Below are positions 1-53,475 of a stretch of 53,475 nucleotides of DNA, piece after piece. The stretch is from a virus. The DNA lies in the IMG/VR virus record IMGVR_UViG_3300028388_004078, positions 1 through 53,475 of that record. One strand, given 5' to 3'. The translations under genes and the position numbers were made by a program. How positions within the stretch are numbered: the stretch's first letter is position 1; each line of letters begins with the position of its first letter. The notes under the pieces were generated by a model that did no database searches, had not been told where the DNA came from, and saw only the letters and a program-made list of their open reading frames with translations.

Positions 1-187
1 CGGTAGATATACGGACACTGTAACCGGTGATAGCAGAACCACCGTCGTCGGGGTCCGCCGCTCTGGTCACGCTGATCTGGGTGTCGCTGTCCACCACAAG
101 TGTTGGAGGCACCATTTGTGCAGGTACGGTTGGCGCTTCGGCAAATCTGCGCGGCGCGCTTATACTCAAACCCAGCGAAAATTGCAT
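1..187 (-). CDS. Fibronectin type III-like tail or spike protein, N-terminal part
   Basis: The reading frame starts at the ATG at 187 and leaves the window at base 1, so only the first 62 residues are seen. After a short leader it shows PPTLVVDSDTQISV followed by DPDDGGSAITGYSVR, the pattern of the first strands of a fibronectin type III domain with the typical GGSxITGY turn. Such domains occur in phage tail tips, fibres and spikes and bind carbohydrate or other structural proteins. It lies 42 bp downstream of the spike-base gene. The ribosome-binding site is weak. The fold call is from motif only. Confidence 0.6.
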   Translation of the reverse strand, partial: MQFSLGLSISAPRRFAEAPTVPAQMVPPTLVVDSDTQISVTRAADPDDGGSAITGYSVRIST

Positions 188-228
188 AATGCGCGCCCTG
201 TGTGTTTAGTTACGGTGACACGAGCGAG

Positions 229-492
229 TCAAATCCAGCCGGTTATTTGGGATGCCGTTGTGCCAGTTGCGTTTATCCGGGTAGCTACCAATGGATATGT
301 TCCAACAGGGAGATTCCCGGTTACGTGTGTGTTTCCTTTTCTATCAACGAAGGAAATGGCTCCACCGCTATTTATCGTAACTGCCCGAATAGGTACAGAA
401 AGGTCTGTTACGTCGCTGGGGGTAATTGAACTAGCCCCCAGTGCCGGACCTGTAAATTGCGGAGCGTAATTCTGAAACGTATCCTGCGCCAT
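229..492 (-). CDS. Spike base protein, RCAP_Rcc01079-like
   Basis: This 87-residue protein has the sequence features of the spike base family first named from the Rhodobacter capsulatus gene transfer agent: an ITPSDVTDL segment near residue 22, an RAVTINSGG strand turn, then VTGNLPVGTYPL and a C-terminal TRINATGTTA motif. Family members form the base that anchors a head spike or fibre on the capsid. It sits just upstream of the fn3-containing gene, fitting a two-gene spike module. Identification rests on recalled family motifs, not a search. Confidence 0.65.
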   Translation of the reverse strand: MAQDTFQNYAPQFTGPALGASSITPSDVTDLSVPIRAVTINSGGAISFVDRKGNTHVTGNLPVGTYPLVATRINATGTTASQITGWI

Positions 493-507
493 CCGGCTCC
501 CCGTTGA

Positions 508-1116
508 TTAAGAAGATGGGTTATCTTCGTCTTCGATTTTTTCGTTTTCAAGTTTGACCAAAGTGGAAATTACGGTATCTTTACTTGCCCGATGATGAAT
601 CTTAGTGTTATAGCGCTTTAGGGCCATTTCACGCAAGGATTCTTCTGGGAACCCATTTAAGTATTCCTCAACGTCAGAATTTCCCGTGACCTTTTTGGCA
701 ATAACATCCAATGGATCATTGTCTGGGTCAAAAAACTTTTCCGTGGAAGATTTCTCATCAAGCGTAATGGGAGCGGCGGTTGGTTCTTCCGGGACTTCGT
801 CCGTACTTTCGTCTGTTTTGGTTGCGTCTACCGGAAACCATGTATACCACCCAGAAGCAACCATGTCAAACGCGTTGGCTTTGGCTACTTCGTGGGCGTT
901 GCCATCCTTGTCATATACGGTCTGCGTTGATTCGGATGGGTCCACAGGCCCATCAGACTCGATACGCTCTTTTCCGATATCATCCAAACCCCAGAAAAAC
1001 CTTCCAGTTGTTACAAGCTCTCTTGCATTCATGAGCGTTGCTTTTACAGGGTTTCTGTTGGCATCAAAAACGGTTACTTCTTCTGTTTTTGCGTCGAAGT
1101 TGTTCTGTGCGGTCAT
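508..1116 (-). CDS. Structural-region hypothetical protein
   Basis: A 202-residue acidic protein. The start is supported by GGAG 6 bp before the ATG. The N-terminal 90 residues contain two similar strand-rich segments (VTVFDANRNPVKATLMNARE and VYDKDGNAHEVAKANAFDM), each followed by a short aromatic stretch ending in W, so there may be an internal duplication. The C-terminal 60 residues look helical and charged. It lies between the spike-base and capsid-cement genes, so a virion or assembly role is likely. Its family is not recognised. Confidence 0.6.
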   Translation of the reverse strand: MTAQNNFDAKTEEVTVFDANRNPVKATLMNARELVTTGRFFWGLDDIGKERIESDGPVDPSESTQTVYDKDGNAHEVAKANAFDMVASGWYTWFPVDATKTDESTDEVPEEPTAAPITLDEKSSTEKFFDPDNDPLDVIAKKVTGNSDVEEYLNGFPEESLREMALKRYNTKIHHRASKDTVISTLVKLENEKIEDEDNPSS

Positions 1117-1178
1117 GTCGGGACTCCGTTATTTACGTCAGAAAACAGGGAGCCAAAGGCTCCCTGTTACGCGCAATA

Positions 1179-1670
1179 TCAGCGCTTGATGTTCAACCAA
1201 GAAGAGAAAGTGATCGAAGGAGTGGTTCCCGCAAGAACCGCCTGTAAAGCAATTTCCGTGCGGTCTGCTTCGAGTTTTTCGATGGTTGCAGCGTCAAGGG
1301 GCACAACAAACTGACCGGTCTGCGCAGTGCCCGCTGGCAGGACGAGAGAGCCAACAAGCGCGCCAGAAGCACCATCCCCTGCGTCACCTGCGTAAACGTT
1401 GAACGTGTACGCTTCATCCCCATCCGCAATATCGACGGTAGAAACGGCAATCACTACGTCGTAGCCTTGCGCGCCCAGTTTGTTTGCGAGATCCCCGCGA
1501 CCCCCGACCATCTTATCTAGTGCGCCCAGATTGAGGCCGGTTGATGTTGCGTATGTACCACCCGCGAGAGCGGCTGCATCTAGAACAGCAGTAGCAGTAA
1601 CCGCTGCGGAGCCCGGCGCAACAAAAGCCGTGTCCTTATCGTAAGTGTAATTGACTTCAGAGCGAGCCAT
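1179..1670 (-). CDS. Capsid decoration/cement protein, Bbp16-like
   Basis: This 163-residue protein is rich in Ala, Gly, Thr and beta-strand propensity, and lies directly downstream of the major capsid gene in transcription order. It resembles the Bbp16-type cement family: an N-terminal segment with DAAALAGGTYATSTGLNLG, a central DVVIAVSTVDIADGDEAYTF strand pair, and a C-terminal edge ending in SSWLNIKR. Such proteins sit on the HK97-type shell and stabilise it. A strong hairpin (1713-1740) between it and the capsid gene may adjust the ratio of the two. The family assignment is from memory. Confidence 0.55.
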   Translation of the reverse strand: MARSEVNYTYDKDTAFVAPGSAAVTATAVLDAAALAGGTYATSTGLNLGALDKMVGGRGDLANKLGAQGYDVVIAVSTVDIADGDEAYTFNVYAGDAGDGASGALVGSLVLPAGTAQTGQFVVPLDAATIEKLEADRTEIALQAVLAGTTPSITFSSWLNIKR

Positions 1671-1712
1671 GTGTATTCTCCTGTGAGTAGAGGTCTGTGC
1701 CTTCTAAAGGGG

Positions 1713-1740
1713 TTAACTGAGGGGCAGGCCCCTCAGTTAA
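1713..1740 (-). terminator. Hairpin between capsid and cement genes
   Basis: A perfect 12-bp inverted repeat (TTAACTGAGGGG with its complement, 4-nt loop) lies immediately after the capsid stop codon. It has no T run, so it is more likely a partial terminator or an mRNA-stabilising 3' hairpin than a full intrinsic terminator. Confidence 0.55.
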
Positions 1741-1742
1741 GG

Positions 1743-2669
1743 TCACTTGACGACCGCAGCGTCGCTGATGCCGCGCAAACGTGCCGCAGCCCGTCCGTGC
1801 AGAACTGCCATGCCGACAAGCCACTCGACTCGGGTGCGCATGGCCGGACGGTCCTGAAGTTCTCCAAGGTCACGAACTTCCATGATTCCGTTCTGAAGAC
1901 CGACCACGCCTTCGTCCGACATGTTTACACAGTAAATCGAAGTAGCCGTCGCTGTCGAACCGCCGGAACCGACTTCGTCGAAGGCGATGATCTGTTTGTT
2001 GGACGCATCGTAGTCCATGACTACAATTGGAAGACCGTCGAACTGAGTGACCCGGCGACCGAACTCGTCCTGAGTGTAGGTGATGTAGCCACCCACAGCA
2101 GGGTCCGTAGCAGCCGCGCTAAGAAGGTTGCGCATCTTCTTCGACATGATTAGATGCGTCGGATTATCCACTTGGTCGATCAAGTCGCGTAGACGCGTGA
2201 TCGTGAGCGGGTCCCCGCCATTGGTATTCCCCTGATCCAGAAGCTGGTCGCCCTGAATACGCGTACGAAGGCCGTCGAATTCTCTTGGATCAGAAACGGA
2301 GTTACCGTTGATCATTTTCGCGCCAATTGTCAAAGACATGGCCTTGACCTTACGCAGTTCGTGCGCGCCACGAACGTCTTCGGATGTCATCTTGAGCGTC
2401 GCCAGATCGACGTCGAGGTCGCCGCCTCCGATGCGCAGGCGCTCGGTCTCAGGGTTCATGATGCCAGCGGAAGGGGTGTATCCTTCACCAACACCACGGA
2501 ATGCCACACCCGGCAGAGAGCCTTCCATGTTGTAGACATACGCACCGCCATCAACAGGGATGAAACGGGTAACGCGCAACAGATCGCTCGAGCGAGCGAA
2601 GTGCTCAATGATGGTGTTCCGCAGAACCTCACCGGGATTGAGCTTGGATGCTTCAAAAAGAGTAATCAC
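1743..2669 (-). CDS. Major capsid protein (HK97-like)
   Basis: This 308-residue protein starts at a GTG with GGAGA spaced correctly upstream. The N-terminal third (VYNMEGSLPGVAFRGVGEGYTPSAG) is typical of the N-arm/E-loop region, and NPTHLIMSKKMRNLL, GGYITYTQDEFGRRVTQFDGLPIVVMD and the C-terminal VVGLQNGIMEVRDLGE match the P- and A-domain pattern of HK97-fold coat proteins. It follows a coiled-coil scaffold gene and a DUF4055-type portal gene, the classic order for this head module. It forms the icosahedral shell. Full length, no lesion seen. Confidence 0.85.
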   Translation of the reverse strand: MITLFEASKLNPGEVLRNTIIEHFARSSDLLRVTRFIPVDGGAYVYNMEGSLPGVAFRGVGEGYTPSAGIMNPETERLRIGGGDLDVDLATLKMTSEDVRGAHELRKVKAMSLTIGAKMINGNSVSDPREFDGLRTRIQGDQLLDQGNTNGGDPLTITRLRDLIDQVDNPTHLIMSKKMRNLLSAAATDPAVGGYITYTQDEFGRRVTQFDGLPIVVMDYDASNKQIIAFDEVGSGGSTATATSIYCVNMSDEGVVGLQNGIMEVRDLGELQDRPAMRTRVEWLVGMAVLHGRAAARLRGISDAAVVK

Positions 2670-2833
2670 TTTCGTGTCTCCTAAACTTCGGTTTGCTTGC
2701 TTCGGTTGGTGGGCTGTGAAGCAGGCTCCCCGAGCCTAGCGACCCCCTCAACTCAGCCCGTAAGCTAAGGGTATTTGTGACGACCACCCCGTGGAAGTCT
2801 GTGTGGCGGGGGCAGGAACGCTGCCCCTGCCTG

Positions 2834-3652
2834 TTAGGTAAGTCCGTGCTTCCGCGCGTACTTCATGCGTTCTGCGGGAGGCATCTTTTCCATCTCACTT
2901 TGGGTCAAACGCCCGCCAATTTTGTCAGAGTTTCCGCTTGCGCCGCCGCCTCTGGAGCCTTGGAAAAGAAACTCATTTTCCGAGCGCTCTTTCAACAACC
3001 ACTCTTTCATAGACATCGGCGTGACTCCGTCAGAGCCGTAAATCACAGTACCGTCGCCGGTTTTTGGCGTCACCTTTCCATCGTCTTCTACCCGGAAAGT
3101 TTGTAGCGCCTTTGGAAGAACGAAAGTCACGGCCTTGTCGATCATCGCGATATCCGGGTCCGCCGCTGCCAAACGTACAGCGTTCTCTACCTGCATTGAG
3201 TTAGCACGTTGCTCCGCCTTAACGGCTCGTTCTTTGTGTGCGTCGCGATCACGCGCGGCTGTTGCCAGTTGTTCTTTGTACGACTGGTGTACCTCGCTTA
3301 CGCGAGCCGCCGCCGCTTCTTCCAAAGATGTGTTCTCGACGAGTGCCCCGTCTTCGACTTTCTTCTTGGTCTCTCTCAACGAATCAAGGACAGCAGCGAA
3401 CTCATTCAGCTTTCCAGACTCTAGATCGGGTAGGGGTACTCCGGTGACTTGCTCATATTGAGACAAAGCCGCCTGCATGCCGTCACGCTCCTTGGAAATT
3501 TCGATATTTTTTTCTCGAAACTCCTTTACGCGCACGGCGCCATCAACGGTGACGATGTATTTTCCGTTTTCGCCCTCTTCCGCATACTCTCGGATTCCCT
3601 CCGGGACATCCGACAACGATTCATACGTAAGTTTTGCTGCCATTTTTTTCAC
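2834..3652 (-). CDS. Capsid scaffolding protein
   Basis: A 272-residue protein with long charged coiled-coil stretches between residues about 45 and 170 (KERDGMQAALSQYEQ; RDRDAHKERAVKAEQRA). The basic, glycine-rich C-terminus (RGGGASGNSDKIGGRL, then MPPAERMKYARKHGL) is typical of scaffold domains that bind the coat protein. It lies between portal and coat genes. The start is uncertain: a GTG at 3652 or an ATG at 3643, neither with a strong ribosome-binding site. No protease motif is visible. Confidence 0.75.
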   Translation of the reverse strand: MKKMAAKLTYESLSDVPEGIREYAEEGENGKYIVTVDGAVRVKEFREKNIEISKERDGMQAALSQYEQVTGVPLPDLESGKLNEFAAVLDSLRETKKKVEDGALVENTSLEEAAAARVSEVHQSYKEQLATAARDRDAHKERAVKAEQRANSMQVENAVRLAAADPDIAMIDKAVTFVLPKALQTFRVEDDGKVTPKTGDGTVIYGSDGVTPMSMKEWLLKERSENEFLFQGSRGGGASGNSDKIGGRLTQSEMEKMPPAERMKYARKHGLT

Positions 3653-3779
3653 AACACCCCGTGTTGCGCCCTTCTGATGTTAAACTGAAACCACCGGCTT
3701 CAGGCGAGGGTGGGTCCCTCTATTACAAATAGTCACATTTGTATCGACTAGACAAAATGCGGTTATTTGATTTGATGCA

Positions 3780-3808
3780 TTGATACACGAAAAGAACTAA
3801 AAAGTCAA
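3780..3808 (-). promoter_or_regulatory. Promoter for scaffold-capsid operon
   Basis: On the minus strand, TTGACT is followed by a 17-bp spacer and TATCAA, about 130 bp upstream of the scaffold gene in an AT-rich gap. A weaker TTGTCT/TATTTG pair lies closer to the gene. No GANTC in the spacer, unlike the accessory-region promoters. Confidence 0.5.
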
Positions 3809-3835
3809 GTTATTGACAGTAAACGGGTCACACTT

Positions 3836-4027
3836 TTAGAACTTTTCTGGGTCATCAAAGAAAAAAGACGGATCATACGAGCGGTTCAAATGGTTTAGGA
3901 TGGTCTGAGCCGCGTCTTCGCCAACTAAATCCTTCAAGTATTCGTAAGACATGTCCGGGAATGAATCATCCAGATCGTCCAGATCGTCCAACGCATAAAT
4001 ATCGTCTTGAATATCGCGTCGCGACAT
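3836..4027 (-). CDS. Small acidic hypothetical protein
   Basis: A 63-residue very acidic protein with repeated LDDLDD units near residues 12-21 and a C-terminal FFFDDPEKF. Its ATG directly abuts the TAA stop of the portal gene, so it is probably translated by coupling. Position between portal and scaffold genes suggests a head-assembly helper. No family recognised. Confidence 0.55.
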   Translation of the reverse strand: MSRRDIQDDIYALDDLDDLDDSFPDMSYEYLKDLVGEDAAQTILNHLNRSYDPSFFFDDPEKF

Positions 4028-5656
4028 TTAACCAGACTCACTACGGTTCATTTCCCTAGCCGCGCGCGCTTGGCTGGGAACACCCGGCATATCCGGATCG
4101 TCTGGGTTGCCTTCAACATCCTCACCAGAGGTTCCGAGTCCTTCCTGCGTCAGTCGGTACTCATGAAAACTCTTTGCGTCAGGAAACATCTGCATTTTTG
4201 CCAAAACATCTACCATATTCGGGAACTGCTTGCTGTCCCGAAGAAGCTGTTCGTATTCGGCTTTGTCCATCCATTCAGGAATTACATCGGCACGCTTCAG
4301 ATAATCGTACACAACTTCAAGCGGAATAACCCCATCCGCGTACATCTGATGAATTGCTCTAAATTCTCTAGCTCCGGCGTCTTTTATTAGGAAATCGCGG
4401 CTAACCTCGAACAGTATTTCGTCAATTTCTGTTTGGGAAGCATTGTTCCAGTCGGCCCACCAACGCAATGTTTGCGTGAGACCGTCATCGGAGGTATCGG
4501 CAAGGTTCAAAAGAAGCGTTTGCTCGTTCTTCTCCTGCATAAGCAGCGAATTATCGCTTTCGGAGGCGCCGCGAGAGGTACCCGGCATCATTCGACCCCC
4601 AATAGCCGAGATTTGTGATTCTTTTTGTGCCAGAGCGCTTTCAAGGAACTTCAGGCCGACGCCATTGAACTCCAGAATCCCGGCTTGCTCACCTTTGTCC
4701 AGTATCCATACCGTGTCCGGGCCAACGCTGTATTCCGCCTGCGCGTTTGCATCGTTTTGAACCCAGTAAGTGGGGCACGCCGTGTAAAAACGTCCATGCT
4801 CAAGCTGCGCGTACGAATAATAGTGCGCATAATTCAAAGTCACAATATCCAGAATAGGCGGCTTTTGTACGTCTGGATGGTTCGTAAATGGCCCAACAAT
4901 CAAAAACGGGATGTAATCCAGTGTTTGGCCACGCACCGTAGGGGTAATAATTTGATTGGGGATATTGTCCAGATCGGGAACGCTGAAAGAATCTAGGTCT
5001 TCGTAAAGGAACTGCTCGTATACGACAACACCATCATAATCATTCAGAAGAAGCATTCGGTAACGTACTTTGTACTCGTAAGGTGCCCACAAACCCTTCC
5101 GATCATAGTATATTTCCCGTAGTGTTACCTTTGCAAGCTTCCAGCGGCCATTTATCTCCGCCATCTCCCAATCGACTATGTTTTCTGCAACATAGTGCGC
5201 GATGTAGGCATCTCCTGTTCCGTCGGGGTTTGCGTCTACCAACATCCCGAACCTGCCCACAGCCAAAACTTCCTTTACCATTGTTTTGGCAAGGAGGTGA
5301 AGGGACATTCCGTCTTTTGTGATGTTGGAAATATTTGGCTTAAAACGTTTCGGAAGTCCAGAAATCTTTGGGAGACGCTTGAAAACTGTGCCATAAAGCG
5401 CATTAAGAGTTCGAGAAGTCATGTTGTAGAATACCGCACGTTGCAGATAAGCAGCGTACTGCTTCGCGTCGTGCATTGGCATTTTTGGGAGATATTTTTC
5501 CCTCTTGCGCTTTACCTCAACCTCCCCGATCTCGGCATCCCTAATTTTCTCCCATTCCGGAGCGTAATAAACGTAATCCGGGTGAAGAAAAGAAGACGCC
5601 CTTTGTGGGACGGCCATTTCGTTGCGAACAGTCGGATTTGGCACTTGTGTAGACAT
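4028..5656 (-). CDS. Portal protein (DUF4055 type)
   Basis: A 542-residue protein with the hallmarks of the DUF4055 portal family: an N-terminal HPDYVYYAPEWEKIRD segment, YNMTSRTLNALYGTVFKRLP, LLAKTMVKEVLAVGRFGMLVD, then GARMMPGTS-like IGGRMMPGTSRGASES and a helical C-terminal crown. It forms the dodecameric DNA entry ring at one capsid vertex. The ATG lies only about 6 bp after a -10 element at 5662-5667 and has no Shine-Dalgarno sequence, so the mRNA may be leaderless. Full length. Confidence 0.85.
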   Translation of the reverse strand: MSTQVPNPTVRNEMAVPQRASSFLHPDYVYYAPEWEKIRDAEIGEVEVKRKREKYLPKMPMHDAKQYAAYLQRAVFYNMTSRTLNALYGTVFKRLPKISGLPKRFKPNISNITKDGMSLHLLAKTMVKEVLAVGRFGMLVDANPDGTGDAYIAHYVAENIVDWEMAEINGRWKLAKVTLREIYYDRKGLWAPYEYKVRYRMLLLNDYDGVVVYEQFLYEDLDSFSVPDLDNIPNQIITPTVRGQTLDYIPFLIVGPFTNHPDVQKPPILDIVTLNYAHYYSYAQLEHGRFYTACPTYWVQNDANAQAEYSVGPDTVWILDKGEQAGILEFNGVGLKFLESALAQKESQISAIGGRMMPGTSRGASESDNSLLMQEKNEQTLLLNLADTSDDGLTQTLRWWADWNNASQTEIDEILFEVSRDFLIKDAGAREFRAIHQMYADGVIPLEVVYDYLKRADVIPEWMDKAEYEQLLRDSKQFPNMVDVLAKMQMFPDAKSFHEYRLTQEGLGTSGEDVEGNPDDPDMPGVPSQARAAREMNRSESG

Positions 5657-5661
5657 GTGGA

Positions 5662-5691
5662 GATATTGCTATATAAAATAGCACATGTCAA
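5662..5691 (-). promoter_or_regulatory. Late-type promoter before portal gene
   Basis: TTGACA, an 18-bp spacer beginning TGTGCT and ending AGC, then AATATC. A close match (TTGACATGTGCT, T-rich, AGCAATAT) recurs at 42600-42629 before an unknown gene of the packaging cluster, so this looks like a structural-gene promoter class. The predicted start of transcription is at or next to the portal ATG. Confidence 0.6.
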
Positions 5692-5741
5692 TACCCTTCG
5701 GTTCGAGGGGTGAGACAAAATGGCGTTCTGAACGTTTTTTA

Positions 5742-5816
5742 TGGATCCGCCTGCGAGAATCGAACTCGCTCCCCCGGAGTACAAAACCGGTGCCCCACCA
5801 TTTGAGCTTAGGCGGA
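5742..5816 (-). tRNA. tRNA-Thr(TGT)
   Basis: Acceptor TCCGCCT pairs with the 3' strand AGGCGGA and CCA is encoded. The anticodon loop TTTGTAC gives TGT with U33 and A37; the last anticodon-stem pair is a T-T mismatch. T loop TTCGATT. First transcript-distal member of the tRNA array. Confidence 0.85.
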
Positions 5817-5819
5817 ATT

Positions 5820-5870
5820 ATGTACGATCTACAAGTCATAAACCGGTTTTATGTCCTGTAGATCGTACAT
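5820..5870. repeat. Long perfect inverted repeat between two tRNAs
   Basis: A 14-bp perfect inverted repeat (ATGTACGATCTACA and its complement) encloses 23 nt that are themselves nearly palindromic around CCGG, so the whole 51-bp element can form one long hairpin or cruciform. It lies exactly between tRNA-Thr(TGT) and tRNA-Thr(CGT), with no T run. Possible RNase III processing site. Confidence 0.8.
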
Positions 5871-5877
5871 TAGAAGT

Positions 5878-5954
5878 TGGTGCTGACGGCGGGATTCGAA
5901 CCCACGACGCCCTACTTACGAGGCAGGCGCTCTGGCCGCTGAGCTACGTCAGCA
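5878..5954 (-). tRNA. tRNA-Thr(CGT)
   Basis: Acceptor GCTGACG with encoded CCA, D arm with GCTC/GAGC, anticodon loop CTCGTAA (CGT), T arm GTGGG/CCCGC with TTCGAAT. Separated from the next tRNA by one base. Confidence 0.9.
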
Positions 5955-5955
5955 T

Positions 5956-6032
5956 TGGTGCTCCCGGCAGGATTCGAACCCGCGACGACCCGAGGTAGAA
6001 GCTCGGCGCTCTGTCCACTGAGCTACGGAAGC
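5956..6032 (-). tRNA. tRNA-Arg(TCT)
   Basis: Acceptor GCTTCCG/CGGGAGC, anticodon stem CCGAG/CTCGG with loop CTTCTAC (TCT, reads AGA), T loop TTCGAAT, encoded CCA. It directly precedes tRNA-Thr(CGT) in the transcript. Confidence 0.9.
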
Positions 6033-6044
6033 GTTTTCGCTTGC

Positions 6045-6251
6045 TCACGCCGATTGCAAGCTATTGAACTTGCGCATGTACCGCATGAACAAGATCGCTT
6101 TGTCTTCGGCGTTGGACGTTGCCTCGCCCATGTCGTCCATAGGAACAGGAAAGGCTTCATCGAATTCTGTTAAATACCAAAGATTTCCGGCATGTGCGTG
6201 TGTGAACCGGACGCGCCTATTTTCGGTGGCAGCGCGCTTTATATCAATCAT
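6045..6251 (-). CDS. Small hypothetical protein in tRNA array
   Basis: A 68-residue protein (MIDIKRAATENRRVRF...) with a good ribosome-binding site, AGGAG, whose bases lie right beside the CCA end of tRNA-Ser(GGA). Release of that tRNA would therefore expose or trim the mRNA 5' end. The sequence is hydrophilic with a central LWYLTEFDE segment. No family recognised. Confidence 0.5.
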   Translation of the reverse strand: MIDIKRAATENRRVRFTHAHAGNLWYLTEFDEAFPVPMDDMGEATSNAEDKAILFMRYMRKFNSLQSA

Positions 6252-6263
6252 GTCGATCTCCTG

Positions 6264-6354
6264 TGGCGGACGGCGGAGGAATTGAACCCCACACGAGTCT
6301 CCACGTGCGTACCGCTTTCCAAGCGGCCCCCGCTACCAAGCAGGATCACCGTCC
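6264..6354 (-). tRNA. tRNA-Ser(GGA)
   Basis: Type II tRNA: acceptor GGACGGT/GCCGTCC, discriminator G, encoded CCA, long variable arm, anticodon loop TTGGAAA (GGA). The 3' end abuts the ribosome-binding site of the small gene at 6045-6251. Confidence 0.88.
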
Positions 6355-6376
6355 GTTGTCTTCGGACGTAGGACAC

Positions 6377-6873
6377 TTAGTGCCCTACGCCGAACTTTCC
6401 TCGAACGCCGTGGTCAGCAACATGTGTTGCCGCCCAAGCGAAAGGCTTCGTACGAACCGGAAGACCGGTGACGCCTGTGACGTAACCGACCGCCGACGCC
6501 CGAGCACAGTTTGAGCCGTGTCGAGGGTCGTCGTTGATGTCCAAATGGACTTCAACTTCGTAATCCAACAGTTCTTCTTCCAACTGCTGGTAAACTTCGA
6601 CGGAACGATACGCTTCTTGCATCATTCGAATCATTGGGCGGTTCTTATTCTGATCGTAGTCCTGCGCCTTGTCTGTTGCAGTAAAAACGCGACATCCAGC
6701 ACGGCGTCCGTTCTCGTCAAGTTTGGAAATTACGACAACGGTTGTATAAGTTGCCCACCAAATATCCTGAGAGTCTTTCTTTCGAGAAGGTCGCAGCCGA
6801 TGTAGACATCTGAACCCGGAGGCACGGTGGCGAGATATGCCCGGACTTTTTCTAGCTTTTCTTCGGGCAGCAT
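6377..6873 (-). pseudogene. DUF458 (YkuK-like RNase H fold) protein, reading frame interrupted
   Basis: The downstream frame contains the conserved core of the DUF458/YkuK family: YTTVVVISKL, MIRMMQEAYRSVEVYQQLEEELL, VEVHLDINDD and YVTGVTGLPVRTKPFAWAATHVAD. The proper start, with GGAG 7 bp upstream, is the ATG at 6873 (MLPEEKLEKVRAYLATVPPG...VYIGCD), but it lies in another frame. Between VYIGCD and SQDIWWATY, where the family has a continuous VYIGxDSQ motif, there are 17 extra bases flanked by two GAC codons (6773-6792). Removing them restores the motif exactly. It could be a pseudogene, a sequencing artefact or a translational hop. Members are predicted nucleases with an RNase H fold. Confidence 0.65.
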
Positions 6874-6961
6874 CGGCTGTCTCCTTTTTTGTTACAGGTG
6901 TAAATCCAATCCTTTCAGGCAGTGAACCCCGCCTTCGGGAGCAAAAACGTAACCGCACGTA

Positions 6962-7477
6962 TCAACGGCCATTCCCAAACCTCGGCACACGCCTTTGAGG
7001 TGGTCTAGCGTTTACAAGCACCGGCACAAAACTTAATACGCGCCCGGCGTGCTCCGCCTTAACATCAAGATGTAAATCCAGTCCTTTCAGGCAATGAACT
7101 TCGCCTTCTGGCGCAAAAACATACCCGCATGTATCCACGGGGATGAAGTGAGTGACCTGCCCGTCTCGAACGGGATAAGTCGGATCGTGGAGGACATCGG
7201 CAACAAAACCAAACGCCTTGGCATTCTCGATTGCCTCGACAAGGTCTTCGCCGGTTCCGGCGTCCAGCACAATCGTCGTGCCGAAACCCTGATGGGTCTG
7301 CGCCTTCCATTCCATGTAAGCGCTGACCTCGGTCGTGACGCCGTCGCAGTTGGCGCGTTTCAGCCGATCCATGGTAGCGGTGAAAGCGTTGGCGGCGTGG
7401 GCAGCTTGCGCCATACCCTTACCAGCGTTCATGCTTTCCATGTCGGTACGCATGAGAATGTAAAGACGCGGTTCCAT
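6962..7477 (-). CDS. Peptidyl-tRNA hydrolase II-like protein
   Basis: A 171-residue protein starting at the ATG at 7477 (AAGGAG upstream). LYILMRTDMESMNAGKGMAQAAHAAN carries the PTH2 signature (RTD, then GKxxAQAAHA), followed by WKAQTHQGFGTTIVL and NAKAFGFVADVLHDPTYP, all in PTH2 order. PTH2 enzymes free tRNA from stalled or dropped-off peptidyl-tRNA, which suits a gene inside a tRNA array. The last 35 or so residues are not PTH2: they are encoded by a copy of the structured segment at 12334-12416, and the original C-terminal coding DNA is repeated just after the new stop (6899-6960). Confidence 0.7.
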   Translation of the reverse strand: MEPRLYILMRTDMESMNAGKGMAQAAHAANAFTATMDRLKRANCDGVTTEVSAYMEWKAQTHQGFGTTIVLDAGTGEDLVEAIENAKAFGFVADVLHDPTYPVRDGQVTHFIPVDTCGYVFAPEGEVHCLKGLDLHLDVKAEHAGRVLSFVPVLVNARPPQRRVPRFGNGR

Positions 7478-7491
7478 TGTGTTCTCCTTCG

Positions 7492-7581
7492 TGGCGGATG
7501 GCGGAGGATTCGAACCCCATGGACATTCGCCCATCCTCTGTTTAGCAAACAGTGACCGAGACCTACCCGGCAACACCATCC
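7492..7581 (-). tRNA. tRNA-Ser(GCT)
   Basis: Type II tRNA with acceptor GGATGGT/GCCATCC, G73, encoded CCA, long variable arm and anticodon loop TTGCTAA (GCT, reads AGC/AGT). Confidence 0.88.
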
Positions 7582-7587
7582 ATTTCA

Positions 7588-7836
7588 TCACCAATAGTAT
7601 TCGTGCGGCTTTTTGTCAAGAGGCCATGTCATGTTATCGGTGTCTTCGCCTCGAAGAACAAGGCGTTCCAGTTTGCGTTCTTCCCGACGACGTGGGCGGG
7701 TGTGAAACAGAATGTTGTGGCTGGACGGAGTGCCCTGCCACCAACGCCAATCTTCCGACGACAGTTTGCGCTTGAGGTCGTTACTGCTCCCGATACCCAT
7801 GTGGATGCGGGAACGCTTGCGCTTGTAGTTTGCCAT
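7588..7836 (-). CDS. Small basic hypothetical protein
   Basis: An 82-residue basic protein (MANYKRKRSRIHMGIG...) with AAGGAG 7 bp before the ATG. The middle contains SSEDWRWWQGTP and RPRRREERKLERLVLRGE. Arg/Lys content and position inside the tRNA array suggest nucleic acid contact, but no domain is recognised. It ends 7 bp before tRNA-Ser(GCT). Confidence 0.5.
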   Translation of the reverse strand: MANYKRKRSRIHMGIGSSNDLKRKLSSEDWRWWQGTPSSHNILFHTRPRRREERKLERLVLRGEDTDNMTWPLDKKPHEYYW

Positions 7837-7915
7837 GATTCGTCTCCTTGCTAGGCTAACGTTTCATAGCTGTCTCCTTTCTTGATGGTGCCAGATATCT
7901 CCGTCACGTATGTGA

Positions 7916-7990
7916 TGGTGCCGCCAGGGAGAATCGAACTCCCACTAACCCCCTACCAAAGGGTTGTGCTACCATTATCACTACGGCGGC
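7916..7990 (-). tRNA. tRNA-Thr(GGT)
   Basis: Acceptor GCCGCCG/TGGCGGC, anticodon stem ACCCT/GGGGT with loop TTGGTAG (GGT), T arm GGGAG/CTCCC, encoded CCA. Third threonine isoacceptor of the array. Confidence 0.82.
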
Positions 7991-8005
7991 GTTACGTGTT
8001 TGGGA

Positions 8006-8176
8006 TCATGGGCTGCCGCTTTTGCGGCGTCCCGCGATCAGGTCGTGTGTGTGTTTTCGGTCGGCTTCTGGCATTTTCAGCCAGCGCTGGATTTCGTCGA
8101 GTGTTCGCCCGCAACCACTGCAAAGCATGGTCTTCGGGTCAATACGGCATACCTTGATGCACGGCGATGGTACCAT
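8006..8176 (-). CDS. DUF1289 family small protein
   Basis: The 56-residue product from the ATG at 8176 begins VPSPCIKVCRIDPKTMLCSGCGRTLDEIQRWLKM, the signature of DUF1289: four cysteines in a C-x3-C-x8-C-x2-C pattern then a GRTLDEI-x-W helix. These small proteins are common in proteobacteria; their function is unknown and the cysteines probably bind metal. It lies between tRNA-Thr(GGT) and tRNA-Trp and was probably acquired from a host. Confidence 0.8.
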   Translation of the reverse strand: MVPSPCIKVCRIDPKTMLCSGCGRTLDEIQRWLKMPEADRKHTHDLIAGRRKSGSP

Positions 8177-8191
8177 CTGCGACCTCGGAAA

Positions 8192-8267
8192 TGGCAGGGG
8201 AGCAGGGAATCGAACCCCGTCTGTCGCGGTTTTGGAGACCGCCGCTCTACCAGTGAGCTGCACCCCC
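8192..8267 (-). tRNA. tRNA-Trp(CCA)
   Basis: Anticodon stem GCGGT/ACCGC with loop CTCCAAA (CCA), D arm GCTC/GAGC, T loop TTCGATT, G73 and encoded CCA. One acceptor pair is a T-T mismatch. Confidence 0.88.
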
Positions 8268-8274
8268 ATGGTGT

Positions 8275-8350
8275 TGGTACTCCCGGCTGGATTCGAACCA
8301 GCGGCACCCGCCTTCGGAGGGCGGCGCTCTGTCCACTGAGCTACGGGAGT
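8275..8350 (-). tRNA. tRNA-Arg(CCG)
   Basis: Acceptor ACTCCCG/CGGGAGT, anticodon stem CCGCC/GGCGG with loop CTCCGAA (CCG, reads CGG), T loop TTCGAAT, encoded CCA. Confidence 0.9.
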
Positions 8351-8399
8351 GTGATCTATCTCTGCATATCACATCCGAGCTTCGATGTAAATATGTAGA

Positions 8400-9041
8400 T
8401 CAGAGTTGGTCTGGTGTTTTTCCGGTAAGCTGGTGCCGTACTTCCTCGCGGAGGGTCATGTTGCTGCGGGGCAGCGTCATGTCGGCACCACCAGCGGCGC
8501 GTTTCTTCGGCTTGCCATACCGCTCTTGGATGACATCAAACGGGTCACGTTCGACACGCACAATCTTCTCGACAGTCCGAGGCATCGAAGAACAGGCCCG
8601 GAGGACATTGACGCCAAGGGTGATCTGATCCGCCAGATCGTATTGACCGCCAATACGCGCGCATTCTTGAATGTCGCTCCAATGCGCCGAAGTCACCTTG
8701 TAACGGACATGTCCGTTCGTCAAATAAATTTTGACGCGCTTGGGCGAGTGTCGGCGCTGTTCAGACCGACCGACACGGGCTTCCAGCCAGTATCCATCGT
8801 TCATCAAGCTCACGAGTGTGGTGGACAACGGGCCGAAAGATATCTGCGGGTTGCGCAGCGCCTGCGTCTGTTTGATGTAGACCTCGCCTTCTTCGTCGTC
8901 ATAGACGATAGTGGTCAGATTTCCTTCCCAGAGCGTGTCGCCGCGAAGCGTGCGCTGCCGGGGCTTTTGAATTTCGCCGGGCTCAAAGGCAGGCATGTTG
9001 CCCAAGCCGGGAATATGAATTTCAGAACAAGGATTTTCCAT
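8400..9041 (-). CDS. Hypothetical protein, 213 residues
   Basis: The start at 9041 has GGAGGTGACT before the ATG, among the strongest ribosome-binding sites of the region. The protein has a strand-rich middle (TTIVYDDEEGEVYIKQTQAL; GYWLEARVGRSEQRRHSPKR) and a helical C-terminal part with ADQITLGVNVLRACSSMPRTVEKIVRVERDP, then a basic tail. No family recognised. It is the largest intact protein gene between 5.7 and 16 kb. Confidence 0.55.
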   Translation of the reverse strand: MENPCSEIHIPGLGNMPAFEPGEIQKPRQRTLRGDTLWEGNLTTIVYDDEEGEVYIKQTQALRNPQISFGPLSTTLVSLMNDGYWLEARVGRSEQRRHSPKRVKIYLTNGHVRYKVTSAHWSDIQECARIGGQYDLADQITLGVNVLRACSSMPRTVEKIVRVERDPFDVIQERYGKPKKRAAGGADMTLPRSNMTLREEVRHQLTGKTPDQL

Positions 9042-9106
9042 AGTCACCTCCGGTCGAATGCGCGAGCGCTGGCCATTCGTTATCGTCCAACGCTCGCGCA
9101 TGGGCG

Positions 9107-9312
9107 TTAGCCCTTGAGCAGTTCAGCGATGCCTTCGGCACTTTCGCCAGCGTCGGTCAGCGTGGCGACGATGTCGTCGAGGATCACGTCCGCAGCGGCT
9201 TGCGCTACTCGGTGATCTTCCCGCGAAGCATCTTCTTGAGAGCTTCGCGCTCGTCTTTCTTGATTGCGCTGACGACTTGGGTCAGTACGCCTTGGTTTGG
9301 TTGATCGGACAT
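9107..9312 (-). pseudogene. Small protein gene with a single-base frame break
   Basis: From the ATG at 9312 (GGAGGG upstream) the frame reads MSDQPNQGVLTQVVSAIKK...KKMLRGKITE and stops at TAG. One base is missing relative to a natural continuation: with GGGG instead of GGG near 9226 the product would run on as EDHRVAQAAADVILDD...GIAELLKG. Both halves look like one small helical protein. Homopolymer sequencing error or real decay cannot be told apart. Confidence 0.5.
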
Positions 9313-9339
9313 GTGTCCCTCCTTGGTTACAACAAGGAC

Positions 9340-9368
9340 AGCTTAACACGCCTACAACTGATTCACAA
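9340..9368 (-). promoter_or_regulatory. GANTC-containing promoter
   Basis: TTGTGA, 17-bp spacer, TAAGCT on the minus strand. GAATC overlaps the end of the -35 element, the same phase as the TTGCGAATC promoters at 25-33 kb. Drives the small gene at 9107-9312. Confidence 0.5.
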
Positions 9369-9376
9369 GGTAAAAT

Positions 9377-9464
9377 TGGAGGACCGGGTGGGATTCGAAC
9401 CCACGATGGACTTTCGTCTGCGGATTAAGAGTCCGCTCCCTTCGACCACTCTGGGCACCGGTCC
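9377..9464 (-). tRNA. Type II tRNA with Lys anticodon (CTT)
   Basis: Acceptor GGACCGG/CCGGTCC with discriminator U and encoded CCA; D stem CCC/GGG; anticodon stem GCGGA/TCCGC with loop CTCTTAA, giving CTT. A 15-nt variable region forms a small GAC/GTC stem, so this is a class II tRNA body (as in Ser, Leu and Tyr) with a lysine anticodon. Its aminoacylation identity is uncertain. Confidence 0.75.
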
Positions 9465-9472
9465 ATTGACGG

Positions 9473-10060
9473 CTACGCCGTCTTACGTGCCCCTACTCCG
9501 GGCTTTACCGGACGGCGCACAGGTTGTATGACATCCGTCTCTGTAATACGGATTAGAAGCCGTGTCAGTGGTTGATCAGCAAAAACTCCCCGGTGCCAAT
9601 CAAATCGAGTGAAGGTGTAGAAGGCGTCGAGGCCAATAGGCGCGACAGCGACATCCTCGGGAATTTGACCGACAATATCCTTCTGGTGTGTTTCTTCTTG
9701 ATCAGGAAGCCAGAGAACTAGGCTTTGATCAATGAACTCGGTTGGAGCACCGCCCATAATGAGCAGGTGGTGTTTTTCAGGGCGTGCCGGATGCAATGGG
9801 TTCGGCGGGCCATCAGGGTGCCACCCCGGTAGACAGGATTCTTTTGATGGCGTCAGGTTTTGCACCTTAACATCCGTCAAGACGCGCTTGTGTTTGTGTT
9901 CCAGCGGAGCTTGGCTGACCACATACTGGAAAAAAGGCGGTAGGCTGCGGTACGCCAGATCGAACGGCGCATACTTCCAGCCGTATTCAGGGAGAACGAA
10001 TTCCCCCTGAAACGAAACATCAGTGCGTTTGGGCGCGTCTTGGTTGAAGACACAACGCAT
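9473..10060 (-). CDS. Hypothetical protein, possible 2OG-Fe(II) oxygenase-like fold
   Basis: A 195-residue protein whose ATG overlaps the stop codon of the gene before it (TGATG), so translation is coupled. It contains a GWHPDGP segment near residue 80 (HxD) and, about 65 residues later, FDWHRG then TRLLIRIT, which resembles the HxD...H...R metal and 2-oxoglutarate site of cupin-type oxygenases. The match is by eye and weak; it may equally be an unrelated structural or modification protein. Confidence 0.45.
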   Translation of the reverse strand: MRCVFNQDAPKRTDVSFQGEFVLPEYGWKYAPFDLAYRSLPPFFQYVVSQAPLEHKHKRVLTDVKVQNLTPSKESCLPGWHPDGPPNPLHPARPEKHHLLIMGGAPTEFIDQSLVLWLPDQEETHQKDIVGQIPEDVAVAPIGLDAFYTFTRFDWHRGVFADQPLTRLLIRITETDVIQPVRRPVKPGVGARKTA

Positions 10061-10480
10061 CAGTAACCGCAGTCGTAGTCGTCCACGTGTCGCGTGAACG
10101 TGCCGTCATTGAAGGTGTATACGACCTGATAGTTGGCCGTAAACTCGCGGTCAAGGGCGGGAATGACCACGTTCGAGATTGCCGCGCTGATGGCCTTGTA
10201 GTCGTAGTCACCTTCGGGCGTCAGCCCGAGATCGTCGGAGAGTTCCCCGTAAAGGCGCGCCTTGCCGTTTATATCGCTCATTCCAATCAACGAATCAGTT
10301 TCGTGCTTGCACGGCTCGCCGTCGTTGAAGTTCGGAGTGTATCCGTAGACATAGATGACGCCGACCGTGCCCATCTGATCGATGGCCTCAAGAACCGGGG
10401 ACACCGAATCGGTGATAAGTTGAAGAAGTTCCGCTTCTTTGGTCTGGACCGCCTCAACAGCAGCCGTGAGTGTTTGGCAC
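10060..10480 (-). pseudogene. Hypothetical protein gene with one extra base near its start
   Basis: The best start is the GTG at 10480 with AGGAGG 5 bp upstream, but the long frame TLTAAVEAVQTKEAELLQLITDSVSP...FTRHVDDYDCGY is offset by one base. With one C fewer at about 10476 the product would read MQTLTAAVEAVQTK, a natural start. The body (about 139 residues) has an amphipathic helix, then TVGVIYVYGY and a C-terminal strand-rich part. Function unknown. Probably a functional gene with a sequence error or a very recent lesion. Confidence 0.5.
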
Positions 10481-10539
10481 GTGTTCCTCCTATGTAAGAT
10501 GAGAATCACATACCGCACTGGACAGAGGAAGTCAAGTAT

Positions 10540-10614
10540 TGGTTGGGAGGGCAGGATTCGAACCTGCGACATCCTGATTCAAAGTCAGGCGCTCTACCAC
10601 TGAACTACCTCCCA
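10540..10614 (-). tRNA. tRNA-Gln(TTG)
   Basis: Acceptor TGGGAGG/CCTCCCA, anticodon stem CCTGA/TCAGG with loop CTTTGAA (TTG), T arm GCAGG/CCTGC, encoded CCA. Confidence 0.9.
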
Positions 10615-10622
10615 ACGAGGAT

Positions 10623-10712
10623 TGGCGGACAGCCGAGGTCTCGATCCCCAGACCTATCACTAGGCCCCATCCGCTTTCAAGGCGGTGCCGCACCCCGTGC
10701 GATTGACTGTCC
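10623..10712 (-). tRNA. tRNA-Ser(TGA)
   Basis: Type II tRNA, acceptor GGACAGT/GCTGTCC, G73, encoded CCA, long variable arm with CCTAGTGATAGG stem-loop, anticodon loop CTTGAAA (TGA). Confidence 0.88.
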
Positions 10713-10713
10713 A

Positions 10714-10789
10714 TGGTACTCCCGACCGGACTCGAACCGATACCACTAACCTTATGAGGGCCGCGCTCTACCAATTAAGCTACAGGAGC
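10714..10789 (-). tRNA. tRNA-Met(CAT), elongator or Ile2 type
   Basis: Acceptor GCTCCTG/CGGGAGT, D arm GCTT/GAGC, anticodon loop CTCATAA (CAT), normal short variable loop, encoded CCA. Its 5' end overlaps the last 10 bases of the HNH gene at 10780-11190. Whether C34 is modified to read ATA cannot be seen. Confidence 0.82.
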
Positions 10790-11190
10790 AAATGTCCGTT
10801 GTCAAACTCCCAGTGACAATTAGGACATAGAACAACTAGATTTTCTATGGAGTTTACCACAGTAACCAATGTTTCCGCAGGAAAATCCTTGATGTCTCTT
10901 ATGTGACAAACATGCGTGTGCTTATCGTAAGCACAATTCTCACAAACAGAGTCTTTTGCATCGTACGCCACTTTTCGTGCGTGCTGTCTGAGAAAAGCGT
11001 ATCTTGAGCTTCTAGGCCCCGCAGTCGCCCGCACGTCCGCCAGCGTCTTTAGTTCCCAGTAATCTTCCTTGGGTTCCTTGGTTTTTGTTTTTCCAGTTCC
11101 CAAACGATTGTTGTTGTATTTTGCCGCGCATGAGCGTGAACAGAAACTAGGGTTTAAGGTTTTGTTCCCGCAATTTTTACAACAATTCAT
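10780..11190 (-). CDS. HNH endonuclease (probable homing enzyme)
   Basis: The 136-residue product from the ATG at 11190 has two zinc-finger-like parts: an N-terminal CKNCGNKTLNPSFCSRSC treble-clef-like motif and a C-terminal HNH core, CENCAYDKHTHVCHIRDIKDFP...NLVVLCPNCHWEFDNGH, with both CxxC pairs and the His residues present. Free-standing HNH nucleases commonly invade phage genomes between tRNA genes. It overlaps the 5' end of tRNA-Met. It appears intact, in contrast to two other HNH genes nearby. Confidence 0.8.
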   Translation of the reverse strand: MNCCKNCGNKTLNPSFCSRSCAAKYNNNRLGTGKTKTKEPKEDYWELKTLADVRATAGPRSSRYAFLRQHARKVAYDAKDSVCENCAYDKHTHVCHIRDIKDFPAETLVTVVNSIENLVVLCPNCHWEFDNGHLLL

Positions 11191-11201
11191 GTTACGTCCT
11201 A

Positions 11202-11292
11202 TGGCGGATAGCCGAGGACTTGAACCCCAGACCCCTCCCGAGGCCCACATCGCTTTCGAAGCGAGTCGGCGCGCCTGTCCGATTGATTATCC
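11202..11292 (-). tRNA. tRNA-Ser(CGA)
   Basis: Type II tRNA, acceptor GGATAAT/GCTATCC, G73, encoded CCA, long variable arm, anticodon loop TTCGAAA (CGA). Fourth serine tRNA; GGA, GCT, TGA and CGA together cover all serine codons. Confidence 0.88.
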
Positions 11293-11298
11293 ATTTGT

Positions 11299-11376
11299 TG
11301 GTACCCGAGGCGGGATTCGAACCCGCAAAACCCATCTTTTGAGGATGGTATGCTATTCCCTTTACATCGCTCGGGC
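11299..11376 (-). tRNA. tRNA-Leu(CAA) with short variable loop
   Basis: Acceptor GCCCGAG/CTCGGGT, D stem ATGT/GCAT, anticodon stem CCATC/GATGG with loop CTCAAAA (CAA), variable loop only GTTTT, T arm GCGGG/CCCGC, encoded CCA. Leucine tRNAs normally have a long variable arm; this one is class I. Confidence 0.82.
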
Positions 11377-11383
11377 AAAATAA

Positions 11384-11461
11384 TGGTACCCCCGGTGGGA
11401 CTCGAACCCACAAAACCCACCTTTTAAGGGTGGTATGCTATTCCACTTACATCGCGAGGGC
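11384..11461 (-). tRNA. tRNA-Leu(TAA) with short variable loop
   Basis: Same body as the CAA gene beside it: D arm with ATGT/GCAT, anticodon stem CCACC/GGTGG with loop CTTAAAA (TAA), variable loop GTTTT, encoded CCA. The shared body shows the three adjacent leucine genes arose by tandem duplication. Confidence 0.82.
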
Positions 11462-11471
11462 ATGATTGAAT

Positions 11472-11549
11472 TGGTACCCGAGGGGGGACTCGAACCCCCA
11501 AAACCCAGCTTCTAAGGCTAGTATGCTATGCCAATTACATCGCTCGGGC
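11472..11549 (-). tRNA. tRNA-Leu(TAG) with short variable loop
   Basis: Third member of the tandem class I leucine set: anticodon stem CTAGC/GCTGG with loop CTTAGAA (TAG), variable loop GTTTT, acceptor GCCCGAG/CTCGGGT, encoded CCA. Confidence 0.82.
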
Positions 11550-11556
11550 ACAGAGC

Positions 11557-11757
11557 TTAGCTGTATTCCAGCGCTCCATGTTCTTCGGCTTGGGTGAGAA
11601 AGCGCTCAATCACACCCATTGCAAGCTGTACCTGTTCGACTTGTTTTGGATCAGACAGGATTTCCTCCGGCTTGATGCGCCCCCCATTGAATAAATCGTA
11701 ATAGGGGTCATCAGAAATGACGACATCTGCGTCGTCGTTAAATTCGAACGGCTTCAT
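11557..11757 (-). CDS. Small acidic hypothetical protein
   Basis: A 66-residue protein (MKPFEFNDDADVVISDDPYYDLF...) with GAGGA before the ATG. The N-terminal half is acidic and the C-terminal half is a predicted helix (DPKQVEQVQLAMGVIERFL). It lies between a class I leucine tRNA and tRNA-Leu(GAG). No family recognised. Confidence 0.5.
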   Translation of the reverse strand: MKPFEFNDDADVVISDDPYYDLFNGGRIKPEEILSDPKQVEQVQLAMGVIERFLTQAEEHGALEYS

Positions 11758-11779
11758 TTCATTCCTCGTCTATGTTTTG

Positions 11780-11862
11780 TGCGCAGGGAGGTACTTGAAC
11801 CCTCACGACCTCTCGGACACCGCCCCCTCAAGATGGCGCGTCTGCCGTTCCGCCGCCTGCGC
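11780..11862 (-). tRNA. tRNA-Leu(GAG)
   Basis: Class II leucine tRNA: acceptor GCGCAGG/CCTGCGC, long variable arm, anticodon loop TTGAGGG (GAG) closed by a stem with one A-C mismatch. CCA is not fully encoded (ACA follows), unlike most of its neighbours. Confidence 0.75.
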
Positions 11863-11864
11863 AT

Positions 11865-11938
11865 TGGTTGTCCTGAGAAGAATCGAACTTCTATCTAACG
11901 ATTATCAGTCGTTTGCTCTACCGTTGAGCTACAGGACA
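11865..11938 (-). tRNA. tRNA-Ile(GAT)
   Basis: Acceptor TGTCCTG/CAGGACA, anticodon stem AACGA/TCGTT with loop CTGATAA (GAT), T arm GAAGT-type with TTCGATT, encoded CCA. Confidence 0.88.
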
Positions 11939-11973
11939 GCTATTTTTAGTAGTCCATACTGACTACTATGAAA

Positions 11974-12047
11974 TGGTAGTCCGCCGAGGTATCGAACCCC
12001 GTACCCACGCTCATCAGGCGTGTGCCTCACCTTTTGACCTACGGACC
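11974..12047 (-). tRNA. tRNA-Ile(GAT), second copy
   Basis: Acceptor GGTCCGT/GCGGACT, anticodon stem CACGC/GCGTG with loop CTGATGA (GAT, with G37 instead of A37), encoded CCA. Different body from the first isoleucine tRNA. An 8-bp hairpin (11947-11968, TAGTAGTC) separates the two. Confidence 0.75.
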
Positions 12048-12054
12048 ATGAATT

Positions 12055-12129
12055 TGGAGCGGAAGGAGGGTAACGCTCCCTCTTATCTTGATTGGCAACC
12101 AAGCGCATTTACTTCTATGCTACATCCGC
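12055..12129 (-). tRNA. tRNA-Gly(GCC) with odd T loop
   Basis: Acceptor GCGGATG-type, anticodon stem CTTGG/TCAAG with loop TTGCCAA (GCC), encoded CCA. The T stem GAGGG/CCCTC closes a loop AGCGTTA instead of the usual TTCRANY, so the standard T54-A58 and G18-U55 contacts are changed. Confidence 0.75.
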
Positions 12130-12545
12130 ATGTGCTGGCACCTATTAGATACCCAGCGACCTTTCACGGGACCCTCACGTAGCCAACGCTTTGGGTAGGT
12201 CCACGGAGGGTTGGTCTTCAACGCTCACCCCGGCTAGAGGCAAACTTCAACCAGTGCGCTTATCCGTGCCACACATTCGCCGGTGTGCGTTATCCAACTA
12301 CGTTCCAGACCTTCGCGACGGCCTTTTCCGAACCTCGGCACACGCCTTTGAGGTGGTCTAGCGTTTACAAGCACCGGCACAAAACTTAATACGCGCCCGG
12401 CGTGCTCCGCTTTCACACCAAACTGGGAGGGATTTGCTACGCTGGCTCCCTCGGGCCTGCTACACGCTAACCATGGCGAGGCACGACGATATTACGGTCG
12501 CATCCGCCTCCGTACGACCCGGAAGAACGGTTTCTCCCCGAAGGG
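12130..12545 (-). ncRNA. Long structured RNA between two glycine tRNAs
   Basis: About 415 bp with no credible gene, in the same transcript direction as the tRNAs. On the minus strand it forms many hairpins: CCC-TTCG-GGG near its 5' end, GGTCG/CGACC, GAGGGA/TCCCTC and CACAC/GTGTG. An 83-bp part (12334-12416) recurs nearly unchanged in the 3' end of the peptidyl-tRNA hydrolase gene (6978-7060). RNase P RNA was considered but its conserved 5' motif is absent. Candidate large phage RNA of unknown class. Confidence 0.5.
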
Positions 12546-12549
12546 ACTT

Positions 12550-12625
12550 TGGAGCGGATACGGGGATTCGAACCCCGACCATCAGATTGGAAATCTGTTA
12601 TGCTACCGTTAAACACCATACCCGC
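12550..12625 (-). tRNA. tRNA-Gly(TCC)
   Basis: Acceptor GCGGGTA/TATCCGC, anticodon loop TTTCCAA (TCC), T arm CGGGG/CCCCG with TTCGAAT, discriminator T, encoded CCA. Confidence 0.88.
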
Positions 12626-12656
12626 AATTAGCACCGACACTCTCGTGTCAGTATAC

Positions 12657-12737
12657 TGGCACCCACGGAGGGACTCGAACCCCCATTTTCATCCAGTTAC
12701 CTTACTCATGGTTCGTAGCCATGGGGGTTACGTGGGT
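12657..12737 (-). tRNA. Unusual tRNA-Arg(ACG) lacking a normal D arm
   Basis: Acceptor ACCCACG/CGTGGGT (7 bp perfect), G73, encoded CCA, T arm GGGGG/CCCTC with TTCGAGT, and a perfect anticodon arm CATGG/CCATG with loop CTACGAA (ACG). Between acceptor and anticodon arm there are only about 8 nt, too few for a D arm, while about 22 nt lie between anticodon and T arms. The 5' acceptor strand overlaps the 3' end of the SLOG gene at 12728. Confidence 0.6.
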
Positions 12738-13084
12738 ATGTCTTCTGCGTCAATAAGCTCGACGCCAGCTTCGCGGGCAAGCCGCATCATGTTGGCTGTG
12801 CCGCGTCCGCCGGAAAAAGCAACGCATAGGTCCGGCATCTTGAACGCAAGCATCCGTGAATTACGGGTACAACCGTCTTTGTTTCCATTGGCATCCCACA
12901 GTGCTTCCATAGCAACTGGTTGAATACCACGTTTCTTTGCCCAACGATGTGCCATTTGATCGGCACCGGCTGCATCACCATGCATTAGGAAGGTAAACTT
13001 CCGCTCAGCATGAAGCTTGTCGAGCACGGAGAACATCTCTCGCTGGTTGCGGTAATCTTTGCCGCCAGTAACCAATACGATCAT
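12728..13084 (-). CDS. SLOG/DUF2493 (YspA-like) nucleotide-binding protein
   Basis: The 118-residue product from the ATG at 13084 (GGAGGG upstream) shows the YspA/DUF2493 pattern: VLVTGGKDYRNQREMF at the N-terminus, FLMHGDAAGADQMAHRWA, then RNSRMLAFKMPDLCVAFSGGRGTANMMRLA. The GG-K/R-DY, HGxAxGAD and GGxGTA-M motifs form a Rossmann-like SLOG pocket that binds nucleotides or ADP-ribose-type ligands. Its stop codon lies inside the 5' end of the unusual tRNA-Arg gene. Role in the phage unknown. Confidence 0.8.
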   Translation of the reverse strand: MIVLVTGGKDYRNQREMFSVLDKLHAERKFTFLMHGDAAGADQMAHRWAKKRGIQPVAMEALWDANGNKDGCTRNSRMLAFKMPDLCVAFSGGRGTANMMRLAREAGVELIDAEDIPT

Positions 13085-13099
13085 AATGCCCTCCATTGT

Positions 13100-13173
13100 T
13101 GGCACGGGTGACGGGAATCGAACCCGCCTCAAAGCGTAGACAGCGCTTCTTCGTCCCAGACGAATACACCCGC
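13100..13173 (-). tRNA. tRNA-Asp(GTC)
   Basis: Acceptor GCGGGTG/CACCCGT, anticodon stem AAGCG/CGCTT with loop CTGTCTA (GTC). Position 37 is T where a purine is expected. Encoded CCA. The reading frame of a broken HNH gene runs through its 5' half. Confidence 0.78.
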
Positions 13174-13504
13174 ATGTGTTTCTCTATGGCAGTTTGCGTA
13201 CAGAAGTATGCATTTGTCTAGTTCTTTTTCTACCTTGTCCTAAGAACGATTTATGCCTCGCGCATCGATCCCGAAGTCTTTTTCTTCTGAATCTATGTGA
13301 TGAAAATCAAGGGCATCATAGCACTTGTCATAACCACAACGTTGGCACTTTCCGCCCTTCTTTTCAATGGCCTTCTTTTTATGTTTTTGCTGCGGTTTTT
13401 ACCCACTCAGTGTTACATGCGCGGCACCGCCATCTTTTGTCTGTTCTAAGGACAAACAAAGTCTTTCCGTGTTTCTTACAGCCCCTGAATTCTTCTTTGG
13501 CCAT
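13129..13504 (-). pseudogene. Broken HNH endonuclease
   Basis: From the ATG at 13504 (overlapping the stop of the gene before it) the frame reads MAKEEFRGCKKHGKTLFVL...KTAAKT and stops. After skipping one A in a run of five it continues KKKAIEKKGGKCQRCGYDKCYDALDFHHID...ELDKCILLYANCHRETH, the full HNH core. A TAG stop interrupts it between NRS and DKVEKELDKC. Two lesions make this a decayed homing nuclease unless both are errors. The remaining frame extends into tRNA-Asp. Confidence 0.75.
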
Positions 13505-13815
13505 CACGCTTCTTCTGGGATATCTCCCAAGTCAGTCACACCGAAGTGTGCGTAGAAATCTCTCAGTTCACGCTCGTCAATACAGAAAGTGTACCAACGA
13601 ACTTGACCAGTGTATTGGAACTGGTCTCGAAGGCTCATTGCTGCACCAGCAACAATGTCCGGGTTTTCCCTGATCCAGTCAGCATGCTCCGCGCATTCCA
13701 ACATGGTTCCATAGCGTGCCTCGTGGCCCGCCCACACACAATGGAACGGGGGTGCTGGCGACATTTCTCCCGCACTCATCGCGGTGCAGAATGCTACGAT
13801 TGGAACTAAACCCAT
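13504..13815 (-). CDS. Small, possibly exported hypothetical protein
   Basis: A 103-residue protein starting at 13815 with GAAGGA upstream. The first 18 residues (MGLVPIVAFCTAMSAGEM) are hydrophobic and could be a signal peptide without a basic N-terminus. The rest contains AGHEARYGTMLECAEHADWIRENPDI and TGQVRWYTFCIDERELRDFYAHFG. The TGATG overlap couples it to the broken HNH gene. No family recognised. Confidence 0.5.
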   Translation of the reverse strand: MGLVPIVAFCTAMSAGEMSPAPPFHCVWAGHEARYGTMLECAEHADWIRENPDIVAGAAMSLRDQFQYTGQVRWYTFCIDERELRDFYAHFGVTDLGDIPEEA

Positions 13816-13867
13816 TATGCTTCCTTCGATTTTTGGAGGACCGAACTGTCGTTCGATCTCGTAGAGA

Positions 13868-13956
13868 TGGAGGACCGGGTGGGATTCGCACCCACGACGA
13901 GGCATGCGCCTACCGGATTAAAAGTCCGGACCATCGACCACTTCGGATACCGGTCC
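13868..13956 (-). tRNA. Type II tRNA with Lys anticodon (TTT)
   Basis: Acceptor GGACCGG/CCGGTCC with U73 and encoded CCA, identical in these parts to the CTT gene at 9377. Anticodon stem CCGGA/TCCGG with loop CTTTTAA (TTT). The variable region forms a clear AGGC/GCCT stem of 17 nt, so it is class II. T loop begins TGCGAAT instead of TTCGAAT. Confidence 0.75.
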
Positions 13957-14124
13957 TTACAGACTAGCTTACGCTGGTCCCAAGTGCCCAAATAAATTGG
14001 GCGAGGTGGTCTCCGACCGCCCCGCCCGTTCCGCCTATTGACGTTTACGCGTCAACGTCAGGCGAACCCGGTAAGGCGTGGTAGACCACGAATTCGATCA
14101 TGTCCCAAAAGTCGTTTCATCGTG

Positions 14125-14469
14125 TCACTCCATATCTACGGGGACCAACCAGTACCCGTTGTTTCTTGTTTCACTTGGCGTGGCTATTGTCCAGCCCATT
14201 TCCGCCAATCTTTCTTTTCTCTGCCTAATCATCACCTGAATCGTTGTAACAGGGTCAGAAGGCATCCGCGTTTTATCGTATTCGTATTCGATATACGCGG
14301 CTTCGCAGAGTTCCGTGATGCTGAGACCTCGCCGTGCGCGGCGAGCTTCCAGCAGAGCAGCCAAGATATTTGCATAACGCCCTTCAAACTTGCCCAAAAC
14401 CCATTCGGGGCTTATTCGATACCGTGTGGGCCTTCCACACGTTGGACAGTATAGGTCTTCGTCAGTCAT
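14125..14469 (-). CDS. Zinc-ribbon plus winged-helix regulator-like protein
   Basis: A 114-residue protein. The N-terminus has a CPTCGRPTRYR zinc-ribbon half-motif. The C-terminal 50 residues (SDPVTTIQVMIRQRKERLAEMGWTI...RNNGYWLVP) match the recognition-helix and wing pattern of OmpR-type winged-helix DNA-binding domains. The start has no strong ribosome-binding site. A possible phage transcription regulator; targets unknown. A short frame follows it but is too small to call. Confidence 0.5.
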   Translation of the reverse strand: MTDEDLYCPTCGRPTRYRISPEWVLGKFEGRYANILAALLEARRARRGLSITELCEAAYIEYEYDKTRMPSDPVTTIQVMIRQRKERLAEMGWTIATPSETRNNGYWLVPVDME

Positions 14470-14580
14470 GGCAACCCAAATTAGGTGCGGTTTTTACCAG
14501 ACCGCAAACTGGACCGAAACGAGATCCTAGAGGATCAATCGTTGTATACCCGACAACGGTTTGTCTGTCAAGGTATTTTT

Positions 14581-14658
14581 TGGCTCGGGTGGAGGGTCTC
14601 GAACCCCCGACACGCAGACGTTAACAGCATCCGGCTCTACCAACTGAGCTACACCCGA
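14581..14658 (-). tRNA. tRNA-Asn(GTT)
   Basis: Acceptor TCGGGTG/CACCCGA, D arm GCTC/GAGC, anticodon loop CTGTTAA (GTT), T loop TTCGAGA, encoded CCA. Confidence 0.86.
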
Positions 14659-14685
14659 ACAATTCGGATACCCGCATGAACTTCT

Positions 14686-14760
14686 TGGTGGACCGCCGGG
14701 GAATCGAACCCCGACTACCCGCTTGCAAAGCGGGGGTGCTCCCGTTATCACTAGCGGCCC
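14686..14760 (-). tRNA. tRNA-Ala(TGC)
   Basis: Acceptor GGGCCGC/GCGGTCC, anticodon stem CCCGC/GCGGG with loop TTTGCAA (TGC), T arm CGGGG/CCCCG, encoded CCA. A 130-nt leader separates it from the promoter at 14890-14918. The acceptor lacks the usual G3-T70 pair of alanine tRNAs and has G2-C71 and G1-C72; the G-T pair lies elsewhere in the stem. Confidence 0.85.
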
Positions 14761-14889
14761 TTTTTGCCCAACCCCGTGTACTTTGGAGCAAGGACTTGTC
14801 GGCTTTTTTGGAATGCCGACCAACACATCACCCGAAGGGTATCTCAACTTGCTTCGGTTGCGCGGCATATCAACGCGGCCAATTATTCC

Positions 14890-14918
14890 TGACTATCATA
14901 AACGGAGTCAGTTGTCAA
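14890..14918 (-). promoter_or_regulatory. GANTC-containing promoter before tRNA-Ala/Asn
   Basis: TTGACA, 17-bp spacer, TAGTCA on the minus strand; the spacer contains GACTC three bases after the -35 element. It would transcribe the leader, tRNA-Ala and tRNA-Asn. Confidence 0.55.
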
Positions 14919-15433
14919 GGACTATTTTCGAAATGATCCTCTGGTAGGATAATGAATGGGACCCACGGAGAAATCGCAGGCGGCGCACCGCCTACTGCGT
15001 CTGGATAGGTAACCGTGACCCGAAAACGCGCGTTACCTTGCTCCACATTCGGGTCGATATAAAACTGATAACTCATGTTGAAAGTTCCGACAGGAAAAAT
15101 TACGCCGGAAACAGACAGCGGGGAATCGTGATACAAGCCGTCACCGTTTGTGATGACCCCAATTACATGAGGTTGTCCACAATCATCGCGATGTTTTTCG
15201 ATATCGTTCCAATAGATCATAGCCCACGCTCCCGGAGGTGTATCAGTCGCGCGGTGCCCAGAGCGCGGAAACGTGACGCACGGGCCTCTGGATTCTGCCT
15301 GTACGCGGGTGGTAATATATTCTTCTATGCGCGGCTCTGCGAGCCACAAGAAAACGCCTAAAACCGCCGAAACAGCGGCAACAGCCGCTGGAAAATGTTT
15401 ACAGAAATAAACAATTTGTGAAAACACAGACAT
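14915..15433 (-). CDS. Single-pass membrane-anchored hypothetical protein
   Basis: A 172-residue protein with one N-terminal membrane segment (AAVAAVSAVLGVFLWLA) and a soluble part rich in strands that ends PWVPFIILPEDHF. The ATG at 15433 overlaps AGAGGA too closely; the GTG two codons later is better spaced and may be the real start. A near-ideal promoter (TTGACT, 17 bp, TATAAA) lies at about 15482-15506. The soluble domain is probably outside the cytoplasm. No family recognised. Confidence 0.55.
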   Translation of the reverse strand: MSVFSQIVYFCKHFPAAVAAVSAVLGVFLWLAEPRIEEYITTRVQAESRGPCVTFPRSGHRATDTPPGAWAMIYWNDIEKHRDDCGQPHVIGVITNGDGLYHDSPLSVSGVIFPVGTFNMSYQFYIDPNVEQGNARFRVTVTYPDAVGGAPPAISPWVPFIILPEDHFENSP

Positions 15434-15533
15434 TCCTCTTCAGTTTTAATTCATCGGGGGAACTGTCGGTAATTTTTTATACCATGCGTGTCATATAAAG
15501 TCAACACAACACGGCACACTCGGATCAAATAAT

Positions 15534-15609
15534 TGGTGCGCGCGGGTGGGATTGAACCACCGGCCTCTGTCGTGTCAGGACAGCGCTACTACCGCTGAGC
15601 TACGCGCGC
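15534..15609 (-). tRNA. tRNA-Val(GAC)
   Basis: Acceptor GCGCGCG/CGCGCGC, anticodon stem CTGTC/GACAG with loop CTGACAC (GAC), T arm CGGTGG-type with TTCAATC, encoded CCA. Confidence 0.87.
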
Positions 15610-15615
15610 GCGTAA

Positions 15616-15691
15616 TGGTACCCGGTGAAGGAATCGAACCTTCTCTGTCACGACTTGTAAGGACGCCGCTCTACCGGTGAGCTAACCGGGC
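15616..15691 (-). tRNA. tRNA-Val(TAC)
   Basis: Acceptor GCCCGGT/ACCGGGT, anticodon loop CTTACAA (TAC) with one mismatch in the stem, T arm GAAGG/CCTTC, encoded CCA. It begins at the base after the stop codon of the gene at 15692. Confidence 0.85.
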
Positions 15692-16024
15692 TCAGTCGTC
15701 TAACAAGCGGACGACCCGAAAATTTGCCCCCGGCATCCACCGATGGGCGGTTCTCATAACCCGCCGATCATGCAGCATTGGAATGAGTTGTTCTTCCTGA
15801 GACGGGCGAAGATACGCCCGACCATTGATGTCATAGTACCGATCACCGAGACGCGTGTAGACGTGACCGTCCAGTTCGCAATACCACGGCTCGGCGTCTG
15901 GAAACGCGGCCTTGAGTATCTTGTAGAACTCGAAGCAAGCGCCTCGGGTGTAGACGGTCACTGCGCCGGGGAAACTGTTCCGTATGGCGGTGATCAGCGT
16001 CTCAGGGGACGATGTTTCTGCCAT
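15692..16024 (-). CDS. Conserved phage hypothetical protein
   Basis: A 110-residue protein starting at 16024 inside the 3' end of the methyltransferase gene. FPGAVTVYTRGACFEFYKILKAAFPDAEPWYCELDGHVYTRLGDRYYDINGRAYL is a pattern I recall from phage and proteobacterial hypothetical proteins: a conserved GxC, WY and GHVYT-x-GDRYYDI-x-G. The Cys, His and Asp arrangement hints at a papain-like fold, but this is speculative. Third gene of a coupled operon. Confidence 0.6.
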   Translation of the reverse strand: MAETSSPETLITAIRNSFPGAVTVYTRGACFEFYKILKAAFPDAEPWYCELDGHVYTRLGDRYYDINGRAYLRPSQEEQLIPMLHDRRVMRTAHRWMPGANFRVVRLLDD

Positions 16025-16613
16025 AGAATGCCGGGGCTCGCGTGTTGGCTGCACGGGCGTCGAAGTGATACCATGCGGCGTTGTCCTTGCCGGTCTGCCC
16101 GGTGCCCTGAAACCACTTGACACGTCCGATAGAGACGATGTGCGTGCAGTACCGAAGGTAGGGCTCCGCTTGGACCGTGTGTGCCCAGTCAGCGTCGAAA
16201 AGGAACCACGTAGGCGCAATGCTCGCGCAATGCGCAATCAATCGGTGCAGGATGTAATCGTTTTTCTTGTCGCGCTCCCACGGCGGGTTCGTAATGATCA
16301 TGTCAATGTGATGTGCTTTGAGGTCACGTTCTGTGATCTCAAACGCATCTCTTTCGTCCACGTCATCACGCCATGCGCCGTCGAAATGGATGTCTGCTGT
16401 CCGGCGTGCCCCCTCGGGGCCGATGTCGGACAAGAGCCTCGCACGACCGTTGGTGTGGTTTTCAACGTGACAGGCAAGACGACCGTCTCCGGCGCAAGGC
16501 TCAGCAAAGAAGAAGCCACCCTTGGGCAGAAAAGAAACCAGTGGAAGAAACGCCGCTTCGGGCGTGAAGTATTGGCTCTTTTCCAGCCGGTCGAAGTCGG
16601 ATCGCTTGCCCAT
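16002..16613 (-). CDS. N6-adenine DNA methyltransferase-like protein
   Basis: A 203-residue class I methyltransferase. Motif I is FAEPCAGDGRLA (SAM binding), and motif IV is MIITNPPWERD (NPPW, catalytic for adenine N6). SQYFTPEAAFLPLV near the N-terminus resembles the YFTP segment of N6 enzymes. The short length leaves little room for a separate target recognition domain. The ATG overlaps the stop before it (TGATG). It may protect phage DNA from host nucleases; the target sequence is unknown. Confidence 0.8.
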   Translation of the reverse strand: MGKRSDFDRLEKSQYFTPEAAFLPLVSFLPKGGFFFAEPCAGDGRLACHVENHTNGRARLLSDIGPEGARRTADIHFDGAWRDDVDERDAFEITERDLKAHHIDMIITNPPWERDKKNDYILHRLIAHCASIAPTWFLFDADWAHTVQAEPYLRYCTHIVSIGRVKWFQGTGQTGKDNAAWYHFDARAANTRAPAFYGRNIVP

Positions 16614-16810
16614 CAGCCGTTGATCCCCACGTAAGATTCGATCACTTCACCGTTTTCGTTGGTGATCGTGTGCTTCCGTACGGAATAGACCTGCATCCCG
16701 TGATCGCCGTCATAGTTGGCGATGCGTACGGACATGTCGCCAGCGTCTTCCATCCCTGCTAGAACTTCTGTAAGGCCGGAAACGGTCATGGCGTTCGTAT
16801 TGAGTGGCAT
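16613..16810 (-). CDS. Small hypothetical protein
   Basis: A 65-residue protein (MPLNTNAMTVSGLTEVLAGM...) with GGAGC before the ATG. It has an N-terminal helix, then MSVRIANYDGDHGMQVYSVRKHTITNENGEVIESYVGI as a beta hairpin pair. First gene of the coupled operon 16810-15692 with the methyltransferase. No family recognised. Confidence 0.55.
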   Translation of the reverse strand: MPLNTNAMTVSGLTEVLAGMEDAGDMSVRIANYDGDHGMQVYSVRKHTITNENGEVIESYVGING

Positions 16811-16873
16811 GTAAGCTCCTGTTCCATCAGATATGCCCGTATAGCACAGTTTCTCGTGAAATGCAAGTGGATA

Positions 16874-16960
16874 TGGTGGAAAGCGCATGAATTGAACCTG
16901 ACCCGGTCAGACCGGAACGGGGTTACAGCCCGCTTACGTCACCAGACGCTGACACTTTCC
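16874..16960 (-). tRNA. tRNA-Tyr(GTA)
   Basis: Type II: acceptor GGAAAGT/GCTTTCC, anticodon stem GCGGG/CCCGT with loop CTGTAAC (GTA), variable arm CCGG-TCTGA-CCGG, encoded CCA. The T stem pairs poorly although the loop TTCAATT is normal. Confidence 0.8.
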
Positions 16961-16961
16961 G

Positions 16962-17508
16962 TTAGATATGTGACCAGACTTTTCGGTCTCTGATCATGTA
17001 GATGTAGGAGTGGTGGACCCCAAATTCTTTTGCGATGTGTGAGAAAGGTCGGCTTTCCTCGATCTGCTCGCGTATAGCGTATATGTCTTGGACAACCGGG
17101 CACGTGGATTTTTCTTGCCTCTGTGATCGGCTCCTGTGCGGCTGGCCCGTCCTTTTACGGCCATATCCCGCATATTGTCATAATGGTCCCCCACACTCAA
17201 GTGCTCCGGGTTACAGCACAGACCGTTGTCACATGTATGCATCACCAGCAGTGCGCCGGGGTCAATTCCGTTATGCAGGAAGTAAGAAATCCGGTGAGAC
17301 GACACAGTTTTGCGAGAGTTTGGAAGCTTGATGTGGCCGTATGAAATATCGCAACTATTACTGGTCTGTCGTGCGCCCTGCCATTCCCAACATTCCTCGG
17401 GGGGACCGTATGTCTATTTTTGACCAAAAAACGCTCAGATAGGCTGTCGATCTGGGAATCTGTCAATAAGTCCAGTCTCGTGCTCCCGCGAACAGTATTG
17501 TCTGACAT
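16962..17508 (-). pseudogene. Broken HNH homing endonuclease
   Basis: Three frames together encode a complete free-standing HNH nuclease. The N-terminus MSDNTVRGSTRLDLL...RHTVPP breaks in a run of six C; then ECWEWQGARQTSNSCDISYGHIKL...SHRISYFLHNG, VMHTCDNGLCCNPEHLSVG (the HNH core) and NPRARLS; then, after a second shift, VQDIYAIREQIEE...IAKEFGVHHSYIYMIRDRKVW, the typical C-terminal helix-turn-helix. Each break needs one added base. It sits between tRNA-His and tRNA-Tyr and is either decayed or mis-sequenced. Confidence 0.8.
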
Positions 17509-17522
17509 AAGATTCTCTTTTG

Positions 17523-17594
17523 TACCGGGCAGGGGACTCGAACCCCATCCGCCTCATTCACAGTGAAGAATGCAACCCTTACACCTTACCCGGC
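17523..17594 (-). tRNA. tRNA-His(GTG)
   Basis: Acceptor GCCGGGT/GCCCGGT, anticodon stem CTTCA/TGAGG with loop CTGTGAA (GTG), T arm ATGGGG/CCCCT with TTCGAGT. CCA is not encoded (ACA follows). The D arm is shortened. Confidence 0.75.
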
Positions 17595-17614
17595 ATATTC
17601 ACGCCGGAATCAGG

Positions 17615-18583
17615 TCATCCGGCGCGAACGATGTCTTCATGGACCTCTGACACGAAAGAATCCATCCAATCGTAGTCAGGGGCCTCGCGGAGGGGCGAAT
17701 TTTCTCCGATTCCCTCCAAAATAGCGATTTTTTCGTAAAAAACGTCCAAAATGCGGTCCATATCGACGTTTCCAGCCCGAATTTCGAGTAAAAAGTCCCG
17801 ATTCCGCGCCGGAAACGTGATTTTTCCGGTCTGGAACAGTTCGATGCCTTCGTCAGCGATGCGAACCGCATGGTACAGCGCTTTCCAGTCAGCACCATCC
17901 GATTCTTGGGCGTTTTGGGAGCGTTTCCCTGCCTCGTTGACCGGCTTGCTGTAGACCTTGAGAGCTTCCTTGCAGGAAATGCCCATCGGGACCTGACGGG
18001 AGTAGACATCGAGATATTCGAGTGTCGAACCGTCCGGTTGCGGCTTCGGAATGATCTGCACGCCTTCGACTTTGGACAGCGCCTCAGTGACCTCCCAGAC
18101 CTTGGCTTTGTCGTTTGGCGCAGATGCGAAGATTTCACACACCGCCATGAACGTTCCGAGGCGCTTTCCACGCATCGAGTAGCGTACCGCCTGCCCTTTA
18201 CAGTAACCAGCGAAGGCTTTCGTGTTGTGAGACACGATTTTGTCGCGATTCGCGAGGACTTTCATCCAGATTCCGTTGTAGGCCACCTCCCTATAGTGCC
18301 CATGATCCACGCCGTCTGCCACGAAAAGCATCTCGACGGGGATCGTTTGCATGTCGGAAGCAAGTTTCAGGAACCTTTGGAGGGTGAAGCTCACGGTGTC
18401 AACGTCATCAGCACCGTTGGTGGATGTCATGGACCCGGTTGATTGGCTGATAACGGGTTTGCCGCGTCCGAGCAGGATTTCAGGCTTCGAAGGCAGGTGC
18501 ACTGCCTTGTAGTCTTTGTCCGAATCGGCGTTACTGGTCCCGTACAGGTGAGAGCCAGCGAGGCATCTGAAAATCTCTGTCAT
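17615..18583 (-). CDS. RlaP-like nucleotidyltransferase
   Basis: A 322-residue protein beginning MTEIFRCLAGSHLYGTSNADSDKDYKAV: GS-x4-GT and DSDKDY form the catalytic site of polymerase-beta-type nucleotidyltransferases of the RlaP family (PF10127). ALYHAVRIADEGIEL further on matches the family's helical C-terminal domain. Bacterial RlaP-type enzymes are linked with RNA repair gene sets; phage copies are common. With an RNA ligase and a receiver-like cyclic-phosphate protein elsewhere in the window, a role in mending cleaved tRNA is plausible but not shown. GGAG is placed well before the ATG. Confidence 0.75.
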   Translation of the reverse strand: MTEIFRCLAGSHLYGTSNADSDKDYKAVHLPSKPEILLGRGKPVISQSTGSMTSTNGADDVDTVSFTLQRFLKLASDMQTIPVEMLFVADGVDHGHYREVAYNGIWMKVLANRDKIVSHNTKAFAGYCKGQAVRYSMRGKRLGTFMAVCEIFASAPNDKAKVWEVTEALSKVEGVQIIPKPQPDGSTLEYLDVYSRQVPMGISCKEALKVYSKPVNEAGKRSQNAQESDGADWKALYHAVRIADEGIELFQTGKITFPARNRDFLLEIRAGNVDMDRILDVFYEKIAILEGIGENSPLREAPDYDWMDSFVSEVHEDIVRAG

Positions 18584-18641
18584 GGCTCCCTCCTTCGTTG
18601 TTCTGTGGTTGTATGACAGGGACCGGAGCCCCTGTCAAGTG

Positions 18642-20777
18642 TCATGCGTCTGCGAGAACCGCCAAGATTTCGTCCTTCTGGTCCCGGATCGCCTCGACCG
18701 TAGCCTTCGGCGCAGCCGGATCGTCAGACCCTGCGATGGAGACGATGTCACCAAACGAGGGGCGGTAGTCCCGGTAGGTCAGGAAGTACCGCATGATGTC
18801 CTTGAGGTCCGCAGCCTTGCTGCGCACGTTGTTGTGTCGGCCCCAGTTACCGTGCAGGTCGAGGTAGACCATGTAGCCGGTTTCCAGATCGAGGATCGCC
18901 GGAGAGGTGTTCCGAGTCTCGCTATCGAGCGAGAGCTTGGTTTCCACCGTCGAGACCTCGAAGTGCTTTCCGGTCTGGCCGTCGCGGATCATGAGACCAG
19001 CGAAGCACGGGAACGTGTCGAACGTCATGCCCGAGAACACGTTGGCGTTCATCAACACGTAGCGGATTCCAGCCTTGCGGGCCTTTGCCACGTCGATGTC
19101 GATGTATTCCGCAGCGCCCCGACTGCCGTTGAGGATGTCGCCCGAGTGCACAGCGTAGTTGCCCTGACGAAGGCTCATGTAGGAACAGTCGCCTTGGCGG
19201 TTCAGGTCGGCGTCGTAGAAGACCGCTGACATGTCCACGTCACACGATTCCTTCCAGTGAAGGAAGAACCGAACCGTGTCGTCATTGGTGAAGTCGAGCT
19301 TGACCCGATCCCCACGCGACGTGCGCACATCCGTGTCCGAGGCCGAGCGGTTGCCCGCCGGTACGAAAACACCGAATGCTTCTTCCGGGACATCCCGGCT
19401 GAACGGAAGCTTCCCAGCAAGACGGCTGTGTAGACTTGCGTCCAACAGGTGCGTCAAGCGCGGGTCGATCCGATCAGGTGCACGATCCGACGCCATGATG
19501 GTACCGTTCGGCAGCATGTGGAAGCGCTTGTCGTGCTCCACAGTCCGTGTGAGGTGCGTACGAAGCTGTAGAAGCTTCCCCGCGTCCACGGTGTCGAACG
19601 CGCCCTTGGCAGCGCTCAGGAGCGCGCTCATGTCCTTGGAGGACGCGAGGCGGCTGAGTTCCGTCATGCGGCGTGCGAGCACGCCCGGACGATCCTTTGC
19701 GAGAGCAATCTTGCCCGCGACATCGGCTGCAGCGTACTTGCTCTCCCACGACTTCAACCAACCCGTACGAAGGTCCATCAACGCCGCGTAGGCGTTGGGT
19801 GCACGCTTCTCGAACGAGCGGATTCGCACGTGCGATGCGAGGCGCTTCCACGGCTCTGCATGGCGCAGGAAATCGGTTTCGTGGTCCGTGTTGCCACGAA
19901 CGAGAACCGCTTCCAGAATGTCCATCACAGCCTTCGCCTGACTGGTCGTCAGGCGGAAACGCGGCGGCGTCTTGAGCGACAGGTCCGCCTCCTGCGTCAC
20001 GGTGCGCCCGTGAATGCCGGTCCACGACTTCCCGACCTTGTGGCGGCGGACACTGCCGGACAGGTGCACGGCGAGGCGCAGCACGTCAGTCACGGAGTTG
20101 CACGCAGCCGCGTACTGGTCGTTCGTCATCATGTCCCACACAAGCGGAAGCTTTTCGCGGAACTTGATCGACGCCAGCGCCGAAGTCGGCAATGCGCCGG
20201 TCGAAAGCGCCCACTTCATGAAACGCGTTTCGGCGGACGAGAACGGCTCCAAGTTGGACATCATCGCCACCGCCTTGTCGGTGATGAACGATTCGTCCGC
20301 CAGCTTGATGAACCGCACCTTCCGGCGACGGTTCCCATCTTCATCCTTGAAGCGGAGCGTGAATTCGGCGTCAAGGTCGGTGTCGCCGCCCAGCCAGTCG
20401 TTCTGGAACCCCGTGAACGGGTCAGCGCCGAACTCTGCCGGGTCATGGTCGAACTGGAAGCCTAGATGCGTCATGAGCCAGCCGAGGAAGCGCACGTCGA
20501 ACGGCAAAATCTGATGGTTCGGGAACCGGCGGTAAAGCGGAGACACTTGGTCCATGCCGCTCAGGTTCTTGTTCAGGGCCGAGCCCAGCCGCTTGAATGC
20601 AGCGCCGCGCTGTGTCGGCGTCAGCTTGTCCAGCGCCGCCAGAAGATCGGGCGTCAGAGCGTAGCGGTAATCGTATGCGAGCGCCGCGATATCCATGACG
20701 GATGCTTCGACGGTGCTGTTCGACCCATCGAGGTGGAATGCCCCGAAAATGGAAAGAATATCTGCGTCAACGTTCAT
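18642..20777 (-). CDS. Large protein with C-terminal TerD-like domain
   Basis: A 711-residue protein, the longest in the window. Residues about 455-650 (GDRVKLDFTNDDTVRFFLHW, DVDMSAVFYDADLNRQGDCSYMSLR, AVHSGDI, AAEYIDIDV, RYVLMNANVFSGMTF, FAGLMIRDG, PAILDLETGYMVYLDLH) match the TerD-related half of MXAN_6230/SCO0854-type proteins. The N-terminal 440 residues are helical and unassigned; no RING finger is present. TerD domains bind calcium and occur in stress and phage-defence-linked systems. A GANTC promoter lies at 20875-20903 and AGGAGG before the ATG. It is separated by 58 bp from the nucleotidyltransferase gene, and a TTGACA promoter lies in that gap. Confidence 0.65.
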   Translation of the reverse strand: MNVDADILSIFGAFHLDGSNSTVEASVMDIAALAYDYRYALTPDLLAALDKLTPTQRGAAFKRLGSALNKNLSGMDQVSPLYRRFPNHQILPFDVRFLGWLMTHLGFQFDHDPAEFGADPFTGFQNDWLGGDTDLDAEFTLRFKDEDGNRRRKVRFIKLADESFITDKAVAMMSNLEPFSSAETRFMKWALSTGALPTSALASIKFREKLPLVWDMMTNDQYAAACNSVTDVLRLAVHLSGSVRRHKVGKSWTGIHGRTVTQEADLSLKTPPRFRLTTSQAKAVMDILEAVLVRGNTDHETDFLRHAEPWKRLASHVRIRSFEKRAPNAYAALMDLRTGWLKSWESKYAAADVAGKIALAKDRPGVLARRMTELSRLASSKDMSALLSAAKGAFDTVDAGKLLQLRTHLTRTVEHDKRFHMLPNGTIMASDRAPDRIDPRLTHLLDASLHSRLAGKLPFSRDVPEEAFGVFVPAGNRSASDTDVRTSRGDRVKLDFTNDDTVRFFLHWKESCDVDMSAVFYDADLNRQGDCSYMSLRQGNYAVHSGDILNGSRGAAEYIDIDVAKARKAGIRYVLMNANVFSGMTFDTFPCFAGLMIRDGQTGKHFEVSTVETKLSLDSETRNTSPAILDLETGYMVYLDLHGNWGRHNNVRSKAADLKDIMRYFLTYRDYRPSFGDIVSIAGSDDPAAPKATVEAIRDQKDEILAVLADA

Positions 20778-20874
20778 TTGGTCCTCCTTTCAAACACCGA
20801 GAGAGCGGGGAGCTTTTGGTCAGCTTGAAATGCAGAGATTAGAAGTATGCCCCTGCCATGCGCTCGGTTATTCC

Positions 20875-20903
20875 GTGATACGTGATTCGGCTCTTATTGT
20901 CAA
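20875..20903 (-). promoter_or_regulatory. GANTC-containing promoter before the 711-residue gene
   Basis: TTGACA, 9 bp, GAATC, 3 bp, TATCAC on the minus strand. This 9/5/3 spacer layout recurs in at least nine other promoters of the window. Confidence 0.65.
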
Positions 20904-20955
20904 CACGCTTGTGTTCAACACCAGTGTATTGAAGACATAGCCGCCAGCTTTTTCC

Positions 20956-21031
20956 AGACAACTGCTCTACCACTGAGCTACACCCCGGCACTGCAGGGAT
21001 GGTGGGACTCGAACCCACGACCTGTTGTTTC
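20956..21031 (-). tRNA. Probable circularly permuted tRNA gene, anticodon uncertain
   Basis: In transcript order the 3' half comes first: ACAAC (3' anticodon stem strand), AGGTC, GTGGG-TTCGAGT-CCCAC (T arm), CATCCCT. After 7 nt the 5' half follows: CGGGGTG, TA, GCTC-AGTGGTA-GAGC (D arm), GTTGT (5' anticodon stem strand). The two anticodon-stem strands are perfectly complementary and the acceptor strands pair at six of seven positions. No T arm lies where a normal gene would need it. The cut falls in the anticodon loop, so the anticodon cannot be read safely. Two unrelated tRNA fragments remain possible. Confidence 0.5.
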
Positions 21032-21175
21032 ATACGTTAGAAGTATGCTGTTGCGATGCGGTCTTCAAGACACTGATGATGTGTGAAGGAGCGAAGCGGG
21101 TGGCTTTGCTCTCTACCAATGATGAATTAGAAGTATGCCTGCCCATGCGGCTCCCTCGCAAATCATCAGTGTAAG

Positions 21176-21527
21176 TTGGGGGCTTCTGTTGCTAGGTGCC
21201 CCCGGACCCCTTGGACTTACGCCGCGATGGCAAGCGCCGGAGCGCGGTCATCGTTTGCGACGGAAGCCTCGATTGCGATCATGTCGATTGCAGTTGTGAT
21301 TTCGAATCGAAGTTCTTGCCCTGATAACGGTAAGGCCAAGCCGACACGCCACTTCACTTATTGTTCCTGTCGATCCTATTTCGCCCCCATCAAAACCGCA
21401 CCTCATTTTGAGCGTGCCATCGGCTATACCGTGTGACCCGAACTTAGGATCGGGTGCGGTTATGGTGGAGGCGCGGGGTACCGCCCCCCGGTCCAGAAAA
21501 CCATCCGCTTCGCAGATGAACGTGTGT
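21176..21527 (-). ncRNA. ssrA: Two-piece (circularly permuted) tmRNA
   Basis: The gene has the permuted order of alphaproteobacterial tmRNA. First comes the acceptor RNA: T arm CGGGG-GGCGGTA-CCCCG, acceptor CGCCTCC, A and encoded CCA ending at 21463. Then an intervening segment whose AACCGCACC and GGTGCGGTT pair to bring the ends together. Then the coding RNA, starting at 21388 with GGGGGCGA and GGATCGACAGG; GGGGGCG pairs with the acceptor strand. The tag frame (21217-21258) reads ANDDRAPALAIAA then TAA. The helix GTAAGT/ACTTAC closes the 3' part. The promoter is at 21534-21562. It should rescue stalled ribosomes and tag products for proteolysis. Confidence 0.92.
21217..21258 (-). CDS. tmRNA proteolysis tag peptide
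   Basis: Resume codon GCA, then 12 more codons and TAA, encoding ANDDRAPALAIAA. The AND-start and the small hydrophobic end are typical of alphaproteobacterial tags; the terminal AIAA differs from the common ALAA and could alter ClpXP or SspB recognition. Confidence 0.9.
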   Translation of the reverse strand, partial: ANDDRAPALAIAA

Positions 21528-21533
21528 AGGGAA

Positions 21534-21562
21534 GACATAGACGATTCGAGCGGCTATGTCAA
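21534..21562 (-). promoter_or_regulatory. GANTC-containing tmRNA promoter
   Basis: TTGACA, 9 bp, GAATC, 3 bp, TATGTC on the minus strand, a few bases upstream of the acceptor RNA of the tmRNA. Confidence 0.75.
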
Positions 21563-21564
21563 GC

Positions 21565-21843
21565 TCAATATGCCGTTGGAAACGTCTGAATCGGAGAAGT
21601 CGTGTTCTCCAACGTGACCGTGTCGACTTCAACGCGGTACACCTCGACGTAGAGGATCGAAATCTGATCCACACGAACAGTTGCCGCGCCATTGTTGATA
21701 TCGACCCAATCCTCGGTCAGCGGTGTCCGCCGCCGGGTCTGCGCCTGAGAAAGCGCCGCGACGAGGCTGGCGACATTGGCTGTCTGGTGGATGGTGAGAA
21801 CGTAGTCGCTAATCAGGCCACGTACAACGGCGAAGTATTCCAT
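21565..21843 (-). CDS. Small hypothetical protein upstream of tmRNA
   Basis: A 92-residue protein with AAGGAAG before the ATG. It begins MEYFAVVRGLISDYVLTIHQTANVASLVAALSQ (helical) and continues with WVDINNGAATVRVDQISILYVEVYRVEVDTVTL, a run of strands. It ends just before the tmRNA promoter. No family recognised. Confidence 0.5.
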   Translation of the reverse strand: MEYFAVVRGLISDYVLTIHQTANVASLVAALSQAQTRRRTPLTEDWVDINNGAATVRVDQISILYVEVYRVEVDTVTLENTTSPIQTFPTAY

Positions 21844-21869
21844 CGCGCTTCCTTAGATGTGGGTTCTGC

Positions 21870-21915
21870 CCAGCCGCGTCATGTGTTCGTTTTCATCGCC
21901 ACATGACGCGGCTGG
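21870..21915. terminator. 16-bp hairpin between a tRNA and a protein gene
   Basis: A perfect 16-bp inverted repeat (CCAGCCGCGTCATGTG, 14-nt loop) separates tRNA 21922-22006 from the gene at 21565-21843. No T run follows on either strand, so an RNA processing or stabilising role is as likely as termination. Confidence 0.55.
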
Positions 21916-21921
21916 TGAAAT

Positions 21922-22006
21922 TTGCGGGGGCAGGATTCGAACCTGCGTGATCCTTGTTCAGGAAACGGGTTATGAGCCCGCTGAGTGGCCTCTACTCTAC
22001 CCCGCA
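21922..22006 (-). tRNA. Type II tRNA with CAT anticodon, initiator-like stem
   Basis: Acceptor TGCGGGG/CCCCGCA, D stem GAGT/ACTC, anticodon stem GCGGG/CCCGT with loop CTCATAA, T arm GCAGG/CCTGC. The three stacked G-C pairs next to the loop are the hallmark of initiator tRNA. Yet an 18-nt variable region with a TCCT/AGGA stem makes it class II. CCA is not encoded. Confidence 0.7.
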
Positions 22007-22022
22007 ACAAAATACCCATAAT

Positions 22023-22087
22023 TGGTCGGCGTGGTGGGGAGTCGAACCCCTTGATGCATCACTATCCTCAAGCCCCGAGGCACGCCG
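22023..22087 (-). tRNA. tRNA-like gene without an anticodon arm
   Basis: A 65-nt element with perfect acceptor CGGCGTG/CACGCCG, A73, encoded CCA, D-like arm CCTC/GAGG and T arm GGGG-TTCGACT-CCCC. Only about 15 nt, which fold as TGAT-GC-ATCA, lie where the anticodon arm should be. It may be a decayed tRNA or a chargeable mimic. Confidence 0.5.
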
Positions 22088-22118
22088 AAAAATGGTCCGC
22101 GCAAGCACGAACAAGTAT

Positions 22119-22194
22119 TGGTCAGGGCGGTGGGTCACGATCCCACGGCCTCCGGATTCCAAATCCGGTACTCTACCAACTGAGCTACGCCCTG
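22119..22194 (-). tRNA. tRNA-Pro(TGG)
   Basis: Acceptor CAGGGCG/CGCCCTG with the C1-G72 pair typical of proline, anticodon stem CCGGA/TCCGG with loop TTTGGAA (TGG), encoded CCA. Confidence 0.88.
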
Positions 22195-22197
22195 ATG

Positions 22198-22554
22198 TTA
22201 CGTTGGGGCGCCTTTCGGCGACGTGATTTCTTCGTCCAGTGTTTGGAAATTCGATCCGCTGGCGACCAGACAGGTCAGGCCGTTTGGTGTCGTGACCGTG
22301 ATCGTCCATGTGCCGGTTTCTTCGTTGCCCCAGACTTCCACGATGGCGGTGGCGGTGGAACCGCCGCTGCCACTCAGGCCAACTGCTCGGCGCGCTTCTT
22401 CGTAGCCGGGGCGAGTACCGGAAGGAGCGTCGATTGGGCCGCTCAGGCGTGCCTCGACAAGCTGCCGTGGGGCACAGTTCTGTTGCTGGGCATCAGCGGG
22501 GTGCGATGCAAAAACGGCCAGCGCCAGAGCGGGCGCCGCAAGAAACTTCCACAT
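22198..22554 (-). CDS. Exported small protein with signal peptide
   Basis: A 118-residue protein from the ATG at 22554 (AAGGA 7 bp upstream). Signal peptide WKFLAAPALALAVFASHPADA with a likely cut after ADA. The mature part has two cysteines (NCAPRQLVEARL; GLTCLVASG) that could pair, and strands TAIVEVWGNEETGTWTITVTTPNG. Proteins of this layout are common in Rhodobacterales. It probably acts in the periplasm. A GANTC promoter lies at 22728-22756 with a leader of about 170 nt. Confidence 0.65.
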   Translation of the reverse strand: MWKFLAAPALALAVFASHPADAQQQNCAPRQLVEARLSGPIDAPSGTRPGYEEARRAVGLSGSGGSTATAIVEVWGNEETGTWTITVTTPNGLTCLVASGSNFQTLDEEITSPKGAPT

Positions 22555-22727
22555 GTTCATGTCCTTTTCGACTTTGGTGCTCAATCGCACCACATAAAAG
22601 TTACGATCCGGTTTCCTCTCAAACCAAAAAAGTCACGCCCGTGTTGTGTTCTTGCTTGGCCGCTCCTGCGGAGCACGAGACAACTTGCGTAATACAATAC
22701 CATATTTTCTTGGAACTTGTTGAACCC

Positions 22728-22756
22728 TATGTAGGTGATTCGGACGCCAGTGTCAA
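22728..22756 (-). promoter_or_regulatory. GANTC-containing promoter
   Basis: TTGACA, 9 bp, GAATC, 3 bp, TACATA on the minus strand, upstream of the exported protein gene at 22198-22554. Confidence 0.7.
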
Positions 22757-22821
22757 GAACTTTTTTGGCCCACCACGCGATGGTGACTTACGTTCCTCCC
22801 GCCCGCAGAGGAAACCGTGTG

Positions 22822-22895
22822 TGGAGACGTGACCCGGAGTCGAACCGGGATTGACGGAGTTGCAGTCCGCCGCGTAGCCATTCCGCCATCACGTC
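22822..22895 (-). tRNA. tRNA-Cys(GCA)
   Basis: Acceptor GACGTGA/TCACGTC, U73 (a cysteine identity base), anticodon stem GCGGA/TCCGT with loop CTGCAAC (GCA), encoded CCA. Confidence 0.88.
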
Positions 22896-22896
22896 A

Positions 22897-22968
22897 TGGT
22901 CGCGCCACCCGGTAACGATCCGGGCCGGGTTCTTTATGAGAGAACCTTGATCACCATGATCTGGCGCA
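22897..22968 (-). tRNA. tRNA with CAT anticodon (Met or Ile2)
   Basis: Acceptor TGCGCCA/TGGCGCG, D arm GATC/GATC, anticodon stem GTTCT/AGAAC with loop CTCATAA (CAT), T loop ATCGTTA instead of TTCRANY, encoded CCA. Third CAT gene of the array. Confidence 0.75.
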
Positions 22969-22973
22969 GAATT

Positions 22974-23050
22974 TGGTAGCGCATACGGGTTTCGAACCCG
23001 TTTCTCTGCCTTGAAAGGGCAGCGACCTTCGCCAAGAAGTCCAATGCGCC
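22974..23050 (-). tRNA. tRNA-Glu(TTC)
   Basis: Acceptor GGCGCAT/ATGCGCT, anticodon stem CTGCC/GGCAG with loop CTTTCAA (TTC), T arm ACGGG/CCCGT with TTCGAAA, encoded CCA. Confidence 0.86.
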
Positions 23051-23057
23051 ATGAATT

Positions 23058-23133
23058 TGGTGTGCCGGGAAGGAATCGAACCTTCATCTTCGGGACTTCA
23101 ATCCGATGTGGGCACCAGCATCACCACCGACAC
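23058..23133 (-). tRNA. tRNA-Phe(GAA)
   Basis: Acceptor GTGTCGG/CCGGCAC, anticodon stem TCGGA/CCCGA with loop TTGAAGT (GAA), T arm GAAGG/CCTTC with TTCGATT, encoded CCA. It forms the 3' end of the transcript that carries the long structured RNA before it. Confidence 0.78.
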
Positions 23134-23575
23134 ATAAAACGCAAACTTGAGATTTTCAATCCCACTTGCCGTGGGCTACTCTCGTGGACCCCAATCCAAC
23201 GGCTCGACCCGACACATCTTTTGGTGTTGGGGCACCGCCAGACATATCCTCGACTTCCGCTTAAAACTGGACATCGGGTGGCGCGATTGGGCACGCCATG
23301 CCGCTGCCACCACGAACCTTACGGTTCTCGTCTGGATGAAACAATCTAGGTGCGTGCTCGATAAGGGTCCCGTAGGACAAATACCGTTTCGTGCTCAAAA
23401 TGATCGAGCACGCGCCAAGATTGTTCCCCAAAAGGGACGCCGGTCATCGGATAACCCCCGTTGGGAGGTCCCTATCGGCGCACATTGCCATATTATTTAT
23501 CACAGCTATCGCCGTGGCAACGTTCAGAACACCAAATTGTCAAAAAGCGTGTCAATGCAGAGCATCAACTTCCCT
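23134..23575 (-). ncRNA. Long structured RNA upstream of tRNA-Phe
   Basis: About 440 bp without a protein gene, starting just after its own promoter (23579-23607) and running into tRNA-Phe. It is dense in helices: CGAACC-GTAA-GGTTCG with a GNRA tetraloop, CCCAC/GTGGG, CCCCAA/TTGGGG, and an 11-bp pair GCGTGCTCGAT (23352-23362 with 23403-23413). The 3' arm of that pair can also pair locally (23390-23396 with 23406-23412), so two forms are possible. Position beside phage tRNAs recalls GOLLD and ROOL RNAs; class not proven. Confidence 0.6.
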
Positions 23576-23578
23576 AGT

Positions 23579-23607
23579 CAGATAACTGATTCGGGGTGGT
23601 TTGTCAA
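23579..23607 (-). promoter_or_regulatory. GANTC-containing promoter of the long RNA
   Basis: TTGACA, 9 bp, GAATC, 3 bp, TATCTG on the minus strand, just upstream of the structured RNA that ends in tRNA-Phe. Confidence 0.7.
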
Positions 23608-23631
23608 GCGCTAAGTACCGCTTCTAATTTT

Positions 23632-23713
23632 TGGAAGGTCCTACAGGATTCGAGCCCGAGTCACTGGATTGAAAGTCCAATATCCTTGACTAGGCGAAGG
23701 CATAAAAGGACGC
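23632..23713 (-). tRNA. tRNA-Glu(TTC), second copy
   Basis: Anticodon stem TTGGA/TCCAG with loop CTTTCAA (TTC), D stem CCTT/AAGG with a long loop, T loop CTCGAAT, U73, encoded CCA. The acceptor pairs at six of seven positions. First gene of the array in transcript order. Less regular than the other glutamate tRNA. Confidence 0.6.
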
Positions 23714-23802
23714 TACAACTCTGAGACAAAGATTTTCGGAGACGTTTAGATCCGGTTGACTTTGGCGAGACATGTAATCCCGCCGCCGGTACGTTTCCTA
23801 TT

Positions 23803-23886
23803 TCACAGCCTTGGTCTCTCGTTCGTATGATACCTAATGCTCGGTACGGGCTGCGCCTCATGGGGCGTATATGCGCCAGTAAACAT
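23803..23886 (-). CDS. Short leader-like peptide
   Basis: A 27-residue frame (MFTGAYTPHEAQPVPSIRYH...) with AGGAGG 6 bp before the ATG, preceded by a promoter at 23946-23974. It may be a real small protein or a leader peptide for the tRNA transcript. No other support. Confidence 0.35.
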   Translation of the reverse strand: MFTGAYTPHEAQPVPSIRYHTNERPRL

Positions 23887-23945
23887 GGTGTCGCCTCCTA
23901 TGTTGGCGGTTCTAGCGGAGTAGGCGTCCGCATCTGATGTAATAC

Positions 23946-23974
23946 TAACTACACCAACCCGATTCGAATGTCAA
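23946..23974 (-). promoter_or_regulatory. GANTC-containing promoter of the tRNA array
   Basis: TTGACA, 17-bp spacer with GAATC three bases after the -35 element, TAGTTA on the minus strand. It is the first promoter upstream of the tRNA array. Confidence 0.55.
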
Positions 23975-24013
23975 CAACTTTTTTGCGTCTGGTCACATTT
24001 TTCTTCGTATGGG

Positions 24014-24295
24014 CTATTTTTCAATCTGTAATTGTCCTAGCCCGTTCCTGTCGATGTAGCGGTCCACCTCTTCCGTGTTCAGGCGATGAGCTTTGGGAAC
24101 GTGGTTTCGACCGTTGCGTATGTGTTCATCCACCCACTTCTCGGCTTCGAGGATGCCGCAGATCATATTGTTGCGGGTGGGTCCGACTTCAAGTTCCCAG
24201 ACTTTCGTTCCACTTGGCGAGATGATTGCCAGTTCATGGATTTCAGGTTCGTGTCCCTTACCGCGAACATAGCGATGTGTCAGTAGGTAAGTCAT
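24014..24295 (-). CDS. Small hypothetical protein
   Basis: A 93-residue protein (MTYLLTHRYVRGKGHEPEIHELAI...) whose ATG overlaps the TAA of the membrane peptide gene before it, so it is translated by coupling. It has IISPSGTKVWELEVGPTRNN as strands and a charged helical end with NTEEVDRYIDRNGLG. No family recognised. Confidence 0.5.
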   Translation of the reverse strand: MTYLLTHRYVRGKGHEPEIHELAIISPSGTKVWELEVGPTRNNMICGILEAEKWVDEHIRNGRNHVPKAHRLNTEEVDRYIDRNGLGQLQIEK

Positions 24296-24450
24296 TACAG
24301 TCTTTCGTCGAAACTCTCGAACGCGTCGGTAATCTTGTCTGCCACTCGTGTGTGGAACAAAACAAAGTACAGCCCCACCCAAGCCAGTGCAGCGACCAAA
24401 AGCGCTCCAAGCGTGAGCGCCGCTCCAATCAACATCATATCCAAAAACAT
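24295..24450 (-). CDS. Small single-pass membrane protein
   Basis: A 51-residue protein with AGGAGG at ideal spacing. One long membrane segment (ALTLGALLVAALAWVGLYFVLF) then a charged tail HTRVADKITDAFESFDERL. Second of two adjacent small membrane proteins; a lysis or superinfection-exclusion role is possible but unsupported. Confidence 0.6.
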   Translation of the reverse strand: MFLDMMLIGAALTLGALLVAALAWVGLYFVLFHTRVADKITDAFESFDERL

Positions 24451-24464
24451 TTCATTCCTCCTTT

Positions 24465-24560
24465 TCAGCCTTCTCTGGCTATGATAACAATCGCCGCCAG
24501 TACAATACCAGCAATTACCACGTACGGTACTGCTTCGATTAGCATAGGTAGTCCAGTCAT
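24465..24560 (-). CDS. Small single-pass membrane peptide
   Basis: A 31-residue peptide, almost wholly one membrane segment (YVVIAGIVLAAIVII) after MTGLPMLIEAVP, with AAGGGTG before the ATG. Its stop is followed at once by the ribosome-binding site of the next membrane protein. A promoter (TTGACA, 17 bp, TACTGA) lies at 24584-24612. Confidence 0.55.
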   Translation of the reverse strand: MTGLPMLIEAVPYVVIAGIVLAAIVIIAREG

Positions 24561-24608
24561 GTCATTCACCCTTTAGATAACCATCAGTACCACGATCTCG
24601 TTAGCCTG

Positions 24609-25106
24609 TCAAGGCACGACGCACTTGTTCTGGATCATGGGATTGATCAGGTCCCGGCGAAGATAGCGATAGATGTCCTTGAAGCAGTCGCCGTGCGGTT
24701 TCATATAGGGCTTCGAGCTTTTTCGCCCAAACCGTTTAATCTTCGGGCCGTATCGGAACTGAACATGGTGAGAGACTTCGTGGGCGACGAGACACCAGAG
24801 GGCGTCTTCGGGGTCGATGACGGTGATGCGCCCGATTATGGGGTCCTTGTCGAACGACTTGTATTCCGACCATACACGGTTGTTTCTTTGCCAGCACTCA
24901 AGGTTGATTTTGATGCAGGACGCACCTGCTCGGGACCGGATGCCCGGAGTGCTTCTGACGATGAGGGCTTGATGTGCGATGGTGCCTGCGTTAGCGGGCA
25001 GATCAAGCTCATATTGCTTGAGGCGGAGTTGCCTGATGCAGCGCTTGACCATCTTAGCAACTTTCTGCGCCTCGGATCGGCTGACGTTCTGACCGAGAAT
25101 CTTCAT
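24609..25106 (-). CDS. SprT-like zinc metalloprotease
   Basis: A 165-residue protein starting at 25106 (AAGGAGG). ALWCLVAHEVSHHVQFRYGPK contains the HExxH zinc site (HEVSH), and KPHGDCFKDIYRYLRRDLINP downstream supplies the third ligand region, both typical of SprT-like proteases. The N-terminal part is basic and helical. Members cleave DNA-protein crosslinks or have unknown targets. A promoter (TTGACA, 17 bp, TACATT) lies at 25136-25164. Confidence 0.75.
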   Translation of the reverse strand: MKILGQNVSRSEAQKVAKMVKRCIRQLRLKQYELDLPANAGTIAHQALIVRSTPGIRSRAGASCIKINLECWQRNNRVWSEYKSFDKDPIIGRITVIDPEDALWCLVAHEVSHHVQFRYGPKIKRFGRKSSKPYMKPHGDCFKDIYRYLRRDLINPMIQNKCVVP

Positions 25107-25135
25107 GTGGGCCTCCTTCTGATTCGCTATGAACA

Positions 25136-25164
25136 AATGTAACTCACAGCGAAAATGATGTCAA
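25136..25164 (-). promoter_or_regulatory. Promoter of the SprT-like gene
   Basis: TTGACA, 17-bp spacer, TACATT on the minus strand, 30 bp upstream of the gene. No GANTC in the spacer. Confidence 0.6.
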
Positions 25165-25485
25165 GTACCTGTTTTACAAGAGATTCTGAGGCTCGGCCCA
25201 GAATAGTTAAAAATGTGTTAATCCATATTTGAAAATTTTCAAATTTTTGGAGACCGGTTTTTTGAAAGGGGGGTGGGGGGTCTAATTCTCGGCTGGGTCC
25301 CCGGTTGGTGTGAGAGGCGCTGCCGGGTGCTGTAAGTGGTAAATTGGTCTTGGCCTAGCTAACAGCTACTACGCGCGCGAATCACCCCCACCCCTACCTC
25401 CCCCTTGGGTCCCTCCCGGTTTCGAATGTCAAGGTTCCATGTTTGTGCCGCGATGTTTTTTGCATCGCGACACTTTGTCCTTGAC
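25165..25485. other. Gene-free region with long-range G/C inverted repeat
   Basis: 320 bp without a gene. It has an AT-rich palindrome (TTTGAAAATTTTCAAA near 25228), a G-run block containing GGGGTGGGGG (about 25266), its exact complement CCCCCACCCC at about 25386, and a hairpin CGCGATG/CATCGCG near 25452. The G-run could form a quadruplex on the plus strand. Function unknown. Confidence 0.6.
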
Positions 25486-25743
25486 TTACCAGCCAGCATC
25501 TGCCTCGACCAGCAGGTCCGTGAGGTAGTCCATGCATTGCGATTCGATCTTGTCCATCAGGCGCTTGCTCACCCGCTTGCCGCGCGAGTTATAGACAATC
25601 ACGTCCTCAACCTCGGTCCATGCCGGTTCGTCGCTGCCGTAGCTGTTGCTGCCGCCATGCGAGACAGTTGCTTCAACCTCAACCTCGCACTCATACTCGG
25701 TTCCGTTGTGCTGGATGTAGACGGTGGCGGTGATGTTGGTCAT
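25486..25743 (-). CDS. Accessory hypothetical protein
   Basis: An 85-residue acidic protein with AAGGGA before the ATG. MTNITATVYIQHNGTEYECEVEVEATVSHGG and WTEVEDVIVYNSRGKRV suggest a small beta-sheet protein with a helical end. Own promoter at 25777-25805. First of a series of short, separately promoted genes. Confidence 0.6.
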   Translation of the reverse strand: MTNITATVYIQHNGTEYECEVEVEATVSHGGSNSYGSDEPAWTEVEDVIVYNSRGKRVSKRLMDKIESQCMDYLTDLLVEADAGW

Positions 25744-25776
25744 TGGGTCATTCCCTTGTTAGCGTTTCGATGATTC

Positions 25777-25805
25777 TTTATCGCACTCCTCGCCACGATT
25801 CGCAA
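25777..25805 (-). promoter_or_regulatory. TTGCGAATC-type promoter
   Basis: TTGCGA, 17-bp spacer, GATAAA on the minus strand. GAATC overlaps the -35 element. Confidence 0.7.
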
Positions 25806-25829
25806 TAGAAAAATCGCACGCCCTTTCAT

Positions 25830-26270
25830 TTATTTGGGCAGGGCCAGCACGCTAGGCGGTGCATCGTACGGGGCCAGCATGTAGAGCGCTGCCACATCAT
25901 GCACAGGCTCTTGCGTGTCGCGCCGGTAGAAATAGGGCGCAAAGGTCGGCACGTACGTGACGCCCACTAGCCCGGTCAACGATTCCAGATAGGCGCGCCA
26001 TCCGTCCACATCATGCGACACGATTCCAGCGTCGATGCGCGCAAACGCGTGGACATTTTTCTGCCCGGTGCGGCATACCTTGGCGCGGCCAGCCCTGCCC
26101 ACAACCATGCGGGCAGGGCCATCGCAAACGACGACTCGGGCGTGGGATTCGACGCGGCCAGAGCGGCGCGATTTGAGCGACCAGACCCTCCGGTGGAGAT
26201 TGAAATACACATCCGCCATCTGAAAGCTTTGCGAGTCAGCGACGGGCGGAAAGAGGGGGTGCCGGGTCAT
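25830..26270 (-). CDS. Accessory hypothetical protein
   Basis: A 146-residue protein; the ATG at 26270 follows AAAGG. MADVYFNLHRRVWSLKSRRSGRVESHARVVVCDGPARMVVGRAGRAKV is a pattern I recall from phage and plasmid hypothetical proteins, with strong basic character. The C-terminal half has FAPYFYRRDTQEPVHDVAALY. Its role is unknown. Own GANTC promoter at 26307-26335. Confidence 0.55.
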   Translation of the reverse strand: MTRHPLFPPVADSQSFQMADVYFNLHRRVWSLKSRRSGRVESHARVVVCDGPARMVVGRAGRAKVCRTGQKNVHAFARIDAGIVSHDVDGWRAYLESLTGLVGVTYVPTFAPYFYRRDTQEPVHDVAALYMLAPYDAPPSVLALPK

Positions 26271-26306
26271 GAATTTTGCCTTTCGGGTTTTTCGTTTTGT
26301 CACATC

Positions 26307-26335
26307 TTTCTAGCGCGATTCGCGGGCAAGGTCAA
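26307..26335 (-). promoter_or_regulatory. GANTC-containing promoter
   Basis: TTGACC, 8 bp, GAATC, 4 bp, TAGAAA on the minus strand, before the gene at 25830-26270. Confidence 0.65.
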
Positions 26336-26357
26336 GCGCCTTGCCCGCATGCCTGCC

Positions 26358-26744
26358 CTACGCCACATCCCCTTTGCGGGTTATGAATTCCGACAGTTTG
26401 CCGCGCCAGATGCGGCGCTCGGTCCACTTGTCCCAGCCTTCCACGCTCGACACAGCGAGCCACAGAGCGCCATCACCGGCCTGCGTCAGTAGGTAGCCAT
26501 ATTCCACGTCACAGGCCGCGCGGCGCGTCTTGGCGCGGCTCACGCTGCCGCTGCCGGTCTTGTTCGCTGCCACGAAAGCGGCGGCGAATTCGTCGGCCTC
26601 GTACCGGGGGAGGGGCCATGCCACGCCAGAGTCCAGCGTATTGTTGAAATAGTTCCACGCCCATGTCGGATAGCCGTCGTGGTGGATATAGACGTGATGC
26701 GATTCGCGGGTGTCCTTGAAGGTGTAAATTGCACGGGTGCTCAT
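26358..26744 (-). CDS. Conserved phage accessory protein
   Basis: A 128-residue protein starting MSTRAIYTFKDTRESHHVYIHHDGYPTWAWNYFN. The RAIYTFKD ... VYIHHDGYP segment is found, as I recall, in many phage and plasmid hypothetical proteins. The C-terminal part has CDVEYGYLLTQAGDGALWLAV. No function is known. AAAGGA before the ATG and a GANTC promoter at 26811-26839. Confidence 0.65.
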   Translation of the reverse strand: MSTRAIYTFKDTRESHHVYIHHDGYPTWAWNYFNNTLDSGVAWPLPRYEADEFAAAFVAANKTGSGSVSRAKTRRAACDVEYGYLLTQAGDGALWLAVSSVEGWDKWTERRIWRGKLSEFITRKGDVA

Positions 26745-26810
26745 ATCTGAGTCCTTTCCTTGGGTTTATGCCCCGCGCCTTTACCGGGGCCGCGTTCTTT
26801 CTGTGCATCC

Positions 26811-26839
26811 TTTATGCCTGATTCGTAGGGCGCGGTCAA
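26811..26839 (-). promoter_or_regulatory. GANTC-containing promoter
   Basis: TTGACC, 9 bp, GAATC, 3 bp, CATAAA on the minus strand. The 30 bp are nearly identical to the promoter at 27140-27168. Confidence 0.75.
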
Positions 26840-26864
26840 TAGAAATTTTCCGCGCCCTTCTTTT

Positions 26865-27089
26865 TTACCAGCCTTCCCGCATGGGGCGATAATCCGACCA
26901 TTCGCCATCATAGACAGCAGCGATGCAGCCTTTCAGGAAAAGCGCCACGCTCTTGACGTTGCTTCCCGCATGGAAGCGCTCGACAGCGATCTGGCGAGCG
27001 ACACGCGCGTCGGTTCCCAGATGGAAAGGGTGCTGAACCGCCTTGCCTTCCTCGATTTCGACGGAGAGGGTGAAGGTCGAATGTGCCAT
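26865..27089 (-). CDS. Accessory hypothetical protein
   Basis: A 74-residue protein (MAHSTFTLSVEIEEGKAVQHPFHLG...) with GGGAGA before the ATG. Strand-rich start, then a helix ARVARQIAVERFHAG and NVKSVALFLKGCIAAVYDGEW. No family recognised. Promoter at 27140-27168. Confidence 0.6.
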   Translation of the reverse strand: MAHSTFTLSVEIEEGKAVQHPFHLGTDARVARQIAVERFHAGSNVKSVALFLKGCIAAVYDGEWSDYRPMREGW

Positions 27090-27139
27090 GGGTGTCTCCC
27101 TTTCTGGCGAGGGCTGCGGGTGCCGCCCTTTCTGCATCC

Positions 27140-27168
27140 TTTATGCCTGATTCGTAGGGCGCGGTCAA
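27140..27168 (-). promoter_or_regulatory. GANTC-containing promoter
   Basis: TTGACC, 9 bp, GAATC, 3 bp, CATAAA on the minus strand, a near copy of the promoter at 26811-26839. Confidence 0.75.
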
Positions 27169-27192
27169 AAACTATTGACCGCGCCTTACTTT

Positions 27193-27462
27193 TTACGGTG
27201 TTTCACGTGAAACAATGGCGTCCAGTAGCGTTTGCCAGTCTTTCGCGGGGATTGCCACGAATTGCGGCGAATTCGTCGCGGTCGCGGCGCGGGAAAGATT
27301 GACCAGAACCGCCCGCAAGCGCTCGGAGTCGTTGTGTTGCGCCTCTTGCGTTTCGATGCATTCGATTGCGACTCGGATCGTTTCCGCGATCTCTGCCCCG
27401 TCAAGGTGCGGATTCAGATGCACGTTGCCGGGTTGTGTAGACCCTAGAAGGGTCCGCAGCAT
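27193..27462 (-). CDS. Accessory hypothetical protein with parS in its 3' end
   Basis: An 89-residue helical protein (MLRTLLGSTQPGNVHLNPHLDGAEIAETIRVAIECIE...) ending DAIVSRETP. The last codons are made from a perfect 16-bp parS palindrome (27199-27214). A TTG overlapping the stop before it could be an earlier start. No family recognised. Confidence 0.5.
   Translation of the reverse strand: MLRTLLGSTQPGNVHLNPHLDGAEIAETIRVAIECIETQEAQHNDSERLRAVLVNLSRAATATNSPQFVAIPAKDWQTLLDAIVSRETP
27199..27214. promoter_or_regulatory. parS: parS-type centromere site, copy 1
   Basis: Exact 16-bp palindrome TGTTTCACGTGAAACA, the consensus bacterial chromosomal ParB binding site. It lies in the 3' end of the gene at 27193-27462. 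Confidence 0.85.
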
Positions 27463-27476
27463 GTTTGCGGTTGCGT

Positions 27477-27641
27477 TCAAGCGCCGACTCCGGTGCCGAT
27501 GCAGAACGCCACGCCATCCCAAAGCCATTGAACGGGGCCAGCGGTGGCGAAAAGGGTCAGGACATTTTCCGTCATCTCAAAGCGCAAGCCGGTGAGATTC
27601 AGAAAATAGGTCATTTGATCGGGCGTGATGCATTGCGGCAT
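27477..27641 (-). CDS. Small hypothetical protein
   Basis: A 54-residue protein (MPQCITPDQMTYFLNLTGLRFEM...) with GGAGGG before the ATG, hydrophobic with TAGPVQWLWDGVAFCIGTG near its end. It lies between a basic peptide gene and the parS-containing gene and overlaps or abuts both. Confidence 0.5.
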   Translation of the reverse strand: MPQCITPDQMTYFLNLTGLRFEMTENVLTLFATAGPVQWLWDGVAFCIGTGVGA

Positions 27642-27642
27642 G

Positions 27643-27729
27643 TCAGACCCTCCCCAGCCGCGTCCAGCGGCGACGAGTCGGGCGATTGCGGCGGATTGCG
27701 TGGCGGGCCATGAAAGCTTTCAGAATCAT
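27643..27729 (-). CDS. Arginine-rich small peptide
   Basis: A 28-residue very basic peptide (MILKAFMARHAIRRNRPTRRRW...) with AAAGGA before the ATG. The stop codon lies two bases from the next ATG, consistent with coupling. Promoter at 27759-27787. Could bind nucleic acid; unproven. Confidence 0.45.
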   Translation of the reverse strand: MILKAFMARHAIRRNRPTRRRWTRLGRV

Positions 27730-27758
27730 TGGGTTTCCTTTCGGGTTTGGGTGATCTC

Positions 27759-27787
27759 AGATTAGGCGGTGCGGGCGATTCTGTCAA
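27759..27787 (-). promoter_or_regulatory. GANTC-containing promoter
   Basis: TTGACA, 17-bp spacer starting GAATC, TAATCT on the minus strand. Confidence 0.65.
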
Positions 27788-27803
27788 CCGCCCGCGCCAA
27801 GTT

Positions 27804-28412
27804 TCATGCGGTGGGCGACACGTAAACCGGGCCATCCGCGCCAGCCTGAATCGGCACGTAGTCTTCGCCAGCCGTGGCGCGTGCCGAGTCCATGCCTTCG
27901 CTCAGCGCATATTCAGGCTCGCCAATGAAGCCCCAGCAAGAGTCGATCTGCTCGCCTTCGGAGTCGGTGACGGTGAAGCCGTAAACCTCGCCATTCGCCC
28001 ATGCCGAATAGGTCTTGACTTCCTGTTTCAGGATTTCCAGAACCTTGGCGCGCAATTGCGGGCTGATTCGCTTGACGCCATATTCGCGGCGCACATCTTC
28101 CCGGCTCACGTAGATGAAACCGAAAAGCCCGGAGTCCCATGGGCAATGAAAGGGATTCGACTCGGCGGCGCGGTAGCAGGTGCCGGAATGGTCATAGAGC
28201 CAGACCGGCAGGCAGATGTTTTCACGCGCGGTGGCGATGCGGCGCGCTTCCTCGGCGCTGCCATGGGGCGGGTTGTCAGGCGATGCATAGCGACCATGGA
28301 AGCCAAAGAACCGGCCAAGGTTGCACCAGTCACGCGGCGACTCGCTACCGGTGTCATAGTGAACCTCGACAGTCAGGTCGCCAACATTGCGGGTTTCGAT
28401 TGCGTCTTGCAT
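27804..28412 (-). CDS. Conserved accessory protein
   Basis: A 202-residue protein (MQDAIETRNVGDLTVEVHYDTGSESPRDWCNLGRF...) with AAAGGA before the ATG. LPVWLYDHSGTCYRAAESNPFHCPWDSGLFGFIYVSREDVR and EVYGFTVTDSEGEQIDSCWGFIG are conserved in a family I recall from many phages and plasmids, always of unknown function. Several Trp, Cys and His residues. Promoter at 28438-28466. Confidence 0.65.
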   Translation of the reverse strand: MQDAIETRNVGDLTVEVHYDTGSESPRDWCNLGRFFGFHGRYASPDNPPHGSAEEARRIATARENICLPVWLYDHSGTCYRAAESNPFHCPWDSGLFGFIYVSREDVRREYGVKRISPQLRAKVLEILKQEVKTYSAWANGEVYGFTVTDSEGEQIDSCWGFIGEPEYALSEGMDSARATAGEDYVPIQAGADGPVYVSPTA

Positions 28413-28437
28413 TGGGTTTCCTTTCCTCTGATATGCC

Positions 28438-28466
28438 TTTGTAGCACATGTCGGTGCGATTCGCAA
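28438..28466 (-). promoter_or_regulatory. TTGCGAATC-type promoter
   Basis: TTGCGA, 17-bp spacer, TACAAA on the minus strand. Confidence 0.75.
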
Positions 28467-28498
28467 GCATAATAATTTACCATGCTTGCGAATTCAAT

Positions 28499-28699
28499 TC
28501 AGCCGATTTTCAGCAGGTCCGCAGCGGGGTTGTTTTCCAGCGCGTCCAGTTTTCGATTGACTTCATCCAAGCTAGTCGAGAATGTCCCATCCTCGGATTG
28601 AGTCCCGTCCAGCCAGTAACCGGGCTGACCGTCCACATGATCGGATTCCAGTACATAGCCCATGATGCGGGCGCGGGCGTAGGTTTGAGGCTCGGTCAT
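28499..28699 (-). CDS. Small accessory protein
   Basis: A 66-residue protein (MTEPQTYARARIMGYVLESDHVDGQPGYW...) with AAGGA before the ATG. Short strands then a helix DEVNRKLDALENNPAADLL. No family recognised. Promoter at 28734-28762. Confidence 0.55.
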   Translation of the reverse strand: MTEPQTYARARIMGYVLESDHVDGQPGYWLDGTQSEDGTFSTSLDEVNRKLDALENNPAADLLKIG

Positions 28700-28733
28700 T
28701 TTGTTTTGTCCTTGTTTAGCGTTTCAATAAGTC

Positions 28734-28762
28734 TTTATCGCATGGGTCGCGGCGATTCGCAA
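28734..28762 (-). promoter_or_regulatory. TTGCGAATC-type promoter
   Basis: TTGCGA, 17-bp spacer, GATAAA on the minus strand. Confidence 0.75.
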
Positions 28763-28795
28763 GATAAAAAATTCGCTTATCCTTTGTTTTTTGTA

Positions 28796-28824
28796 TTGCG
28801 AATCGCGGCGGCGCGGCGTAGTGT
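28796..28824 (+). promoter_or_regulatory. TTGCGAATC-type promoter of sRNA copy A
   Basis: TTGCGA, 17-bp spacer, TAGTGT on the plus strand, about 6 bp before the first conserved base of the small RNA. Confidence 0.75.
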
Positions 28825-28829
28825 ATAGG

Positions 28830-28909
28830 GGAGGTCAGGAAAGATCGGCGGACACCGATTGAGTAAGGGGCGGGTTAGGAGTGCAGAATCCGTTCTTTTT
28901 TTTTTTTTT
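28830..28909 (+). ncRNA. Small RNA family, copy A
   Basis: About 80 nt. It shares with three other copies the 5' block GAGGTCAGGAAAG, a variable hairpin (here ATCGG-CGGACA-CCGAT), then AGTA-GGGG-CGGGTTAGGAG and a 3' hairpin ending in CCGTTC followed by at least 14 T, an intrinsic terminator. It has its own promoter and no reading frame. Confidence 0.7.
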
Positions 28910-28949
28910 GCGCGCGGCGCGGAACGAATCATGAACAAACGTGTCAAGC

Positions 28950-28978
28950 AAAAAGCGCCCCGCAAGGCGCTTTTTTTT
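28950..28978. terminator. Bidirectional intrinsic terminator
   Basis: AAAAAGCGCC-CCGCAA-GGCGCTTTTTTTT: a GC-rich stem flanked by A and T runs, working on both strands between sRNA copy A and the membrane peptide gene. Confidence 0.85.
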
Positions 28979-29070
28979 CACAAGGCGAGTCCGATCACTA
29001 GCAAGGCATAGGTCAGGACCGCAAAGGCAATCCCGGCGCGGATTGTGCCGCGCCGGGGGTTGTCTGTCAT
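28978..29070 (-). CDS. Small single-pass membrane peptide
   Basis: A 30-residue peptide: basic start MTDNPRRGTIR then one membrane segment AGIAFAVLTYALLVIGLAL. ATGA overlap with the stop of the DUF932 gene implies coupled translation; a terminator follows directly. Confidence 0.55.
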   Translation of the reverse strand: MTDNPRRGTIRAGIAFAVLTYALLVIGLAL

Positions 29071-29975
29071 GCGGCGCACTTGATATCCGCCATCTTTTCG
29101 GTCAGGTCCCACAGCGCCTGATTCAGGGCGGTGGTTTGGGCAATGCCCTTGACTTCCCGAACCTTGGCGCGGCGTGCCTTGCCATTGGTGCCGGTGATGA
29201 TTCCCCGCTGACCGCCGCGCACGGTGTTTTCTTGCACGATATTGAACGCGCTCCACAGCGTCGGAGTCTTGTCCGCCGAACGGCGCGCCCGCAGGAGGTC
29301 CAGAGGCTGGACAGGGACCGCCGACTCGTTCAGGACGGGCAGGGCGTCGGGGTTTTCCGGGTCCGCCTCATAGGCGTTGGCAAAGCGCACGCGGTGCGCA
29401 GCCTCGGCAAAGGTCAGGGCCTCGGCGCGGTCAAGCGTGATCCCCTTGAACCGCTCGACATGTTCCAGAACGCGCGGCGCGGTTTGCAGCATGTTCAGCG
29501 CCCCGTCGCGCACATCCTCGATGACGGTTTTCCCCGCGTGCCGAACGGTCACGGTGTCGAACGCTTCCCCGGTGAAAAGCCCATTGGTGCAGACAAAGCG
29601 GAAAATGCCCGCGATCATCTTATAGGCGGCGGTCCCGTCATTGGCATTGACCAGAATCACCTCGAACGCTTCCCCGGTGGTATTGGTCAGGGACCGGTGG
29701 CGCAGCCGGATCATGTGGCGCGTGTAGTCCTGTTTTCCGGGGATGCGGGTGCGGGCCTGTTGCGCCATCACGGGCATGAAATCGGCGGCGCGCAAGCCGT
29801 CCAGAACGTTGACGGTCGGGATGGGCACAAAGCGGTCGGAACGCGACTCGTGGGCCTCGGTGGCGAAAAGCGACGGCACGGCGCGCTGCAATTCGTCATT
29901 GGAAAGCGGGGTTGCGCCATCCCAAAAGATGTTGCCGCCGTTGCTCATGCCATTCATGTAACGATTGTAAGCCAT
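29067..29975 (-). CDS. DUF932 (phage/plasmid-like) protein
   Basis: A 302-residue protein starting MAYNRYMNGMSNGGNIFWDGATPLSNDELQ. FVPIPTVNVLDGLRAADFMPVMAQQ, HMIRLRHR, EVILVNANDGTAAYKMIAGIFRFVCTNGL and NMLQTAPRVLEHVERFKGITL follow the DUF932 pattern (conserved SHDG/NANDG-type and FRxVCTNG motifs). These proteins are widespread on phages, plasmids and CRISPR-linked islands; function unproven, antirestriction has been suggested. Promoter at 30025-30053. Confidence 0.8.
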   Translation of the reverse strand: MAYNRYMNGMSNGGNIFWDGATPLSNDELQRAVPSLFATEAHESRSDRFVPIPTVNVLDGLRAADFMPVMAQQARTRIPGKQDYTRHMIRLRHRSLTNTTGEAFEVILVNANDGTAAYKMIAGIFRFVCTNGLFTGEAFDTVTVRHAGKTVIEDVRDGALNMLQTAPRVLEHVERFKGITLDRAEALTFAEAAHRVRFANAYEADPENPDALPVLNESAVPVQPLDLLRARRSADKTPTLWSAFNIVQENTVRGGQRGIITGTNGKARRAKVREVKGIAQTTALNQALWDLTEKMADIKCAA

Positions 29976-30024
29976 AGTCTTGAACCTCTCAGGTTTGTGG
30001 GGTTGCCCCCGTTTCGGTAAGTAT

Positions 30025-30053
30025 GTTTTCGCATAGGGCGCAGTGATTCGCAA
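30025..30053 (-). promoter_or_regulatory. TTGCGAATC-type promoter
   Basis: TTGCGA, 17-bp spacer, GAAAAC on the minus strand, before the DUF932 gene. Confidence 0.6.
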
Positions 30054-30086
30054 CACAAAAAACAGGTCAAACAAAACTTTTTTCTC

Positions 30087-30115
30087 TTGCGAATCGCACA
30101 ACGGTCGGCTAGGTT
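30087..30115 (+). promoter_or_regulatory. TTGCGAATC-type promoter of sRNA copy B
   Basis: TTGCGA, 17-bp spacer, TAGGTT on the plus strand, 7 bp before the conserved 5' block of copy B. Confidence 0.75.
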
Positions 30116-30119
30116 GAAT

Positions 30120-30182
30120 GTGAGGTCAGGAAAGCCTAGCCATGGCGAGTAGGGGACGGGTTAGGAGTGTGGGGTCTGTCTT
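30120..30182 (+). ncRNA. Small RNA family, copy B
   Basis: Conserved GAGGTCAGGAAAG, then a short palindromic CCTAGCCATGG element, then GAGTAGGGGACGGGTTAGGAG and GGGGTCTGTC. It converges with copy D; the shared region 30196-30221 holds a hairpin that may end both transcripts, so its 3' end may be further right. Confidence 0.65.
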
Positions 30183-30189
30183 GACGTTG

Positions 30190-30268
30190 GGGAACAAAAA
30201 GAGAACGGATTCCGCTCTCTTAAACCGTCCCATACTTGGCGCGGGCGGCGCGCCTTTCCTGACCTCAC
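30190..30268 (-). ncRNA. Small RNA family, copy D
   Basis: Minus strand: GAGGTCAGGAAAG, hairpin GGCGCG-CCGCC-CGCGCC, AAGTA-GGGACGGTTTAAGAG, then a 9-bp hairpin AGAGAGCGG-AAT-CCGTTCTCT followed by TTTTTG, a clear intrinsic terminator. Promoter at 30274-30302. Confidence 0.75.
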
Positions 30269-30273
30269 ATATA

Positions 30274-30302
30274 CCTTAGAACGATTCGGGCAGCGGTGTC
30301 AA
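30274..30302 (-). promoter_or_regulatory. GANTC-containing promoter of sRNA copy D
   Basis: TTGACA, 9 bp, GAATC, 3 bp, CTAAGG on the minus strand. Confidence 0.65.
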
Positions 30303-30321
30303 TAATAATTTACCGATACCT

Positions 30322-30337
30322 TGTTTCACGTGAAACA
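30322..30337. promoter_or_regulatory. parS: parS-type centromere site, copy 2
   Basis: Exact TGTTTCACGTGAAACA in the gap between sRNA copy D and the gene at 30400. Confidence 0.85.
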
Positions 30338-30399
30338 TTGGCGGGGCGGTCCTATCTCGGTCGAAACGAGTCTGGATATACGCCCCGCCGTGCCCGCCG

Positions 30400-30726
30400 T
30401 TAGGCGGGATGCGTGCCCGAGTCGCCAATGGCGATGACTCGGCCCTTGTTGAACGCGAAACCTTTCTTGCCTTCCGCGTTTCCATCGGTCGCGGGATAGT
30501 CGAAAAACACGTTGCCATTGTCACGCAACGCTTGCGAGGCAATCGCGCCACGCTCGCCGCCGACGCGCCGCTTGTAAACTTTCGGCATGCCGACGCGAGT
30601 CGTCACGGTGCCGTCTTTCTTGGCGAAAGAGACTTTCGTGATCTGCGCGCCGCGCGCGGCAAGCTCAGCGTCCACGACGCTTTGCGGCAGGAATGCGATC
30701 AGCGCGGAGTCGATATTGCGGGCCAT
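30400..30726 (-). CDS. Accessory hypothetical protein
   Basis: A 108-residue protein (MARNIDSALIAFLPQSVVDAELAARGAQITKVSFAKKDGTVTTRVG...) with AAAGGA before the ATG. A helix, then basic strands with MPKVYKRRVGGERGAIASQALRDNGNVFFDYP, then KKGFAFNKGRVIAIGD. Not recognised. The basic middle suggests nucleic acid contact. Promoter at 30777-30805. Confidence 0.6.
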   Translation of the reverse strand: MARNIDSALIAFLPQSVVDAELAARGAQITKVSFAKKDGTVTTRVGMPKVYKRRVGGERGAIASQALRDNGNVFFDYPATDGNAEGKKGFAFNKGRVIAIGDSGTHPA

Positions 30727-30776
30727 GGGTTTGATCCTTTCGGGTTGCTGCACCTTCGGTGCGTTTCGGTGAGTCT

Positions 30777-30805
30777 GTTATGCCATGCGGCGGGGCGATT
30801 CGCAA
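30777..30805 (-). promoter_or_regulatory. TTGCGAATC-type promoter
   Basis: TTGCGA, 17-bp spacer, CATAAC on the minus strand, before the gene at 30400-30726. Confidence 0.7.
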
Positions 30806-30833
30806 TAGTTTTTTCGCCCCGCCTTGCGTTTTT

Positions 30834-30974
30834 CTAGCGGTGTTTTCCGCCAGACTCGAACGCGCGCCGCTTGGCTTTCGCGCGCCTTGCCTCGCGCCGC
30901 TTGGCTTGCACGCCGTCACGGTCGCGCTTGCGGTCGCGGTTTTCGTGCTTTTCGTTTTTCCAGTCTTTGCCCAT
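30834..30974 (-). CDS. Very basic small protein
   Basis: A 46-residue protein, about 45 percent Lys/Arg/His (MGKDWKNEKHENRDRKRDR..., AKRREARRAKAKRRAFESGG), with AAAGG before the ATG. A likely nucleic acid-binding peptide. The DNA is unusually rich in GCG/CGC codons. A GC hairpin (GGGGCG-AAT-CGCCCC at about 31013-31029) separates it from the gene upstream. Confidence 0.55.
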   Translation of the reverse strand: MGKDWKNEKHENRDRKRDRDGVQAKRREARRAKAKRRAFESGGKHR

Positions 30975-31037
30975 TGTCTCACCTTTCTGCGCTTTGATGC
31001 GCTGGGGTTTGCGGGGCGAATCGCCCCGCGTTTGAAT

Positions 31038-31088
31038 TTAGAAATGACCTAACGCGATGTAAAGCGCGATCAGGATTCCGAGTGTCAC
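31038..31088 (-). CDS. Hydrophobic micropeptide
   Basis: A 16-residue frame (GTG start, TLGILIALYIALGHF) overlapping the stop of the gene before it as GTGA. Its size and hydrophobicity match the other membrane peptides of the region, but nothing else supports it. Confidence 0.3.
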   Translation of the reverse strand: MTLGILIALYIALGHF

Positions 31089-31873
31089 GATTGAGATGCC
31101 TGACTCCTTTTCTGGAATGCGTCAATCTTGGCCTTGACGCCATGGGCCGGGATGAAAACGCTTGCCTTGTTCGGGCTGGAATTGCCGCCGCATGCGAGGC
31201 AAGCCGCGCAATCGGTTTTCTTGCCCGCCGCGTCCGACGCGGGGCAAAGGAATTCGCGGCCTTTGACCAGCGACTCGGCGGGCGTGCCGACTCGGAATGT
31301 CCGGTATCCCATGGCTTGCGCGGCGATTGCCTCACAAGGCGAGTCCGCGCTCGCCATGCAATAGCGGGCGAATTCGGGCGAACAAAACGACTCGCGCCAT
31401 TGATGCGTGTATCCGGTGCAGCGCCCCGCGTCCGCCAGCAATTCCGCCCAAACGTCGAAAGGAACGGCGGCGGGGTCGCCATAGGTGCCGAGTCGCACGC
31501 TCAGACCCGCCAGCAATGCCGCGCCGTCCGCGCCAAGCGCGACAGGATACTTGCCCGCCGCGTTGTGCTTATAGACGTTCAACGGGCCTTGAAAGACCAG
31601 CACATAGCAGGAACGATTCACGTTCTGCGATGCGCGCCCATCTTTGCCCGGTGTCACGATATCGCCCCGGTGCTGACAATTGCCGCAGATGGAATAATCC
31701 GCGCCGGTGTGAATCGCGTCAACCGGGCTGATATCGGTGCGGATGATATAGGTTTGCACCATGTGACCGGTTTTGCGATTCTGCGATTTGGCCTTGATGC
31801 CGGTCGCGATCAGCGCAATGGGCGCGCCGTCGATCTGCGACGGGCCTTCCCAGAGTTTAACAGAGTTTGCCAT
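31085..31873 (-). CDS. Cysteine-rich accessory protein
   Basis: A 262-residue protein (MANSVKLWEGPSQIDGAPIALIATGIKAKSQNRKTGHMVQTYIIR...) with AAAGGA before the ATG. Cysteines cluster in three places: YSICGNCQHRGD, WRESFCSPEFARYC and KKTDCAACLACGG, which suggests zinc or iron-sulphur sites. I recall similar proteins in marine phages and plasmids without a known function. It has a weaker promoter of TTGCAT type upstream. Confidence 0.6.
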   Translation of the reverse strand: MANSVKLWEGPSQIDGAPIALIATGIKAKSQNRKTGHMVQTYIIRTDISPVDAIHTGADYSICGNCQHRGDIVTPGKDGRASQNVNRSCYVLVFQGPLNVYKHNAAGKYPVALGADGAALLAGLSVRLGTYGDPAAVPFDVWAELLADAGRCTGYTHQWRESFCSPEFARYCMASADSPCEAIAAQAMGYRTFRVGTPAESLVKGREFLCPASDAAGKKTDCAACLACGGNSSPNKASVFIPAHGVKAKIDAFQKRSQASQS

Positions 31874-31967
31874 GGGTTTTCCTTTCTGGCGTTGCGGTGA
31901 TTCCTTTCTCGCATATGCCACGCCGGGATGCAAGCGAAAAAATTTTGCGCAAGCTTGCTTTTTTCTC

Positions 31968-31996
31968 TTGCGAATCGCTTTGCCCGGTGTCATACA
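31968..31996 (+). promoter_or_regulatory. TTGCGAATC-type promoter of the H-NS-like gene
   Basis: TTGCGA, 17-bp spacer, CATACA on the plus strand, 50 bp before the ATG. Confidence 0.75.
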
Positions 31997-32046
31997 TAGA
32001 TCACCGAAACGGCAAACAACGCCAAAACCCAAAGGAGACTTTACAC

Positions 32047-32364
32047 ATGACGACTCAGACCCACGGTTTCGACCTTTCCACGCTCGACCCCGCCGCGCTG
32101 GAAGCGCTCGCCGCCGATGCGGCGAAACTCGCCCCGAAGGTGCAGAAGGAACGGCTGGAAGCCGCCCGCGCCGCCGCGCTGGAAGTGATCGAGTCCCACG
32201 GTTTCACCTTGCGCGACGTGTTCCCGAACGCCAAGCGCGTGACGCCCGCCGCGCCGAAATTCCGCCATCCCGACGACGAGTCGCAAACGTGGTCCGGGCG
32301 CGGTCGCAAGCCGGTTTGGCTTGTCGATCTGGAAGCCGCAGGCGGCGCGCCGGTCGCGATCTAA
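32047..32364 (+). CDS. H-NS-like DNA-binding protein
   Basis: A 105-residue protein with AAAGGAG before the ATG. The C-terminal PKFRHPDDESQTWSGRGRKPVWL is the H-NS/HvrA DNA-binding motif (TWSGRGRxPxW) that inserts into the minor groove of AT-rich DNA. The N-terminal 60 residues form a helical oligomerisation region. H-NS-like proteins silence AT-rich foreign genes or compete with host silencers. Own promoter and a strong terminator (32387-32419) make it a single-gene unit. Confidence 0.9.
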   Translation: MTTQTHGFDLSTLDPAALEALAADAAKLAPKVQKERLEAARAAALEVIESHGFTLRDVFPNAKRVTPAAPKFRHPDDESQTWSGRGRKPVWLVDLEAAGGAPVAI

Positions 32365-32386
32365 GGCGCGCCACAGAACAAAGGAA

Positions 32387-32419
32387 AGGCCCGCCTTGCA
32401 TGTGCAAGGCGGGTCTTTG
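32387..32419 (+). terminator. Intrinsic terminator after the H-NS-like gene
   Basis: An 11-bp stem GCCCGCCTTGC/GCAAGGCGGGT with loop ATGT, followed by CTTTG. A-rich on the left side as well. Confidence 0.75.
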
Positions 32420-32428
32420 TGAATGCGT

Positions 32429-32444
32429 TGTTTCACGTGAAACA
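32429..32444. promoter_or_regulatory. parS: parS-type centromere site, copy 3
   Basis: Exact TGTTTCACGTGAAACA between the H-NS terminator and the next promoter. Confidence 0.85.
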
Positions 32445-32463
32445 AGCCTGCGCAAATTTTCTA

Positions 32464-32492
32464 TTGACCGCGCCGCGCGAATCGTGCAAGGT
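32464..32492 (+). promoter_or_regulatory. GANTC-containing promoter
   Basis: TTGACC, 9 bp, GAATC, 3 bp, CAAGGT on the plus strand, 20 bp after parS copy 3. Confidence 0.65.
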
Positions 32493-32517
32493 AAGGCATA
32501 GCAAGAAAGGAAACCCG

Positions 32518-32748
32518 ATGGAAACCGCAGCACAAGCAAAAGCCCGCCTTGACGCCCAAATTGCCTATGGCAAATGGAACGTCGCAGGAACCACCCGCCG
32601 TTTGCGGGAAGCGCAATTGCGCGAAATGTCCCCCGCCCGCCGTGCCCTTTCCATCGCCACAGAAAAGGCGATTGATTGCGTGATGTTTTGCGCGGGCTGG
32701 GCATTGTTCGCCGCGTTTGCGTGGTATGGGATCGGGGGGCTTTTCTAA
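32518..32748 (+). CDS. Small protein with C-terminal membrane segment
   Basis: A 76-residue protein (METAAQAKARLDAQIAYGKW...) with AAAGGA before the ATG. A basic helical N-terminal part is followed by a membrane segment CVMFCAGWALFAAFAWYGI at the end. Its TAA overlaps the next ATG (TAATG). Confidence 0.6.
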   Translation: METAAQAKARLDAQIAYGKWNVAGTTRRLREAQLREMSPARRALSIATEKAIDCVMFCAGWALFAAFAWYGIGGLF

Positions 32749-32981
32749 TGCTGATACCCGAACAAACAACCCGCAACGCAATCCGGGCGGGTGACGTGAT
32801 AGAGCACAACGGGCGAGTCGTCACGTTGTGCGCACGTGATATCCGCCGGGATTCATTCATGGGAGTCACCATACGGGGCGAGTCCTACATGCTGGGGCGC
32901 AAGCCTGTTATCCGGTTGCGCCCATATCGGACGCCACAGGGGGCAGCGTGCCCGCAATGCGTGAACGAGGGCAAGGGATAG
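32748..32981 (+). CDS. Small hypothetical protein with CxxC
   Basis: A 77-residue protein (MLIPEQTTRNAIRAGDVIEHNGRVVTLCARDIRR...) coupled to the gene before it. AGDVIEHNGRVVTL resembles an SH3-like small barrel, and it ends with CPQCVNEGKG. A further short stretch (32982-33125) has a TTGACG promoter-like sequence and no clear gene. Confidence 0.55.
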   Translation: MLIPEQTTRNAIRAGDVIEHNGRVVTLCARDIRRDSFMGVTIRGESYMLGRKPVIRLRPYRTPQGAACPQCVNEGKG

Positions 32982-33125
32982 GGCTTGACGAATCGCGCCC
33001 CGAGCGATACGTTGAGTCATGGCGCAGGATAGCACGCGGAGTCGTGCCGTTACTGTAAGCGGGTGCTGGTCACCTAGCGCGGTGCGAGGCTGAAATGTCT
33101 GATCTGTAAGCCGCCAAATTAGCCC

Positions 33126-33154
33126 TTGCGAATCACCGGGCAATGTCCTAATCT
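33126..33154 (+). promoter_or_regulatory. TTGCGAATC-type promoter of sRNA copy C
   Basis: TTGCGA, 17-bp spacer, TAATCT on the plus strand, 6 bp before the conserved block. Confidence 0.75.
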
Positions 33155-33159
33155 GAATG

Positions 33160-33226
33160 TGAGGTCAGGAAAGCGCGGCGGACACCGGGCAAGTAGGGGA
33201 CGGTTTAGGAGAGCAGACTCTGTCTA
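33160..33226 (+). ncRNA. Small RNA family, copy C
   Basis: GAGGTCAGGAAAG, a GCGGCGGACACCG element shared with copy A, AAGTAGGGGACGGTTTAGGAG, then GCAGACTCTGTC able to form a small hairpin. The 3' end is uncertain; a T run follows at about 33261. Confidence 0.7.
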
Positions 33227-33309
33227 TCTACAAAAGGTTAACGAAAGCTTTCTCGCCAGATTTTTTGATGGGGCGGGCGCGCTCCAGACAAAAACGGCGC
33301 GCGCGCTAT

Positions 33310-33480
33310 AGAAAAAATGAGAAAACGTAAAAACGGCTGATCGTCAAAACGAGCGATCACCAGAACGAGCGTGCGTATTAAAAAATGAGAAAACGTAAAA
33401 ACGACGGATCGTCAAAACGCGAGATCGTCAAAACAAAAATGAGAAATAGTCAAAATAAAAATGCGATCCCGTCAAAACTG
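33310..33480 (+). repeat. Iteron-like direct repeats
   Basis: At least five repeats around GATCGTCAAAACG or GATCCCGTCAAAACT are spread over 170 bp, mixed with two copies of ATGAGAAAACGTAAAAACG. One more CTCCCGTCAAAACT lies at about 33664. Together with the AT-rich makeup this resembles a replication origin or a regulator-binding array. No gene overlaps. Confidence 0.6.
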
Positions 33481-33863
33481 CGTTTCACCAGTTCTGAAAC
33501 GAAAGCTGGGCGCGGCTCGGCTTAGGCGTGATGGGTCATATATGACCCCTAAAGCGGTGTGAGATGCCATAAATGACTCATTGAGGCCCGCTACGCGGGC
33601 TTCTCCCAGTTCGCCAAGCAGCGCGAGCTTTCGCGCCCCTCGGCGTGACAGTGATAAATATAAAAAATACGCTCCCGTCAAAACTCGTTGCAGTCGTTTT
33701 GAAACAAAAACCCCACCAGTATATAACTGGCGGGGCGTTCCATTTGATCTTCTGCTTTTTGCTCAAAAGTAAAGCCAAGCTCATGGCTCTGATGCACCTT
33801 ATATAACCGATTCGTGCTGGTTTGTTAAGAGATTCTTTATCTTAATGCTCGTTTTCAGAGGCA
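33481..33863. other. Gene-free region with palindromes and terminator-like hairpins
   Basis: Contains a perfect 16-bp palindrome GGGTCATATATGACCC (33535-33550), hairpins GCCCGC-TAC-GCGGGC and GCGCGA-GCTT-TCGCGC, and a strong stem CCCCACCAGT/ACTGGCGGGG (about 33711-33737). No credible gene on either strand. Confidence 0.5.
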
Positions 33864-33975
33864 AAAAGGGGTGCTCCCCGCCGCTCGACCAGAGTGTCTG
33901 GGAGCAGGACCGCGTAAGCGGTCGCGTGGCGGGGAGCGGTTTTGCCGCACAGGAAACCCAAAACCCTGCGGCATG
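33864..33975 (-). terminator. Structured 3' region with alternative stems and terminator
   Basis: Downstream of the HTH gene. On the minus strand a long stem GCTCCCCGCC/GGCGGGGAGC encloses two hairpins (GACCGC/GCGGTC; CCAGA/TCTGG). Its last strand can instead pair with the following CCCC to give GGGG-AGCA-CCCC and a TTTTT tail. The two pairings exclude each other, so this may be a switchable terminator. Confidence 0.5.
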
Positions 33976-33983
33976 AGAGGAAC

Positions 33984-34367
33984 CTACTTCACCTCTCGAA
34001 CCATGTCAAGCTTAAATATCTCCTGCGTCTTCTCGGGCAGCCAGTGCGGGTCAAGTTGCGGAAAGTCCCGCCTGTGCGAGAGCATGGACGGGTTGCGTGT
34101 CTTGTCTCTGGGATCGACCCAGCGGTGTACCAGCTTCTCAAGAGAGAGCACCAGCAGCGCTACATGGCGCGGTACAGGCTTGAGACCACGGCACCAGTGC
34201 TCGACTGTTGTACGGTTGAAGCCCGCGTAGCGGGAGAAGCCTTCGATGCCCTTACGGTGGCCCCAGATGGACTCGATGGCGATCAGCATGTCCTCGGGCC
34301 ACATGTAGCCGATCTTGCGGCCTTGGTTATCGACATGCCACCATTCTGGATTCTTGCGGCCTACCAC
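33984..34367 (-). CDS. HTH regulator-like protein
   Basis: A 127-residue protein with a GTG start overlapping the TAG of the gene before it. PEDMLIAIESIWGHRKGIEGFSRYAGFNRTTVEHWCRGLKPVPRHVALLVLSLE reads as a helix-turn-helix domain (helix, GFNRTTVEHW recognition helix, then a third helix). The C-terminal 45 residues are basic. The operon promoter is flanked by GGGACCC boxes, consistent with autoregulation. Confidence 0.65.
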   Translation of the reverse strand: MVGRKNPEWWHVDNQGRKIGYMWPEDMLIAIESIWGHRKGIEGFSRYAGFNRTTVEHWCRGLKPVPRHVALLVLSLEKLVHRWVDPRDKTRNPSMLSHRRDFPQLDPHWLPEKTQEIFKLDMVREVK

Positions 34368-34531
34368 CCAGCACCTACCTGATCATCAATCGCGTTAGTA
34401 AGGAGGCTTTCATAGACTACGTAACTCTGGCTCTCTCGCCACGCGCCTTCTTCGCTGTACGTCTTGTACCGAAATTTATACCCCTCGAAGAAAGCTTTCT
34501 TGATATACTCCGCCATTTTCCTGCAATTCAT
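34361..34531 (-). CDS. Small protein coupled to the HTH gene
   Basis: A 56-residue protein (MNCRKMAEYIKKAFFEGYKFRYKTYSEEGAW...) whose stop overlaps the GTG of the HTH gene. An alternative start at 34516 (MAEYIKK) has AGGA directly upstream. No family recognised. First gene of a two-gene regulatory operon. Confidence 0.5.
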   Translation of the reverse strand: MNCRKMAEYIKKAFFEGYKFRYKTYSEEGAWRESQSYVVYESLLTNAIDDQVGAGW

Positions 34532-34555
34532 GTCATACCCATATTTAGATTCATC

Positions 34556-34608
34556 GGGTCCCTATACAAAATAATAGGGTCCCTGTCAAGTCGGGAGACA
34601 GGGACCCT
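34556..34608 (-). promoter_or_regulatory. Promoter with GGGACCC operators inside a terminator stem
   Basis: On the minus strand TTGACA, 17 bp, TATAGG directs the small gene and HTH gene. GGGACCCTA and TAGGGACCC copies overlap the -35 and -10 parts. The same DNA forms a 12-bp stem (AGGGTCCCTGTC with its complement, 34576-34608) that can end transcription of the gene at 34654. Further GGGTCCCT copies occur at about 34650 and 35037. Confidence 0.6.
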
Positions 34609-34653
34609 TGGATGGGACTAAGGTCCCGCCGGGTATTGAATGTTTATGGGTCC

Positions 34654-34884
34654 CTACAATGTAATCGCAGCTTCCATTTCTTCTTGGGTCAGTCCCAAGC
34701 GTCCTGCCTCGTTTCCCTGTGCGTGTAGGAATATTTCCGGCGGTGCATCGGGATGGTCGTCCATGCAGTTCATCTGCCACTGCCCCATGTAGGCTCCATA
34801 TTCATCCCACACCATGCGATGGGACAGGGCGCCAAAGTCTTGCTCATATCCGGTCGGGGTTTTTACGATGTCAGGTTCGTCCAT
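34654..34884 (-). CDS. Small acidic hypothetical protein
   Basis: A 76-residue protein (MDEPDIVKTPTGYEQDFGALSHRMVWDEYGAYMGQWQMN...) with AAGGAGG before the ATG and a GANTC promoter at 34911-34939. A Trp/Tyr-rich middle is followed by LTQEEMEAAITL. No family recognised. Confidence 0.55.
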   Translation of the reverse strand: MDEPDIVKTPTGYEQDFGALSHRMVWDEYGAYMGQWQMNCMDDHPDAPPEIFLHAQGNEAGRLGLTQEEMEAAITL

Positions 34885-34910
34885 GTTAATCCTCCTTTTT
34901 TGCTTAACCT

Positions 34911-34939
34911 TACATCGCATGATTCGCGCTCAGTGTCAA
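34911..34939 (-). promoter_or_regulatory. GANTC-containing promoter
   Basis: TTGACA, 8 bp, GAATC, 4 bp, GATGTA on the minus strand, before the gene at 34654-34884. Confidence 0.65.
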
Positions 34940-35102
34940 CACGCTACAGCGTAAAAAGTCACGTTCTGACCAGCGGTCTCCCGATAAATTTTATGCAGTT
35001 TGTTAATAAATAGGTATACCGGCAAGTGAATCAGGCTGGGTCCCTAGAAAATCAACATCTAAGGAAAGCGAATCGTGCTTTGGCAATGAAAGCAGGCTGA
35101 AA

Positions 35103-35213
35103 TCAGGTTGGTTCGAGAATTATCTCGTAAGGAACAGCGTCAGTAATCCACCTTGGCTGATTGATGCCCTTAAAAATAATGGCATCTTTGCCTTTACCGA
35201 AATAGTCAGACAT
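35103..35213 (-). CDS. Small hypothetical protein
   Basis: A 36-residue frame (MSDYFGKGKDAIIFKGINQPRWITDAVPYEII...) coupled by TGATG to the frame before it. Strand-like composition. Supported only by coupling. Confidence 0.45.
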   Translation of the reverse strand: MSDYFGKGKDAIIFKGINQPRWITDAVPYEIILEPT

Positions 35214-35293
35214 CAAAAAGCATCTTCGATATCTCCAGAATTCGGGTTGATGGCAGTGACCCGCGTAGCGGGGATTTTTGGAAAGCTTGGCAT
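35213..35293 (-). CDS. Small hypothetical peptide
   Basis: A 26-residue frame (MPSFPKIPATRVTAINPNSG...) with GGAGGGAATC before the ATG. A promoter TTGTAG, 17 bp, TATACT lies at 35321-35349 with a CCCC-TGA-GGGG palindrome in its spacer, a likely operator. Confidence 0.5.
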   Translation of the reverse strand: MPSFPKIPATRVTAINPNSGDIEDAF

Positions 35294-35299
35294 GATTCC

Positions 35300-35767
35300 C
35301 TCCTACTGATTCTGTGAGACCAGTATAGGCCCCGTCAGGGGCTTCTACAAGTCCAAATATGACGTTTCAGACAAATTGTCACGTGAAAAATCGAGATGTG
35401 ACAAAAGATATTTAGCAAAATCAGTTAGTTATATGTTCACCCGATTCTGGTATTGTAATTCGTGACCCGCCCGGCGAATCAACTCAGGTGGGTACCCAAA
35501 TTGTCACATCTGAGATTCGGCTAGAACGAATCAGTTTGTGGCGCGTCCCCGAGAAAAAATAAAGATCGACCGACGAAAACGCAGGGCGGGAAAATTACCG
35601 TGATCTTAATTTTTCGCGTGGCTGCTGGGATACCTTGGTATTCTGTTGGAGAAAATGGTAGAGCTACTGGCGATCTTAATGATATCTCAGAGACTCAGAC
35701 TTTTCTCCGGCTGCTACAGACCCTTTTCACATTCCCCCTACCCTGCATTTGGAATCCGTTGGATCCC
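35300..35767. other. Gene-free regulatory region
   Basis: Contains a dyad TTGTCAC (35376-35382) with GTGACAA (35398-35404) and repeats of CAAATTGTCA at about 35374, 35507 and 35850. These may bind one regulator. Two overlapping plus-strand frames after 35600 have no ribosome-binding site or family pattern and were not called. Confidence 0.5.
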
Positions 35768-35850
35768 GGAAAAAAGACCCGGTATATTTCAACCGGGCCA
35801 GTTTGAAGGAGGAACACCAGATAGCCTATCTGGTGAAATATGTGTACCAC
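35768..35850 (-). ncRNA. Candidate small RNA with exposed anti-Shine-Dalgarno
   Basis: Minus strand: TTGACA near 35869 then TACACA as promoter; hairpin CACCAGATA-GGC-TATCTGGTG (35815-35835); a linker with CCTCCTT (35806-35812), complementary to AAGGAGG; a terminator hairpin CCCGGT-TGAAATAT-ACCGGG followed by TCTTTTTT. The layout is that of a discrete two-hairpin RNA whose single-stranded part could bind ribosome-binding sites. Alternatively the plus strand holds a remnant ribosome-binding site. Confidence 0.5.
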
Positions 35851-35881
35851 AAATTGTCATATCTTGTCAAGCGATTTGGGG

Positions 35882-35910
35882 TTGACGGGTCACAGCGAAT
35901 CGGCTAGATG
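35882..35910 (+). promoter_or_regulatory. GANTC-containing promoter
   Basis: TTGACG, 9 bp, GAATC, 3 bp, TAGATG on the plus strand, start of the 36-38 kb gene run. Confidence 0.75.
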
Positions 35911-35942
35911 TAAGGCAGCGGTAAATTTATATGGAGGACGAC

Positions 35943-36185
35943 ATGACAGACTGGTATGAGCGGAGACACGAACTGGAACCGGACATGGTGTTCACGGACT
36001 ACGAAGGAGACCTCGTGAAACTCGACCGGCGGGTACCGGGCGACGGAACACAGTGGTACGTGGCTGTGTGGTGCAACGGCGGATGGAGCTACGAGGACCA
36101 CAGCATCGAGCCGGGTGATCTGGTGACCAAGGTCGATGAGGCCAAGGTTCTGTCGGGAGACTATGTGACGGAGGTGACGGTATGA
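35943..36185 (+). CDS. Hypothetical protein, SH3-like strands
   Basis: An 80-residue acidic protein from the ATG at 35943 (GGAGG 5 bp upstream). ELEPDMVFTDYEGDLVKLDRRVPGDGTQWYVAVWCNGGWSYEDHSIEPGDLV reads as a small beta barrel. First gene of a coupled run; the next ATG overlaps its stop (ATGA). Confidence 0.6.
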   Translation: MTDWYERRHELEPDMVFTDYEGDLVKLDRRVPGDGTQWYVAVWCNGGWSYEDHSIEPGDLVTKVDEAKVLSGDYVTEVTV

Positions 36186-36418
36186 GCACGATCCCAAGCA
36201 CCAAGGAAGAATTCATGAAAGACTGTGCGAAGTTTACCCGTGTCATGGGTGATAAGAGGCACACACAAGCGCAGGTTTCCGGGGCACACAAGGCGCTGAC
36301 CTTGCGATACCTCGGACTGACGCCTGACACGCCTTCGGAAGACGTTGAACTGTGCGCCATGCACCTCAAGATTGCCACCGAAGGTGCGATGGCCCGTGGA
36401 TGGGAGTTGGGATCATGA
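36182..36418 (+). CDS. Small helical hypothetical protein
   Basis: A 78-residue helical protein (MSTIPSTKEEFMKDCAKFTRVMGDKRH...) overlapping both neighbours by ATGA. No family recognised. Confidence 0.6.
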   Translation: MSTIPSTKEEFMKDCAKFTRVMGDKRHTQAQVSGAHKALTLRYLGLTPDTPSEDVELCAMHLKIATEGAMARGWELGS

Positions 36419-36678
36419 TCGGCTGCGAACACATCAGGATCGAAACGACGCAGGAATGGCCCACCGTGTGGGAACTGTCGCACATCGACTACCGGGGGGG
36501 TCGGAATGTCATCGCTGAATTCAGGGATGGTCCGCTGCAACGCCGACTGGTGTTGGAAACGGCGAATGCTGCTGCCCGCGAAAAGCTGGTCGGGATCATC
36601 GAGATCGGTGCGAGTGCCGATAATCTCGCCAAGCTGGACGGCCTGCATGGCGGATTCAGGATCGACGCGGATTGGTAA
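36415..36678 (+). CDS. Small hypothetical protein
   Basis: An 87-residue protein (MIGCEHIRIETTQEWPTVWELSHIDYRGGRNVIAEF...) with alternating strands and a helix AREKLVGIIEIG. Coupled to the gene before it. No family recognised. Confidence 0.6.
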   Translation: MIGCEHIRIETTQEWPTVWELSHIDYRGGRNVIAEFRDGPLQRRLVLETANAAAREKLVGIIEIGASADNLAKLDGLHGGFRIDADW

Positions 36679-36688
36679 GAACAATTCG

Positions 36689-36717
36689 TTGACGTGCCCG
36701 CACGAATCAGGCAGAAG
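36689..36717 (+). promoter_or_regulatory. GANTC-containing promoter
   Basis: TTGACG, 9 bp, GAATC, 3 bp, CAGAAG on the plus strand, before the gene at 36748. Confidence 0.7.
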
Positions 36718-36747
36718 TAAGGTACAGCAAAAAAGAAAGGAACCCAG

Positions 36748-37002
36748 ATGGCACTTTTCAACAAAGAACCCCGCAAATTCTTAGTCCAAGGACGGACCCC
36801 TTTCCCGATGGACATGTTGCGGTACGACTCCTGCTACCCGCAAACCACAGAAGACGCGGCGAAAATTGCCCGGTCGATTAAGAACCGTCCGGAGCGTCGT
36901 GAGATCGCCTTGGCAACGCACTCCCCCAGCGTCACGAATGGGCGGTGGTCCAGCCATGGCTGGCGCATCATCGAAGCATCCGATGAGTTGCGGATAAGGT
37001 GA
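36748..37002 (+). CDS. Hypothetical protein, 84 residues
   Basis: MALFNKEPRKFLVQGRTPFPMDMLRYDSCYPQTTEDAAKIARSI with AAAGGA before the ATG. FPMDMLRYD and GRWSSHGWRIIEASDE are the only distinctive parts. Basic, possibly nucleic acid-binding. No family recognised. Confidence 0.6.
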   Translation: MALFNKEPRKFLVQGRTPFPMDMLRYDSCYPQTTEDAAKIARSIKNRPERREIALATHSPSVTNGRWSSHGWRIIEASDELRIR

Positions 37003-37046
37003 TCGACGCTCGCTGGATAAAGTGCCACATAAAGAAAGGAACCCAG

Positions 37047-37334
37047 ATGACCATCCTCGACGCATACATCGCAGAGCGTAACGTTCTTCGCCGCCTGTTC
37101 AACCAGCCGGAATTCGCTCAGAAGGGCACGCTGTCAGGCCATGACGCCGCTTCTCTCTACTTCTGCCTCGATGGCGATCTCGCCCCCGAAGTCCTGACGG
37201 CAGACGGTGAGGCGTCAACTGATTTCGTGCGTCGGCGTGGTGCCTTCCTCCGAAATGCCGTGCGGGAACTGGACGCTCTGGGCTTTCACCGTCCGCCCGA
37301 TGTGTTTGGGCTTCCCGAGCAGCGGGCTGCGTGA
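37047..37334 (+). CDS. Helical hypothetical protein
   Basis: A 95-residue helical protein (MTILDAYIAERNVLRRLFNQPEFAQKGTLSGHDAASLYFCLDG...) with AAAGGA before the ATG. The stop overlaps the next ATG (TGATG). No family recognised. Confidence 0.6.
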   Translation: MTILDAYIAERNVLRRLFNQPEFAQKGTLSGHDAASLYFCLDGDLAPEVLTADGEASTDFVRRRGAFLRNAVRELDALGFHRPPDVFGLPEQRAA

Positions 37335-37945
37335 TGGACTGGATCAAAATCAGCAACGAGCCAACCATCACGGGGAAATATCTGGTGGGTCACGGCGGTC
37401 ACGCCGAACTGATCCACTTTCTTGCGGATGACAAAGACTGGGTACATACGGCAAAAACGGGCTGGCAAAAAGACCCGCGTTCGTTCGGTGCCACGCACTG
37501 GGCGGAGGTGTCGGACGTTCCGAGGTCCGACGAGCCGCGTCAAACGCTCACGAGCCTGCCGAAGGGCGCAGTGATCATTGTTTCGCGGGATTGCTATGCG
37601 AACAAGCGGCGCTACGGGACGTACAATACCGTCGTTCAGAAAAAATGGGGACCGTTCACGTGGAATGTCAAGGCTAGACTGCCTCGGTATGACAGCACGC
37701 CGGTTACGCTCAAAAAGGGAACCCGTGGGATTGTCCTGCGTACGGATGTCGTCAAGGGTGTCTACACATACCATGTGCTGATCGACAGCGAGGGCAACAA
37801 AGCCCACGGAAAAGTGGTTGTGTTCACGGAGAGAACGGGCTACAACTTCTACCCAGAAGCCGATCACTTCTTCGAGCGCAGTCGTCGAGGTATTGTTCAC
37901 AGCACCTACAATGGCGACCGCCTGCTCGATCCCGAAGCCTACTAG
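37334..37945 (+). CDS. Hypothetical protein, 203 residues
   Basis: Begins MDWIKISNEPTITGKYLVGHGGHAELIHF, similar to the start of phage DUF551-like proteins (WIxxxxxxP). The rest is strand-rich (KGAVIIVSRDCYANKRRYGTYNTVVQKKW; VVKGVYTYHVLIDSEGNKAHGKVVVF), with barrel-like repeats. No catalytic motif seen. Coupled to the gene before it. Confidence 0.6.
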   Translation: MDWIKISNEPTITGKYLVGHGGHAELIHFLADDKDWVHTAKTGWQKDPRSFGATHWAEVSDVPRSDEPRQTLTSLPKGAVIIVSRDCYANKRRYGTYNTVVQKKWGPFTWNVKARLPRYDSTPVTLKKGTRGIVLRTDVVKGVYTYHVLIDSEGNKAHGKVVVFTERTGYNFYPEADHFFERSRRGIVHSTYNGDRLLDPEAY

Positions 37946-37954
37946 GAGGACCCC

Positions 37955-38473
37955 ATGCACGAAACACACAAATTTCTGATCGGCTCGATCCCGCACCTCG
38001 GAACCGGTATGATGTTCGAAGACATCGTGGCATCGCCGGACAATCCGGAAGGGGGTATACCCCATGATGAATTCGAAGGGACCCATGACCTGATCCAATG
38101 GCTGTTCCCGACGATGACTGCATCGAAATGTCAGCCCCAAACTCCCGTCTTGACATGGGAGGACGTGACGGCTATGCATGCAGATGAGATGATTCCTCCT
38201 GCAATGGTTCGGGCGAACCAGTTCATGCGCCGCTTCTACAGCGGGCCTGTCGGAAAGCCCCGCCTTTTGGCGCACCGGGATCATAACCATCTTCGGATCA
38301 CGCGTGTGATCGAAAGCCTATCCCTGCTGCACAGCCCCCAACTGGCGCAGGAATTTCTTCGGTTTATCAACCAAACAAATTCGTCAAACGGCTACCCGGT
38401 GAACATGGATTCGGTAGTATTCTGGAACAAAGCTCGTTTCTACGGGGACAGGATGCGGGCAATCAACCGGTAG
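37955..38473 (+). CDS. OGFr-domain-like protein
   Basis: A 172-residue protein with AGGAGG before the ATG. HKFLIGSIPHLGTGMMFEDIVASPDNPEGG...HDLIQWLFPTMTAS matches the opioid growth factor receptor-like domain (PF04664), whose hallmark is the HDxIQWLFP motif. In bacteria and phages its role is unknown. The last 11 bp overlap the terminase gene tail to tail, so the two transcripts converge here. Confidence 0.7.
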   Translation: MHETHKFLIGSIPHLGTGMMFEDIVASPDNPEGGIPHDEFEGTHDLIQWLFPTMTASKCQPQTPVLTWEDVTAMHADEMIPPAMVRANQFMRRFYSGPVGKPRLLAHRDHNHLRITRVIESLSLLHSPQLAQEFLRFINQTNSSNGYPVNMDSVVFWNKARFYGDRMRAINR

Positions 38474-40097
38474 CAATCTTTCCCATTCCCCTCTTGCGTC
38501 CGCCACCTGCGCGGGCGTAAGCCAAATATTGAGACACGCTGTCAACGTAGTCGTCATTTTTCCCGTTCGGGAAGACAAATAATTCCGACTCTACATCTGC
38601 AATCCAATCGTTGCCGCTTTCAGGCAGAAACACTTCTGCTGCGGCGAACATTGGCGTTACACCATCAAAACGGAAATCCTTGGACTGCTGCTTTGTAGCA
38701 ATGGCAATGACCGGAGCAAAGCCCGGTTGTTCCTTTCGGACCTGAATGTACTGCGTACCTGCGCCACGGTCTTCGACCAGAATCTGGTCCACTTCCCAAG
38801 ACTTCGCAATGTGTTCGATCCATTTGACCTGATCGTTGAACTCCTTACGGATTCGTGCGGCGTGTACAAGATAATGCTTACGGTCCACTGTCTCAATCCA
38901 GACCGTCGCCGCAGAATAGTCTGCACGTTGGTTTGCCTTTTCGGCAAGGTCAACGGACAGGCTGACACGCTTCACCACCTTCTCTACCAAGGTTCCATCA
39001 GATCGAACTTTGTCCTGCGGCATGGATTTCCAGCGATGCACATCCTCCCGCTTCAAAATACCACCTTCCTCGTCGGTAGGCACGCCTTGATACAAGGAAT
39101 TCCACGAACGACCTGTGATCCCTCGCTTCTTTGCAAGGTACCAGTCTGTCCCGAAGACCTCGGGCCAGAGACCTTCACCGGGTTTGCGTCCCAGAGGGTC
39201 GTTATCCACCGCAATCGCCGGGATGTTAATGACCTCCCACGGGTAATCCGAAATGCCGTCAGCCATCTTGTTCAGTTCGTGTCCAATCAAGTCATCTTCA
39301 TGCCAGCGAGTCGCAACAATGAAGATGGGGGAACCGGGCATGGGGCGCGTCGAGAAGTCATCCTCAAACCACGCATGTAATTTCTTTCGGCTGGTGGGGC
39401 TTTCGGCGTCTTCCCGAGATGCAACCGGGTCGTCAATGGCTGCAATCTCTGCGCGGAAACCGGAAATACCAACACCCACGCCGACTGCCTTATAAGATCC
39501 TTTTCCAGCGGTGAACTCAAAGAAGTCAGCAGAGGCGGAAGACGCGGATAGACCCATTTCAGGGAAAACATCACGATACCGTTCATCCGAGATCAAGCGG
39601 CGAACGGGTTTTCCTAGCTGGTCCTTCGCAAACGTCTGTGTGTGCGCGCCTTGCAACCAGCGGTCGTTCGGGCGGCGTCCTAGGTGCCAAGCAGGGAACA
39701 GTTTCGAAGCATACGTACTTTTTGCCGACCCCGGTGGAAGTGAAATAGCAAGACGCATGATGTCCTTGTTATGTACCGATTCCATGTGGTCGATCAAGAA
39801 CTCATGGTGCAGCGCCGGGGCCTCTGTCCGAGACATATATTCACAAAATGGCGAAAAGCGGTACGGGGCGGCTGCCAAAAGAGCCGCGTCATATTGCTCA
39901 TCAATTGTTTTTCGAAGGTGCTTTAGAACCCGCAACTGGTTAGGAAGCTCCGAAGTCTCCGTCATCGTGCGGATACCAAGCTCCAGTGCCGGTTCAAGTG
40001 GCTTTTGCTTTCGAATGGCTTCATCACACTTCTCGATGAAGATATCGAATTGAGCTATTGCTGATCGAAAGTTTGCACGTTCAGCTAGGGTTATCAT
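38463..40097 (-). CDS. terL: Terminase large subunit
   Basis: A 544-residue packaging ATPase and nuclease. Walker A is LPPGSAKSTYASKLFP near residue 120; Walker B-like RAEIAAIDDPV near 205; coupling segment IFVATRWHEDDL; nuclease residues in SLSVDLAEKANQRADYSAA (first Asp) and QILVEDRGAGTQYI, with DDYVDSVSQYL near the end. It cuts concatemeric DNA and drives it into the capsid through the portal. The ATG overlaps the stop of the small subunit (ATGA). Full length. Confidence 0.92.
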   Translation of the reverse strand: MITLAERANFRSAIAQFDIFIEKCDEAIRKQKPLEPALELGIRTMTETSELPNQLRVLKHLRKTIDEQYDAALLAAAPYRFSPFCEYMSRTEAPALHHEFLIDHMESVHNKDIMRLAISLPPGSAKSTYASKLFPAWHLGRRPNDRWLQGAHTQTFAKDQLGKPVRRLISDERYRDVFPEMGLSASSASADFFEFTAGKGSYKAVGVGVGISGFRAEIAAIDDPVASREDAESPTSRKKLHAWFEDDFSTRPMPGSPIFIVATRWHEDDLIGHELNKMADGISDYPWEVINIPAIAVDNDPLGRKPGEGLWPEVFGTDWYLAKKRGITGRSWNSLYQGVPTDEEGGILKREDVHRWKSMPQDKVRSDGTLVEKVVKRVSLSVDLAEKANQRADYSAATVWIETVDRKHYLVHAARIRKEFNDQVKWIEHIAKSWEVDQILVEDRGAGTQYIQVRKEQPGFAPVIAIATKQQSKDFRFDGVTPMFAAAEVFLPESGNDWIADVESELFVFPNGKNDDYVDSVSQYLAYARAGGGRKRGMGKIATG

Positions 40098-40612
40098 TGT
40101 TTTTCTTCCGGTGTTACGTCAATCATTTCTGGCCCCGGGTTTTCCCGAGCAGCACGAATAACGTCAGCGGTGTTTTCAAGAAGACGATTCACATCTTTGA
40201 TGTTCAGCTTCGGCGCATCGGCATCTTCTTCGTTTTCTTTAGCCTTACCTTCCAGTTCCAAAAGCTTTTGGATATTGGAGACGGCAGTGTTTGCAGGATC
40301 AAACTTACCAGCAGCAAGCGCTTTCTCATAGATGTTCTTGAATGATTCCGCTACCCATTCCATGGTGAGGCCCATATCTGCTAGGTCACCAAAGGTTTTC
40401 TCACTCGGATTTTTCATCGCCACCTGAATCTTTTGGGCGACTTCCTTTTTCAGTTCCTCAACGCGAGCAATGACGGCGGGGCTGGCAGCAAGGCGAGATG
40501 CCCCGGCGGGATTCTGGTTATATCCGGCCTGAGAATACGCCTTTGTCTGGGACAACCCTCTTGCGAGGTGCCCAGCAAAAGCTTCATGCTTTGGGTTGTC
40601 GAGCTTTGGCAT
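40094..40612 (-). CDS. terS: Terminase small subunit
   Basis: A 172-residue protein. The N-terminal KHEAFAGHLARGLSQTKAYSQAGYNQNPAGASRLAASPAVIARVEELKKEVAQK is the helix-turn-helix of Terminase_2-type small subunits; a coiled central part and an acidic tail (NEEDADAPKL) follow. It recognises the packaging site and activates the large subunit, to which it is coupled. Confidence 0.8.
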   Translation of the reverse strand: MPKLDNPKHEAFAGHLARGLSQTKAYSQAGYNQNPAGASRLAASPAVIARVEELKKEVAQKIQVAMKNPSEKTFGDLADMGLTMEWVAESFKNIYEKALAAGKFDPANTAVSNIQKLLELEGKAKENEEDADAPKLNIKDVNRLLENTADVIRAARENPGPEMIDVTPEEKQ

Positions 40613-40826
40613 CTTTCAGGAACCGGATTCTTTCTTTGATCAGTTTTTGCTTCACCATTAAAGCAGCAGAGGTTCGGCATCGGGACAAACCGACACCGAA
40701 CCTGCAAATATAAGGATCATTTCCAGCCGCTACACAACGAGCAAACATTTCGTGTTTCTCATTACCTAGTTCTTCGCTTCGGGAAAAAATTGTTTGTTCC
40801 TCTGATTTGTTTTTCTGTGCTGCCAT
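40584..40826 (-). CDS. Small TerS-like helix-turn-helix protein
   Basis: An 80-residue protein overlapping the start of the small terminase gene. NEKHEMFARCVAAGNDPYICRFGVGLSRCRTSAALMVKQKLIKERIRFLK has the same layout as the terminase small-subunit DNA-binding domain (KHExFA...A.G...G...RTSAA), suggesting a truncated duplicate. Weak ribosome-binding site. It could bind the same DNA site or modulate packaging. Confidence 0.55.
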   Translation of the reverse strand: MAAQKNKSEEQTIFSRSEELGNEKHEMFARCVAAGNDPYICRFGVGLSRCRTSAALMVKQKLIKERIRFLKDAKARQPKA

Positions 40827-40919
40827 AACTCGTACTTGAATATTTTTTCCTGCCGACAGTTTTCTGTGGTCTGGTGTTTCTTACTAATCTGGCCGTTTTA
40901 TCGCCCTCGGACTCTACGG

Positions 40920-40967
40920 TCACTTTTTCTTCCCGCCTTTTCCTTTGCCTTTACCTTTGTACGGCAT
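40920..40967 (-). CDS. Lysine-glycine micropeptide
   Basis: A 15-residue frame (MPYKGKGKGKGGKKK) starting one base after the stop of the resolvase gene, with GGAG upstream. Such K-G-rich peptides occur near phage packaging genes and could bind DNA. Supported by ribosome-binding site and coupling only. Confidence 0.4.
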   Translation of the reverse strand: MPYKGKGKGKGGKKK

Positions 40968-40968
40968 A

Positions 40969-41490
40969 TCAGACTCCACCTATCAAGGTTAGTGGTCGGC
41001 TCGGGACCCGACCTAGTTCTAGTGCCCCATAGAGCGCCAACAAAGCAGCTTCCGCACGACCGTCAAGGGTTCCGCCTCGGGGTCCTTTGAACGCGGTTGC
41101 TGCGCCGGGAATTAACTGGGATGCGCGGGCGCACGCAGCTTTTTTGTCAGCAGGCACGTGCATATCCTTTTTCCATTTTGAGGGTTTGATCTGAGTTATT
41201 GGTGCACCTAGAGCGGCGACAACGCCCCGGATCATCCCTTTCCCCTGACCAAAGTTGAAAGCCGAAGTTACCCCCATTTGAGGGGACGAAAAAACTTCTT
41301 CCATGTAAACGTGTTCTACATCATGCGCCTTTAACGCTTCCGCAATCGCGTATGGGTCAATCTCAGTTCGGTTTTTTGTAGTCATGAATTCAAAAGTAGG
41401 CATATCCAAAATACGGATAGCGGCGTTCTCATAGGATAAGAACGCCAAAGCACCGGAATTTCCGGGGTCAATGCCAACCACTACACCCAT
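40969..41490 (-). CDS. RuvC-like Holliday junction resolvase
   Basis: A 173-residue RNase H-fold nuclease: MGVVVGIDPGNSGALAFL carries the first catalytic Asp, VYMEEVFSSPQMGVTSAFNFGQGKGMI the Glu, and ITQIKPSKWKKDMHVPADKKAACARA...DGRAEAALLALYG the last acidic residues. Phage versions resolve branched DNA before packaging, which fits the terminase neighbours. Confidence 0.85.
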   Translation of the reverse strand: MGVVVGIDPGNSGALAFLSYENAAIRILDMPTFEFMTTKNRTEIDPYAIAEALKAHDVEHVYMEEVFSSPQMGVTSAFNFGQGKGMIRGVVAALGAPITQIKPSKWKKDMHVPADKKAACARASQLIPGAATAFKGPRGGTLDGRAEAALLALYGALELGRVPSRPLTLIGGV

Positions 41491-41517
41491 ACATTTATTC
41501 CTGTGTCATACACAAAA

Positions 41518-41862
41518 TCAACCAGTATAATCTGGAAATTCGTACGAGAAAGGCTTTCGAATTGGGCGCCGTAAGCGTCGCATTTCAGAGTATGCCGCGA
41601 TTGTGCTATCGTATCTTTTACGCTCGTACTCAATCCGCTCCAAGTCTTGTTTGGTGATGCAGACATAGGGGAGCGGTACACCGTTTTTAACAGCCCTTCG
41701 GTAAACCGAAATCTTGCAAGAATCTGGGACAGTAGTAAACGGAACAAGATCACCTTCATAACGAACAAGAAAAGACTTATTACCATCGGAATCTACCGCT
41801 GGGTCAAACTCTTCTGGTTCAAGTTGTGTAAACCATTTCATAAGTGATTTAAGCATTTTCAA
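41518..41862 (-). CDS. Hypothetical protein of the packaging cluster
   Basis: A 114-residue protein (MKMLKSLMKWFTQLEPEEFDPAVDSDGNKSFLVRYEGDLVPF...) with a basic C-terminal half (YERKRYDSTIAAYSEMRRLRRPIRKPF). An amphipathic N-terminus. No family recognised. AAGGGTAA upstream is only a moderate ribosome-binding site. Confidence 0.55.
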   Translation of the reverse strand: MKMLKSLMKWFTQLEPEEFDPAVDSDGNKSFLVRYEGDLVPFTTVPDSCKISVYRRAVKNGVPLPYVCITKQDLERIEYERKRYDSTIAAYSEMRRLRRPIRKPFSYEFPDYTG

Positions 41863-42007
41863 TTACCCTTTCTGATCGGCGCAAGCCGTTTAGATGCCAA
41901 AACTCAATCAAACTATTATTTTGAAGCTCGCTCACGTACTTCTTCTCGCTTTTTGGCCTGTTCAAATTCAAGCTCTGCCCGCGTCGGTGTTTTCTATCGT
42001 CACCGCA

Positions 42008-42577
42008 TCACAATACCTTTTGGTTAATTGCTGCTGACATAGGCGTACCCCCTGTTGGAAAATTGTCGGGTCCCTTACAGCCTTTAAGCGGAATAACCTT
42101 CAAAACTTCCTCGGCATGTACTCTAATCTTTTTTCCGGGGCGTCCTAACTGCTCGCCATATGCGACAGCTTCGCGGCGAAGTACGTCTTCTACACGGACT
42201 TTGATCTCGGTGTCGCCTATTCTAGCAACGACAGCTTCCCCCTTCTTTGCAGGAAACCGCACGTTGTTCTCCATGACCCACCGGTGTACCAGCGTGGTCT
42301 TGATAAACTTCAAGCGCGAGAACGCCCGGTCAAAAATGCGAATGAGGTCTGCGTCGGAGGGCCAGCCGAGGAAATCTTCGAGGTACCTGCCCGTCATATA
42401 AGCGTCGGTAGTTTCCTGCATTGCCAGTGTGACCACCGCTAGGAACTCCCGATCATCTCCGCCCACAATACCAGCCGACGACGCCCAGTAACGTACGTCA
42501 TCAAGAATTTCTTTTGCAGCGAGTGCTTTCGCGTCTGGATGGTTCCACGTAGGACGAGGTGGATATGAATTTTGCAT
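42008..42577 (-). CDS. Hypothetical protein, 189 residues
   Basis: Starts at the ATG at 42577 (MQNSYPPRPTWNHPDAKALAAKEILDDVRYWASSAGIV). Mostly helical (EFLAVVTLAMQETTDAYMTGRYLEDFLGW; IRIFDRAFSRLKFIKTTLVHRWVMENN), then a basic strand-rich part (KGEAVVARIGDTEIKVRVEDVLRREAVAYGEQLGRPGKKIRVHAEEVLKVIPL). Served by a late-type promoter at 42600-42629. No family recognised. Confidence 0.6.
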   Translation of the reverse strand: MQNSYPPRPTWNHPDAKALAAKEILDDVRYWASSAGIVGGDDREFLAVVTLAMQETTDAYMTGRYLEDFLGWPSDADLIRIFDRAFSRLKFIKTTLVHRWVMENNVRFPAKKGEAVVARIGDTEIKVRVEDVLRREAVAYGEQLGRPGKKIRVHAEEVLKVIPLKGCKGPDNFPTGGTPMSAAINQKVL

Positions 42578-42599
42578 GGGTATCCCCGAATTTGTCTCA

Positions 42600-42629
42600 C
42601 ATATTGCTCCACAAAAAAGCACATGTCAA
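42600..42629 (-). promoter_or_regulatory. Late-type promoter
   Basis: TTGACATGTGCT, T-rich, AGC then AATATG with an 18-bp spacer, nearly the same as the promoter at 5662-5691 before the portal gene. Confidence 0.6.
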
Positions 42630-42837
42630 GCCCATGCGGTTCGGTGGGCATAAAAAACGTCTCGGTCGCAGGTTCGAACACTGTCGCAACCACCAAATAA
42701 AAGGCCCCCGCCCGGTAAGGTCGCATGCGTGACGGCGTCCGACACGAGCGCAGATCATGTTGACGACCAGCCTGTGTGCGTTGTCAAATCTTGTCCAAAA
42801 TTCGTGGAAATTTCCTGTTGACTGTGTGCGCAAGAAG

Positions 42838-42963
42838 GAGATGACTTCATCCAGCTTCTTCGAGCGCGGTGACCCGCGCGTTATCAGTCCTGTACCTACT
42901 TTAGGTCTCTCGCCTCCGCGATTCGGGGGAGCACCTTACGGCACGGCCACACCAGCCCAGTGA
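42838..42963 (+). CDS. Small proline-rich peptide, doubtful
   Basis: A 41-residue frame (MTSSSFFERGDPRVISPVPTLGLSPPRFGG...) with AAGGAG directly before the ATG, which is too close for good initiation. TTGACT about 20 bp upstream could be a promoter. Weak call. Confidence 0.3.
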   Translation, partial: EMTSSSFFERGDPRVISPVPTLGLSPPRFGGAPYGTATPAQ

Positions 42964-42974
42964 ATCATACAAAA

Positions 42975-43339
42975 GCGATCTCCATTTTGGTTACAGGAAT
43001 AAAAATAGCGAAATCACTTACACATTTGTGCTGGCTCCCGGAAATATACAAATAGCGATATCTCTTTCACTTACATCTAATACCTACGCCTCTGCTTCCC
43101 TAAAAAATATATATAACTAGAGAATATCCGGGGTTGCGGTGCGCAAATGCACGAAAAAATACACGTTTCGTTAACGAATCAATTCATGTAACCAAAAGAG
43201 AGATAGCGTTTGCTATATCTCCGGGAGCCAGACAATTCGTGTAACTTTTTCCGATACACATATTATTTCTTGTAACCAAAAGGGAGATAGCGTTTGCTAT
43301 ATCTCCGGGAGCCAGACAATTCGTGTAACTTTTTCCGAT
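42975..43339. repeat. Inverted array of 69-bp repeats around an AT-rich core
   Basis: Two plus-strand copies (43187-43255 and 43271-43339) differ by one base and each holds GAGATAGC-GTTT-GCTATATCTC then CCGGGAGCCAG. A diverged copy lies inverted at 43008-43075 and a partial one at 42975-42995. The centre (43076-43186) is AT-rich with a TATATATA stretch. No gene covers it and flanking genes diverge. Origin-like, or a regulatory array. Confidence 0.75.
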
Positions 43340-43432
43340 GCAGGTGTCGCGGTAGCACTTACAAAAACTTCTTGACATCCGCTGTCCTACATGCTACGAG
43401 ATGTGCCGTCAACAGAGGAAGACCAGAGACGT

Positions 43433-44636
43433 GATAGATGCGCCTGAGTTCGTTAGGGCCGTTGTTAAAGCGGCGTTAGCAGGTGAAAAGTACGAGCACG
43501 AGAACAAGACACTCGTGAATGTTCTGCACCGCCACGTCAACTATTACATAGACGAAGTGCCAGACGAGACGATTGTGGCAACTTTCGATGCCTTTGCAGA
43601 CCTCTGCACCGGTGATCGCGTCTACTCGAAGTTCGAGATCAACGAGGTGATGGACCCTTTGGGTATCTCTGCTGACCACTATTATGTGTACGCCCGCATC
43701 ATGTACGTTGCTAAAGGCGGCGAGAAGATGCCTGCCATGTATCAGGTCATCCAGAAGGGGACGGCGCTTGAGACGTTGCGCGCAGCATTGGACGCGCAGC
43801 GGCTATACGCCCGTGGCATCGTTCATTGTTCTCTGGCGAAAGGCGCGAAGTGGGTGGACCGCCATACGCCTATTGATCTTCTCAGCGACAGCGGACATAC
43901 GTTTTCGATGACCCCGAACGCGATCTATCATCGCCTAGAGGGGAAGTATAAATACACGAGCCTGTGCCCGAGGGAACGGCAGAACTCGGCTCCGCACAAG
44001 GCGCTGGCGCATGGCTACCGATGGCTTCACAAAGAGCAGCATCAGTGCTTGACATGCGGGTTTCACGTGAGAATGACGACAATCGAATTCCAACGGTCCA
44101 AGCCATGCCCCGGCTGTGATATGGATGGAGGCGAGAACGAAACAATATGGGCCGTACTCGATAGAGAGCCATACTGTCACGCATACGTCTGGGTCGGGCG
44201 TCGTCCAGATTGGATCAACGCCATACACGACCAAGTTGATATCGAACCTGTTTGGGGGATCATCCCCGAACATGCGATGGGTGAGAAACTTTTCTTTCAG
44301 CGCGTAAATCCCGGACGGGGTAGGCAACCGCTAGACGCGGAATACTTTCCAATCAAGGACAAGAACATTTCCGGAATCCAGTGGGCGGATGAGCCAAGCG
44401 ATGACGTGGTTCGGATGCTCACAAAAGTGGGAAGGCTGAACAGAGCAAAAGCGCTCCCCCACGCAATCGACTACATCGCTGGACGCGATCCGAACTCCCG
44501 CTACGCGGGTATTGACGGCTTCCTGCCTCTCAACACTTTCCACAACGCAGAATTTGTGCGTTGGGAGCAGGGGATACCCCAGTATGAATTCGAGGTAGAG
44601 GATAGTCCGATTGCGAAAGCTTTGGGATTGGCGTGA
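43433..44636 (+). CDS. Large zinc-ribbon-containing hypothetical protein
   Basis: About 400 residues. The start is open: an ATG at 43401 lies next to a promoter -10 (TTGACA, 17 bp, TACGAG) and would be at the transcript end, so the GTG at 43433 (VIDAPEFVRAVV) is preferred. The middle has CLTCGFHVRMTTIEFQRSKPCPGCD, a four-cysteine ribbon. The N-terminal half is helical. The C-terminal half has mixed strands, GRRPDWINAIHDQ and LDAEYFPIKDKN. It may be a DNA-binding or endonuclease-like protein; no family recognised. Confidence 0.6.
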
Positions 44637-45205
44637 TCCCTTAACTACTAATATAGTATCACTAATAGAAAAGAAGCCAAATAACGGATGTCATGATGAC
44701 CGTAACCAGTGGAATGGGTCCAAATATATCTGGGAAACATGATGCTACATCGAACCTATAGGTTGACGGCTCCACACTTTTGTGGTAGCGAAAACTGTTT
44801 CTCTTGAACATCTCACATCCCTAGCAGACCCTTTCGGTGGAGGCATCACATCCCGCGACCCGATGTTGAATGAAGAACGCCCGCGTGGGATACCGCCCCT
44901 ACCCTGCGTCGTGAACGGGCGGCGGTTTCAATCTATCAGCGCCCGCGCCTTCAAGACCAGTCCCGCGAACATCTCAGAACCGGTAAACCTCTGCCCGTCC
45001 CCTTCCATTGGGAAGTGGAGGGTGTGGATTTTGCCACGCTCGTGGAGGCGTGTGAGTTCTACGACACCACAATTCACTACATAAGAGGGGTTGCCAAGCG
45101 CATCGAGGAAGTGGCAGTGTGAGTTACTGAAACCGAATCAGTGCTGATCACAGTTCGGCTGACAAGTCGAACCGAATAAGTGCTGATCACATCATAAGGA
45201 GTAAC
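44637..45205 (+). other. Mostly gene-free region with a disrupted frame and a direct repeat
   Basis: Part of it (about 44890-45122) encodes a natural-looking sequence ending VEGVDFATLVEACEFYDTTIHYIRGVAKRIEEVAV but with no proper start, so it may be the tail of a broken gene. At 45128-45190 a 21-bp repeat, ACCGAATCAGTGCTGATCACA-like, occurs twice 40 bp apart just before the next gene, a possible operator. Confidence 0.45.
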
Positions 45206-45210
45206 TACAC

Positions 45211-45426
45211 ATGAGAATTTCCACATCCAAGTTTGGTGTTGGCGGCGTCATCGCTTTCTTCGCTTTCGCCTTCGCCATGCTCGCCGCATTCATCACCCAC
45301 ATCGTCTGGATCGTCACGACCCTCATGGCGAGCGAACCCACGACCGGGGGACAGATCGTGCTCGCCGTCCTCGGTGTTCTGGCACCGCCTGTGGGCGCGA
45401 TCCATGGCTTTGTGCTCTGGTTCTGA
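45211..45426 (+). CDS. Two-pass small membrane protein
   Basis: A 71-residue protein with AAGGAG before the ATG and two membrane segments (GVIAFFAFAFAMLAAFITHIVWIV; IVLAVLGVLAPPVGAIHGFVLWF). I recall similar proteins in phages and proteobacteria. A holin role is possible from size alone but no lysis enzyme is beside it. Confidence 0.6.
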   Translation: MRISTSKFGVGGVIAFFAFAFAMLAAFITHIVWIVTTLMASEPTTGGQIVLAVLGVLAPPVGAIHGFVLWF

Positions 45427-45510
45427 CATGCAATGGCAGGCGGATTGTTCCCCGGTATCGGATGGAGCCATTCTCCGCGCCCGTTTCAAAACATTGACAG
45501 GAGGAAATTG

Positions 45511-46332
45511 ATGTCTACTGATATCCCGACAAAAGCCTTACCCGCGCTGGGTGCAAATCTCAAAACGCCCCAAGCCGGAACATCCGATGATGTTGCGGCC
45601 CCTTTGTTGCATGATCCGATGCAAGCCGCCGAGGATTTTTCAGGCCAACCCTACAACCGCACGGGGCTGGGCTATATCATGCACGGGCACGGCGCACACA
45701 AAGACGCGGCTCTGTCTGCGCGTGGTGACACTGTGTTCTCCAATGGTCTCGACCGCTACGTCGATATCATCACCGGATATGGCTTCGTTCTGGCGGGAGA
45801 TTTTCCATTCATCGACCGCCGCTGGGATAATCGCGCCGAGAATTTCTATGTATACGTTCAGCCGGAACTCGGATTGGTTCTGGGATTCGACACGTTCGGT
45901 GCGTGCGAAGAAAAAGGGCGTCACGTCAACGACGGCACGGTCTACTACAATTGGAAGCCTGCAGACAAAAAAACGATGTCCGACTGCACGTCTTCGGGAA
46001 GGTTCCATAATTACGATACGGACCCCGTTTGGGTCGGATATCACGATGCCCGTGAGGCCCTGATCTTCAAAATGGAGCGACTGCGAAAACGGGGTGAACT
46101 TCTTTCGAAATGGGAATCCAATCCGTTCCTGTGGTTCCTGCACCACGACGATACTTACAACGCGCCCTATGAAGCGGCGCTAACGGAATGGTACAAGACT
46201 GATCGCTCGACGCCCGCCCCATGCAAGCGTGATTTCCCCGAAGACGACTACGACGCCATCAATCGGGAACGCATTGCAGCGATGCCATTGGTGCAAGAGA
46301 TCATTCAGCCCTACAAGGAGGGACTTGAATAA
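45511..46332 (+). CDS. Hypothetical protein, 273 residues
   Basis: Starts at the ATG at 45511 with AGGAGG. After a variable N-terminus, YNRTGLGYIMHGHGAHKDAALSARGDTVFSNGLDRYVDIITGYGFVLAGDFPF and NFYVYVQPELGLVLGFDTFG are strand-rich; the end is helical with conserved-looking WESNPFLWFLHHDD. The stop overlaps the next ATG. No family recognised. Confidence 0.6.
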   Translation: MSTDIPTKALPALGANLKTPQAGTSDDVAAPLLHDPMQAAEDFSGQPYNRTGLGYIMHGHGAHKDAALSARGDTVFSNGLDRYVDIITGYGFVLAGDFPFIDRRWDNRAENFYVYVQPELGLVLGFDTFGACEEKGRHVNDGTVYYNWKPADKKTMSDCTSSGRFHNYDTDPVWVGYHDAREALIFKMERLRKRGELLSKWESNPFLWFLHHDDTYNAPYEAALTEWYKTDRSTPAPCKRDFPEDDYDAINRERIAAMPLVQEIIQPYKEGLE

Positions 46333-46475
46333 TGGAATTGATCACTCTTGGCGGCGCCATCGGCGTCATCATGAGCACGCCAAACCTTTTCTCGGCATTT
46401 TTCTTCAAGGTCGTGCCCGCCATTTTGGGCTGCTTGATCGGCGCGTCCAAGCGCATCAACATGGGGTTGCTGTGA
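46332..46475 (+). CDS. Small membrane protein
   Basis: A 47-residue protein with a continuous hydrophobic stretch (LGGAIGVIMSTPNLFSAFFFKVVPAILGCLIGA) and a basic end. Coupled on both sides (TAATG and GTGA overlaps). Confidence 0.55.
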   Translation: MELITLGGAIGVIMSTPNLFSAFFFKVVPAILGCLIGASKRINMGLL

Positions 46476-46918
46476 CCGAGAAAAATCCTCTCATGGCGCT
46501 GGCAACCATCGCCTTTTGTCCGCCGGAGACTCCGGCAGACGCCCTGCGTTACATTGCGCAGGAGGCGTTACGCGACCTGTATCCGGAGCTAATGGACCGG
46601 ATACCGACCGGAAAGATGGTTCACTATCTCAAATGTGACGCCAAGAGGTGCATGCACCTCGAAGTTCATCCGGCATTGACATGGGATATGGTGGACAAGC
46701 CGTGCCCAAGCTGTGGCGAGAACCTGCTGACGCAGGCCGATGCAGAAGCATACCCCTACATGGAAGGAGCGCGCCCCCGCGAACATTGTCCCTTCCATCC
46801 AGACTATGTTGGACTGCACGAATGGCCTGCACCATCCGAGCCATGTCCTGTATGCGGGGTGAAAGGTGGTCCGCTTGATATAGATGAAATCAACGAGAAG
46901 TGTGTGGACAAGCCCTGA
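46472..46918 (+). CDS. Zinc-ribbon hypothetical protein
   Basis: A 148-residue protein with a GTG start overlapping the stop before it. It has several CxxC-type sites: KCDAKRCMHLEVHP, KPCPSCGENL, REHCPFHPDY and EPCPVCGVKGGPLD, so probably two zinc ribbons. KMVHYLKCD recalls phage HNH/ribbon proteins. Function unknown. Confidence 0.6.
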   Translation: MTEKNPLMALATIAFCPPETPADALRYIAQEALRDLYPELMDRIPTGKMVHYLKCDAKRCMHLEVHPALTWDMVDKPCPSCGENLLTQADAEAYPYMEGARPREHCPFHPDYVGLHEWPAPSEPCPVCGVKGGPLDIDEINEKCVDKP

Positions 46919-47030
46919 TTCGGCGGTTCAGAAGGTTCTGGCGCATATCTCTGACCTTTATATCGAAAGCGCTCGACGTGGTGGCAGGAAACAACCGCAA
47001 CGAATACACTACGTTTGCTTCGAACTTTAG
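46902..47030 (+). CDS. Small overlapping protein, doubtful
   Basis: A 42-residue frame with GTG start inside the end of the zinc-ribbon gene (WTSPDSAVQKVLAHISDLYIESARRGG...). GAGAAG is a weak ribosome-binding site. Amphipathic helix. A second short hydrophobic frame follows at about 47060-47180. Weak call. Confidence 0.35.
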   Translation: MWTSPDSAVQKVLAHISDLYIESARRGGRKQPQRIHYVCFEL

Positions 47031-47214
47031 GTCTGCCAGCTACACAGACAGCGGGACGTGGTGATTTTTTCCACGCTCTCGTGGGTCTCCGAGACGATCC
47101 ACGCATGCTTTTACGGATACCTCGCCTCGTTCTGGAGGACGTTGCGATGGGTTTCAATTAAGTGCGTAACGGCTGCCTGAAACTGTCATTCCTTGTATAC
47201 AATCTTGTAAGAGG

Positions 47215-47243
47215 TTGACACCTGATTCTAACTGCTGTAGTAT
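47215..47243 (+). promoter_or_regulatory. Strong promoter with GANTC
   Basis: TTGACA, 17-bp spacer with GATTC near the -35, TAGTAT on the plus strand. Closest match to the sigma70 consensus in this part of the window. Confidence 0.7.
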
Positions 47244-47271
47244 ACACGAGACAACCATAGGAGGTATGGCA

Positions 47272-47613
47272 GTGCCAAAAACTGAGATTGACTACGAATC
47301 TTTTTGTGGAAAGGTTGAGTTTGCCGTTGCCACCTTGAATAAAGGTGTCATACCTGACATGAAAGATTGTCGGTATGATATTGTCCGACTTGAAGAAGGT
47401 GGGCTATTCCACATTTGCCTGATCCGTGCAATTGGATCAGATAGGCCAACATTTCATATTGCACGCATACTGATGGGGGCATTTTATCCGGATATGTCCA
47501 AAGAGGAATTCATGGCTCTTTCGGATCACGTAGTTTCTGGAAGAACGAGCATTGAAGCCTTCGATGCAATTCCTATTCACGTTTTGTATGAATTCTTCTG
47601 TGTGCCGAAATGA
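47272..47613 (+). CDS. Hypothetical protein, 113 residues
   Basis: The GTG at 47272 has AGGAGG at ideal distance; an ATG at 47266 is too close to it. PKTEIDYESFCGKVEFAVATLNKGVIPDMKDCRYDIVRLEEGGLFHICLIRAIGSDRPTFHIARIL is strand-rich and the end helical. Stop overlaps the next ATG. No family recognised. Confidence 0.6.
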   Translation: MPKTEIDYESFCGKVEFAVATLNKGVIPDMKDCRYDIVRLEEGGLFHICLIRAIGSDRPTFHIARILMGAFYPDMSKEEFMALSDHVVSGRTSIEAFDAIPIHVLYEFFCVPK

Positions 47614-47876
47614 CCTGTAAAGACTGCCGATTTTCCGAGAAGACGGAGGTCGATGAAACTTCGACTGAGTTCACAAATGCGCTGCAAGAAATGGCGTTTT
47701 TCATTGCCGCACAGGTCGGTGCGCTAAACCCGTATTCGGGAGACATCAAACCGTCGCAAAAAGATTGCATAGAGAGGCTTGCTCGCCGGGAGTTGCTTGG
47801 GGATATGATGTGTCACCGGTTTCCAAAAGCGGTTGCTGTTGAGCCTGACCACTGGTGCGGGGAGTTCTCTGAGTGA
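47610..47876 (+). CDS. Cysteine-containing small protein
   Basis: An 88-residue protein (MTCKDCRFSEKTEVDETSTEFTNALQEM...) with CKDC at the start, DMMCHRF and HWCGEF at the end: a likely single zinc site joining both ends. I recall such CKxCxxF small proteins as phage hypotheticals. Coupled both sides. Confidence 0.6.
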   Translation: MTCKDCRFSEKTEVDETSTEFTNALQEMAFFIAAQVGALNPYSGDIKPSQKDCIERLARRELLGDMMCHRFPKAVAVEPDHWCGEFSE

Positions 47877-48199
47877 CGTGGAATCTGTTTCTGGATGATG
47901 AGCGACAACCGCCTCGCGATGGGCGGGAGTGGAAGATTGCACTAACCCACCAAGACGTTGTGGACCTTATTGACGAGCACGGAATGCCTGTGTATGTCAG
48001 TTTTGATCATGACCTCGGGGACCTGATTCCAAACGGGGACGGCTATCAGGTTGCCAAGTATCTGTGCGATTTGGACATGTTCACGGACTACAAATTCCCG
48101 GATGACTTTGATTTCTACGTGCATTCGCAAGACCCGGTTGGTACTGAGAACATCCGCGACTACATGAGAAACTATTTGAAGTTACGGATTCGGGAATGA
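47873..48199 (+). CDS. Cyclic-phosphate processing receiver-like protein
   Basis: A 108-residue protein with a GTG start overlapping the stop before it. WNLFLDDERQPPRDGREW, VDLIDEHGMPVYVSFDHDLGD, and DFYVHSQDPVGTENIRDYMRNYL follow the receiver-like domain proposed to process cyclic phosphate RNA ends (LFLDDxRxP, SFDHDLG, xHSxNPVGxxN). The paired acidic residues (DDE, DHD) form the active-site pattern. It would fit an RNA repair set with the RNA ligase 3 kb downstream. Confidence 0.75.
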   Translation: MTWNLFLDDERQPPRDGREWKIALTHQDVVDLIDEHGMPVYVSFDHDLGDLIPNGDGYQVAKYLCDLDMFTDYKFPDDFDFYVHSQDPVGTENIRDYMRNYLKLRIRE

Positions 48200-48453
48200 A
48201 GCTGACACGCGCACAGCAGAAGTGGTTGCATAAGCTCCGCACACATGGCTTCGTTGAGCGCGGGGGTTGGGGACGCGGGCAGAGAAATCGCCCGCTGTTT
48301 GCTCTTGTCGAGAAGGGGCTGGCAGTGTATGGTTATGGTCCAGAGGGATCCGCTCTCAAGGTAGAGGGGTTCGCGCCAGTGGGCGATCACCCTGTTCGGA
48401 AGCCGATCTCTGAAACCCTAACGTCCGCGATTACGTTCTTGAACGGACATTGA
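48196..48453 (+). CDS. Small winged-helix-like protein
   Basis: An 85-residue protein: KLTRAQQKWLHKLRTHGFVERGGWGRGQRNRPLFALVEKGLAVYGY resembles a small winged-helix domain (helix, then G-rich wing). Followed by a Pro/Val-rich end. Coupled to the receiver-like gene. Confidence 0.55.
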   Translation: MKLTRAQQKWLHKLRTHGFVERGGWGRGQRNRPLFALVEKGLAVYGYGPEGSALKVEGFAPVGDHPVRKPISETLTSAITFLNGH

Positions 48454-48541
48454 ACACTTTGGAAGGATTTACGAATGGGCTTGACACGGGGTACGGAGCC
48501 CGTGTAGTGCTGGGGTGTTGGATAACAGAAGGAGACAACAC

Positions 48542-48973
48542 ATGAGAATCTTGGCCATTTTAGTGGCAATCAGCCTGACCTACGCTGTACCTGCCCAAGC
48601 CACACAGGGCGGGAATGGGAACAACTGGTGGTTGTACGAACCCGTACCCGGCCCGCAGGGTGATCCCGGACCAAAAGGACCAAAGGGCGACACAGGACCA
48701 AAAGGGGAAAAAGGGAATGATGGAAGGGATGGCCGCGACGCAGACGAGAGAGCATTGGCTTCTGTGGCTGGCTTGGCCTCGATCCACTTCCAAGACCTCC
48801 ATGAGGGCCAGTGGGGCGGCGCAATTGCTCTTGCCGGAGTTGACGACAACGTCTCCGTTGCTTTCGGCGTGAACTACGGCATTGCGGAACAGTCCGACTT
48901 CTACATGTCGGTCTCACAGTCACTAGACGGTGGACCGGTCGCGTGGAACGTTGGCATCAATTTCTCGTTCTGA
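48542..48973 (+). CDS. Exported collagen-like protein
   Basis: A 143-residue protein with AGAAGGAG before the ATG. Signal peptide RILAILVAISLTYAVPAQA; then about 14 Gly-X-Y triplets (PGPQGDPGPKGPKGDTGPKG, continuing to GRDGRDA); then a C-terminal beta-rich part (GGAIALAGVDDNVSVAFGVNYGIAEQSDFYMSVSQSLDGGPVAWNVGINFSF) that ends in Phe and resembles a trimeric autotransporter (YadA-type) membrane anchor. Expected to trimerise and reach the outer membrane. Own promoter (TTGACA near 48481). Confidence 0.75.
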   Translation: MRILAILVAISLTYAVPAQATQGGNGNNWWLYEPVPGPQGDPGPKGPKGDTGPKGEKGNDGRDGRDADERALASVAGLASIHFQDLHEGQWGGAIALAGVDDNVSVAFGVNYGIAEQSDFYMSVSQSLDGGPVAWNVGINFSF

Positions 48974-48979
48974 GACTAA

Positions 48980-49008
48980 GTCCTTACGCGGGTTGTCCGC
49001 GTAAGGAC
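48980..49008 (+). terminator. Hairpin after the collagen-like gene
   Basis: A perfect 12-bp stem GTCCTTACGCGG/CCGCGTAAGGAC with a 5-nt loop, 6 bp after the stop codon. No T run, so possibly a stabilising hairpin. Confidence 0.6.
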
Positions 49009-49032
49009 ATCACAAACTGGAACGGAGGCGAT

Positions 49033-49233
49033 ATGTACGATCCTATTGGTATCAGCGAGATGTTCTACAAAGAGTTCGACCCTGTGGGCAACGAATGGAA
49101 CATCTACGAAGTAGATTCCGTCATATCGGACGGCGTGACTCACGACAATCTTCTGACCACGTGCCACGAAGAATGGGAGGCTGATCGCGTTCTTTACGCG
49201 CTGATCTTCTGTTACGAGGAAGTTCGGTCATGA
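49033..49233 (+). CDS. Small acidic hypothetical protein
   Basis: A 66-residue acidic protein (MYDPIGISEMFYKEFDPVGNEWNIYEVDSVISDG...) with GGAGGCGAT before the ATG. Stop overlaps the next ATG. No family recognised. Confidence 0.6.
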   Translation: MYDPIGISEMFYKEFDPVGNEWNIYEVDSVISDGVTHDNLLTTCHEEWEADRVLYALIFCYEEVRS

Positions 49234-49970
49234 AAATGCAGGCGCTGATTGACTACCTGAAAGAGCACGGCACATTTCGATTCCATGCAGCGGAAAATTG
49301 GAGGTATCACCCGTACCCAATGTATAAGGCAATCGCCCAAGCTGACAGTTTGGGCCTCGTAAAGCTGCGTCTTATCGAGGAACGGGAAGAAGGGATAACG
49401 CCTTTGTACATTGAGGCAACGCTGGCTTCCCTAGACAATTCACCGCTCAAAGAAAGTCCGGACCCAGCCGAACAGTTGCGAGCACTTGCCGATGATACTG
49501 TTGCGACAACTTCCGCATATCGCCACGATTTGAGGCGCGCCGCCGATCTGATCGACCAGATGCGCGCGGCATTGGAGCCGTTCGTGTACGCCTACCGGGA
49601 TACGAATTCGGGATTCGGTATTGACGCGGCGACGATGTACAAGACCGCCAACCACATGAGCCAGTACCTCAAGGCAACTGACTACGCCGTGGCCCATGAG
49701 GCCCTATATGGGCGCGCGTGGTCCCGAGAACTCGACATTGAAAACCATCCGGAGAAATGGGAAGTAGGTCAGGAGGTTGAGTGGGTTCGCGGGGATGGGT
49801 ACGGTTATACTTATCCCGGTCTGAAAGGGGTAGTCGTGCGCTTGTCAGAGGATTGTAAGACAAAGAAGCTTGGCGAATATCAAGTTTTTTGGTGCAGCCC
49901 CATTGAAAAAGACGGCAGCGTTGCAAAAGCAACATTTTGGACAACACCCGGAGACGTAAAACCATGTTGA
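49230..49970 (+). CDS. Hypothetical protein, 246 residues
   Basis: N-terminal part MQALIDYLKEHGTFRFHAAENWRYHPYPMYKAIAQADSLGLVKLRLIEE reads as a winged-helix-like domain. A helical middle (AEQLRALADDTVATTSAYRHDLRRAADLIDQMRAALEPF) is common to several phage proteins. The end (WEVGQEVEWVRGDGYGYTYPGLKGVVVRLSED) looks like an SH3-type barrel. Function unknown. Confidence 0.6.
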   Translation: MKMQALIDYLKEHGTFRFHAAENWRYHPYPMYKAIAQADSLGLVKLRLIEEREEGITPLYIEATLASLDNSPLKESPDPAEQLRALADDTVATTSAYRHDLRRAADLIDQMRAALEPFVYAYRDTNSGFGIDAATMYKTANHMSQYLKATDYAVAHEALYGRAWSRELDIENHPEKWEVGQEVEWVRGDGYGYTYPGLKGVVVRLSEDCKTKKLGEYQVFWCSPIEKDGSVAKATFWTTPGDVKPC

Positions 49971-50026
49971 ATTGGAGCGCACCGGGACCGCCAGACGGCA
50001 ACGTCCCGCCTACGGATGAACGATAG
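49964..50026 (+). CDS. Short peptide linking two genes
   Basis: A 20-residue frame (MLNWSAPGPPDGNVPPTDER) overlapping the stop before it, with GGAGA about 10 bp upstream; its TAG directly precedes the next ATG. Weak but part of a coupled chain. Confidence 0.35.
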   Translation: MLNWSAPGPPDGNVPPTDER

Positions 50027-50182
50027 ATGTCTGTTCATGACACAATCGTTTCATGTATGGCGAAACGGCACGATGTAATGTGCATTTGTTGTACTGCCCA
50101 GCAGGCGGAACATGAAGCTTATCAATTTGCCAGCGCACATACGCCGCTCGAATTGAAAAGAAACCCATATACGCTGTTTTAG
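50027..50182 (+). CDS. Small cysteine-containing protein
   Basis: A 51-residue frame (MSVHDTIVSCMAKRHDVMCICCTAQQAEHEAY...) directly after the preceding stop. CICC plus nearby His could bind metal. No other support. The region 50183-50348 holds no gene. Confidence 0.4.
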   Translation: MSVHDTIVSCMAKRHDVMCICCTAQQAEHEAYQFASAHTPLELKRNPYTLF

Positions 50183-50348
50183 GAAGACACACACGTTATA
50201 TTTCGTCATGGATGGGAAACGCATAGGTTGTATGGTTTCAAAGGCTACATTTTCATCCATTGGGATACAAATGTAATGCAAATGTCACCACATACTTACG
50301 ACCAATACCGAGAGTGTCGATCTTTTATTGACTACAGGAACACACGCT

Positions 50349-50831
50349 ATGGAATGGACAGAACCTCGCGCGCCTGATGGCGCTAATTCTTATTACGACC
50401 ATGTAGAAACTGATACACCTTTCGGCGTAATCAGAATCGAGTGGAAAGAGGATGACAGCAACCCTGATGGCTTGTCTATCAGCTACGATTGCACCCTGCC
50501 GTGGAATAATCCAGACGGCAGTACCGTGTTCGTCAGCGAAGACAGCCTCGAATATGCGAAGATTCGTGTCAAGGAAGAATTCGCAAAACTGGCGGCGCGT
50601 CTGGTGGCAACGCCTGTCATGCGGCACAAAGTCCGCTGGGACATACAAAAGCGCTGCCGTGCTGCCATCAAGCGGTATGATGCTGCTGTGGAAGAATGGA
50701 AAGACTTTACTCCGGTCGAGCGTGGTGGGTCTCCGATGGAGGCATGGGACGAGGCAATGAATGACGCAGAGGTTCAGCTACTTGACTCGATCCTAGATGT
50801 GATGCAGGATTACGGTGTAACGTTTCCCTAG
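50349..50831 (+). CDS. Hypothetical protein, 160 residues
   Basis: MEWTEPRAPDGANSYYDHVETDTPFGVIRIEWKEDDSNPDGLSISYDCTLPW is strand-rich; the remainder is a long helical bundle (LEYAKIRVKEEFAKLAARL; RHKVRWDIQKRCRAAIKRYDAAVEEW). AGGAA lies before the ATG. It is 10 bp upstream of the RNA ligase and probably in the same operon. No family recognised. Confidence 0.6.
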   Translation: MEWTEPRAPDGANSYYDHVETDTPFGVIRIEWKEDDSNPDGLSISYDCTLPWNNPDGSTVFVSEDSLEYAKIRVKEEFAKLAARLVATPVMRHKVRWDIQKRCRAAIKRYDAAVEEWKDFTPVERGGSPMEAWDEAMNDAEVQLLDSILDVMQDYGVTFP

Positions 50832-50841
50832 TGGGGCAAAA

Positions 50842-51477
50842 ATGCAAAAGCACAAATATCCGAGAACGCCGCACCTGCCTTTTTCCTTGGGGGCAGCGCC
50901 AGATGACGTGTTTACGTCAATGAGTGCCTTTGAGGGAAAAGAGGTCGTTGTGACCTGTAAGATGGACGGTGAGAATTTCACCGGCTATTCTAACGGTGAA
51001 ACACATGCCCGCAGTATTGATGGGCGCACGCATTGGACGAGAGACTGGGCCAAGAACTATTGGTACCGCAGATCATTTCTATTACAGAACGGTTACCGAA
51101 TTTGCGCCGAAAATTTGTACGCACAGCATTCGATTACATACACGAACCTTTCGACGTATCTGCCACTGATTTCTGTGTGGGACAGAAAAAACATGTGCCT
51201 TTCGTGGAAAGACACGAAGGGGTGGGCGCTTAAACTGAACATGGACACGGTTCCCGTTCTATATATTGGACAGTGGGACGAAAAGAAAATACGTGAGCTA
51301 CATGCAGAAGGCCATGAGGGCTTCGTTGTTCGGGTCGCTGATGCATTCCACTACGATGACTTTTCTGCGAACGTGGCAAAGTTCGTCCGAGCCAACCACG
51401 TGACAACCAGTGATCATTGGATGCACGGGAAGATATACAAGAACGGTATTGACGAATCATCCGATTTCAGATATTAG
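50842..51477 (+). CDS. RNA ligase (Rnl2-type)
   Basis: A 211-residue nucleotidyltransferase-fold ligase. Motif I is VTCKMDGENFTGY (KxDG with the lysine that takes AMP), then RICAENLYAQHSITYTNL (motif III-like), EGFVVRVADAFHYDDF (motif IV) and AKFVRANHV (motif V with the final lysine). Phage RNA ligases reseal tRNAs cut by host anticodon nucleases. This matches the large tRNA set, the receiver-like protein at 47873 and the RlaP-like enzyme at 17615. Confidence 0.85.
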   Translation: MQKHKYPRTPHLPFSLGAAPDDVFTSMSAFEGKEVVVTCKMDGENFTGYSNGETHARSIDGRTHWTRDWAKNYWYRRSFLLQNGYRICAENLYAQHSITYTNLSTYLPLISVWDRKNMCLSWKDTKGWALKLNMDTVPVLYIGQWDEKKIRELHAEGHEGFVVRVADAFHYDDFSANVAKFVRANHVTTSDHWMHGKIYKNGIDESSDFRY

Positions 51478-51512
51478 CATTTGGGTAACCTTGAGATAGG
51501 AGACCCACTATT

Positions 51513-51716
51513 ATGCACAACAACCCCAACGTCAACACGCCAGCAATCCGGTCGGAGTTGATACATCATGGACATGATCCGGATAAGCCCAGCCTTCTCG
51601 CGGACGCGTTCCGTCCCGGTTGGCTTACCGCGCAGCCTGATTGGGAGAGGGCGCTGTATGGGATGCACTTGCGAGCACGGTGGTCTGGTCTGGACTGTTC
51701 TGAAACGAGATCGTGA
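51513..51716 (+). CDS. Small hypothetical protein
   Basis: A 67-residue protein (MHNNPNVNTPAIRSELIHHGHDPDKPSLLADAFRPGW...) with AGGAG before the ATG. Rich in Pro and His. No family recognised. Confidence 0.5.
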   Translation: MHNNPNVNTPAIRSELIHHGHDPDKPSLLADAFRPGWLTAQPDWERALYGMHLRARWSGLDCSETRS

Positions 51717-51740
51717 TGCGTAAATTCACAGGAGAACGGA

Positions 51741-51969
51741 ATGGGTACGACCTGCCTACTTTGATCGTTACCCCGGAACCCCGAGGGCAATCTGGTGGGA
51801 GCAACAGCTTTTTGTCCTCATCCGTACGGAGAATGGGTTTTGGTGTGCGAACGCCAAGGGCTACACGCTTGAACCTGCTGACGCAGGCCACTACACCTTC
51901 ACAGAGGCCATGCGTTATGTCGATGGTCTGGGACCGGAAAAGCAAGCGAGATTGTGGGCAGTGAAATGA
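51741..51969 (+). pseudogene. Hypothetical protein gene with one extra G at its start
   Basis: AGGAG is 6 bp before the ATG at 51741, but the natural protein (RPAYFDRYPGTPRAIWWEQQLFVLIRTENGFWCANAKGYTLEPADAGHYTF...LWAVK) is in the next frame. With GG instead of GGG after the ATG the product would be MVRPAYFDRYPG, about 75 residues. Its stop overlaps the next ATG, so it is surely meant to be translated. Likely a homopolymer error or a very recent mutation. Confidence 0.55.
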
Positions 51970-52247
51970 ATATCCCAAAACAAACCCGCAGGGACTTCTA
52001 TTTCTGGCTGGGCGAAGAAGGCACGCAGTTTTTTTCAAAGCTGTGGATCGACCACGGGGAAATACCACTTGTCCTCGAAGTTCCGGGCAAGTTTCCGCAC
52101 CCTATTCATTTCCGAGAGGGCGTGCAGGTTCGGAACTGGATGCGGGATAATACAGACCTGCCTGAGGAACAAGTTGAGAACAATTGGAGAGAATTTGTTC
52201 TCGAATGCCTCGGGCTTAGCCCTTGCGCCTCCGCCGAATCTGGGTGA
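51966..52247 (+). CDS. Hypothetical protein, 93 residues
   Basis: MNIPKQTRRDFYFWLGEEGTQFFSKLWIDHGEIPLVLEVPGKFPHPIHFREGVQVRNWMRD; a compact helix-strand protein with WLGEEGTQF and HFREGVQVRNWM as distinctive parts. Coupled to the frame before it. No family recognised. Confidence 0.55.
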   Translation: MNIPKQTRRDFYFWLGEEGTQFFSKLWIDHGEIPLVLEVPGKFPHPIHFREGVQVRNWMRDNTDLPEEQVENNWREFVLECLGLSPCASAESG

Positions 52248-52277
52248 TGTTGGGCCCCCACAGTACAGGAGGACACC

Positions 52278-52454
52278 ATGAGAGACCCGGAATTCTTCGA
52301 TAGCATGGCCGAACTTGCGCGCCGTCTGGACATGACGCCGCAGGAGGTCATGGACATGCCCATCATCGCACTTGCTCGTGTGATGGCGTCGTCAGGCGTT
52401 AAAATGGGGTTGACACTCGTCAGCGAATCAGATATGTCTGAGAAACCTGAATGA
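52278..52454 (+). CDS. Small helical protein
   Basis: A 58-residue protein (MRDPEFFDSMAELARRLDMTPQEVMDMPIIAL...) with AGGAGGACACC before the ATG. LARRLDMTPQEVMDMP resembles a short helix-turn-helix. No further support. Confidence 0.55.
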   Translation: MRDPEFFDSMAELARRLDMTPQEVMDMPIIALARVMASSGVKMGLTLVSESDMSEKPE

Positions 52455-52466
52455 AGGAGGAAACCC

Positions 52467-52901
52467 ATGGGATACTACACGAACTACACCGTTGAGACTG
52501 ACAGCGACAGCAGGCAAGCGGCAATCGACGCGGCTGCTGATCTCATAGAGCGCTCCAAGTACGGCGTCGATCTTACCGGCGCTACCAACTTCGAGGTCGA
52601 GGCCAAGTGGTATGAATGGGAGGAGGATGTCTCTGCCGTCAGCAAGGATCACCCCGGCGTCATCTTCTACATCTACGGTAAAGGCGAGGAAAGTGGCGAC
52701 ATCTGGAAGGCGTGGGCGCACAATGGAACTGTGTTCCAGTCCCAAGCAGAAATGACGTTCCACGAACCGCCGTGGCTGGCACAGGCCAAGAACGACGCGG
52801 GGGCGGTTGTTGCATCGCTGCACGAAGCGGAGAAGGAGGCGGCGATGCAGGCGGAGCTTGCAGAACTGGCCCGTCTCAAGGCGAAGTACGAGGGCAAGTG
52901 A
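52467..52901 (+). CDS. Conserved phage hypothetical protein
   Basis: A 144-residue protein starting MGYYTNYTVETDSDSRQAAIDAAADLIERSKYGVDLTGATNFEVEAKWYEWEEDVSAVSKDHPGVIFYIYGKGEESGDIWKAWAHNG. The MGYYTNY start and the EEDxxxxSKxxPxVxFxxxGxGEExGDxW pattern recur, as I recall, in many phages. Coiled C-terminus. AGGAGG before the ATG; stop overlaps the next gene. Confidence 0.65.
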   Translation: MGYYTNYTVETDSDSRQAAIDAAADLIERSKYGVDLTGATNFEVEAKWYEWEEDVSAVSKDHPGVIFYIYGKGEESGDIWKAWAHNGTVFQSQAEMTFHEPPWLAQAKNDAGAVVASLHEAEKEAAMQAELAELARLKAKYEGK

Positions 52902-53368
52902 TGCAACTCTTTCTTCGCATACCCCGCGTAGCTCAAGCCTTCGAATTCATGGTCATCGCCCACCGCCAACAGATGTATGGGTCTCGCCCATATTTCACGC
53001 ATCCCTTGGAGGTTGCGGAGATCGTGGCGACTGCACCGTGGACGGCGACCGAAGACGAGATCATTGCTGCCCTGCTGCATGACGTTATAGAAGACACGGA
53101 CAATACGGAAGTTGATATCTCAGACTTTTTTGGTGATAATGTCGCCAGAATTGTGGGGCTATTGACCAAAGACCCCGACCTCACATACGAAGACAATATC
53201 ATGCGAATTGTGCGCGGTGGAAGAATTGAAGCCGTCCGCGTCAAATGGGCAGACAACGTTGCTAACATGTCTGGCGACAAAAGTCACATGAGTTCTGCTC
53301 GCCGCGAGCGCCTGAACGAACAATATGCAAAAAGCTTCACAACGCTGTCCGCTGTTCTTGGTGTGTGA
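52901..53368 (+). CDS. SpoT/MESH1-like HD-domain hydrolase
   Basis: A 155-residue HD-domain protein: AHRQQMYGSRPYFTHPLEVAEIV, ALLHDVIEDTD (the HD pair), and RIEAVRVKWADNVANMSGD (late Asp) match the (p)ppGpp hydrolase half of RelA/SpoT and stand-alone MESH1-type enzymes. No synthetase domain. It could lower the host alarmone or NADPH. Coupled (TGATG) to the gene before and to the next. Confidence 0.8.
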   Translation: MQLFLRIPRVAQAFEFMVIAHRQQMYGSRPYFTHPLEVAEIVATAPWTATEDEIIAALLHDVIEDTDNTEVDISDFFGDNVARIVGLLTKDPDLTYEDNIMRIVRGGRIEAVRVKWADNVANMSGDKSHMSSARRERLNEQYAKSFTTLSAVLGV

Positions 53369-53475
53369 TGCCTGACCTTATTGGAGGGATCATTGGCAGT
53401 ATTTCAGTCCTGTTGCTGATCCTTCTATATAGGTATGCACCCGCACTGGAAAACGGTAATATAGAAAGGGAGACC
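53368..53475 (+). CDS. Small membrane protein, 3' end outside window
   Basis: ATG overlaps the stop before it. MPDLIGGIIGSISVLLLILLYRYAPALENGNIERET has one membrane segment; the frame is open at the window end. Confidence 0.5.
   Translation, partial: MPDLIGGIIGSISVLLLILLYRYAPALENGNIERET

Follow-up and report, generated by a model that had tools for sequence, protein, structure and literature searches.

GANTC is the methylation site of CcrM in alphaproteobacteria, and GcrA homologues occur in the phages phiCbK and Atu_ph08. Promoter control by GcrA and CcrM is known mainly from Caulobacter and its close relatives. Caulobacter sigma70 promoters of this type are ftsZ, mipZ, and ctrAP1 (Gonzalez & Collier 2013; Fioravanti 2013; Haakonsen 2015). 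The GcrA site in C. crescentus is given as YGAKTCG in PMC7987155, citing Haakonsen 2015. CGACTC is conserved between the -35 and -10 elements of C. crescentus ftsZ (PMC3708114), GAnTC adjoins the -35 element of ctrAP1, and changing GAnTC to GCnTC lowers GcrA-target promoters by 60-80% (PMC3667746). On fully methylated ctrAP1 in vitro, GcrA covers -35 to +7 (PMC3667746), and ctrAP1 is hemimethylation-dependent (PMC8116508). Methylation control in Rhodobacterales has been doubted in a perspective article (PMC8116508), and a published scan of alphaproteobacterial phages found no asymmetric GcrA-site distribution (PMC9437464). CtrA control has been described for the alphaproteobacterial phages phiCbK, vB_BsubS-Delta, and Mesorhizobium Cp1R7A-A1 (PMC9437464).

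The stretch of DNA analysed here (the window, 53,475 nucleotides) is part of the ~148 kb genome of a roseophage-type siphovirus related to DSS3P8, V10, RpAliso, MD18, MAL1, and RcXuper. Hosts of this phage family are Rhodobacter- and Roseobacter-type bacteria. In dozens of promoters per phage, GANTC stands at either of two exact positions, which suggests that host GcrA and host DNA methylation are used for switching on takeover genes.

GANTC sites in the promoters of the window

Placed GANTC sites are found in 29 promoters of the window (13 class A, 13 class B, and three weaker class C). An earlier note on this DNA had listed 24 promoters, giving the -10 end as coordinate on the minus strand, and GANTC is present and placed as described at 24/24 of them. 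Its count of about two dozen is real but too low, with five promoters missed: 26307-26335(-), 34911-34939(-), 32985(+), 51449(+), and 52410(+). In class A, GANTC lies between -35 and -10 in the layout TTGAC-N9/10-GAATC:

20875..20903 (-), CGAATCA between -35 TTGACA and -10 TATCAC; before a 711-aa ORF
21534..21562 (-), CGAATCG
22728..22756 (-), CGAATCA
23579..23607 (-), CGAATCA
26307..26335 (-), CGAATCG; before a 146-aa L5 gp82-like ORF
26811..26839 (-), CGAATCA
27140..27168 (-), CGAATCA; parS 30 bp upstream
30273..30302 (-), CGAATCG; GAGGTCAGGAA leader; parS 19 bp upstream
32464..32492 (+), CGAATCG; parS 19 bp upstream
34911..34939 (-), CGAATCA, offset 14
35882..35910 (+), CGAATCG
36689..36717 (+), CGAATCA
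52410..52438 (+), CGAATCA; before a 144-aa ORF

In class A of MD18, MAL1, and DSS3P8, T often follows GAATC.

In class B, GANTC overlaps or abuts the -35 element, mostly as TTGCGAATC. The promoter at 9340 had been grouped under this sequence; its placement in class B holds, but it actually reads TTGTGAATC. A small correction applies to 27759, whose site had been put just after the -35 and where GAATC immediately follows TTGACA.

9340..9368 (-), class B, TTGTGAATCA
25777..25805 (-), class B, TTGCGAATCG; CGAAACG leader
27759..27787 (-), class B variant, TTGACAGAATCG
28438..28466 (-), class B, TTGCGAATCG
28734..28762 (-), class B, TTGCGAATCG
28796..28824 (+), class B, TTGCGAATCG; GAGGTCAGGAA leader
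30025..30053 (-), class B, TTGCGAATCA; CCGAAACG leader; before a DUF932 ORF
30087..30115 (+), class B, TTGCGAATCG; GAGGTCAGGAA leader
30777..30805 (-), class B, TTGCGAATCG; CCGAAACG leader
31968..31996 (+), class B, TTGCGAATCG; CCGAAACG leader; before an H-NS-like ORF
32985..33013 (+), class B variant, TTGACGAATCG
33126..33154 (+), class B, TTGCGAATCA; GAGGTCAGGAA leader
51449..51477 (+), class B variant, TTGACGAATCA

Class C, with GANTC at offset 9 from the TTGACA start, is weak (n=3); the relatives give no support for its conservation, and it was dropped as a conserved promoter class.

14890..14918 (-), class C, GACTC 9 bp from the TTGACA start
23946..23974 (-), class C, GAATC at offset 9
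47215..47243 (+), class C, GATTC at offset 9; -10 TAGTAT

The promoters at 5662 and 42600 lack GANTC, as had been claimed, and have TTGACATGTGCT..GCAATAT in common:

5663..5691 (-), GANTC-free contrast, TTGACATGTGCT; before the portal gene
42601..42629 (-), GANTC-free contrast, TTGACATGTGCT; upstream of the terminase side

GANTC promoter sites cluster in the small-gene region: in RpAliso, 18 of them lie within 140-149 kb. The structural region has almost none.

Phasing of GANTC in the window and its relatives

The earlier note had proposed to compare GANTC phasing with chance and with related phages, and both comparisons bear it out. In the window, 11 GANTC sites stand at offset 15 from TTGAC against a circular-shift null of 0.67, and 0/1000 shifts reached 11, whatever the offset. 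Further, TTGCGAATC is present 9 times, where a Markov model of order 3 predicts 0.64. Raw GANTC frequency was dropped as evidence, being uninformative because the T-arms of 30 tRNA genes add sites (the promoter sites lie outside the tRNAs); no special depletion of GANTC was found.

The window and five relatives show the same two positions when aligned on two leader motifs, CCGAAACG and GAGGTCAGGAA, both free of GANTC. Upstream of CCGAAACG, 46 sites fall at -20..-23 and 57 at -30..-33, with 13 elsewhere in -10..-70 (null 1.5 per bin, maximum 5); for GAGGTCAGGAA, the corresponding counts are 13, 5, and 0. Pooled over both leaders and six phages, this amounts to 59 sites at -20..-23 and 62 at -30..-33. 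The leaders are interchangeable between the two positions, which are ~11 bp apart, about one helical turn. All classified leader-anchored sites (118/118) are GAATC on the coding strand, preceded by C in 95/118 and followed by G or A in 93/118. In at least six related phages, a directional CGAATC(R) stands in fixed register with the core promoter, at one of two sites.

Each phage clearly holds duplicated promoters, with near-identical copies in RpAliso and RcXuper, and GAATC might be a functionless by-product of the ancestry of these cassettes within ordinary sigma70 promoters. We consider this very improbable: the site is kept at two positions, with divergent spacers, across six phages that are 60-70% identical in terminase and portal, its overlap with the -35 costs consensus, and the layout also occurs in T4-like contigs. 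IMG/VR was also scanned for the layout, with orientation and spacing controls. The control matches are also promoter-like, and raw layout counts therefore show nothing; among the matches listed, the sole separator from the controls is repetition per locus, with at least 20-21 loci holding repeated layout matches versus at least 1 and at least 3 in the controls. The class A layout recurs in several unrelated T4-like contigs, an argument for a host reader; it is absent from phiM12, HTVC008M, and roseophage EE36P1.

The central base of the site is always A, which is stricter than CcrM needs, and the sequence alone could therefore be read. Thus, another regulator, of phage or host, might bind the CGAATC box regardless of methylation, in a layout at -30 like that of the T4 MotA box. 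Class B indeed looks like an activator box in place of the -35, and another repeat of the group, GCTTSAAGC (17-45 copies in five relatives), implies phage or host regulators. Such a reader is nevertheless rather unlikely, as the motif and both positions fit GcrA promoters already described, the existence of two positions agrees with a sigma-binding factor on a flexible linker, and the class A layout is common to unrelated T4-like contigs.

GcrA, CcrM, and the switching on of takeover genes

GcrA is present in 41/41 genomes of the host family Rhodobacteraceae, and its DNA-binding domain is 82-89% identical to that of Caulobacter. A CcrM-type methyltransferase (E <= 1e-50) is found in 38/41. Host ccrM promoters carry phased GANTC, up to three. 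A phage-encoded CcrM was dropped, as neither the window nor 11 related phages contain a CcrM-family gene. No GcrA match was found in the window or five of six relatives. In MD18, a GcrA DNA-binding domain, without the sigma-binding domain, precedes a conserved phage gene as an in-frame insertion; a nearly full-length GcrA match is present in CcrRogue. mipZ was dropped as a host target in Rhodobacteraceae, with no conserved GANTC found upstream of it at plus-strand loci.

Phasing, motif, the two positions, the host genes, the lack of a phage CcrM, and the MD18 domain together make it the best-supported reading that host GcrA reads the takeover promoters on DNA methylated by CcrM; we assign this a probability of roughly 0.6. 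The borrowing of GcrA proposed earlier is favoured by motif, positions, host genes, and clustering, but Rhodobacteraceae chromosomes show no enrichment of the layout: 31 genomes gave 22 class A matches versus 31 in a reversed control, which differs in composition. That the phage would read the host cell cycle via methylation is a step beyond such borrowing, and we only infer it.

The sigma70 promoters of takeover genes, mostly small and of unassigned function, would carry a GcrA box whose GAATC is probably methylated by host CcrM and read by the DNA-binding domain of host GcrA. Through its flexible linker, GcrA could hold sigma region 2 from either position on one helix face, recruit RNA polymerase, and aid promoter opening. 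Class B promoters are expected to depend most strongly on GcrA because the overlap degrades the -35 to TTGCGA. More speculatively, packaged methylated DNA might be ready to fire at entry, and fresh, under-methylated copies might fire less after replication.

The methylated or hemimethylated site might instead act as a brake or timer, with state-dependent firing like that of ctrAP1 and the MD18 domain as a competitor. The hemimethylation dependence and GcrA coverage of ctrAP1 mentioned above, the missing sigma-binding part in MD18, and the multiple GANTC sites of the host ccrM promoter are in line with this. Yet the Caulobacter sites that match best, the CGACTC sites of ftsZ and mipZ, activate, and class B would retain a poor -35 without an activator, which leaves a brake quite improbable.

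Three perfect parS sites lie upstream of GANTC promoters in the window:

27199..27214, perfect parS TGTTTCACGTGAAACA; upstream of 27168(-)
30322..30337, perfect parS; upstream of 30302(-)
32429..32444, perfect parS; upstream of 32464(+)

Across the phage group, 11/11 parS sites found lie 19-42 bp upstream of GANTC promoters. Takeover could be licensed jointly by GcrA-read, CcrM-methylated GANTC and by host ParB at parS 19-42 bp upstream, a tentative extension that is possible, if doubtful; if true, the timing or strength of infection would follow the replication and segregation state of the host.

If the GcrA reading is true, the virus would be using an epigenetic mark of its host as part of the promoter, and the spacing of the two positions by one helical turn offers a natural test of the reach of GcrA to sigma. 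Relatives infect the tractable hosts Ruegeria pomeroyi, Phaeobacter inhibens, and Rhodobacter capsulatus, making the role of GcrA and CcrM testable.

Comparison with known systems

The window's group has 0-1 CtrA boxes (TTAA-N7-TTAA) per genome versus 5 in Cp1R7A-A1, and CtrA-type control via clustered boxes was dropped. This sets the group apart from the CtrA-controlled phages (PMC9437464), distantly related lineages in which a host cell-cycle regulator sets transcription timing, a putative parallel here. Phages with GcrA homologues share the phage-GcrA link; they differ in having a GcrA match, which the window and all six relatives except MD18 lack. As in class B, the activator box of T4 MotA/AsiA middle promoters replaces or overlaps the -35 next to a sigma70 -10; T4 differs by its phage-encoded activator and anti-sigma factor, a pair with no counterpart identified here.

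The closest likeness is to the Caulobacter GcrA/CcrM promoters. Here too, GANTC sits within the core promoter, between -35 and -10 or overlapping the -35, and the extended motif has the same strand sense: the coding strand reads CGAMTCR, which is YGAKTCG reverse-complemented. In contrast to the Caulobacter promoters, those described here are phage-borne, number dozens per genome, keep two fixed spacings, and always carry GAATC, their methylation and their dependence on GcrA being putative.

Fixed-position GANTC in the window

Isolated phages include no close relative of the 53.5 kb window record at the DNA level, but its terminase and portal are 65-69% and 59-63% identical, respectively, to those of six ~148 kb Rhodobacteraceae phages (DSS3P8, vB_RpoS-V10, RpAliso, MD18, DSS3_MAL1, and RcXuper). 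It carries head, portal, and terminase genes together with 30 tRNA genes, and ~20-37 kb is a block of small ORFs, mostly unknown.

An earlier note described about two dozen promoters bearing GANTC, the CcrM methylation site, at a fixed position. A GANTC exists at every promoter position it listed, and the fixed placement is confirmed and extended here. GAATC sits between -35 and -10 in class A (13 promoters) and overlaps or abuts the -35 in class B (13); class C (3) has the site at offset 9. Most of these promoters are followed by a same-strand ORF with a plausible ribosome-binding site. The TTGAC-to-GANTC offset is sharply peaked at 15 (n=11 versus a circular-shift mean of 0.67), and 0 of 1000 circular shifts reach 11 at any offset. 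Likewise, TTGCGAATC occurs 9 times versus 0.64 expected. In aligned class B sites, an A/T tract and then a C precede TTGCGAATCG; a 17-bp spacer separates this from a -10 resembling YANAAA, after which comes the leader.

Leader-anchored phasing across relatives

The relatives contain TTGCGAATC in 24 (RcXuper), 16 (RpAliso), 12 (DSS3P8), 8 (MAL1), and 7 (MD18) copies; CcrRogue and Cp1R7A-A1 have one each. In many promoters, a leader, CACCGAAACG or GTGAGGTCAGGAA, lies just past the start, and anchoring on leaders provides a phasing test independent of the GANTC site itself. Around CCGAAACG anchors (156 places in six genomes), 46 GANTC fall at -20 to -23, 57 at -30 to -33, and 13 elsewhere within -10 to -70, compared to a null mean of 1.5 per bin and a maximum of 5 in 300 shifts. 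GAGGTCAGGAA anchors give 13, 5, and 0 in the same intervals. With slightly narrower classes (56 A and 62 B sites), the coding strand reads GAATC at 118/118 sites, preceded by C at 95 and followed by G or A at 93 of these. Classes A and B share the same leaders, so promoters that are otherwise equivalent carry the box at positions one helical turn apart.

In the window, GAGGTCAGGAA leaders lie at 28831, 30122, and 33161 (+) and 30266 (-). Some copies continue into CGGCGGACACCGG and AGTAGGGGA and may represent a small RNA or leader element. A GCTTSAAGC palindrome, found in 17-45 copies in each of five relatives and absent from the window, lies just upstream of, at times within, many of their GANTC promoters and is probably the operator of some regulator.

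Beyond this group, the class A layout is repeated in several T4-like contigs (six copies in one 38-kb contig) and absent from T4, S-SM2, phiM12, HTVC008M, CcrColossus, and roseophage EE36P1; thus, the trait is patchy. Collection-wide layout counts are lower bounds, not separable from chance.

Promoter location and parS companions

In the relatives, GANTC promoters are dense toward the ends that hold the small genes: RpAliso has 18 between 140 and 149 kb, and RcXuper has 25 between 130 and 148 kb. Their density is moderate at ~80-130 kb and nearly nil in the structural region. Two window promoters previously called GANTC-less indeed lack the site and are near-identical:

5663-5691 (-), GANTC-less promoter TTGACATGTGCT..GCAATAT, before the portal gene
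42601-42629 (-), GANTC-less promoter TTGACATGTGCT..GCAATAT, upstream of the terminase side

This pair, without counterpart in the relatives, possibly forms a late class; from position and gene type, we infer that phased-GANTC promoters are an early set. A small H-NS C-terminal-domain protein (32047-32364, +) is encoded behind a class B promoter.

By the general parS consensus, the window contains three perfect chromosomal-type parS sites (0.04 expected):

27199-27214, perfect parS
30322-30337, perfect parS
32429-32444, perfect parS

Each of the 11 perfect or near-perfect parS across the group, including RpAliso, DSS3P8, and MAL1, is followed by a phased-GANTC promoter, with 19-21, 29-30, or 42 bp between parS and the -35. 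Since no ParB_N protein was found in the group phages (the window being a genome fragment), host ParB is the likely binder.

GcrA as candidate reader of the GANTC site

GcrA was found in 41/41 and a CcrM-type enzyme in 38/41 Rhodobacteraceae, the GcrA DNA-binding domains being 82-89% identical to that of Caulobacter; neither the window nor 11 phages contain a CcrM-family gene. MD18 encodes a GcrA DNA-binding domain (108218-108592; 32/45 residues identical to Caulobacter) lacking the sigma-binding part, placed by an in-frame insertion ahead of a conserved gene that MAL1, DSS3P8, RpAliso, and RcXuper carry without it. This domain may compete with host GcrA at phased promoters.

In C. crescentus, conserved CGACTC between -35 and -10 of ftsZ is required for CcrM-dependent activity (PMC3708114). 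At ctrAP1, the GAnTC next to the -35 is covered by GcrA, and several GcrA targets drop 60-80% upon GAnTC to GCnTC change (PMC3667746). The domain with which GcrA binds sigma region 2 is attached by an unstructured linker (PMC7403470), and such a link would permit two box positions. Against the GcrA/CcrM interpretation, 31 Rhodobacteraceae genomes show no enrichment of the class A layout (22 versus 31 for the reversed pattern), and no conserved GANTC lies upstream of mipZ in this family. In its favor, Rhodobacteraceae ccrM promoters carry GANTC near TTGAC in 34/37 genomes. Of the earlier proposal that the phage reads host cell-cycle methylation or borrows GcrA, motif, positions, and host GcrA/CcrM fit, while host-wide enrichment was not found. 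We consider the GcrA/CcrM interpretation the best explanation of the phased promoters, with a probability of about 0.6, and it can be checked in existing host-phage pairs.

The phage promoters would work like a set of GcrA-type promoters and are candidate members of that class. The Caulobacter motif of GcrA-activated promoters, YGAKTCG (PMC7987155, citing Haakonsen 2015), reads CGAMTCR on the opposite strand, and the phage promoters carry CGAMTCR. At the host ccrM promoters, 33 GANTC lie at offset 8-9 from TTGAC (mostly CGAATC), a second follows 11 bp further in 28 genomes (offset 19-20), and a third lies near -15 in about 29, suggesting methylation autoregulation by up to three phased sites. 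Host and phage promoters share the 11-bp step but differ by 4 bp in register to -35/-10, so ccrM demonstrates that GANTC-bearing promoters occur in the host family, not an identical layout.

Follow-up and report, generated by a model that had tools for sequence, protein, structure and literature searches.

Organization of the tRNA Array and Its Upstream Region

The window analyzed in this study, i.e., the complete virus record of 53,475 bases, encodes the terminase large subunit and the major head protein, and contains a tRNA array at positions 5742-23133 (minus strand), in which 30 tRNA genes were predicted by ARAGORN. Every RNA gene is located on the minus strand, including an alpha-type permuted tmRNA inside the array (21174-21566, minus strand), identified by the models RF01849 and RF04321. 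The region 23134-23607 (minus strand), which is considered here, is located directly upstream of the tRNA-Phe (gaa) gene (23058-23133, minus strand; ARAGORN; Rfam, 49.4 bits), this being the first well-scored tRNA past the leader described below.

The nearest named relatives, as judged from shared tRNA DNA and gene order, were the Ruegeria phages RpAliso and V10, Roseobacter phage DSS3P8, Rhodobacter phage RcXuper, Phaeobacter phage MD18, and phage DSS3_MAL1 (MAL1). Together with the window and two further records (L201 and L202), they form the phage group referred to in the following. Two scans for relatives by means of the 711-aa neighbor protein yielded a single record (L005) that featured no tRNA within 22 kb and no boxA, and was rejected.

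The original prediction described 23134-23607 as a gene-free, structured RNA possessing its own promoter. A promoter-like site matching the consensus at 9 of 12 positions, TTGACA-N17-TATCTG, was indeed found at 23579-23607 (minus strand), ending 30 nt before the boxA, and a TTGAC-N17 site precedes the boxA at varying distance in seven out of eight leaders examined. A stricter consensus scan did not report the site at 23579-23607, the required T at position 6 of the second hexamer being missing. For the minus strand of 23134-23635, a folding energy of -188.3 kcal/mol was obtained (z -4.24), a value reached by none of 100 shuffled sequences, and the plus strand of the same stretch folds less strongly (z -3.5). 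The reading as a structured RNA with its own promoter beside the phage tRNAs was supported, with covariation as reported below for 23431-23551. The term 'gene-free' is a fair description, but is left unproven by a TTG-started plus-strand frame of 155 codons at 23147-23614; this frame had no match in PHROGs, and tblastn yielded none at E ≤ 1 in 50,697 phage records.

A Conserved Leader Element at the Head of the Array

The first indication of a conserved element was a weak blastn match of 25 nt between the window and RcXuper, located immediately before the first tRNA of the latter. Inspection of the relatives revealed a boxA, which in the window reads GCTTTTTGACAATTTGG (23532-23548, minus strand) and differs by one mismatch from a 17-mer, GCTCTTTGACAATTTGG, found upstream of host rRNA genes. 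It is the sole site at ≤3 mismatches in the whole window. The 17-mer or a variant of it (≤2 mismatches) occurs once per genome in all nine group members, always at the array head and on the tRNA strand. No mismatch was found in RcXuper, V10, DSS3P8, MD18, and MAL1, whereas L201 and L202 contain one each, as does the window, and RpAliso two. The boxA represents the most conserved part of the leader.

In every leader, two adjacent hairpins fold 3' of the boxA. Hairpin H1 (23482-23523, minus strand) was deduced from folds and from covariation in helices 1 and 2, and is composed of an outer stem of 8 bp, an inner stem of 5 bp, and an A-rich 3' bulge of 12 nt containing GAUAAA; its loops vary between all lineages. 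Hairpin H2 (23437-23481, minus strand) features a 6-bp stem around an internal loop, UA / GAUGAC, with covariation in helix 3. The whole conserved element, consisting of boxA, H1, and H2, covers 23431-23551 (minus strand), as delimited by the match of covariance model R1, and heads the tRNA/tmRNA array in nine out of nine phage-group records examined. The distance from the leader to the first tRNA amounts to approximately 300 nt in the window vs. 1 to about 12 nt elsewhere.

Model R1 was trained on MD18, MAL1, L201, and V10 only; the window and RcXuper were kept out of training because MAFFT misaligned their H1. Among the held-out leaders, matches were obtained for L202 (79.1 bits), RpAliso (78.5 bits), RcXuper (54.5 bits), and the window (40.4 bits, E 4.7e-7), the last being the sole match up to E 10 in the 53-kb window. 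Without the boxA, the best match of the window in a 10-kb search space was still found at the same place, but at only 14.5 bits (E 0.029), and RcXuper achieved 21.8 bits (E 8e-4). Covariation between sister leaders, proposed as a check in the original prediction, was detected: among eight distinct sequences (the DSS3P8 leader being identical to that of V10), 12 of 17 pairs featured two-sided changes, and 99.2% of the cells were paired in an alignment fitted to the R1 structure, which favors pairing, with slid controls being 25-40% paired. None of the covariation measures was reached by any of 500 shuffles.

Resemblance to Host rRNA Leaders

The boxA consensus of the phages is identical over 17 nt to some rRNA leaders of Rhodobacterales, from which the window differs by one mismatch. 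The exact 17-mer was found in 112 stretches of bacterial or archaeal genomes, which were classified by script: 33 of them have rRNA on the same strand within 1.5 kb downstream (31 of 110 after subtraction of the two stretches that supplied the rRNA probes), 20 end within 700 nt of the contig end, 59 are unassigned, and none was placed in the class having rRNA at another position of the locus. Among named hosts, the 17-mer is located 314 nt (Phaeobacter) and 254 nt (Thalassovita) before the 16S start. Furthermore, one host leader (L175) has the same C-to-A boxA variant as L201 and L202. Within the host family, only 6 of 149 genomes contain the 17-mer at ≤1 mismatch, some of these six sites not being rRNA leaders, and assemblies of this family rarely include a 16S gene (5 of 41).

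The hairpins were compared as well. In host leaders, the boxA is followed by a different first hairpin (H1') and then by a hairpin with an internal loop, UA / GAUGAU, resembling that of phage H2; a loop of this type follows the boxA in all five host rRNA leaders inspected. A scan for the H2 motif (UAG and CGAURAY with a stem of ≥5 bp) placed it at the leader in all eight phage arrays and in four of the five host rRNA leaders, the fifth having the loop in a bulged stem of 4 bp; shuffled sequences contained 0-0.15 copies on average. Three additional sites appeared chance-like (window plus strand, RpAliso 1108, and RcXuper 6895). Given the relatedness among the hosts, and likewise among the phages, the likeness in H2 is in effect one comparison. 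Host leaders scored approximately 20 bits with R1. Host H1' is unlike phage H1, and its strand GAUAUGUGGGCGG is absent from the phage leaders aligned. Model R2, built from the five host leaders, did not find the phage leaders and gave one weak match (L036), but it is a poor test because its RNAalifold structure pairs the boxA itself.

On account of the boxA match and the recurring H2 loop in host leaders, the phage element appears to be copied from, or to mimic, an rRNA leader. As in the rrn leader with its boxA-Nus site, the 17-nt boxA and an H2-type loop head a long untranslated RNA operon, being placed between a promoter (by consensus) and untranslated RNA genes on the same strand. Unlike the rrn leader, the phage element precedes tRNAs and tmRNA, has H1 in place of H1', and lacks the host GAUAUGUGGGCGG strand.

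In viral contigs, the exact 17-mer was present in 54 stretches; a same-strand tRNA was found less than 2 kb away in only six of them, and in these it was not always located downstream. By visual inspection, about 30 of the 54 represent a repeated boxA-like 5'-UTR motif of another phage group (e.g., L006, L007, L009, L037, and L044), situated about 10 nt before the ATG of several different genes. A wider use of the boxA before tRNA arrays is weakly supported for these reasons, and five tRNA-bearing phages outside the group yielded neither a boxA at ≤2 mismatches nor an R1 match below E 6.

The Long Stem and the Stretch before tRNA-Phe

Between the conserved element and tRNA-Phe, a long stem at 23338-23427 (minus strand) was identified, composed of 10 bp, a 1x1 mismatch, 2 bp, a second 1x1 mismatch, and 11 bp. 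The fold of 23336-23430 is unusually stable (z -6.2). A stem with this 1x1-2bp-1x1 pattern follows the first tRNA-Glu in MD18, MAL1, L201, L202, and RpAliso, and related but non-identical stems occupy this position in V10 and RcXuper. The window has no tRNA between H2 and the long stem, as though a tRNA-Glu had been lost or moved. Further occurrences of the pattern are located in the spacer of the permuted tmRNA (window, 21383-21472, minus strand; MD18; MAL1; L201) and upstream of the 711-aa gene (window, 21074-21168, minus strand; RpAliso; RcXuper). When the distance between the two mismatches was varied in a scan, a gap of 2 gave 21 occurrences vs. 2-9 for gaps of 1 and 3-6, with a gap of 0 giving 16; these counts refer to a geometry that was first noticed on folds and scanned afterwards, and matches in related phages are not independent.

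The long stem is perhaps an RNase III-type processing site, by analogy with rRNA processing as described in PMC10250234. Like the RNase III stems of pre-rRNA, it separates a leader from mature RNAs; unlike them, it is local, its geometry recurs within the phage group, and its cleavage is only predicted. The two mutually exclusive pairings proposed originally for 23406-23412 are both present in the sequence, but the idea of a switch between them was not supported: the long-range pairing is part of the long stem and is chosen in the minimum-energy fold, whereas nothing was found in favor of the short hairpin, and it is the long-stem geometry that recurs in sister phages.

The remaining stretch, 23134-23335 (minus strand), is moderately structured (z -2.2), has no detectable relative, and includes the predicted GNRA hairpin, GAACC-GUAA-GGUUC, which can be read from the sequence at 23314-23327. 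Comparison of 23134-23480 with six sister genomes yielded matches of 13-18 nt only (best E 0.08).

Proposed Role of the Leader and Alternative Explanations

We know of no specific answer to the question of how a long untranslated tRNA array is transcribed past Rho in phages. An array of tRNAs, tmRNA, and short genes such as that studied here faces the same Rho problem as rRNA operons, and the leader is located where an antitermination signal would have to be. Judging from sequence comparisons, we consider it probable (roughly 0.7) that 23431-23607 provides the transcript of the tRNA array with its promoter and leader, mimicking the leader of a host rRNA operon and acting in antitermination. 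rRNA operons load Nus factors through boxA, according to PMC10250234 and PMC4807359, and the former also describes boxA as necessary and sufficient for formation of the rrn antitermination complex in E. coli. By analogy, the boxA of the phage leader, on emerging from RNA polymerase, would load NusB/S10 and other Nus factors, and the modified polymerase would resist Rho and pausing over the approximately 18 kb in which the tRNAs, the tmRNA, and short genes are encoded. The host RNA polymerase would thereby probably read the long, largely untranslated array to its end. H1 and H2 may help to assemble the antitermination complex or may bind a further factor. Cleavage of the long stem by RNase III would then separate the leader from the precursors of the tRNAs, to be matured by RNase P and other enzymes.

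Several alternative explanations have to be weighed against this reading. In lambda nut sites, the boxA is followed by a hairpin, an order also found in the phage leader, and H1 could correspondingly act as boxB for a putative N-type antiterminator encoded by the phage, with its conserved GAUAAA bulge serving as the protein site. Parts of nut sites are described in PMC10250234. The differing H1 loops leave the leader without a conserved boxB loop, and both the boxA and the loop of the second hairpin match rRNA leaders, so that a nut-like site appears unlikely.

The original prediction itself had considered a large ornate RNA of the GOLLD or ROOL type, and a free-standing structured RNA acting in trans, be it GOLLD-like, ROOL-like, or otherwise ornate, would agree with the strong folding and with the GOLLD RNAs in four sister arrays. 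These were detected with RF02032 in four of eight records searched (V10, DSS3P8, MD18, and MAL1), directly upstream of the tmRNA (L188:7420-7883 in MAL1; L004:8577-9010, L187:14340-14807, minus strand, and KT870145 8467-8900 in the other three). The same search, up to E 10, found no GOLLD RNA in the window, nor was one present in RpAliso, RcXuper, and G150, which speaks against a GOLLD identity; ROOL (RF03087) gave no match in the window at E ≤ 10, and none in the control genomes either. Across Rfam, 23134-23607 produced tRNA-like and chance matches only at E ≤ 10. The window leader shares with GOLLD RNA the location in a phage tRNA array, but differs in array position, size, and structure. 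Moreover, the conserved part is 120 nt long, begins with the boxA, and, in the relatives, is followed after a few nt by a tRNA, making a free-standing RNA quite improbable; 23134-23607 is more readily understood as a 5' leader in the transcript of the tRNA array.

Direct binding of RNA polymerase without Nus factors, as by a put-like RNA, would explain two neighboring stem-loops shortly after the promoter. The put RNA of HK022, as portrayed in PMC9378689, is about 70 nt long, forms two stem-loops, and is active without protein factors. The likeness, in which the outline alone was compared, is restricted to the adjacent stem-loop pair near a promoter, whereas the phage leader has a boxA that would be superfluous in that case and yet is its most conserved part; this explanation is more improbable still. 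The least probable is a recombination remnant, i.e., a fragment captured from a host rRNA leader and devoid of present function, which would account for the resemblance to host leaders but conflicts with the compensatory changes keeping the helices as the sequence diverges, and with the boxA being kept in all nine records.

The reading as an rRNA-like antitermination leader offers a testable answer to the question of array transcription, namely that the phage borrows the rRNA leader, and would link phage tRNA supply to Nus-factor control. A more far-reaching version, in which the phage lineage copied the host rRNA leader (boxA and H2), the array came under host ribosomal antitermination, and the 1x1-2bp-1x1 stems additionally constitute a phage-specific RNase III code for cutting the array, including the permuted tmRNA spacer, is proposed tentatively, at somewhat less than an even chance. 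If true, phage tRNA supply would be transcribed like rRNA. A survey of gammaproteobacterial boxA targets states that non-coding RNAs were not considered (PMC5725501). Literature on boxA, antitermination, and phage tRNA, within a coverage that lies mostly outside subscription journals, yielded no work on a boxA in the tRNA arrays of phages. For annotation purposes, R1 provides a model of such phage leaders.

Further Elements of the Array

Additional elements were observed in and around the array. A gene for an RlaP-type nucleotidyltransferase, belonging to an RNA repair family, is located within the array (17615-18583, minus strand). Directly past the tmRNA, a YrlA-like (Y RNA-like) match was found at 20934-21040 (minus strand; 40.1 bits, E 1.2e-6), below the gathering score of 69. 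Upstream of the leader promoter, 23640-23700 (minus strand) represents a weak tRNA-like sequence (20.4 bits, under the cut-off), the 3' part of which is similar to the tRNA-Glu of the relatives. The Rfam tRNA-Sec model matched 6268-6354 (minus strand) inside the array at 50.3 bits (cut-off 47); this label may be wrong, because the tRNA-Sec match of MD18 falls inside a tRNA-Ser called by ARAGORN. In MAL1, ARAGORN called a tRNA-Pyl with the anticodon cta (L188:13412-13485).

Follow-up and report, generated by a model that had tools for sequence, protein, structure and literature searches.

A probable multi-copy small noncoding RNA gene family of CbK-like roseophages

Short noncoding RNA genes have been described in phages, among them VpdS of phage VP882 and PreS of lambda, for which an action on the host in the lytic cycle has been proposed; PreS acts on a host mRNA (PMC12197685). 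Both are described as Hfq-dependent, and their targets are known. In Caulobacter, the noncoding RNA CcnA acts on the ctrA and gcrA mRNAs, using a CCCC loop to pair with GGGG motifs (PMC8959179). A GcrA motif (YGAKTCK) and a GcrA homologue of phage phiCbK have also been reported (PMC7987155).

The element analyzed here, present in four copies in the window (the whole stretch of 53,475 nucleotides), resembles VpdS and PreS as a short phage RNA gene with a proposed host action, but differs from them in occurring in three to six copies per genome, in having CcrM-site promoters, in mostly lacking a U-tail, and in having no Rfam relative. The window is a fragment of a large virus of marine bacteria. 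The element shares with CcnA a putative tie to the GcrA/CcrM circuit of Alphaproteobacteria and carries GGG(G), whereas CcnA belongs to the host and has a loop rich in C, and any relation would be that of a sponge to its target. Domain IV of the small SRP RNA (4.5S), which we take by eye to have the same order of GGUCAGG, hairpin, and AGYAG, provided a lead only; its outer helix and loop spacing differ, and cmscan with the SRP RNA families returned no match even at E ≤10.

Copies in the window and in related phages

The sequence-only reading had placed four copies in the window, and all were present, with exact GAGGTCAGGAAAG matched four times without mismatches (28831, 30122, and 33161 on the plus strand; 30266 on the minus strand), in each case at most 2 nt from the position proposed. 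The shared layout also held, as each GAGGTCAGGAAAG is followed by a variable hairpin (hairpin 1), a block resembling AGTA(G/A/T)GGG(A/G)CGG(G/T)TTAGGAG, and a second hairpin (hairpin 2; Table 1). A covariance model built from the copies of other phages (R2) detected exactly these four in the window, at 77.5, 73.0, 72.8, and 64.6 bits (E = 1.4e-18 to 3e-15), with the next-best match at 4.7 bits. Since R2 contains no window sequence, these scores place the copies beyond chance. Folding energies of copies A, B, and C taken singly were unremarkable (z -0.4 to -0.9). The statement that no reading frame is present was borne out in that no ORF common to the copies was found; a 45-aa ORF (30142-30279) runs across copy B, but none of the other copies has its start codon.

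Table 1. Predicted features of the four RNA copies and adjoining genes, in window coordinates
Feature	Position	Strand	Details
Small early-type protein gene	28499..28699	-	Divergent from copy A; start codon to RNA start 132 bp; same promoter class
Copy A promoter	28796..28824	+	-35 TTGCGA 28796-28801; -10 TAGTGT 28819-28824
Copy A GANTC (GAATC)	28800-28804	+	Overlaps -35 box
RNA copy A	28831..28909	+	5' segment 28831-28842
Copy A hairpin 1	28843-28860	+	AUCGG/CCGAU core, loop CGGACA
Copy A 3' part		+	AGUA and central block; hairpin 2 about 28867-28896; T14 terminator 28896-28909
DUF932 protein gene	29067..29975	-	Divergent from copy B (147 bp); same promoter class
Copy B promoter	30087..30115	+	-35 TTGCGA 30087-30092; -10 TAGGTT 30110-30115; GANTC 30091-30095
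RNA copy B	30122..30184	+	Hairpin 1 short (GCC/GGC); T-run terminator absent; convergent with copy D
RNA copy D	30195..30266	-	Hairpin 1 GGCGCG-CCGCC-CGCGCC
Copy D 3' hairpin		-	GAGAGCGG/CCGUUCUC, then T5 (terminator)
Copy D promoter	30273..30302	-	-35 TTGACA 30302-30297; -10 TAAGGT 30278-30273
Copy D GANTC	30287-30283	-	Just upstream of -10 box
Early-type protein gene	30400..30726	-	Upstream of copy D, same strand
Copy C promoter	33126..33154	+	-35 TTGCGA 33126-33131; -10 TAATCT 33149-33154; GANTC 33130-33134
RNA copy C	33161..33228	+	Hairpin 1 loop CGGACA, one G-G mismatch; no T-run terminator

The family is also present in five isolated roseophages (DSS3_MAL1, MD18, RpAliso, V10, and DSS3P8) and eight environmental contigs. 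The isolates carry 22 copies in total (3, 3, 4, 6, and 6 per isolate), all intergenic and unannotated, with no overlap with an annotated CDS. Its distribution is narrow: the element was absent from RcXuper and phiCbK and from 80 loci carrying relatives of the neighboring gene at 31085-31873, and a plasmid search gave no match. A host or prophage origin was considered and rejected: a pattern scan of genome contigs gave 17 matches, which we attribute to chance because they scored ≤22 bits with the model and were scattered over unrelated phyla. Viral matches in L014, L016, L020, L021, and L151 were low-scoring and coding-like and were likewise dismissed as chance.

With Rfam 15, no family matched the copies at the gathering threshold, and none came near it at E ≤10 (28700-33400), in agreement with the earlier remark that no named family has this sequence. 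The earlier proposal of a new small RNA family with its own predicted promoters is supported. Judged from these sequence comparisons, the element is very probably a previously unannotated small noncoding RNA gene family of CbK-like roseophages, and we consider it highly likely that the RNA gene family is real.

Promoters, 3' ends, and neighboring genes

A sigma-70-type promoter (TTG-N17/18-TAnnnT-like) precedes all 38 copies and ends 6 bp ahead of the near-invariant GAGGUCAGGA start. T at -35 and TTG with 17-18 bp spacing are found in 38/38 copies, A at -11 in 36/38, and T at -7 in 37/38. A GANTC (CcrM) site starts at -20/-21 or -31/-32 in 37 copies and at -28/-17 in the last one. The copies had been described as starting 6-7 bp after a GANTC promoter. 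This fits the -10 hexamer, which stops 6 bp short of the first G, but not GANTC itself, which starts at -31 in copies A, B, and C (overlapping the -35 box) and at -21 in copy D (immediately preceding the -10 box). In many copies, the GCGATTCGC context matches YGAKTCK, and MD18 encodes a GcrA-family protein. By fixed place and YGAKTCK context, the sites fit what would be a GcrA/CcrM-dependent promoter.

Own terminators, also part of the initial description, were confirmed for copies A (14 T) and D (5 T), but not for B and C. Most of the relatives' copies likewise lack a T-run, and a run of at least five T directly after hairpin 2 occurs in about 9 of the 38 copies. Hairpin 2 showed no compensatory support, with G-C/G-U changes only. 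Its GAC could pair with the 5' GUC (94% of cells) instead of the 3' CCGUC, so the fold proposed for the 3' part is tentative. Pairing between the 5' and 3' ends did not exceed its control and was rejected.

The protein genes adjoining the RNA copies have the same promoter class as the RNAs. Homologs of the gene at 30400..30726 adjoin RNA copies in 5/5 isolates and are also present in RcXuper; no clear candidate was found near the RNAs for a protein shared by the RNA-positive phages but missing from RcXuper. Of 20 copies, 15 diverge from the gene that follows, at distances of 131-141 or 188-189 bp. Such regular divergent placement, with 131-141 bp to the neighboring start codon, could reflect a cis-acting element, as could the fact that copies often converge with the gene before them, with the divergent transcript insulating or tuning neighboring early genes (a promoter firing against the upstream gene, or a bidirectional terminator). 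We regard this as unlikely, given that conservation runs from the start site onward and hairpin 1 changes compensatorily, neither of which transcriptional interference would need, that the T-run is missing in most copies, and that some copies share the strand of their neighbors.

Hairpin 1 and its constant flanks

Hairpin 1 contained 62 double-changed cells, compared with 23.7 ± 3.1 in shuffles, and 89% of its cells were paired, compared with 54% when shuffled. Covariation was 0.706 (0.180 shuffled), a value reached by none of 500 shuffles, and the signal collapsed in slid control versions of the hairpin. Loop classes are few (CGGACA, CCGCC, GGCG/GGC, and several singletons); hairpin 1 is identical in all three MD18 copies and near-identical in 4/5 copies of environmental contig L015. 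Because of this compensatory change, the small number of loop classes, and the sharing of one hairpin within MD18 and L015, we interpret hairpin 1 as a structural part. The earlier idea of a common scaffold whose target or binding parts vary is not supported by the same observations. The invariant columns are G1 A2 G4 U5 C6 A7 G9 A10 and AGUA, and in the modeled fold the constant element is the single-stranded flanks around hairpin 1.

These data also bear on whether the conserved blocks are a DNA element (a recombination, packaging, CcrM, or GcrA site) that gives rise to no RNA. The region is a GANTC island, and most copies hold a second GANTC internally, as such an element might. Nonetheless, hairpin 1 changes compensatorily while its loops are not conserved, and in every copy the first base of the conserved block coincides with the transcription start predicted from a canonical promoter. 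We consider a DNA-only role very improbable.

A decoy for a CsrA/RsmA-type GGA-binding protein, or for the ribosomal anti-Shine-Dalgarno, would mimic CsrB/RsmZ or a ribosome-binding site. Like CsrB/RsmZ, the roseophage RNA combines a hairpin with single-stranded stretches and would act by dose, and each copy has several GGA, GAGG, and AGGAG motifs, with GGA displayed by the CGGACA loop in about half of the copies. However, neither GGA counts nor anti-SD duplex energies exceeded those of dinucleotide shuffles, GGA is not conserved in the loop (the CCGCC and GGCG classes lack it), GAGG is GAAG in some copies, and CsrA was not found in the phages or in the Caulobacter control genome. We therefore view a decoy role as very improbable.

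Proposed role and significance

Our preferred reading, to which we assign a probability of roughly one in two, is that the family encodes an early noncoding RNA, present in several copies, that uses its constant flanks to act in trans on a host factor. All copies would be transcribed alongside the neighboring early genes right after infection by the RNA polymerase of the host, probably with GcrA at methylated GANTC sites, so that a 65-100-nt RNA starting at GAGGUCAGG would be made in large amounts. The unpaired 5' GAGGUCAGGAA and AGUA(N)GGGACGG, which flank the exchangeable hairpin 1, would bind a single factor of the host, either an RNA-binding protein or an RNA, that may thereby be titrated or redirected for the phage. 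Hairpin 1 would serve as a structural spacer, while hairpin 2 would shield the 3' end and terminate transcription where a T-run follows. As separate parts of this proposal, early expression is judged likely, and trans action via the constant flanks has about an even chance.

Alternatively, the RNA may be an antisense sRNA, in which the invariant unpaired GAGGUCAGGAA would serve as the seed for pairing with mRNAs or sRNAs of the host and would alter their translation or stability in the manner of PreS; its RNA partners would then show UUCCUGACCUC-like complementarity. Seed regions are typically a conserved single-stranded 5' end, which the element has, and T-run ends occur in copies A and D and in some relatives. 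Nevertheless, with the T-run right after hairpin 2 limited to the minority of copies noted above, an Hfq-type tail is not general. In addition, a search of seven phage records revealed no conserved antisense site for GAGGUCAGGAA, a result that favors a host target and led us to reject the version directed at phage mRNA. Overall, antisense action seems possible but rather unlikely.

RcXuper, a Rhodobacter phage, has a separate, unannotated RNA-like element in five copies. It is similar to the roseophage family in its multi-copy nature, GANTC promoter, matching intergenic slots, and divergence from the next gene, but is longer and distinct in sequence. Homology was not supported, as covariance model R1 gave no match even with filters off, and the RcXuper element is best considered an analog or an extremely remote relative. 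Tentatively, CbK-like Rhodobacterales phages might share an early-region "RNA slot," built from cassettes in which two CcrM-site promoters stand back to back, one driving an early protein gene and the other, in the opposite direction, a copy of a structured effector RNA. Different lineages would fill this slot with unrelated multi-copy RNAs (the present family or the RcXuper element), which would commandeer a host factor as soon as the phage has entered.

The recorded hosts of the isolates are Ruegeria pomeroyi and Phaeobacter inhibens, and with unannotated copies in five sequenced isolates, the RNA is directly testable in laboratory strains. The CcrM site at a fixed promoter position likewise allows a test of whether the first transcripts of a lytic phage are tied to the host cell-cycle regulators GcrA and CcrM. 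A multi-copy, early-type, covarying RNA would offer a good way to reach a host factor whose control these phages require.

Occurrence and family membership

The source of the window (a 53,475-base IMG/VR fragment) is a relative of the siphophages DSS3P8, V10, RpAliso, MD18, DSS3_MAL1 (MAL1) and RcXuper, whose genomes span ~146–150 kb; MD18 and DSS3P8 are reported to be related to the CbK phages (PMC7643831). The sequence-only reading had proposed a new small RNA family present in four copies, and this count holds, with exactly four instances of GAGGTCAGGAAAG in the window (copies A–D, see table). Searches with blastn, exact patterns and a covariance model of the RNA (R1) recovered further copies in five isolated roseophages (MAL1, 3; MD18, 3; RpAliso, 4; V10, 6; DSS3P8, 6), none of them annotated in GenBank, and in eight environmental contigs (G001–G006, G008, G009). 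No copy was found in the Rhodobacter phage RcXuper.

A second model (R2), trained on 31 copies that excluded those of the window, guarded against circularity. It recovered the four window copies at 64.6–77.5 bits (E 3e-15 to 1.4e-18), while no other match in the window exceeded 4.7 bits; chance pattern matches in unrelated genomes reached ≤22 bits. The full set of 38 copies represents a small group of related phages, with an effective number of ~11 at 80% identity. As the earlier reading had also supposed, no named family applies: no Rfam family matches the RNA, and no description was found in the literature searched. On the evidence, all of it comparative, it belongs to a known kind, the phage-encoded small RNA, although its copy number, promoter type and usual absence of a U-tail are unlike those of the described phage small RNAs known to us.

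Predicted RNA anatomy and genomic position

Column-by-column comparison showed that the predicted RNA starts with GA(G/A)GUCA(G/A)GA (first G, +1), in which eight positions are invariant. The variable 5' hairpin (hairpin 1) is ~6 bp long in most copies and 3–4 bp in a few, carries CGGACA, CCGCC, GGCG/GGC or odd loops, is flanked by one usually unpaired position per side, and is supported by compensatory change at 6/6 pairs. An invariant AGUA comes next, then NGGGACGG, which varies slightly, and finally a 3' part of which there are two types, one close to GUUAGGAGUGCGGAAUCCG and the other to GCGAGGGUCGGCGGAAUCCG. Pairing in the 3' hairpin (hairpin 2, GGGACGG...CCGUCC) is kept through G-C/G-U exchange only, and the fold is not proven; alternatively, GAC of the central block could pair with the 5' GUC (94% of cells). 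Across hairpin 1, GGAA lies opposite AGUA; from the sequence, one may guess at an arrangement like that of a bulged-G (loop E) motif.

A second GANTC (GGAATCC/GGACTCT) lies inside the RNA gene (+47 to +56) in 31/38 copies. Its N varies even where a predicted RNA pair is thereby broken, and the site is possibly selected at the DNA level.

None of the copies in the five isolates overlaps an annotated CDS. Among 20 isolate copies examined, 15 are divergent from the next gene, whose start codon lies 131–141 bp (or 188–189 bp) from the RNA start; the other five share the strand of their 5' neighbor, and four of these face a second copy in convergent orientation. Window copies A (132 bp) and B (147 bp) obey the divergent rule; B and D are convergent with each other.

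RcXuper shares several of these neighboring genes. On its minus strand, this phage (locus L009) bears another RNA-like element, distinct from the roseophage RNA, in five unannotated intergenic copies, each preceded by a GANTC promoter. A constant ACUCACGGAACAGGGCGGCGGACGCCUCGACCGGGUGAACGG is followed by a variable middle, and the slots occupied correspond to those that hold the RNA in roseophages.

Promoters and the early region

Position −35 is T in all 38 copies, each of which also has a TTG hexamer 17–18 bp upstream of a −10 box (located around −12 to −7, with A at −11 in 36/38 and T at −7 in 37/38). These boxes were assigned by consensus matching; in almost all copies they lie at one fixed distance from the conserved start. 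In 37 copies, GANTC starts at −20/−21 or −31/−32, positions separated by one helical turn; in the remaining one (L022), it lies at −28 and −17. The same promoter class precedes most neighboring protein genes in the window. Moreover, GCGATTCGC matches YGAKTCK, the extended GcrA motif (cited in PMC7987155), and phiCbK is reported to encode a GcrA-family protein (PMC7987155). Among the phages searched, a GcrA-family protein was found in MD18 only (65 bits, above the Pfam cut-off; annotated "hypothetical protein"). CcrM belongs to the N6_N4_Mtase family, for which the phage records searched gave no match. On such circumstantial support, we infer that host polymerase with GcrA would transcribe the RNA early.

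The window also contains a GANTC island with 87 sites versus 30.7±4.1 expected (z 13.8; 5-base palindromes of like composition number 11–31), at 9.4/kb within and 13.8/kb between genes, and GANTC is depleted elsewhere in the window. Early regions of MAL1, RcXuper and DSS3P8 have such islands; phiCbK does not. A 5' leader directly after the promoter is common to early protein genes of the window and of RcXuper, and in both phages iteron-like arrays, possibly an origin or terminal region, adjoin the early region. Some 30 tRNA genes accompany a tmRNA gene in the window.

Features of the window and related phages
Feature	Record	Position	Strand	Remark
RNA copy A	window	28831	+	GAGGTCAGGAAAG
RNA copy B	window	30122	+	GAGGTCAGGAAAG
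RNA copy C	window	33161	+	GAGGTCAGGAAAG
RNA copy D	window	30266	-	GAGGTCAGGAAAG
RNA-like element	RcXuper (L009)	8108-8282, 8974-9148, 10115-10289, 11705-11879, 13564-13738	-	
YUYACCGAAACGG-like leader	window	upstream of 28699, 29975, 30726; 32047	-; +	
YUYACCGAAACGG-like leader	L009			repeat families D2, D5
tmRNA gene	window	21174-21566	-	phage-borne, alphaproteobacterial (permuted)
Small protein with H-NS C-terminal DNA-binding domain	window	32047-32364	+	E 2e-13; early region
GANTC island	window	25000-33300		
CGTCAAAAC/GTTTTGACG arrays	window	33290-33720		iteron-like
CGTCAAAAC/GTTTTGACG arrays	L009	6571-6808		iteron-like
GcrA-family protein	MD18 (MT270409)	108218-108592		locus L161

Possible function

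Three candidate roles were tested and found unsupported: a GGA/CsrA decoy, an anti-SD decoy, and antisense action on phage mRNAs via the RNA 5' end. The CCCC loop of the Caulobacter RNA CcnA acts on GGGG motifs (PMC8959179), and the GGG(G) of the roseophage RNA offers a resemblance only, albeit a lead.

The evidence points away from the earlier proposal that the hairpin is an exchangeable target part, given that its stem drifts in a compensatory manner, that all MD18 copies carry the same hairpin, and that constancy is confined to the single-stranded flanks. Because the stem drifts in this way, the hairpin can be identical within a phage and the flanks are constant, we favor a reading in which the RNA acts in trans: its single-stranded flanks would hold one host factor, and copy number would provide a high RNA dose.
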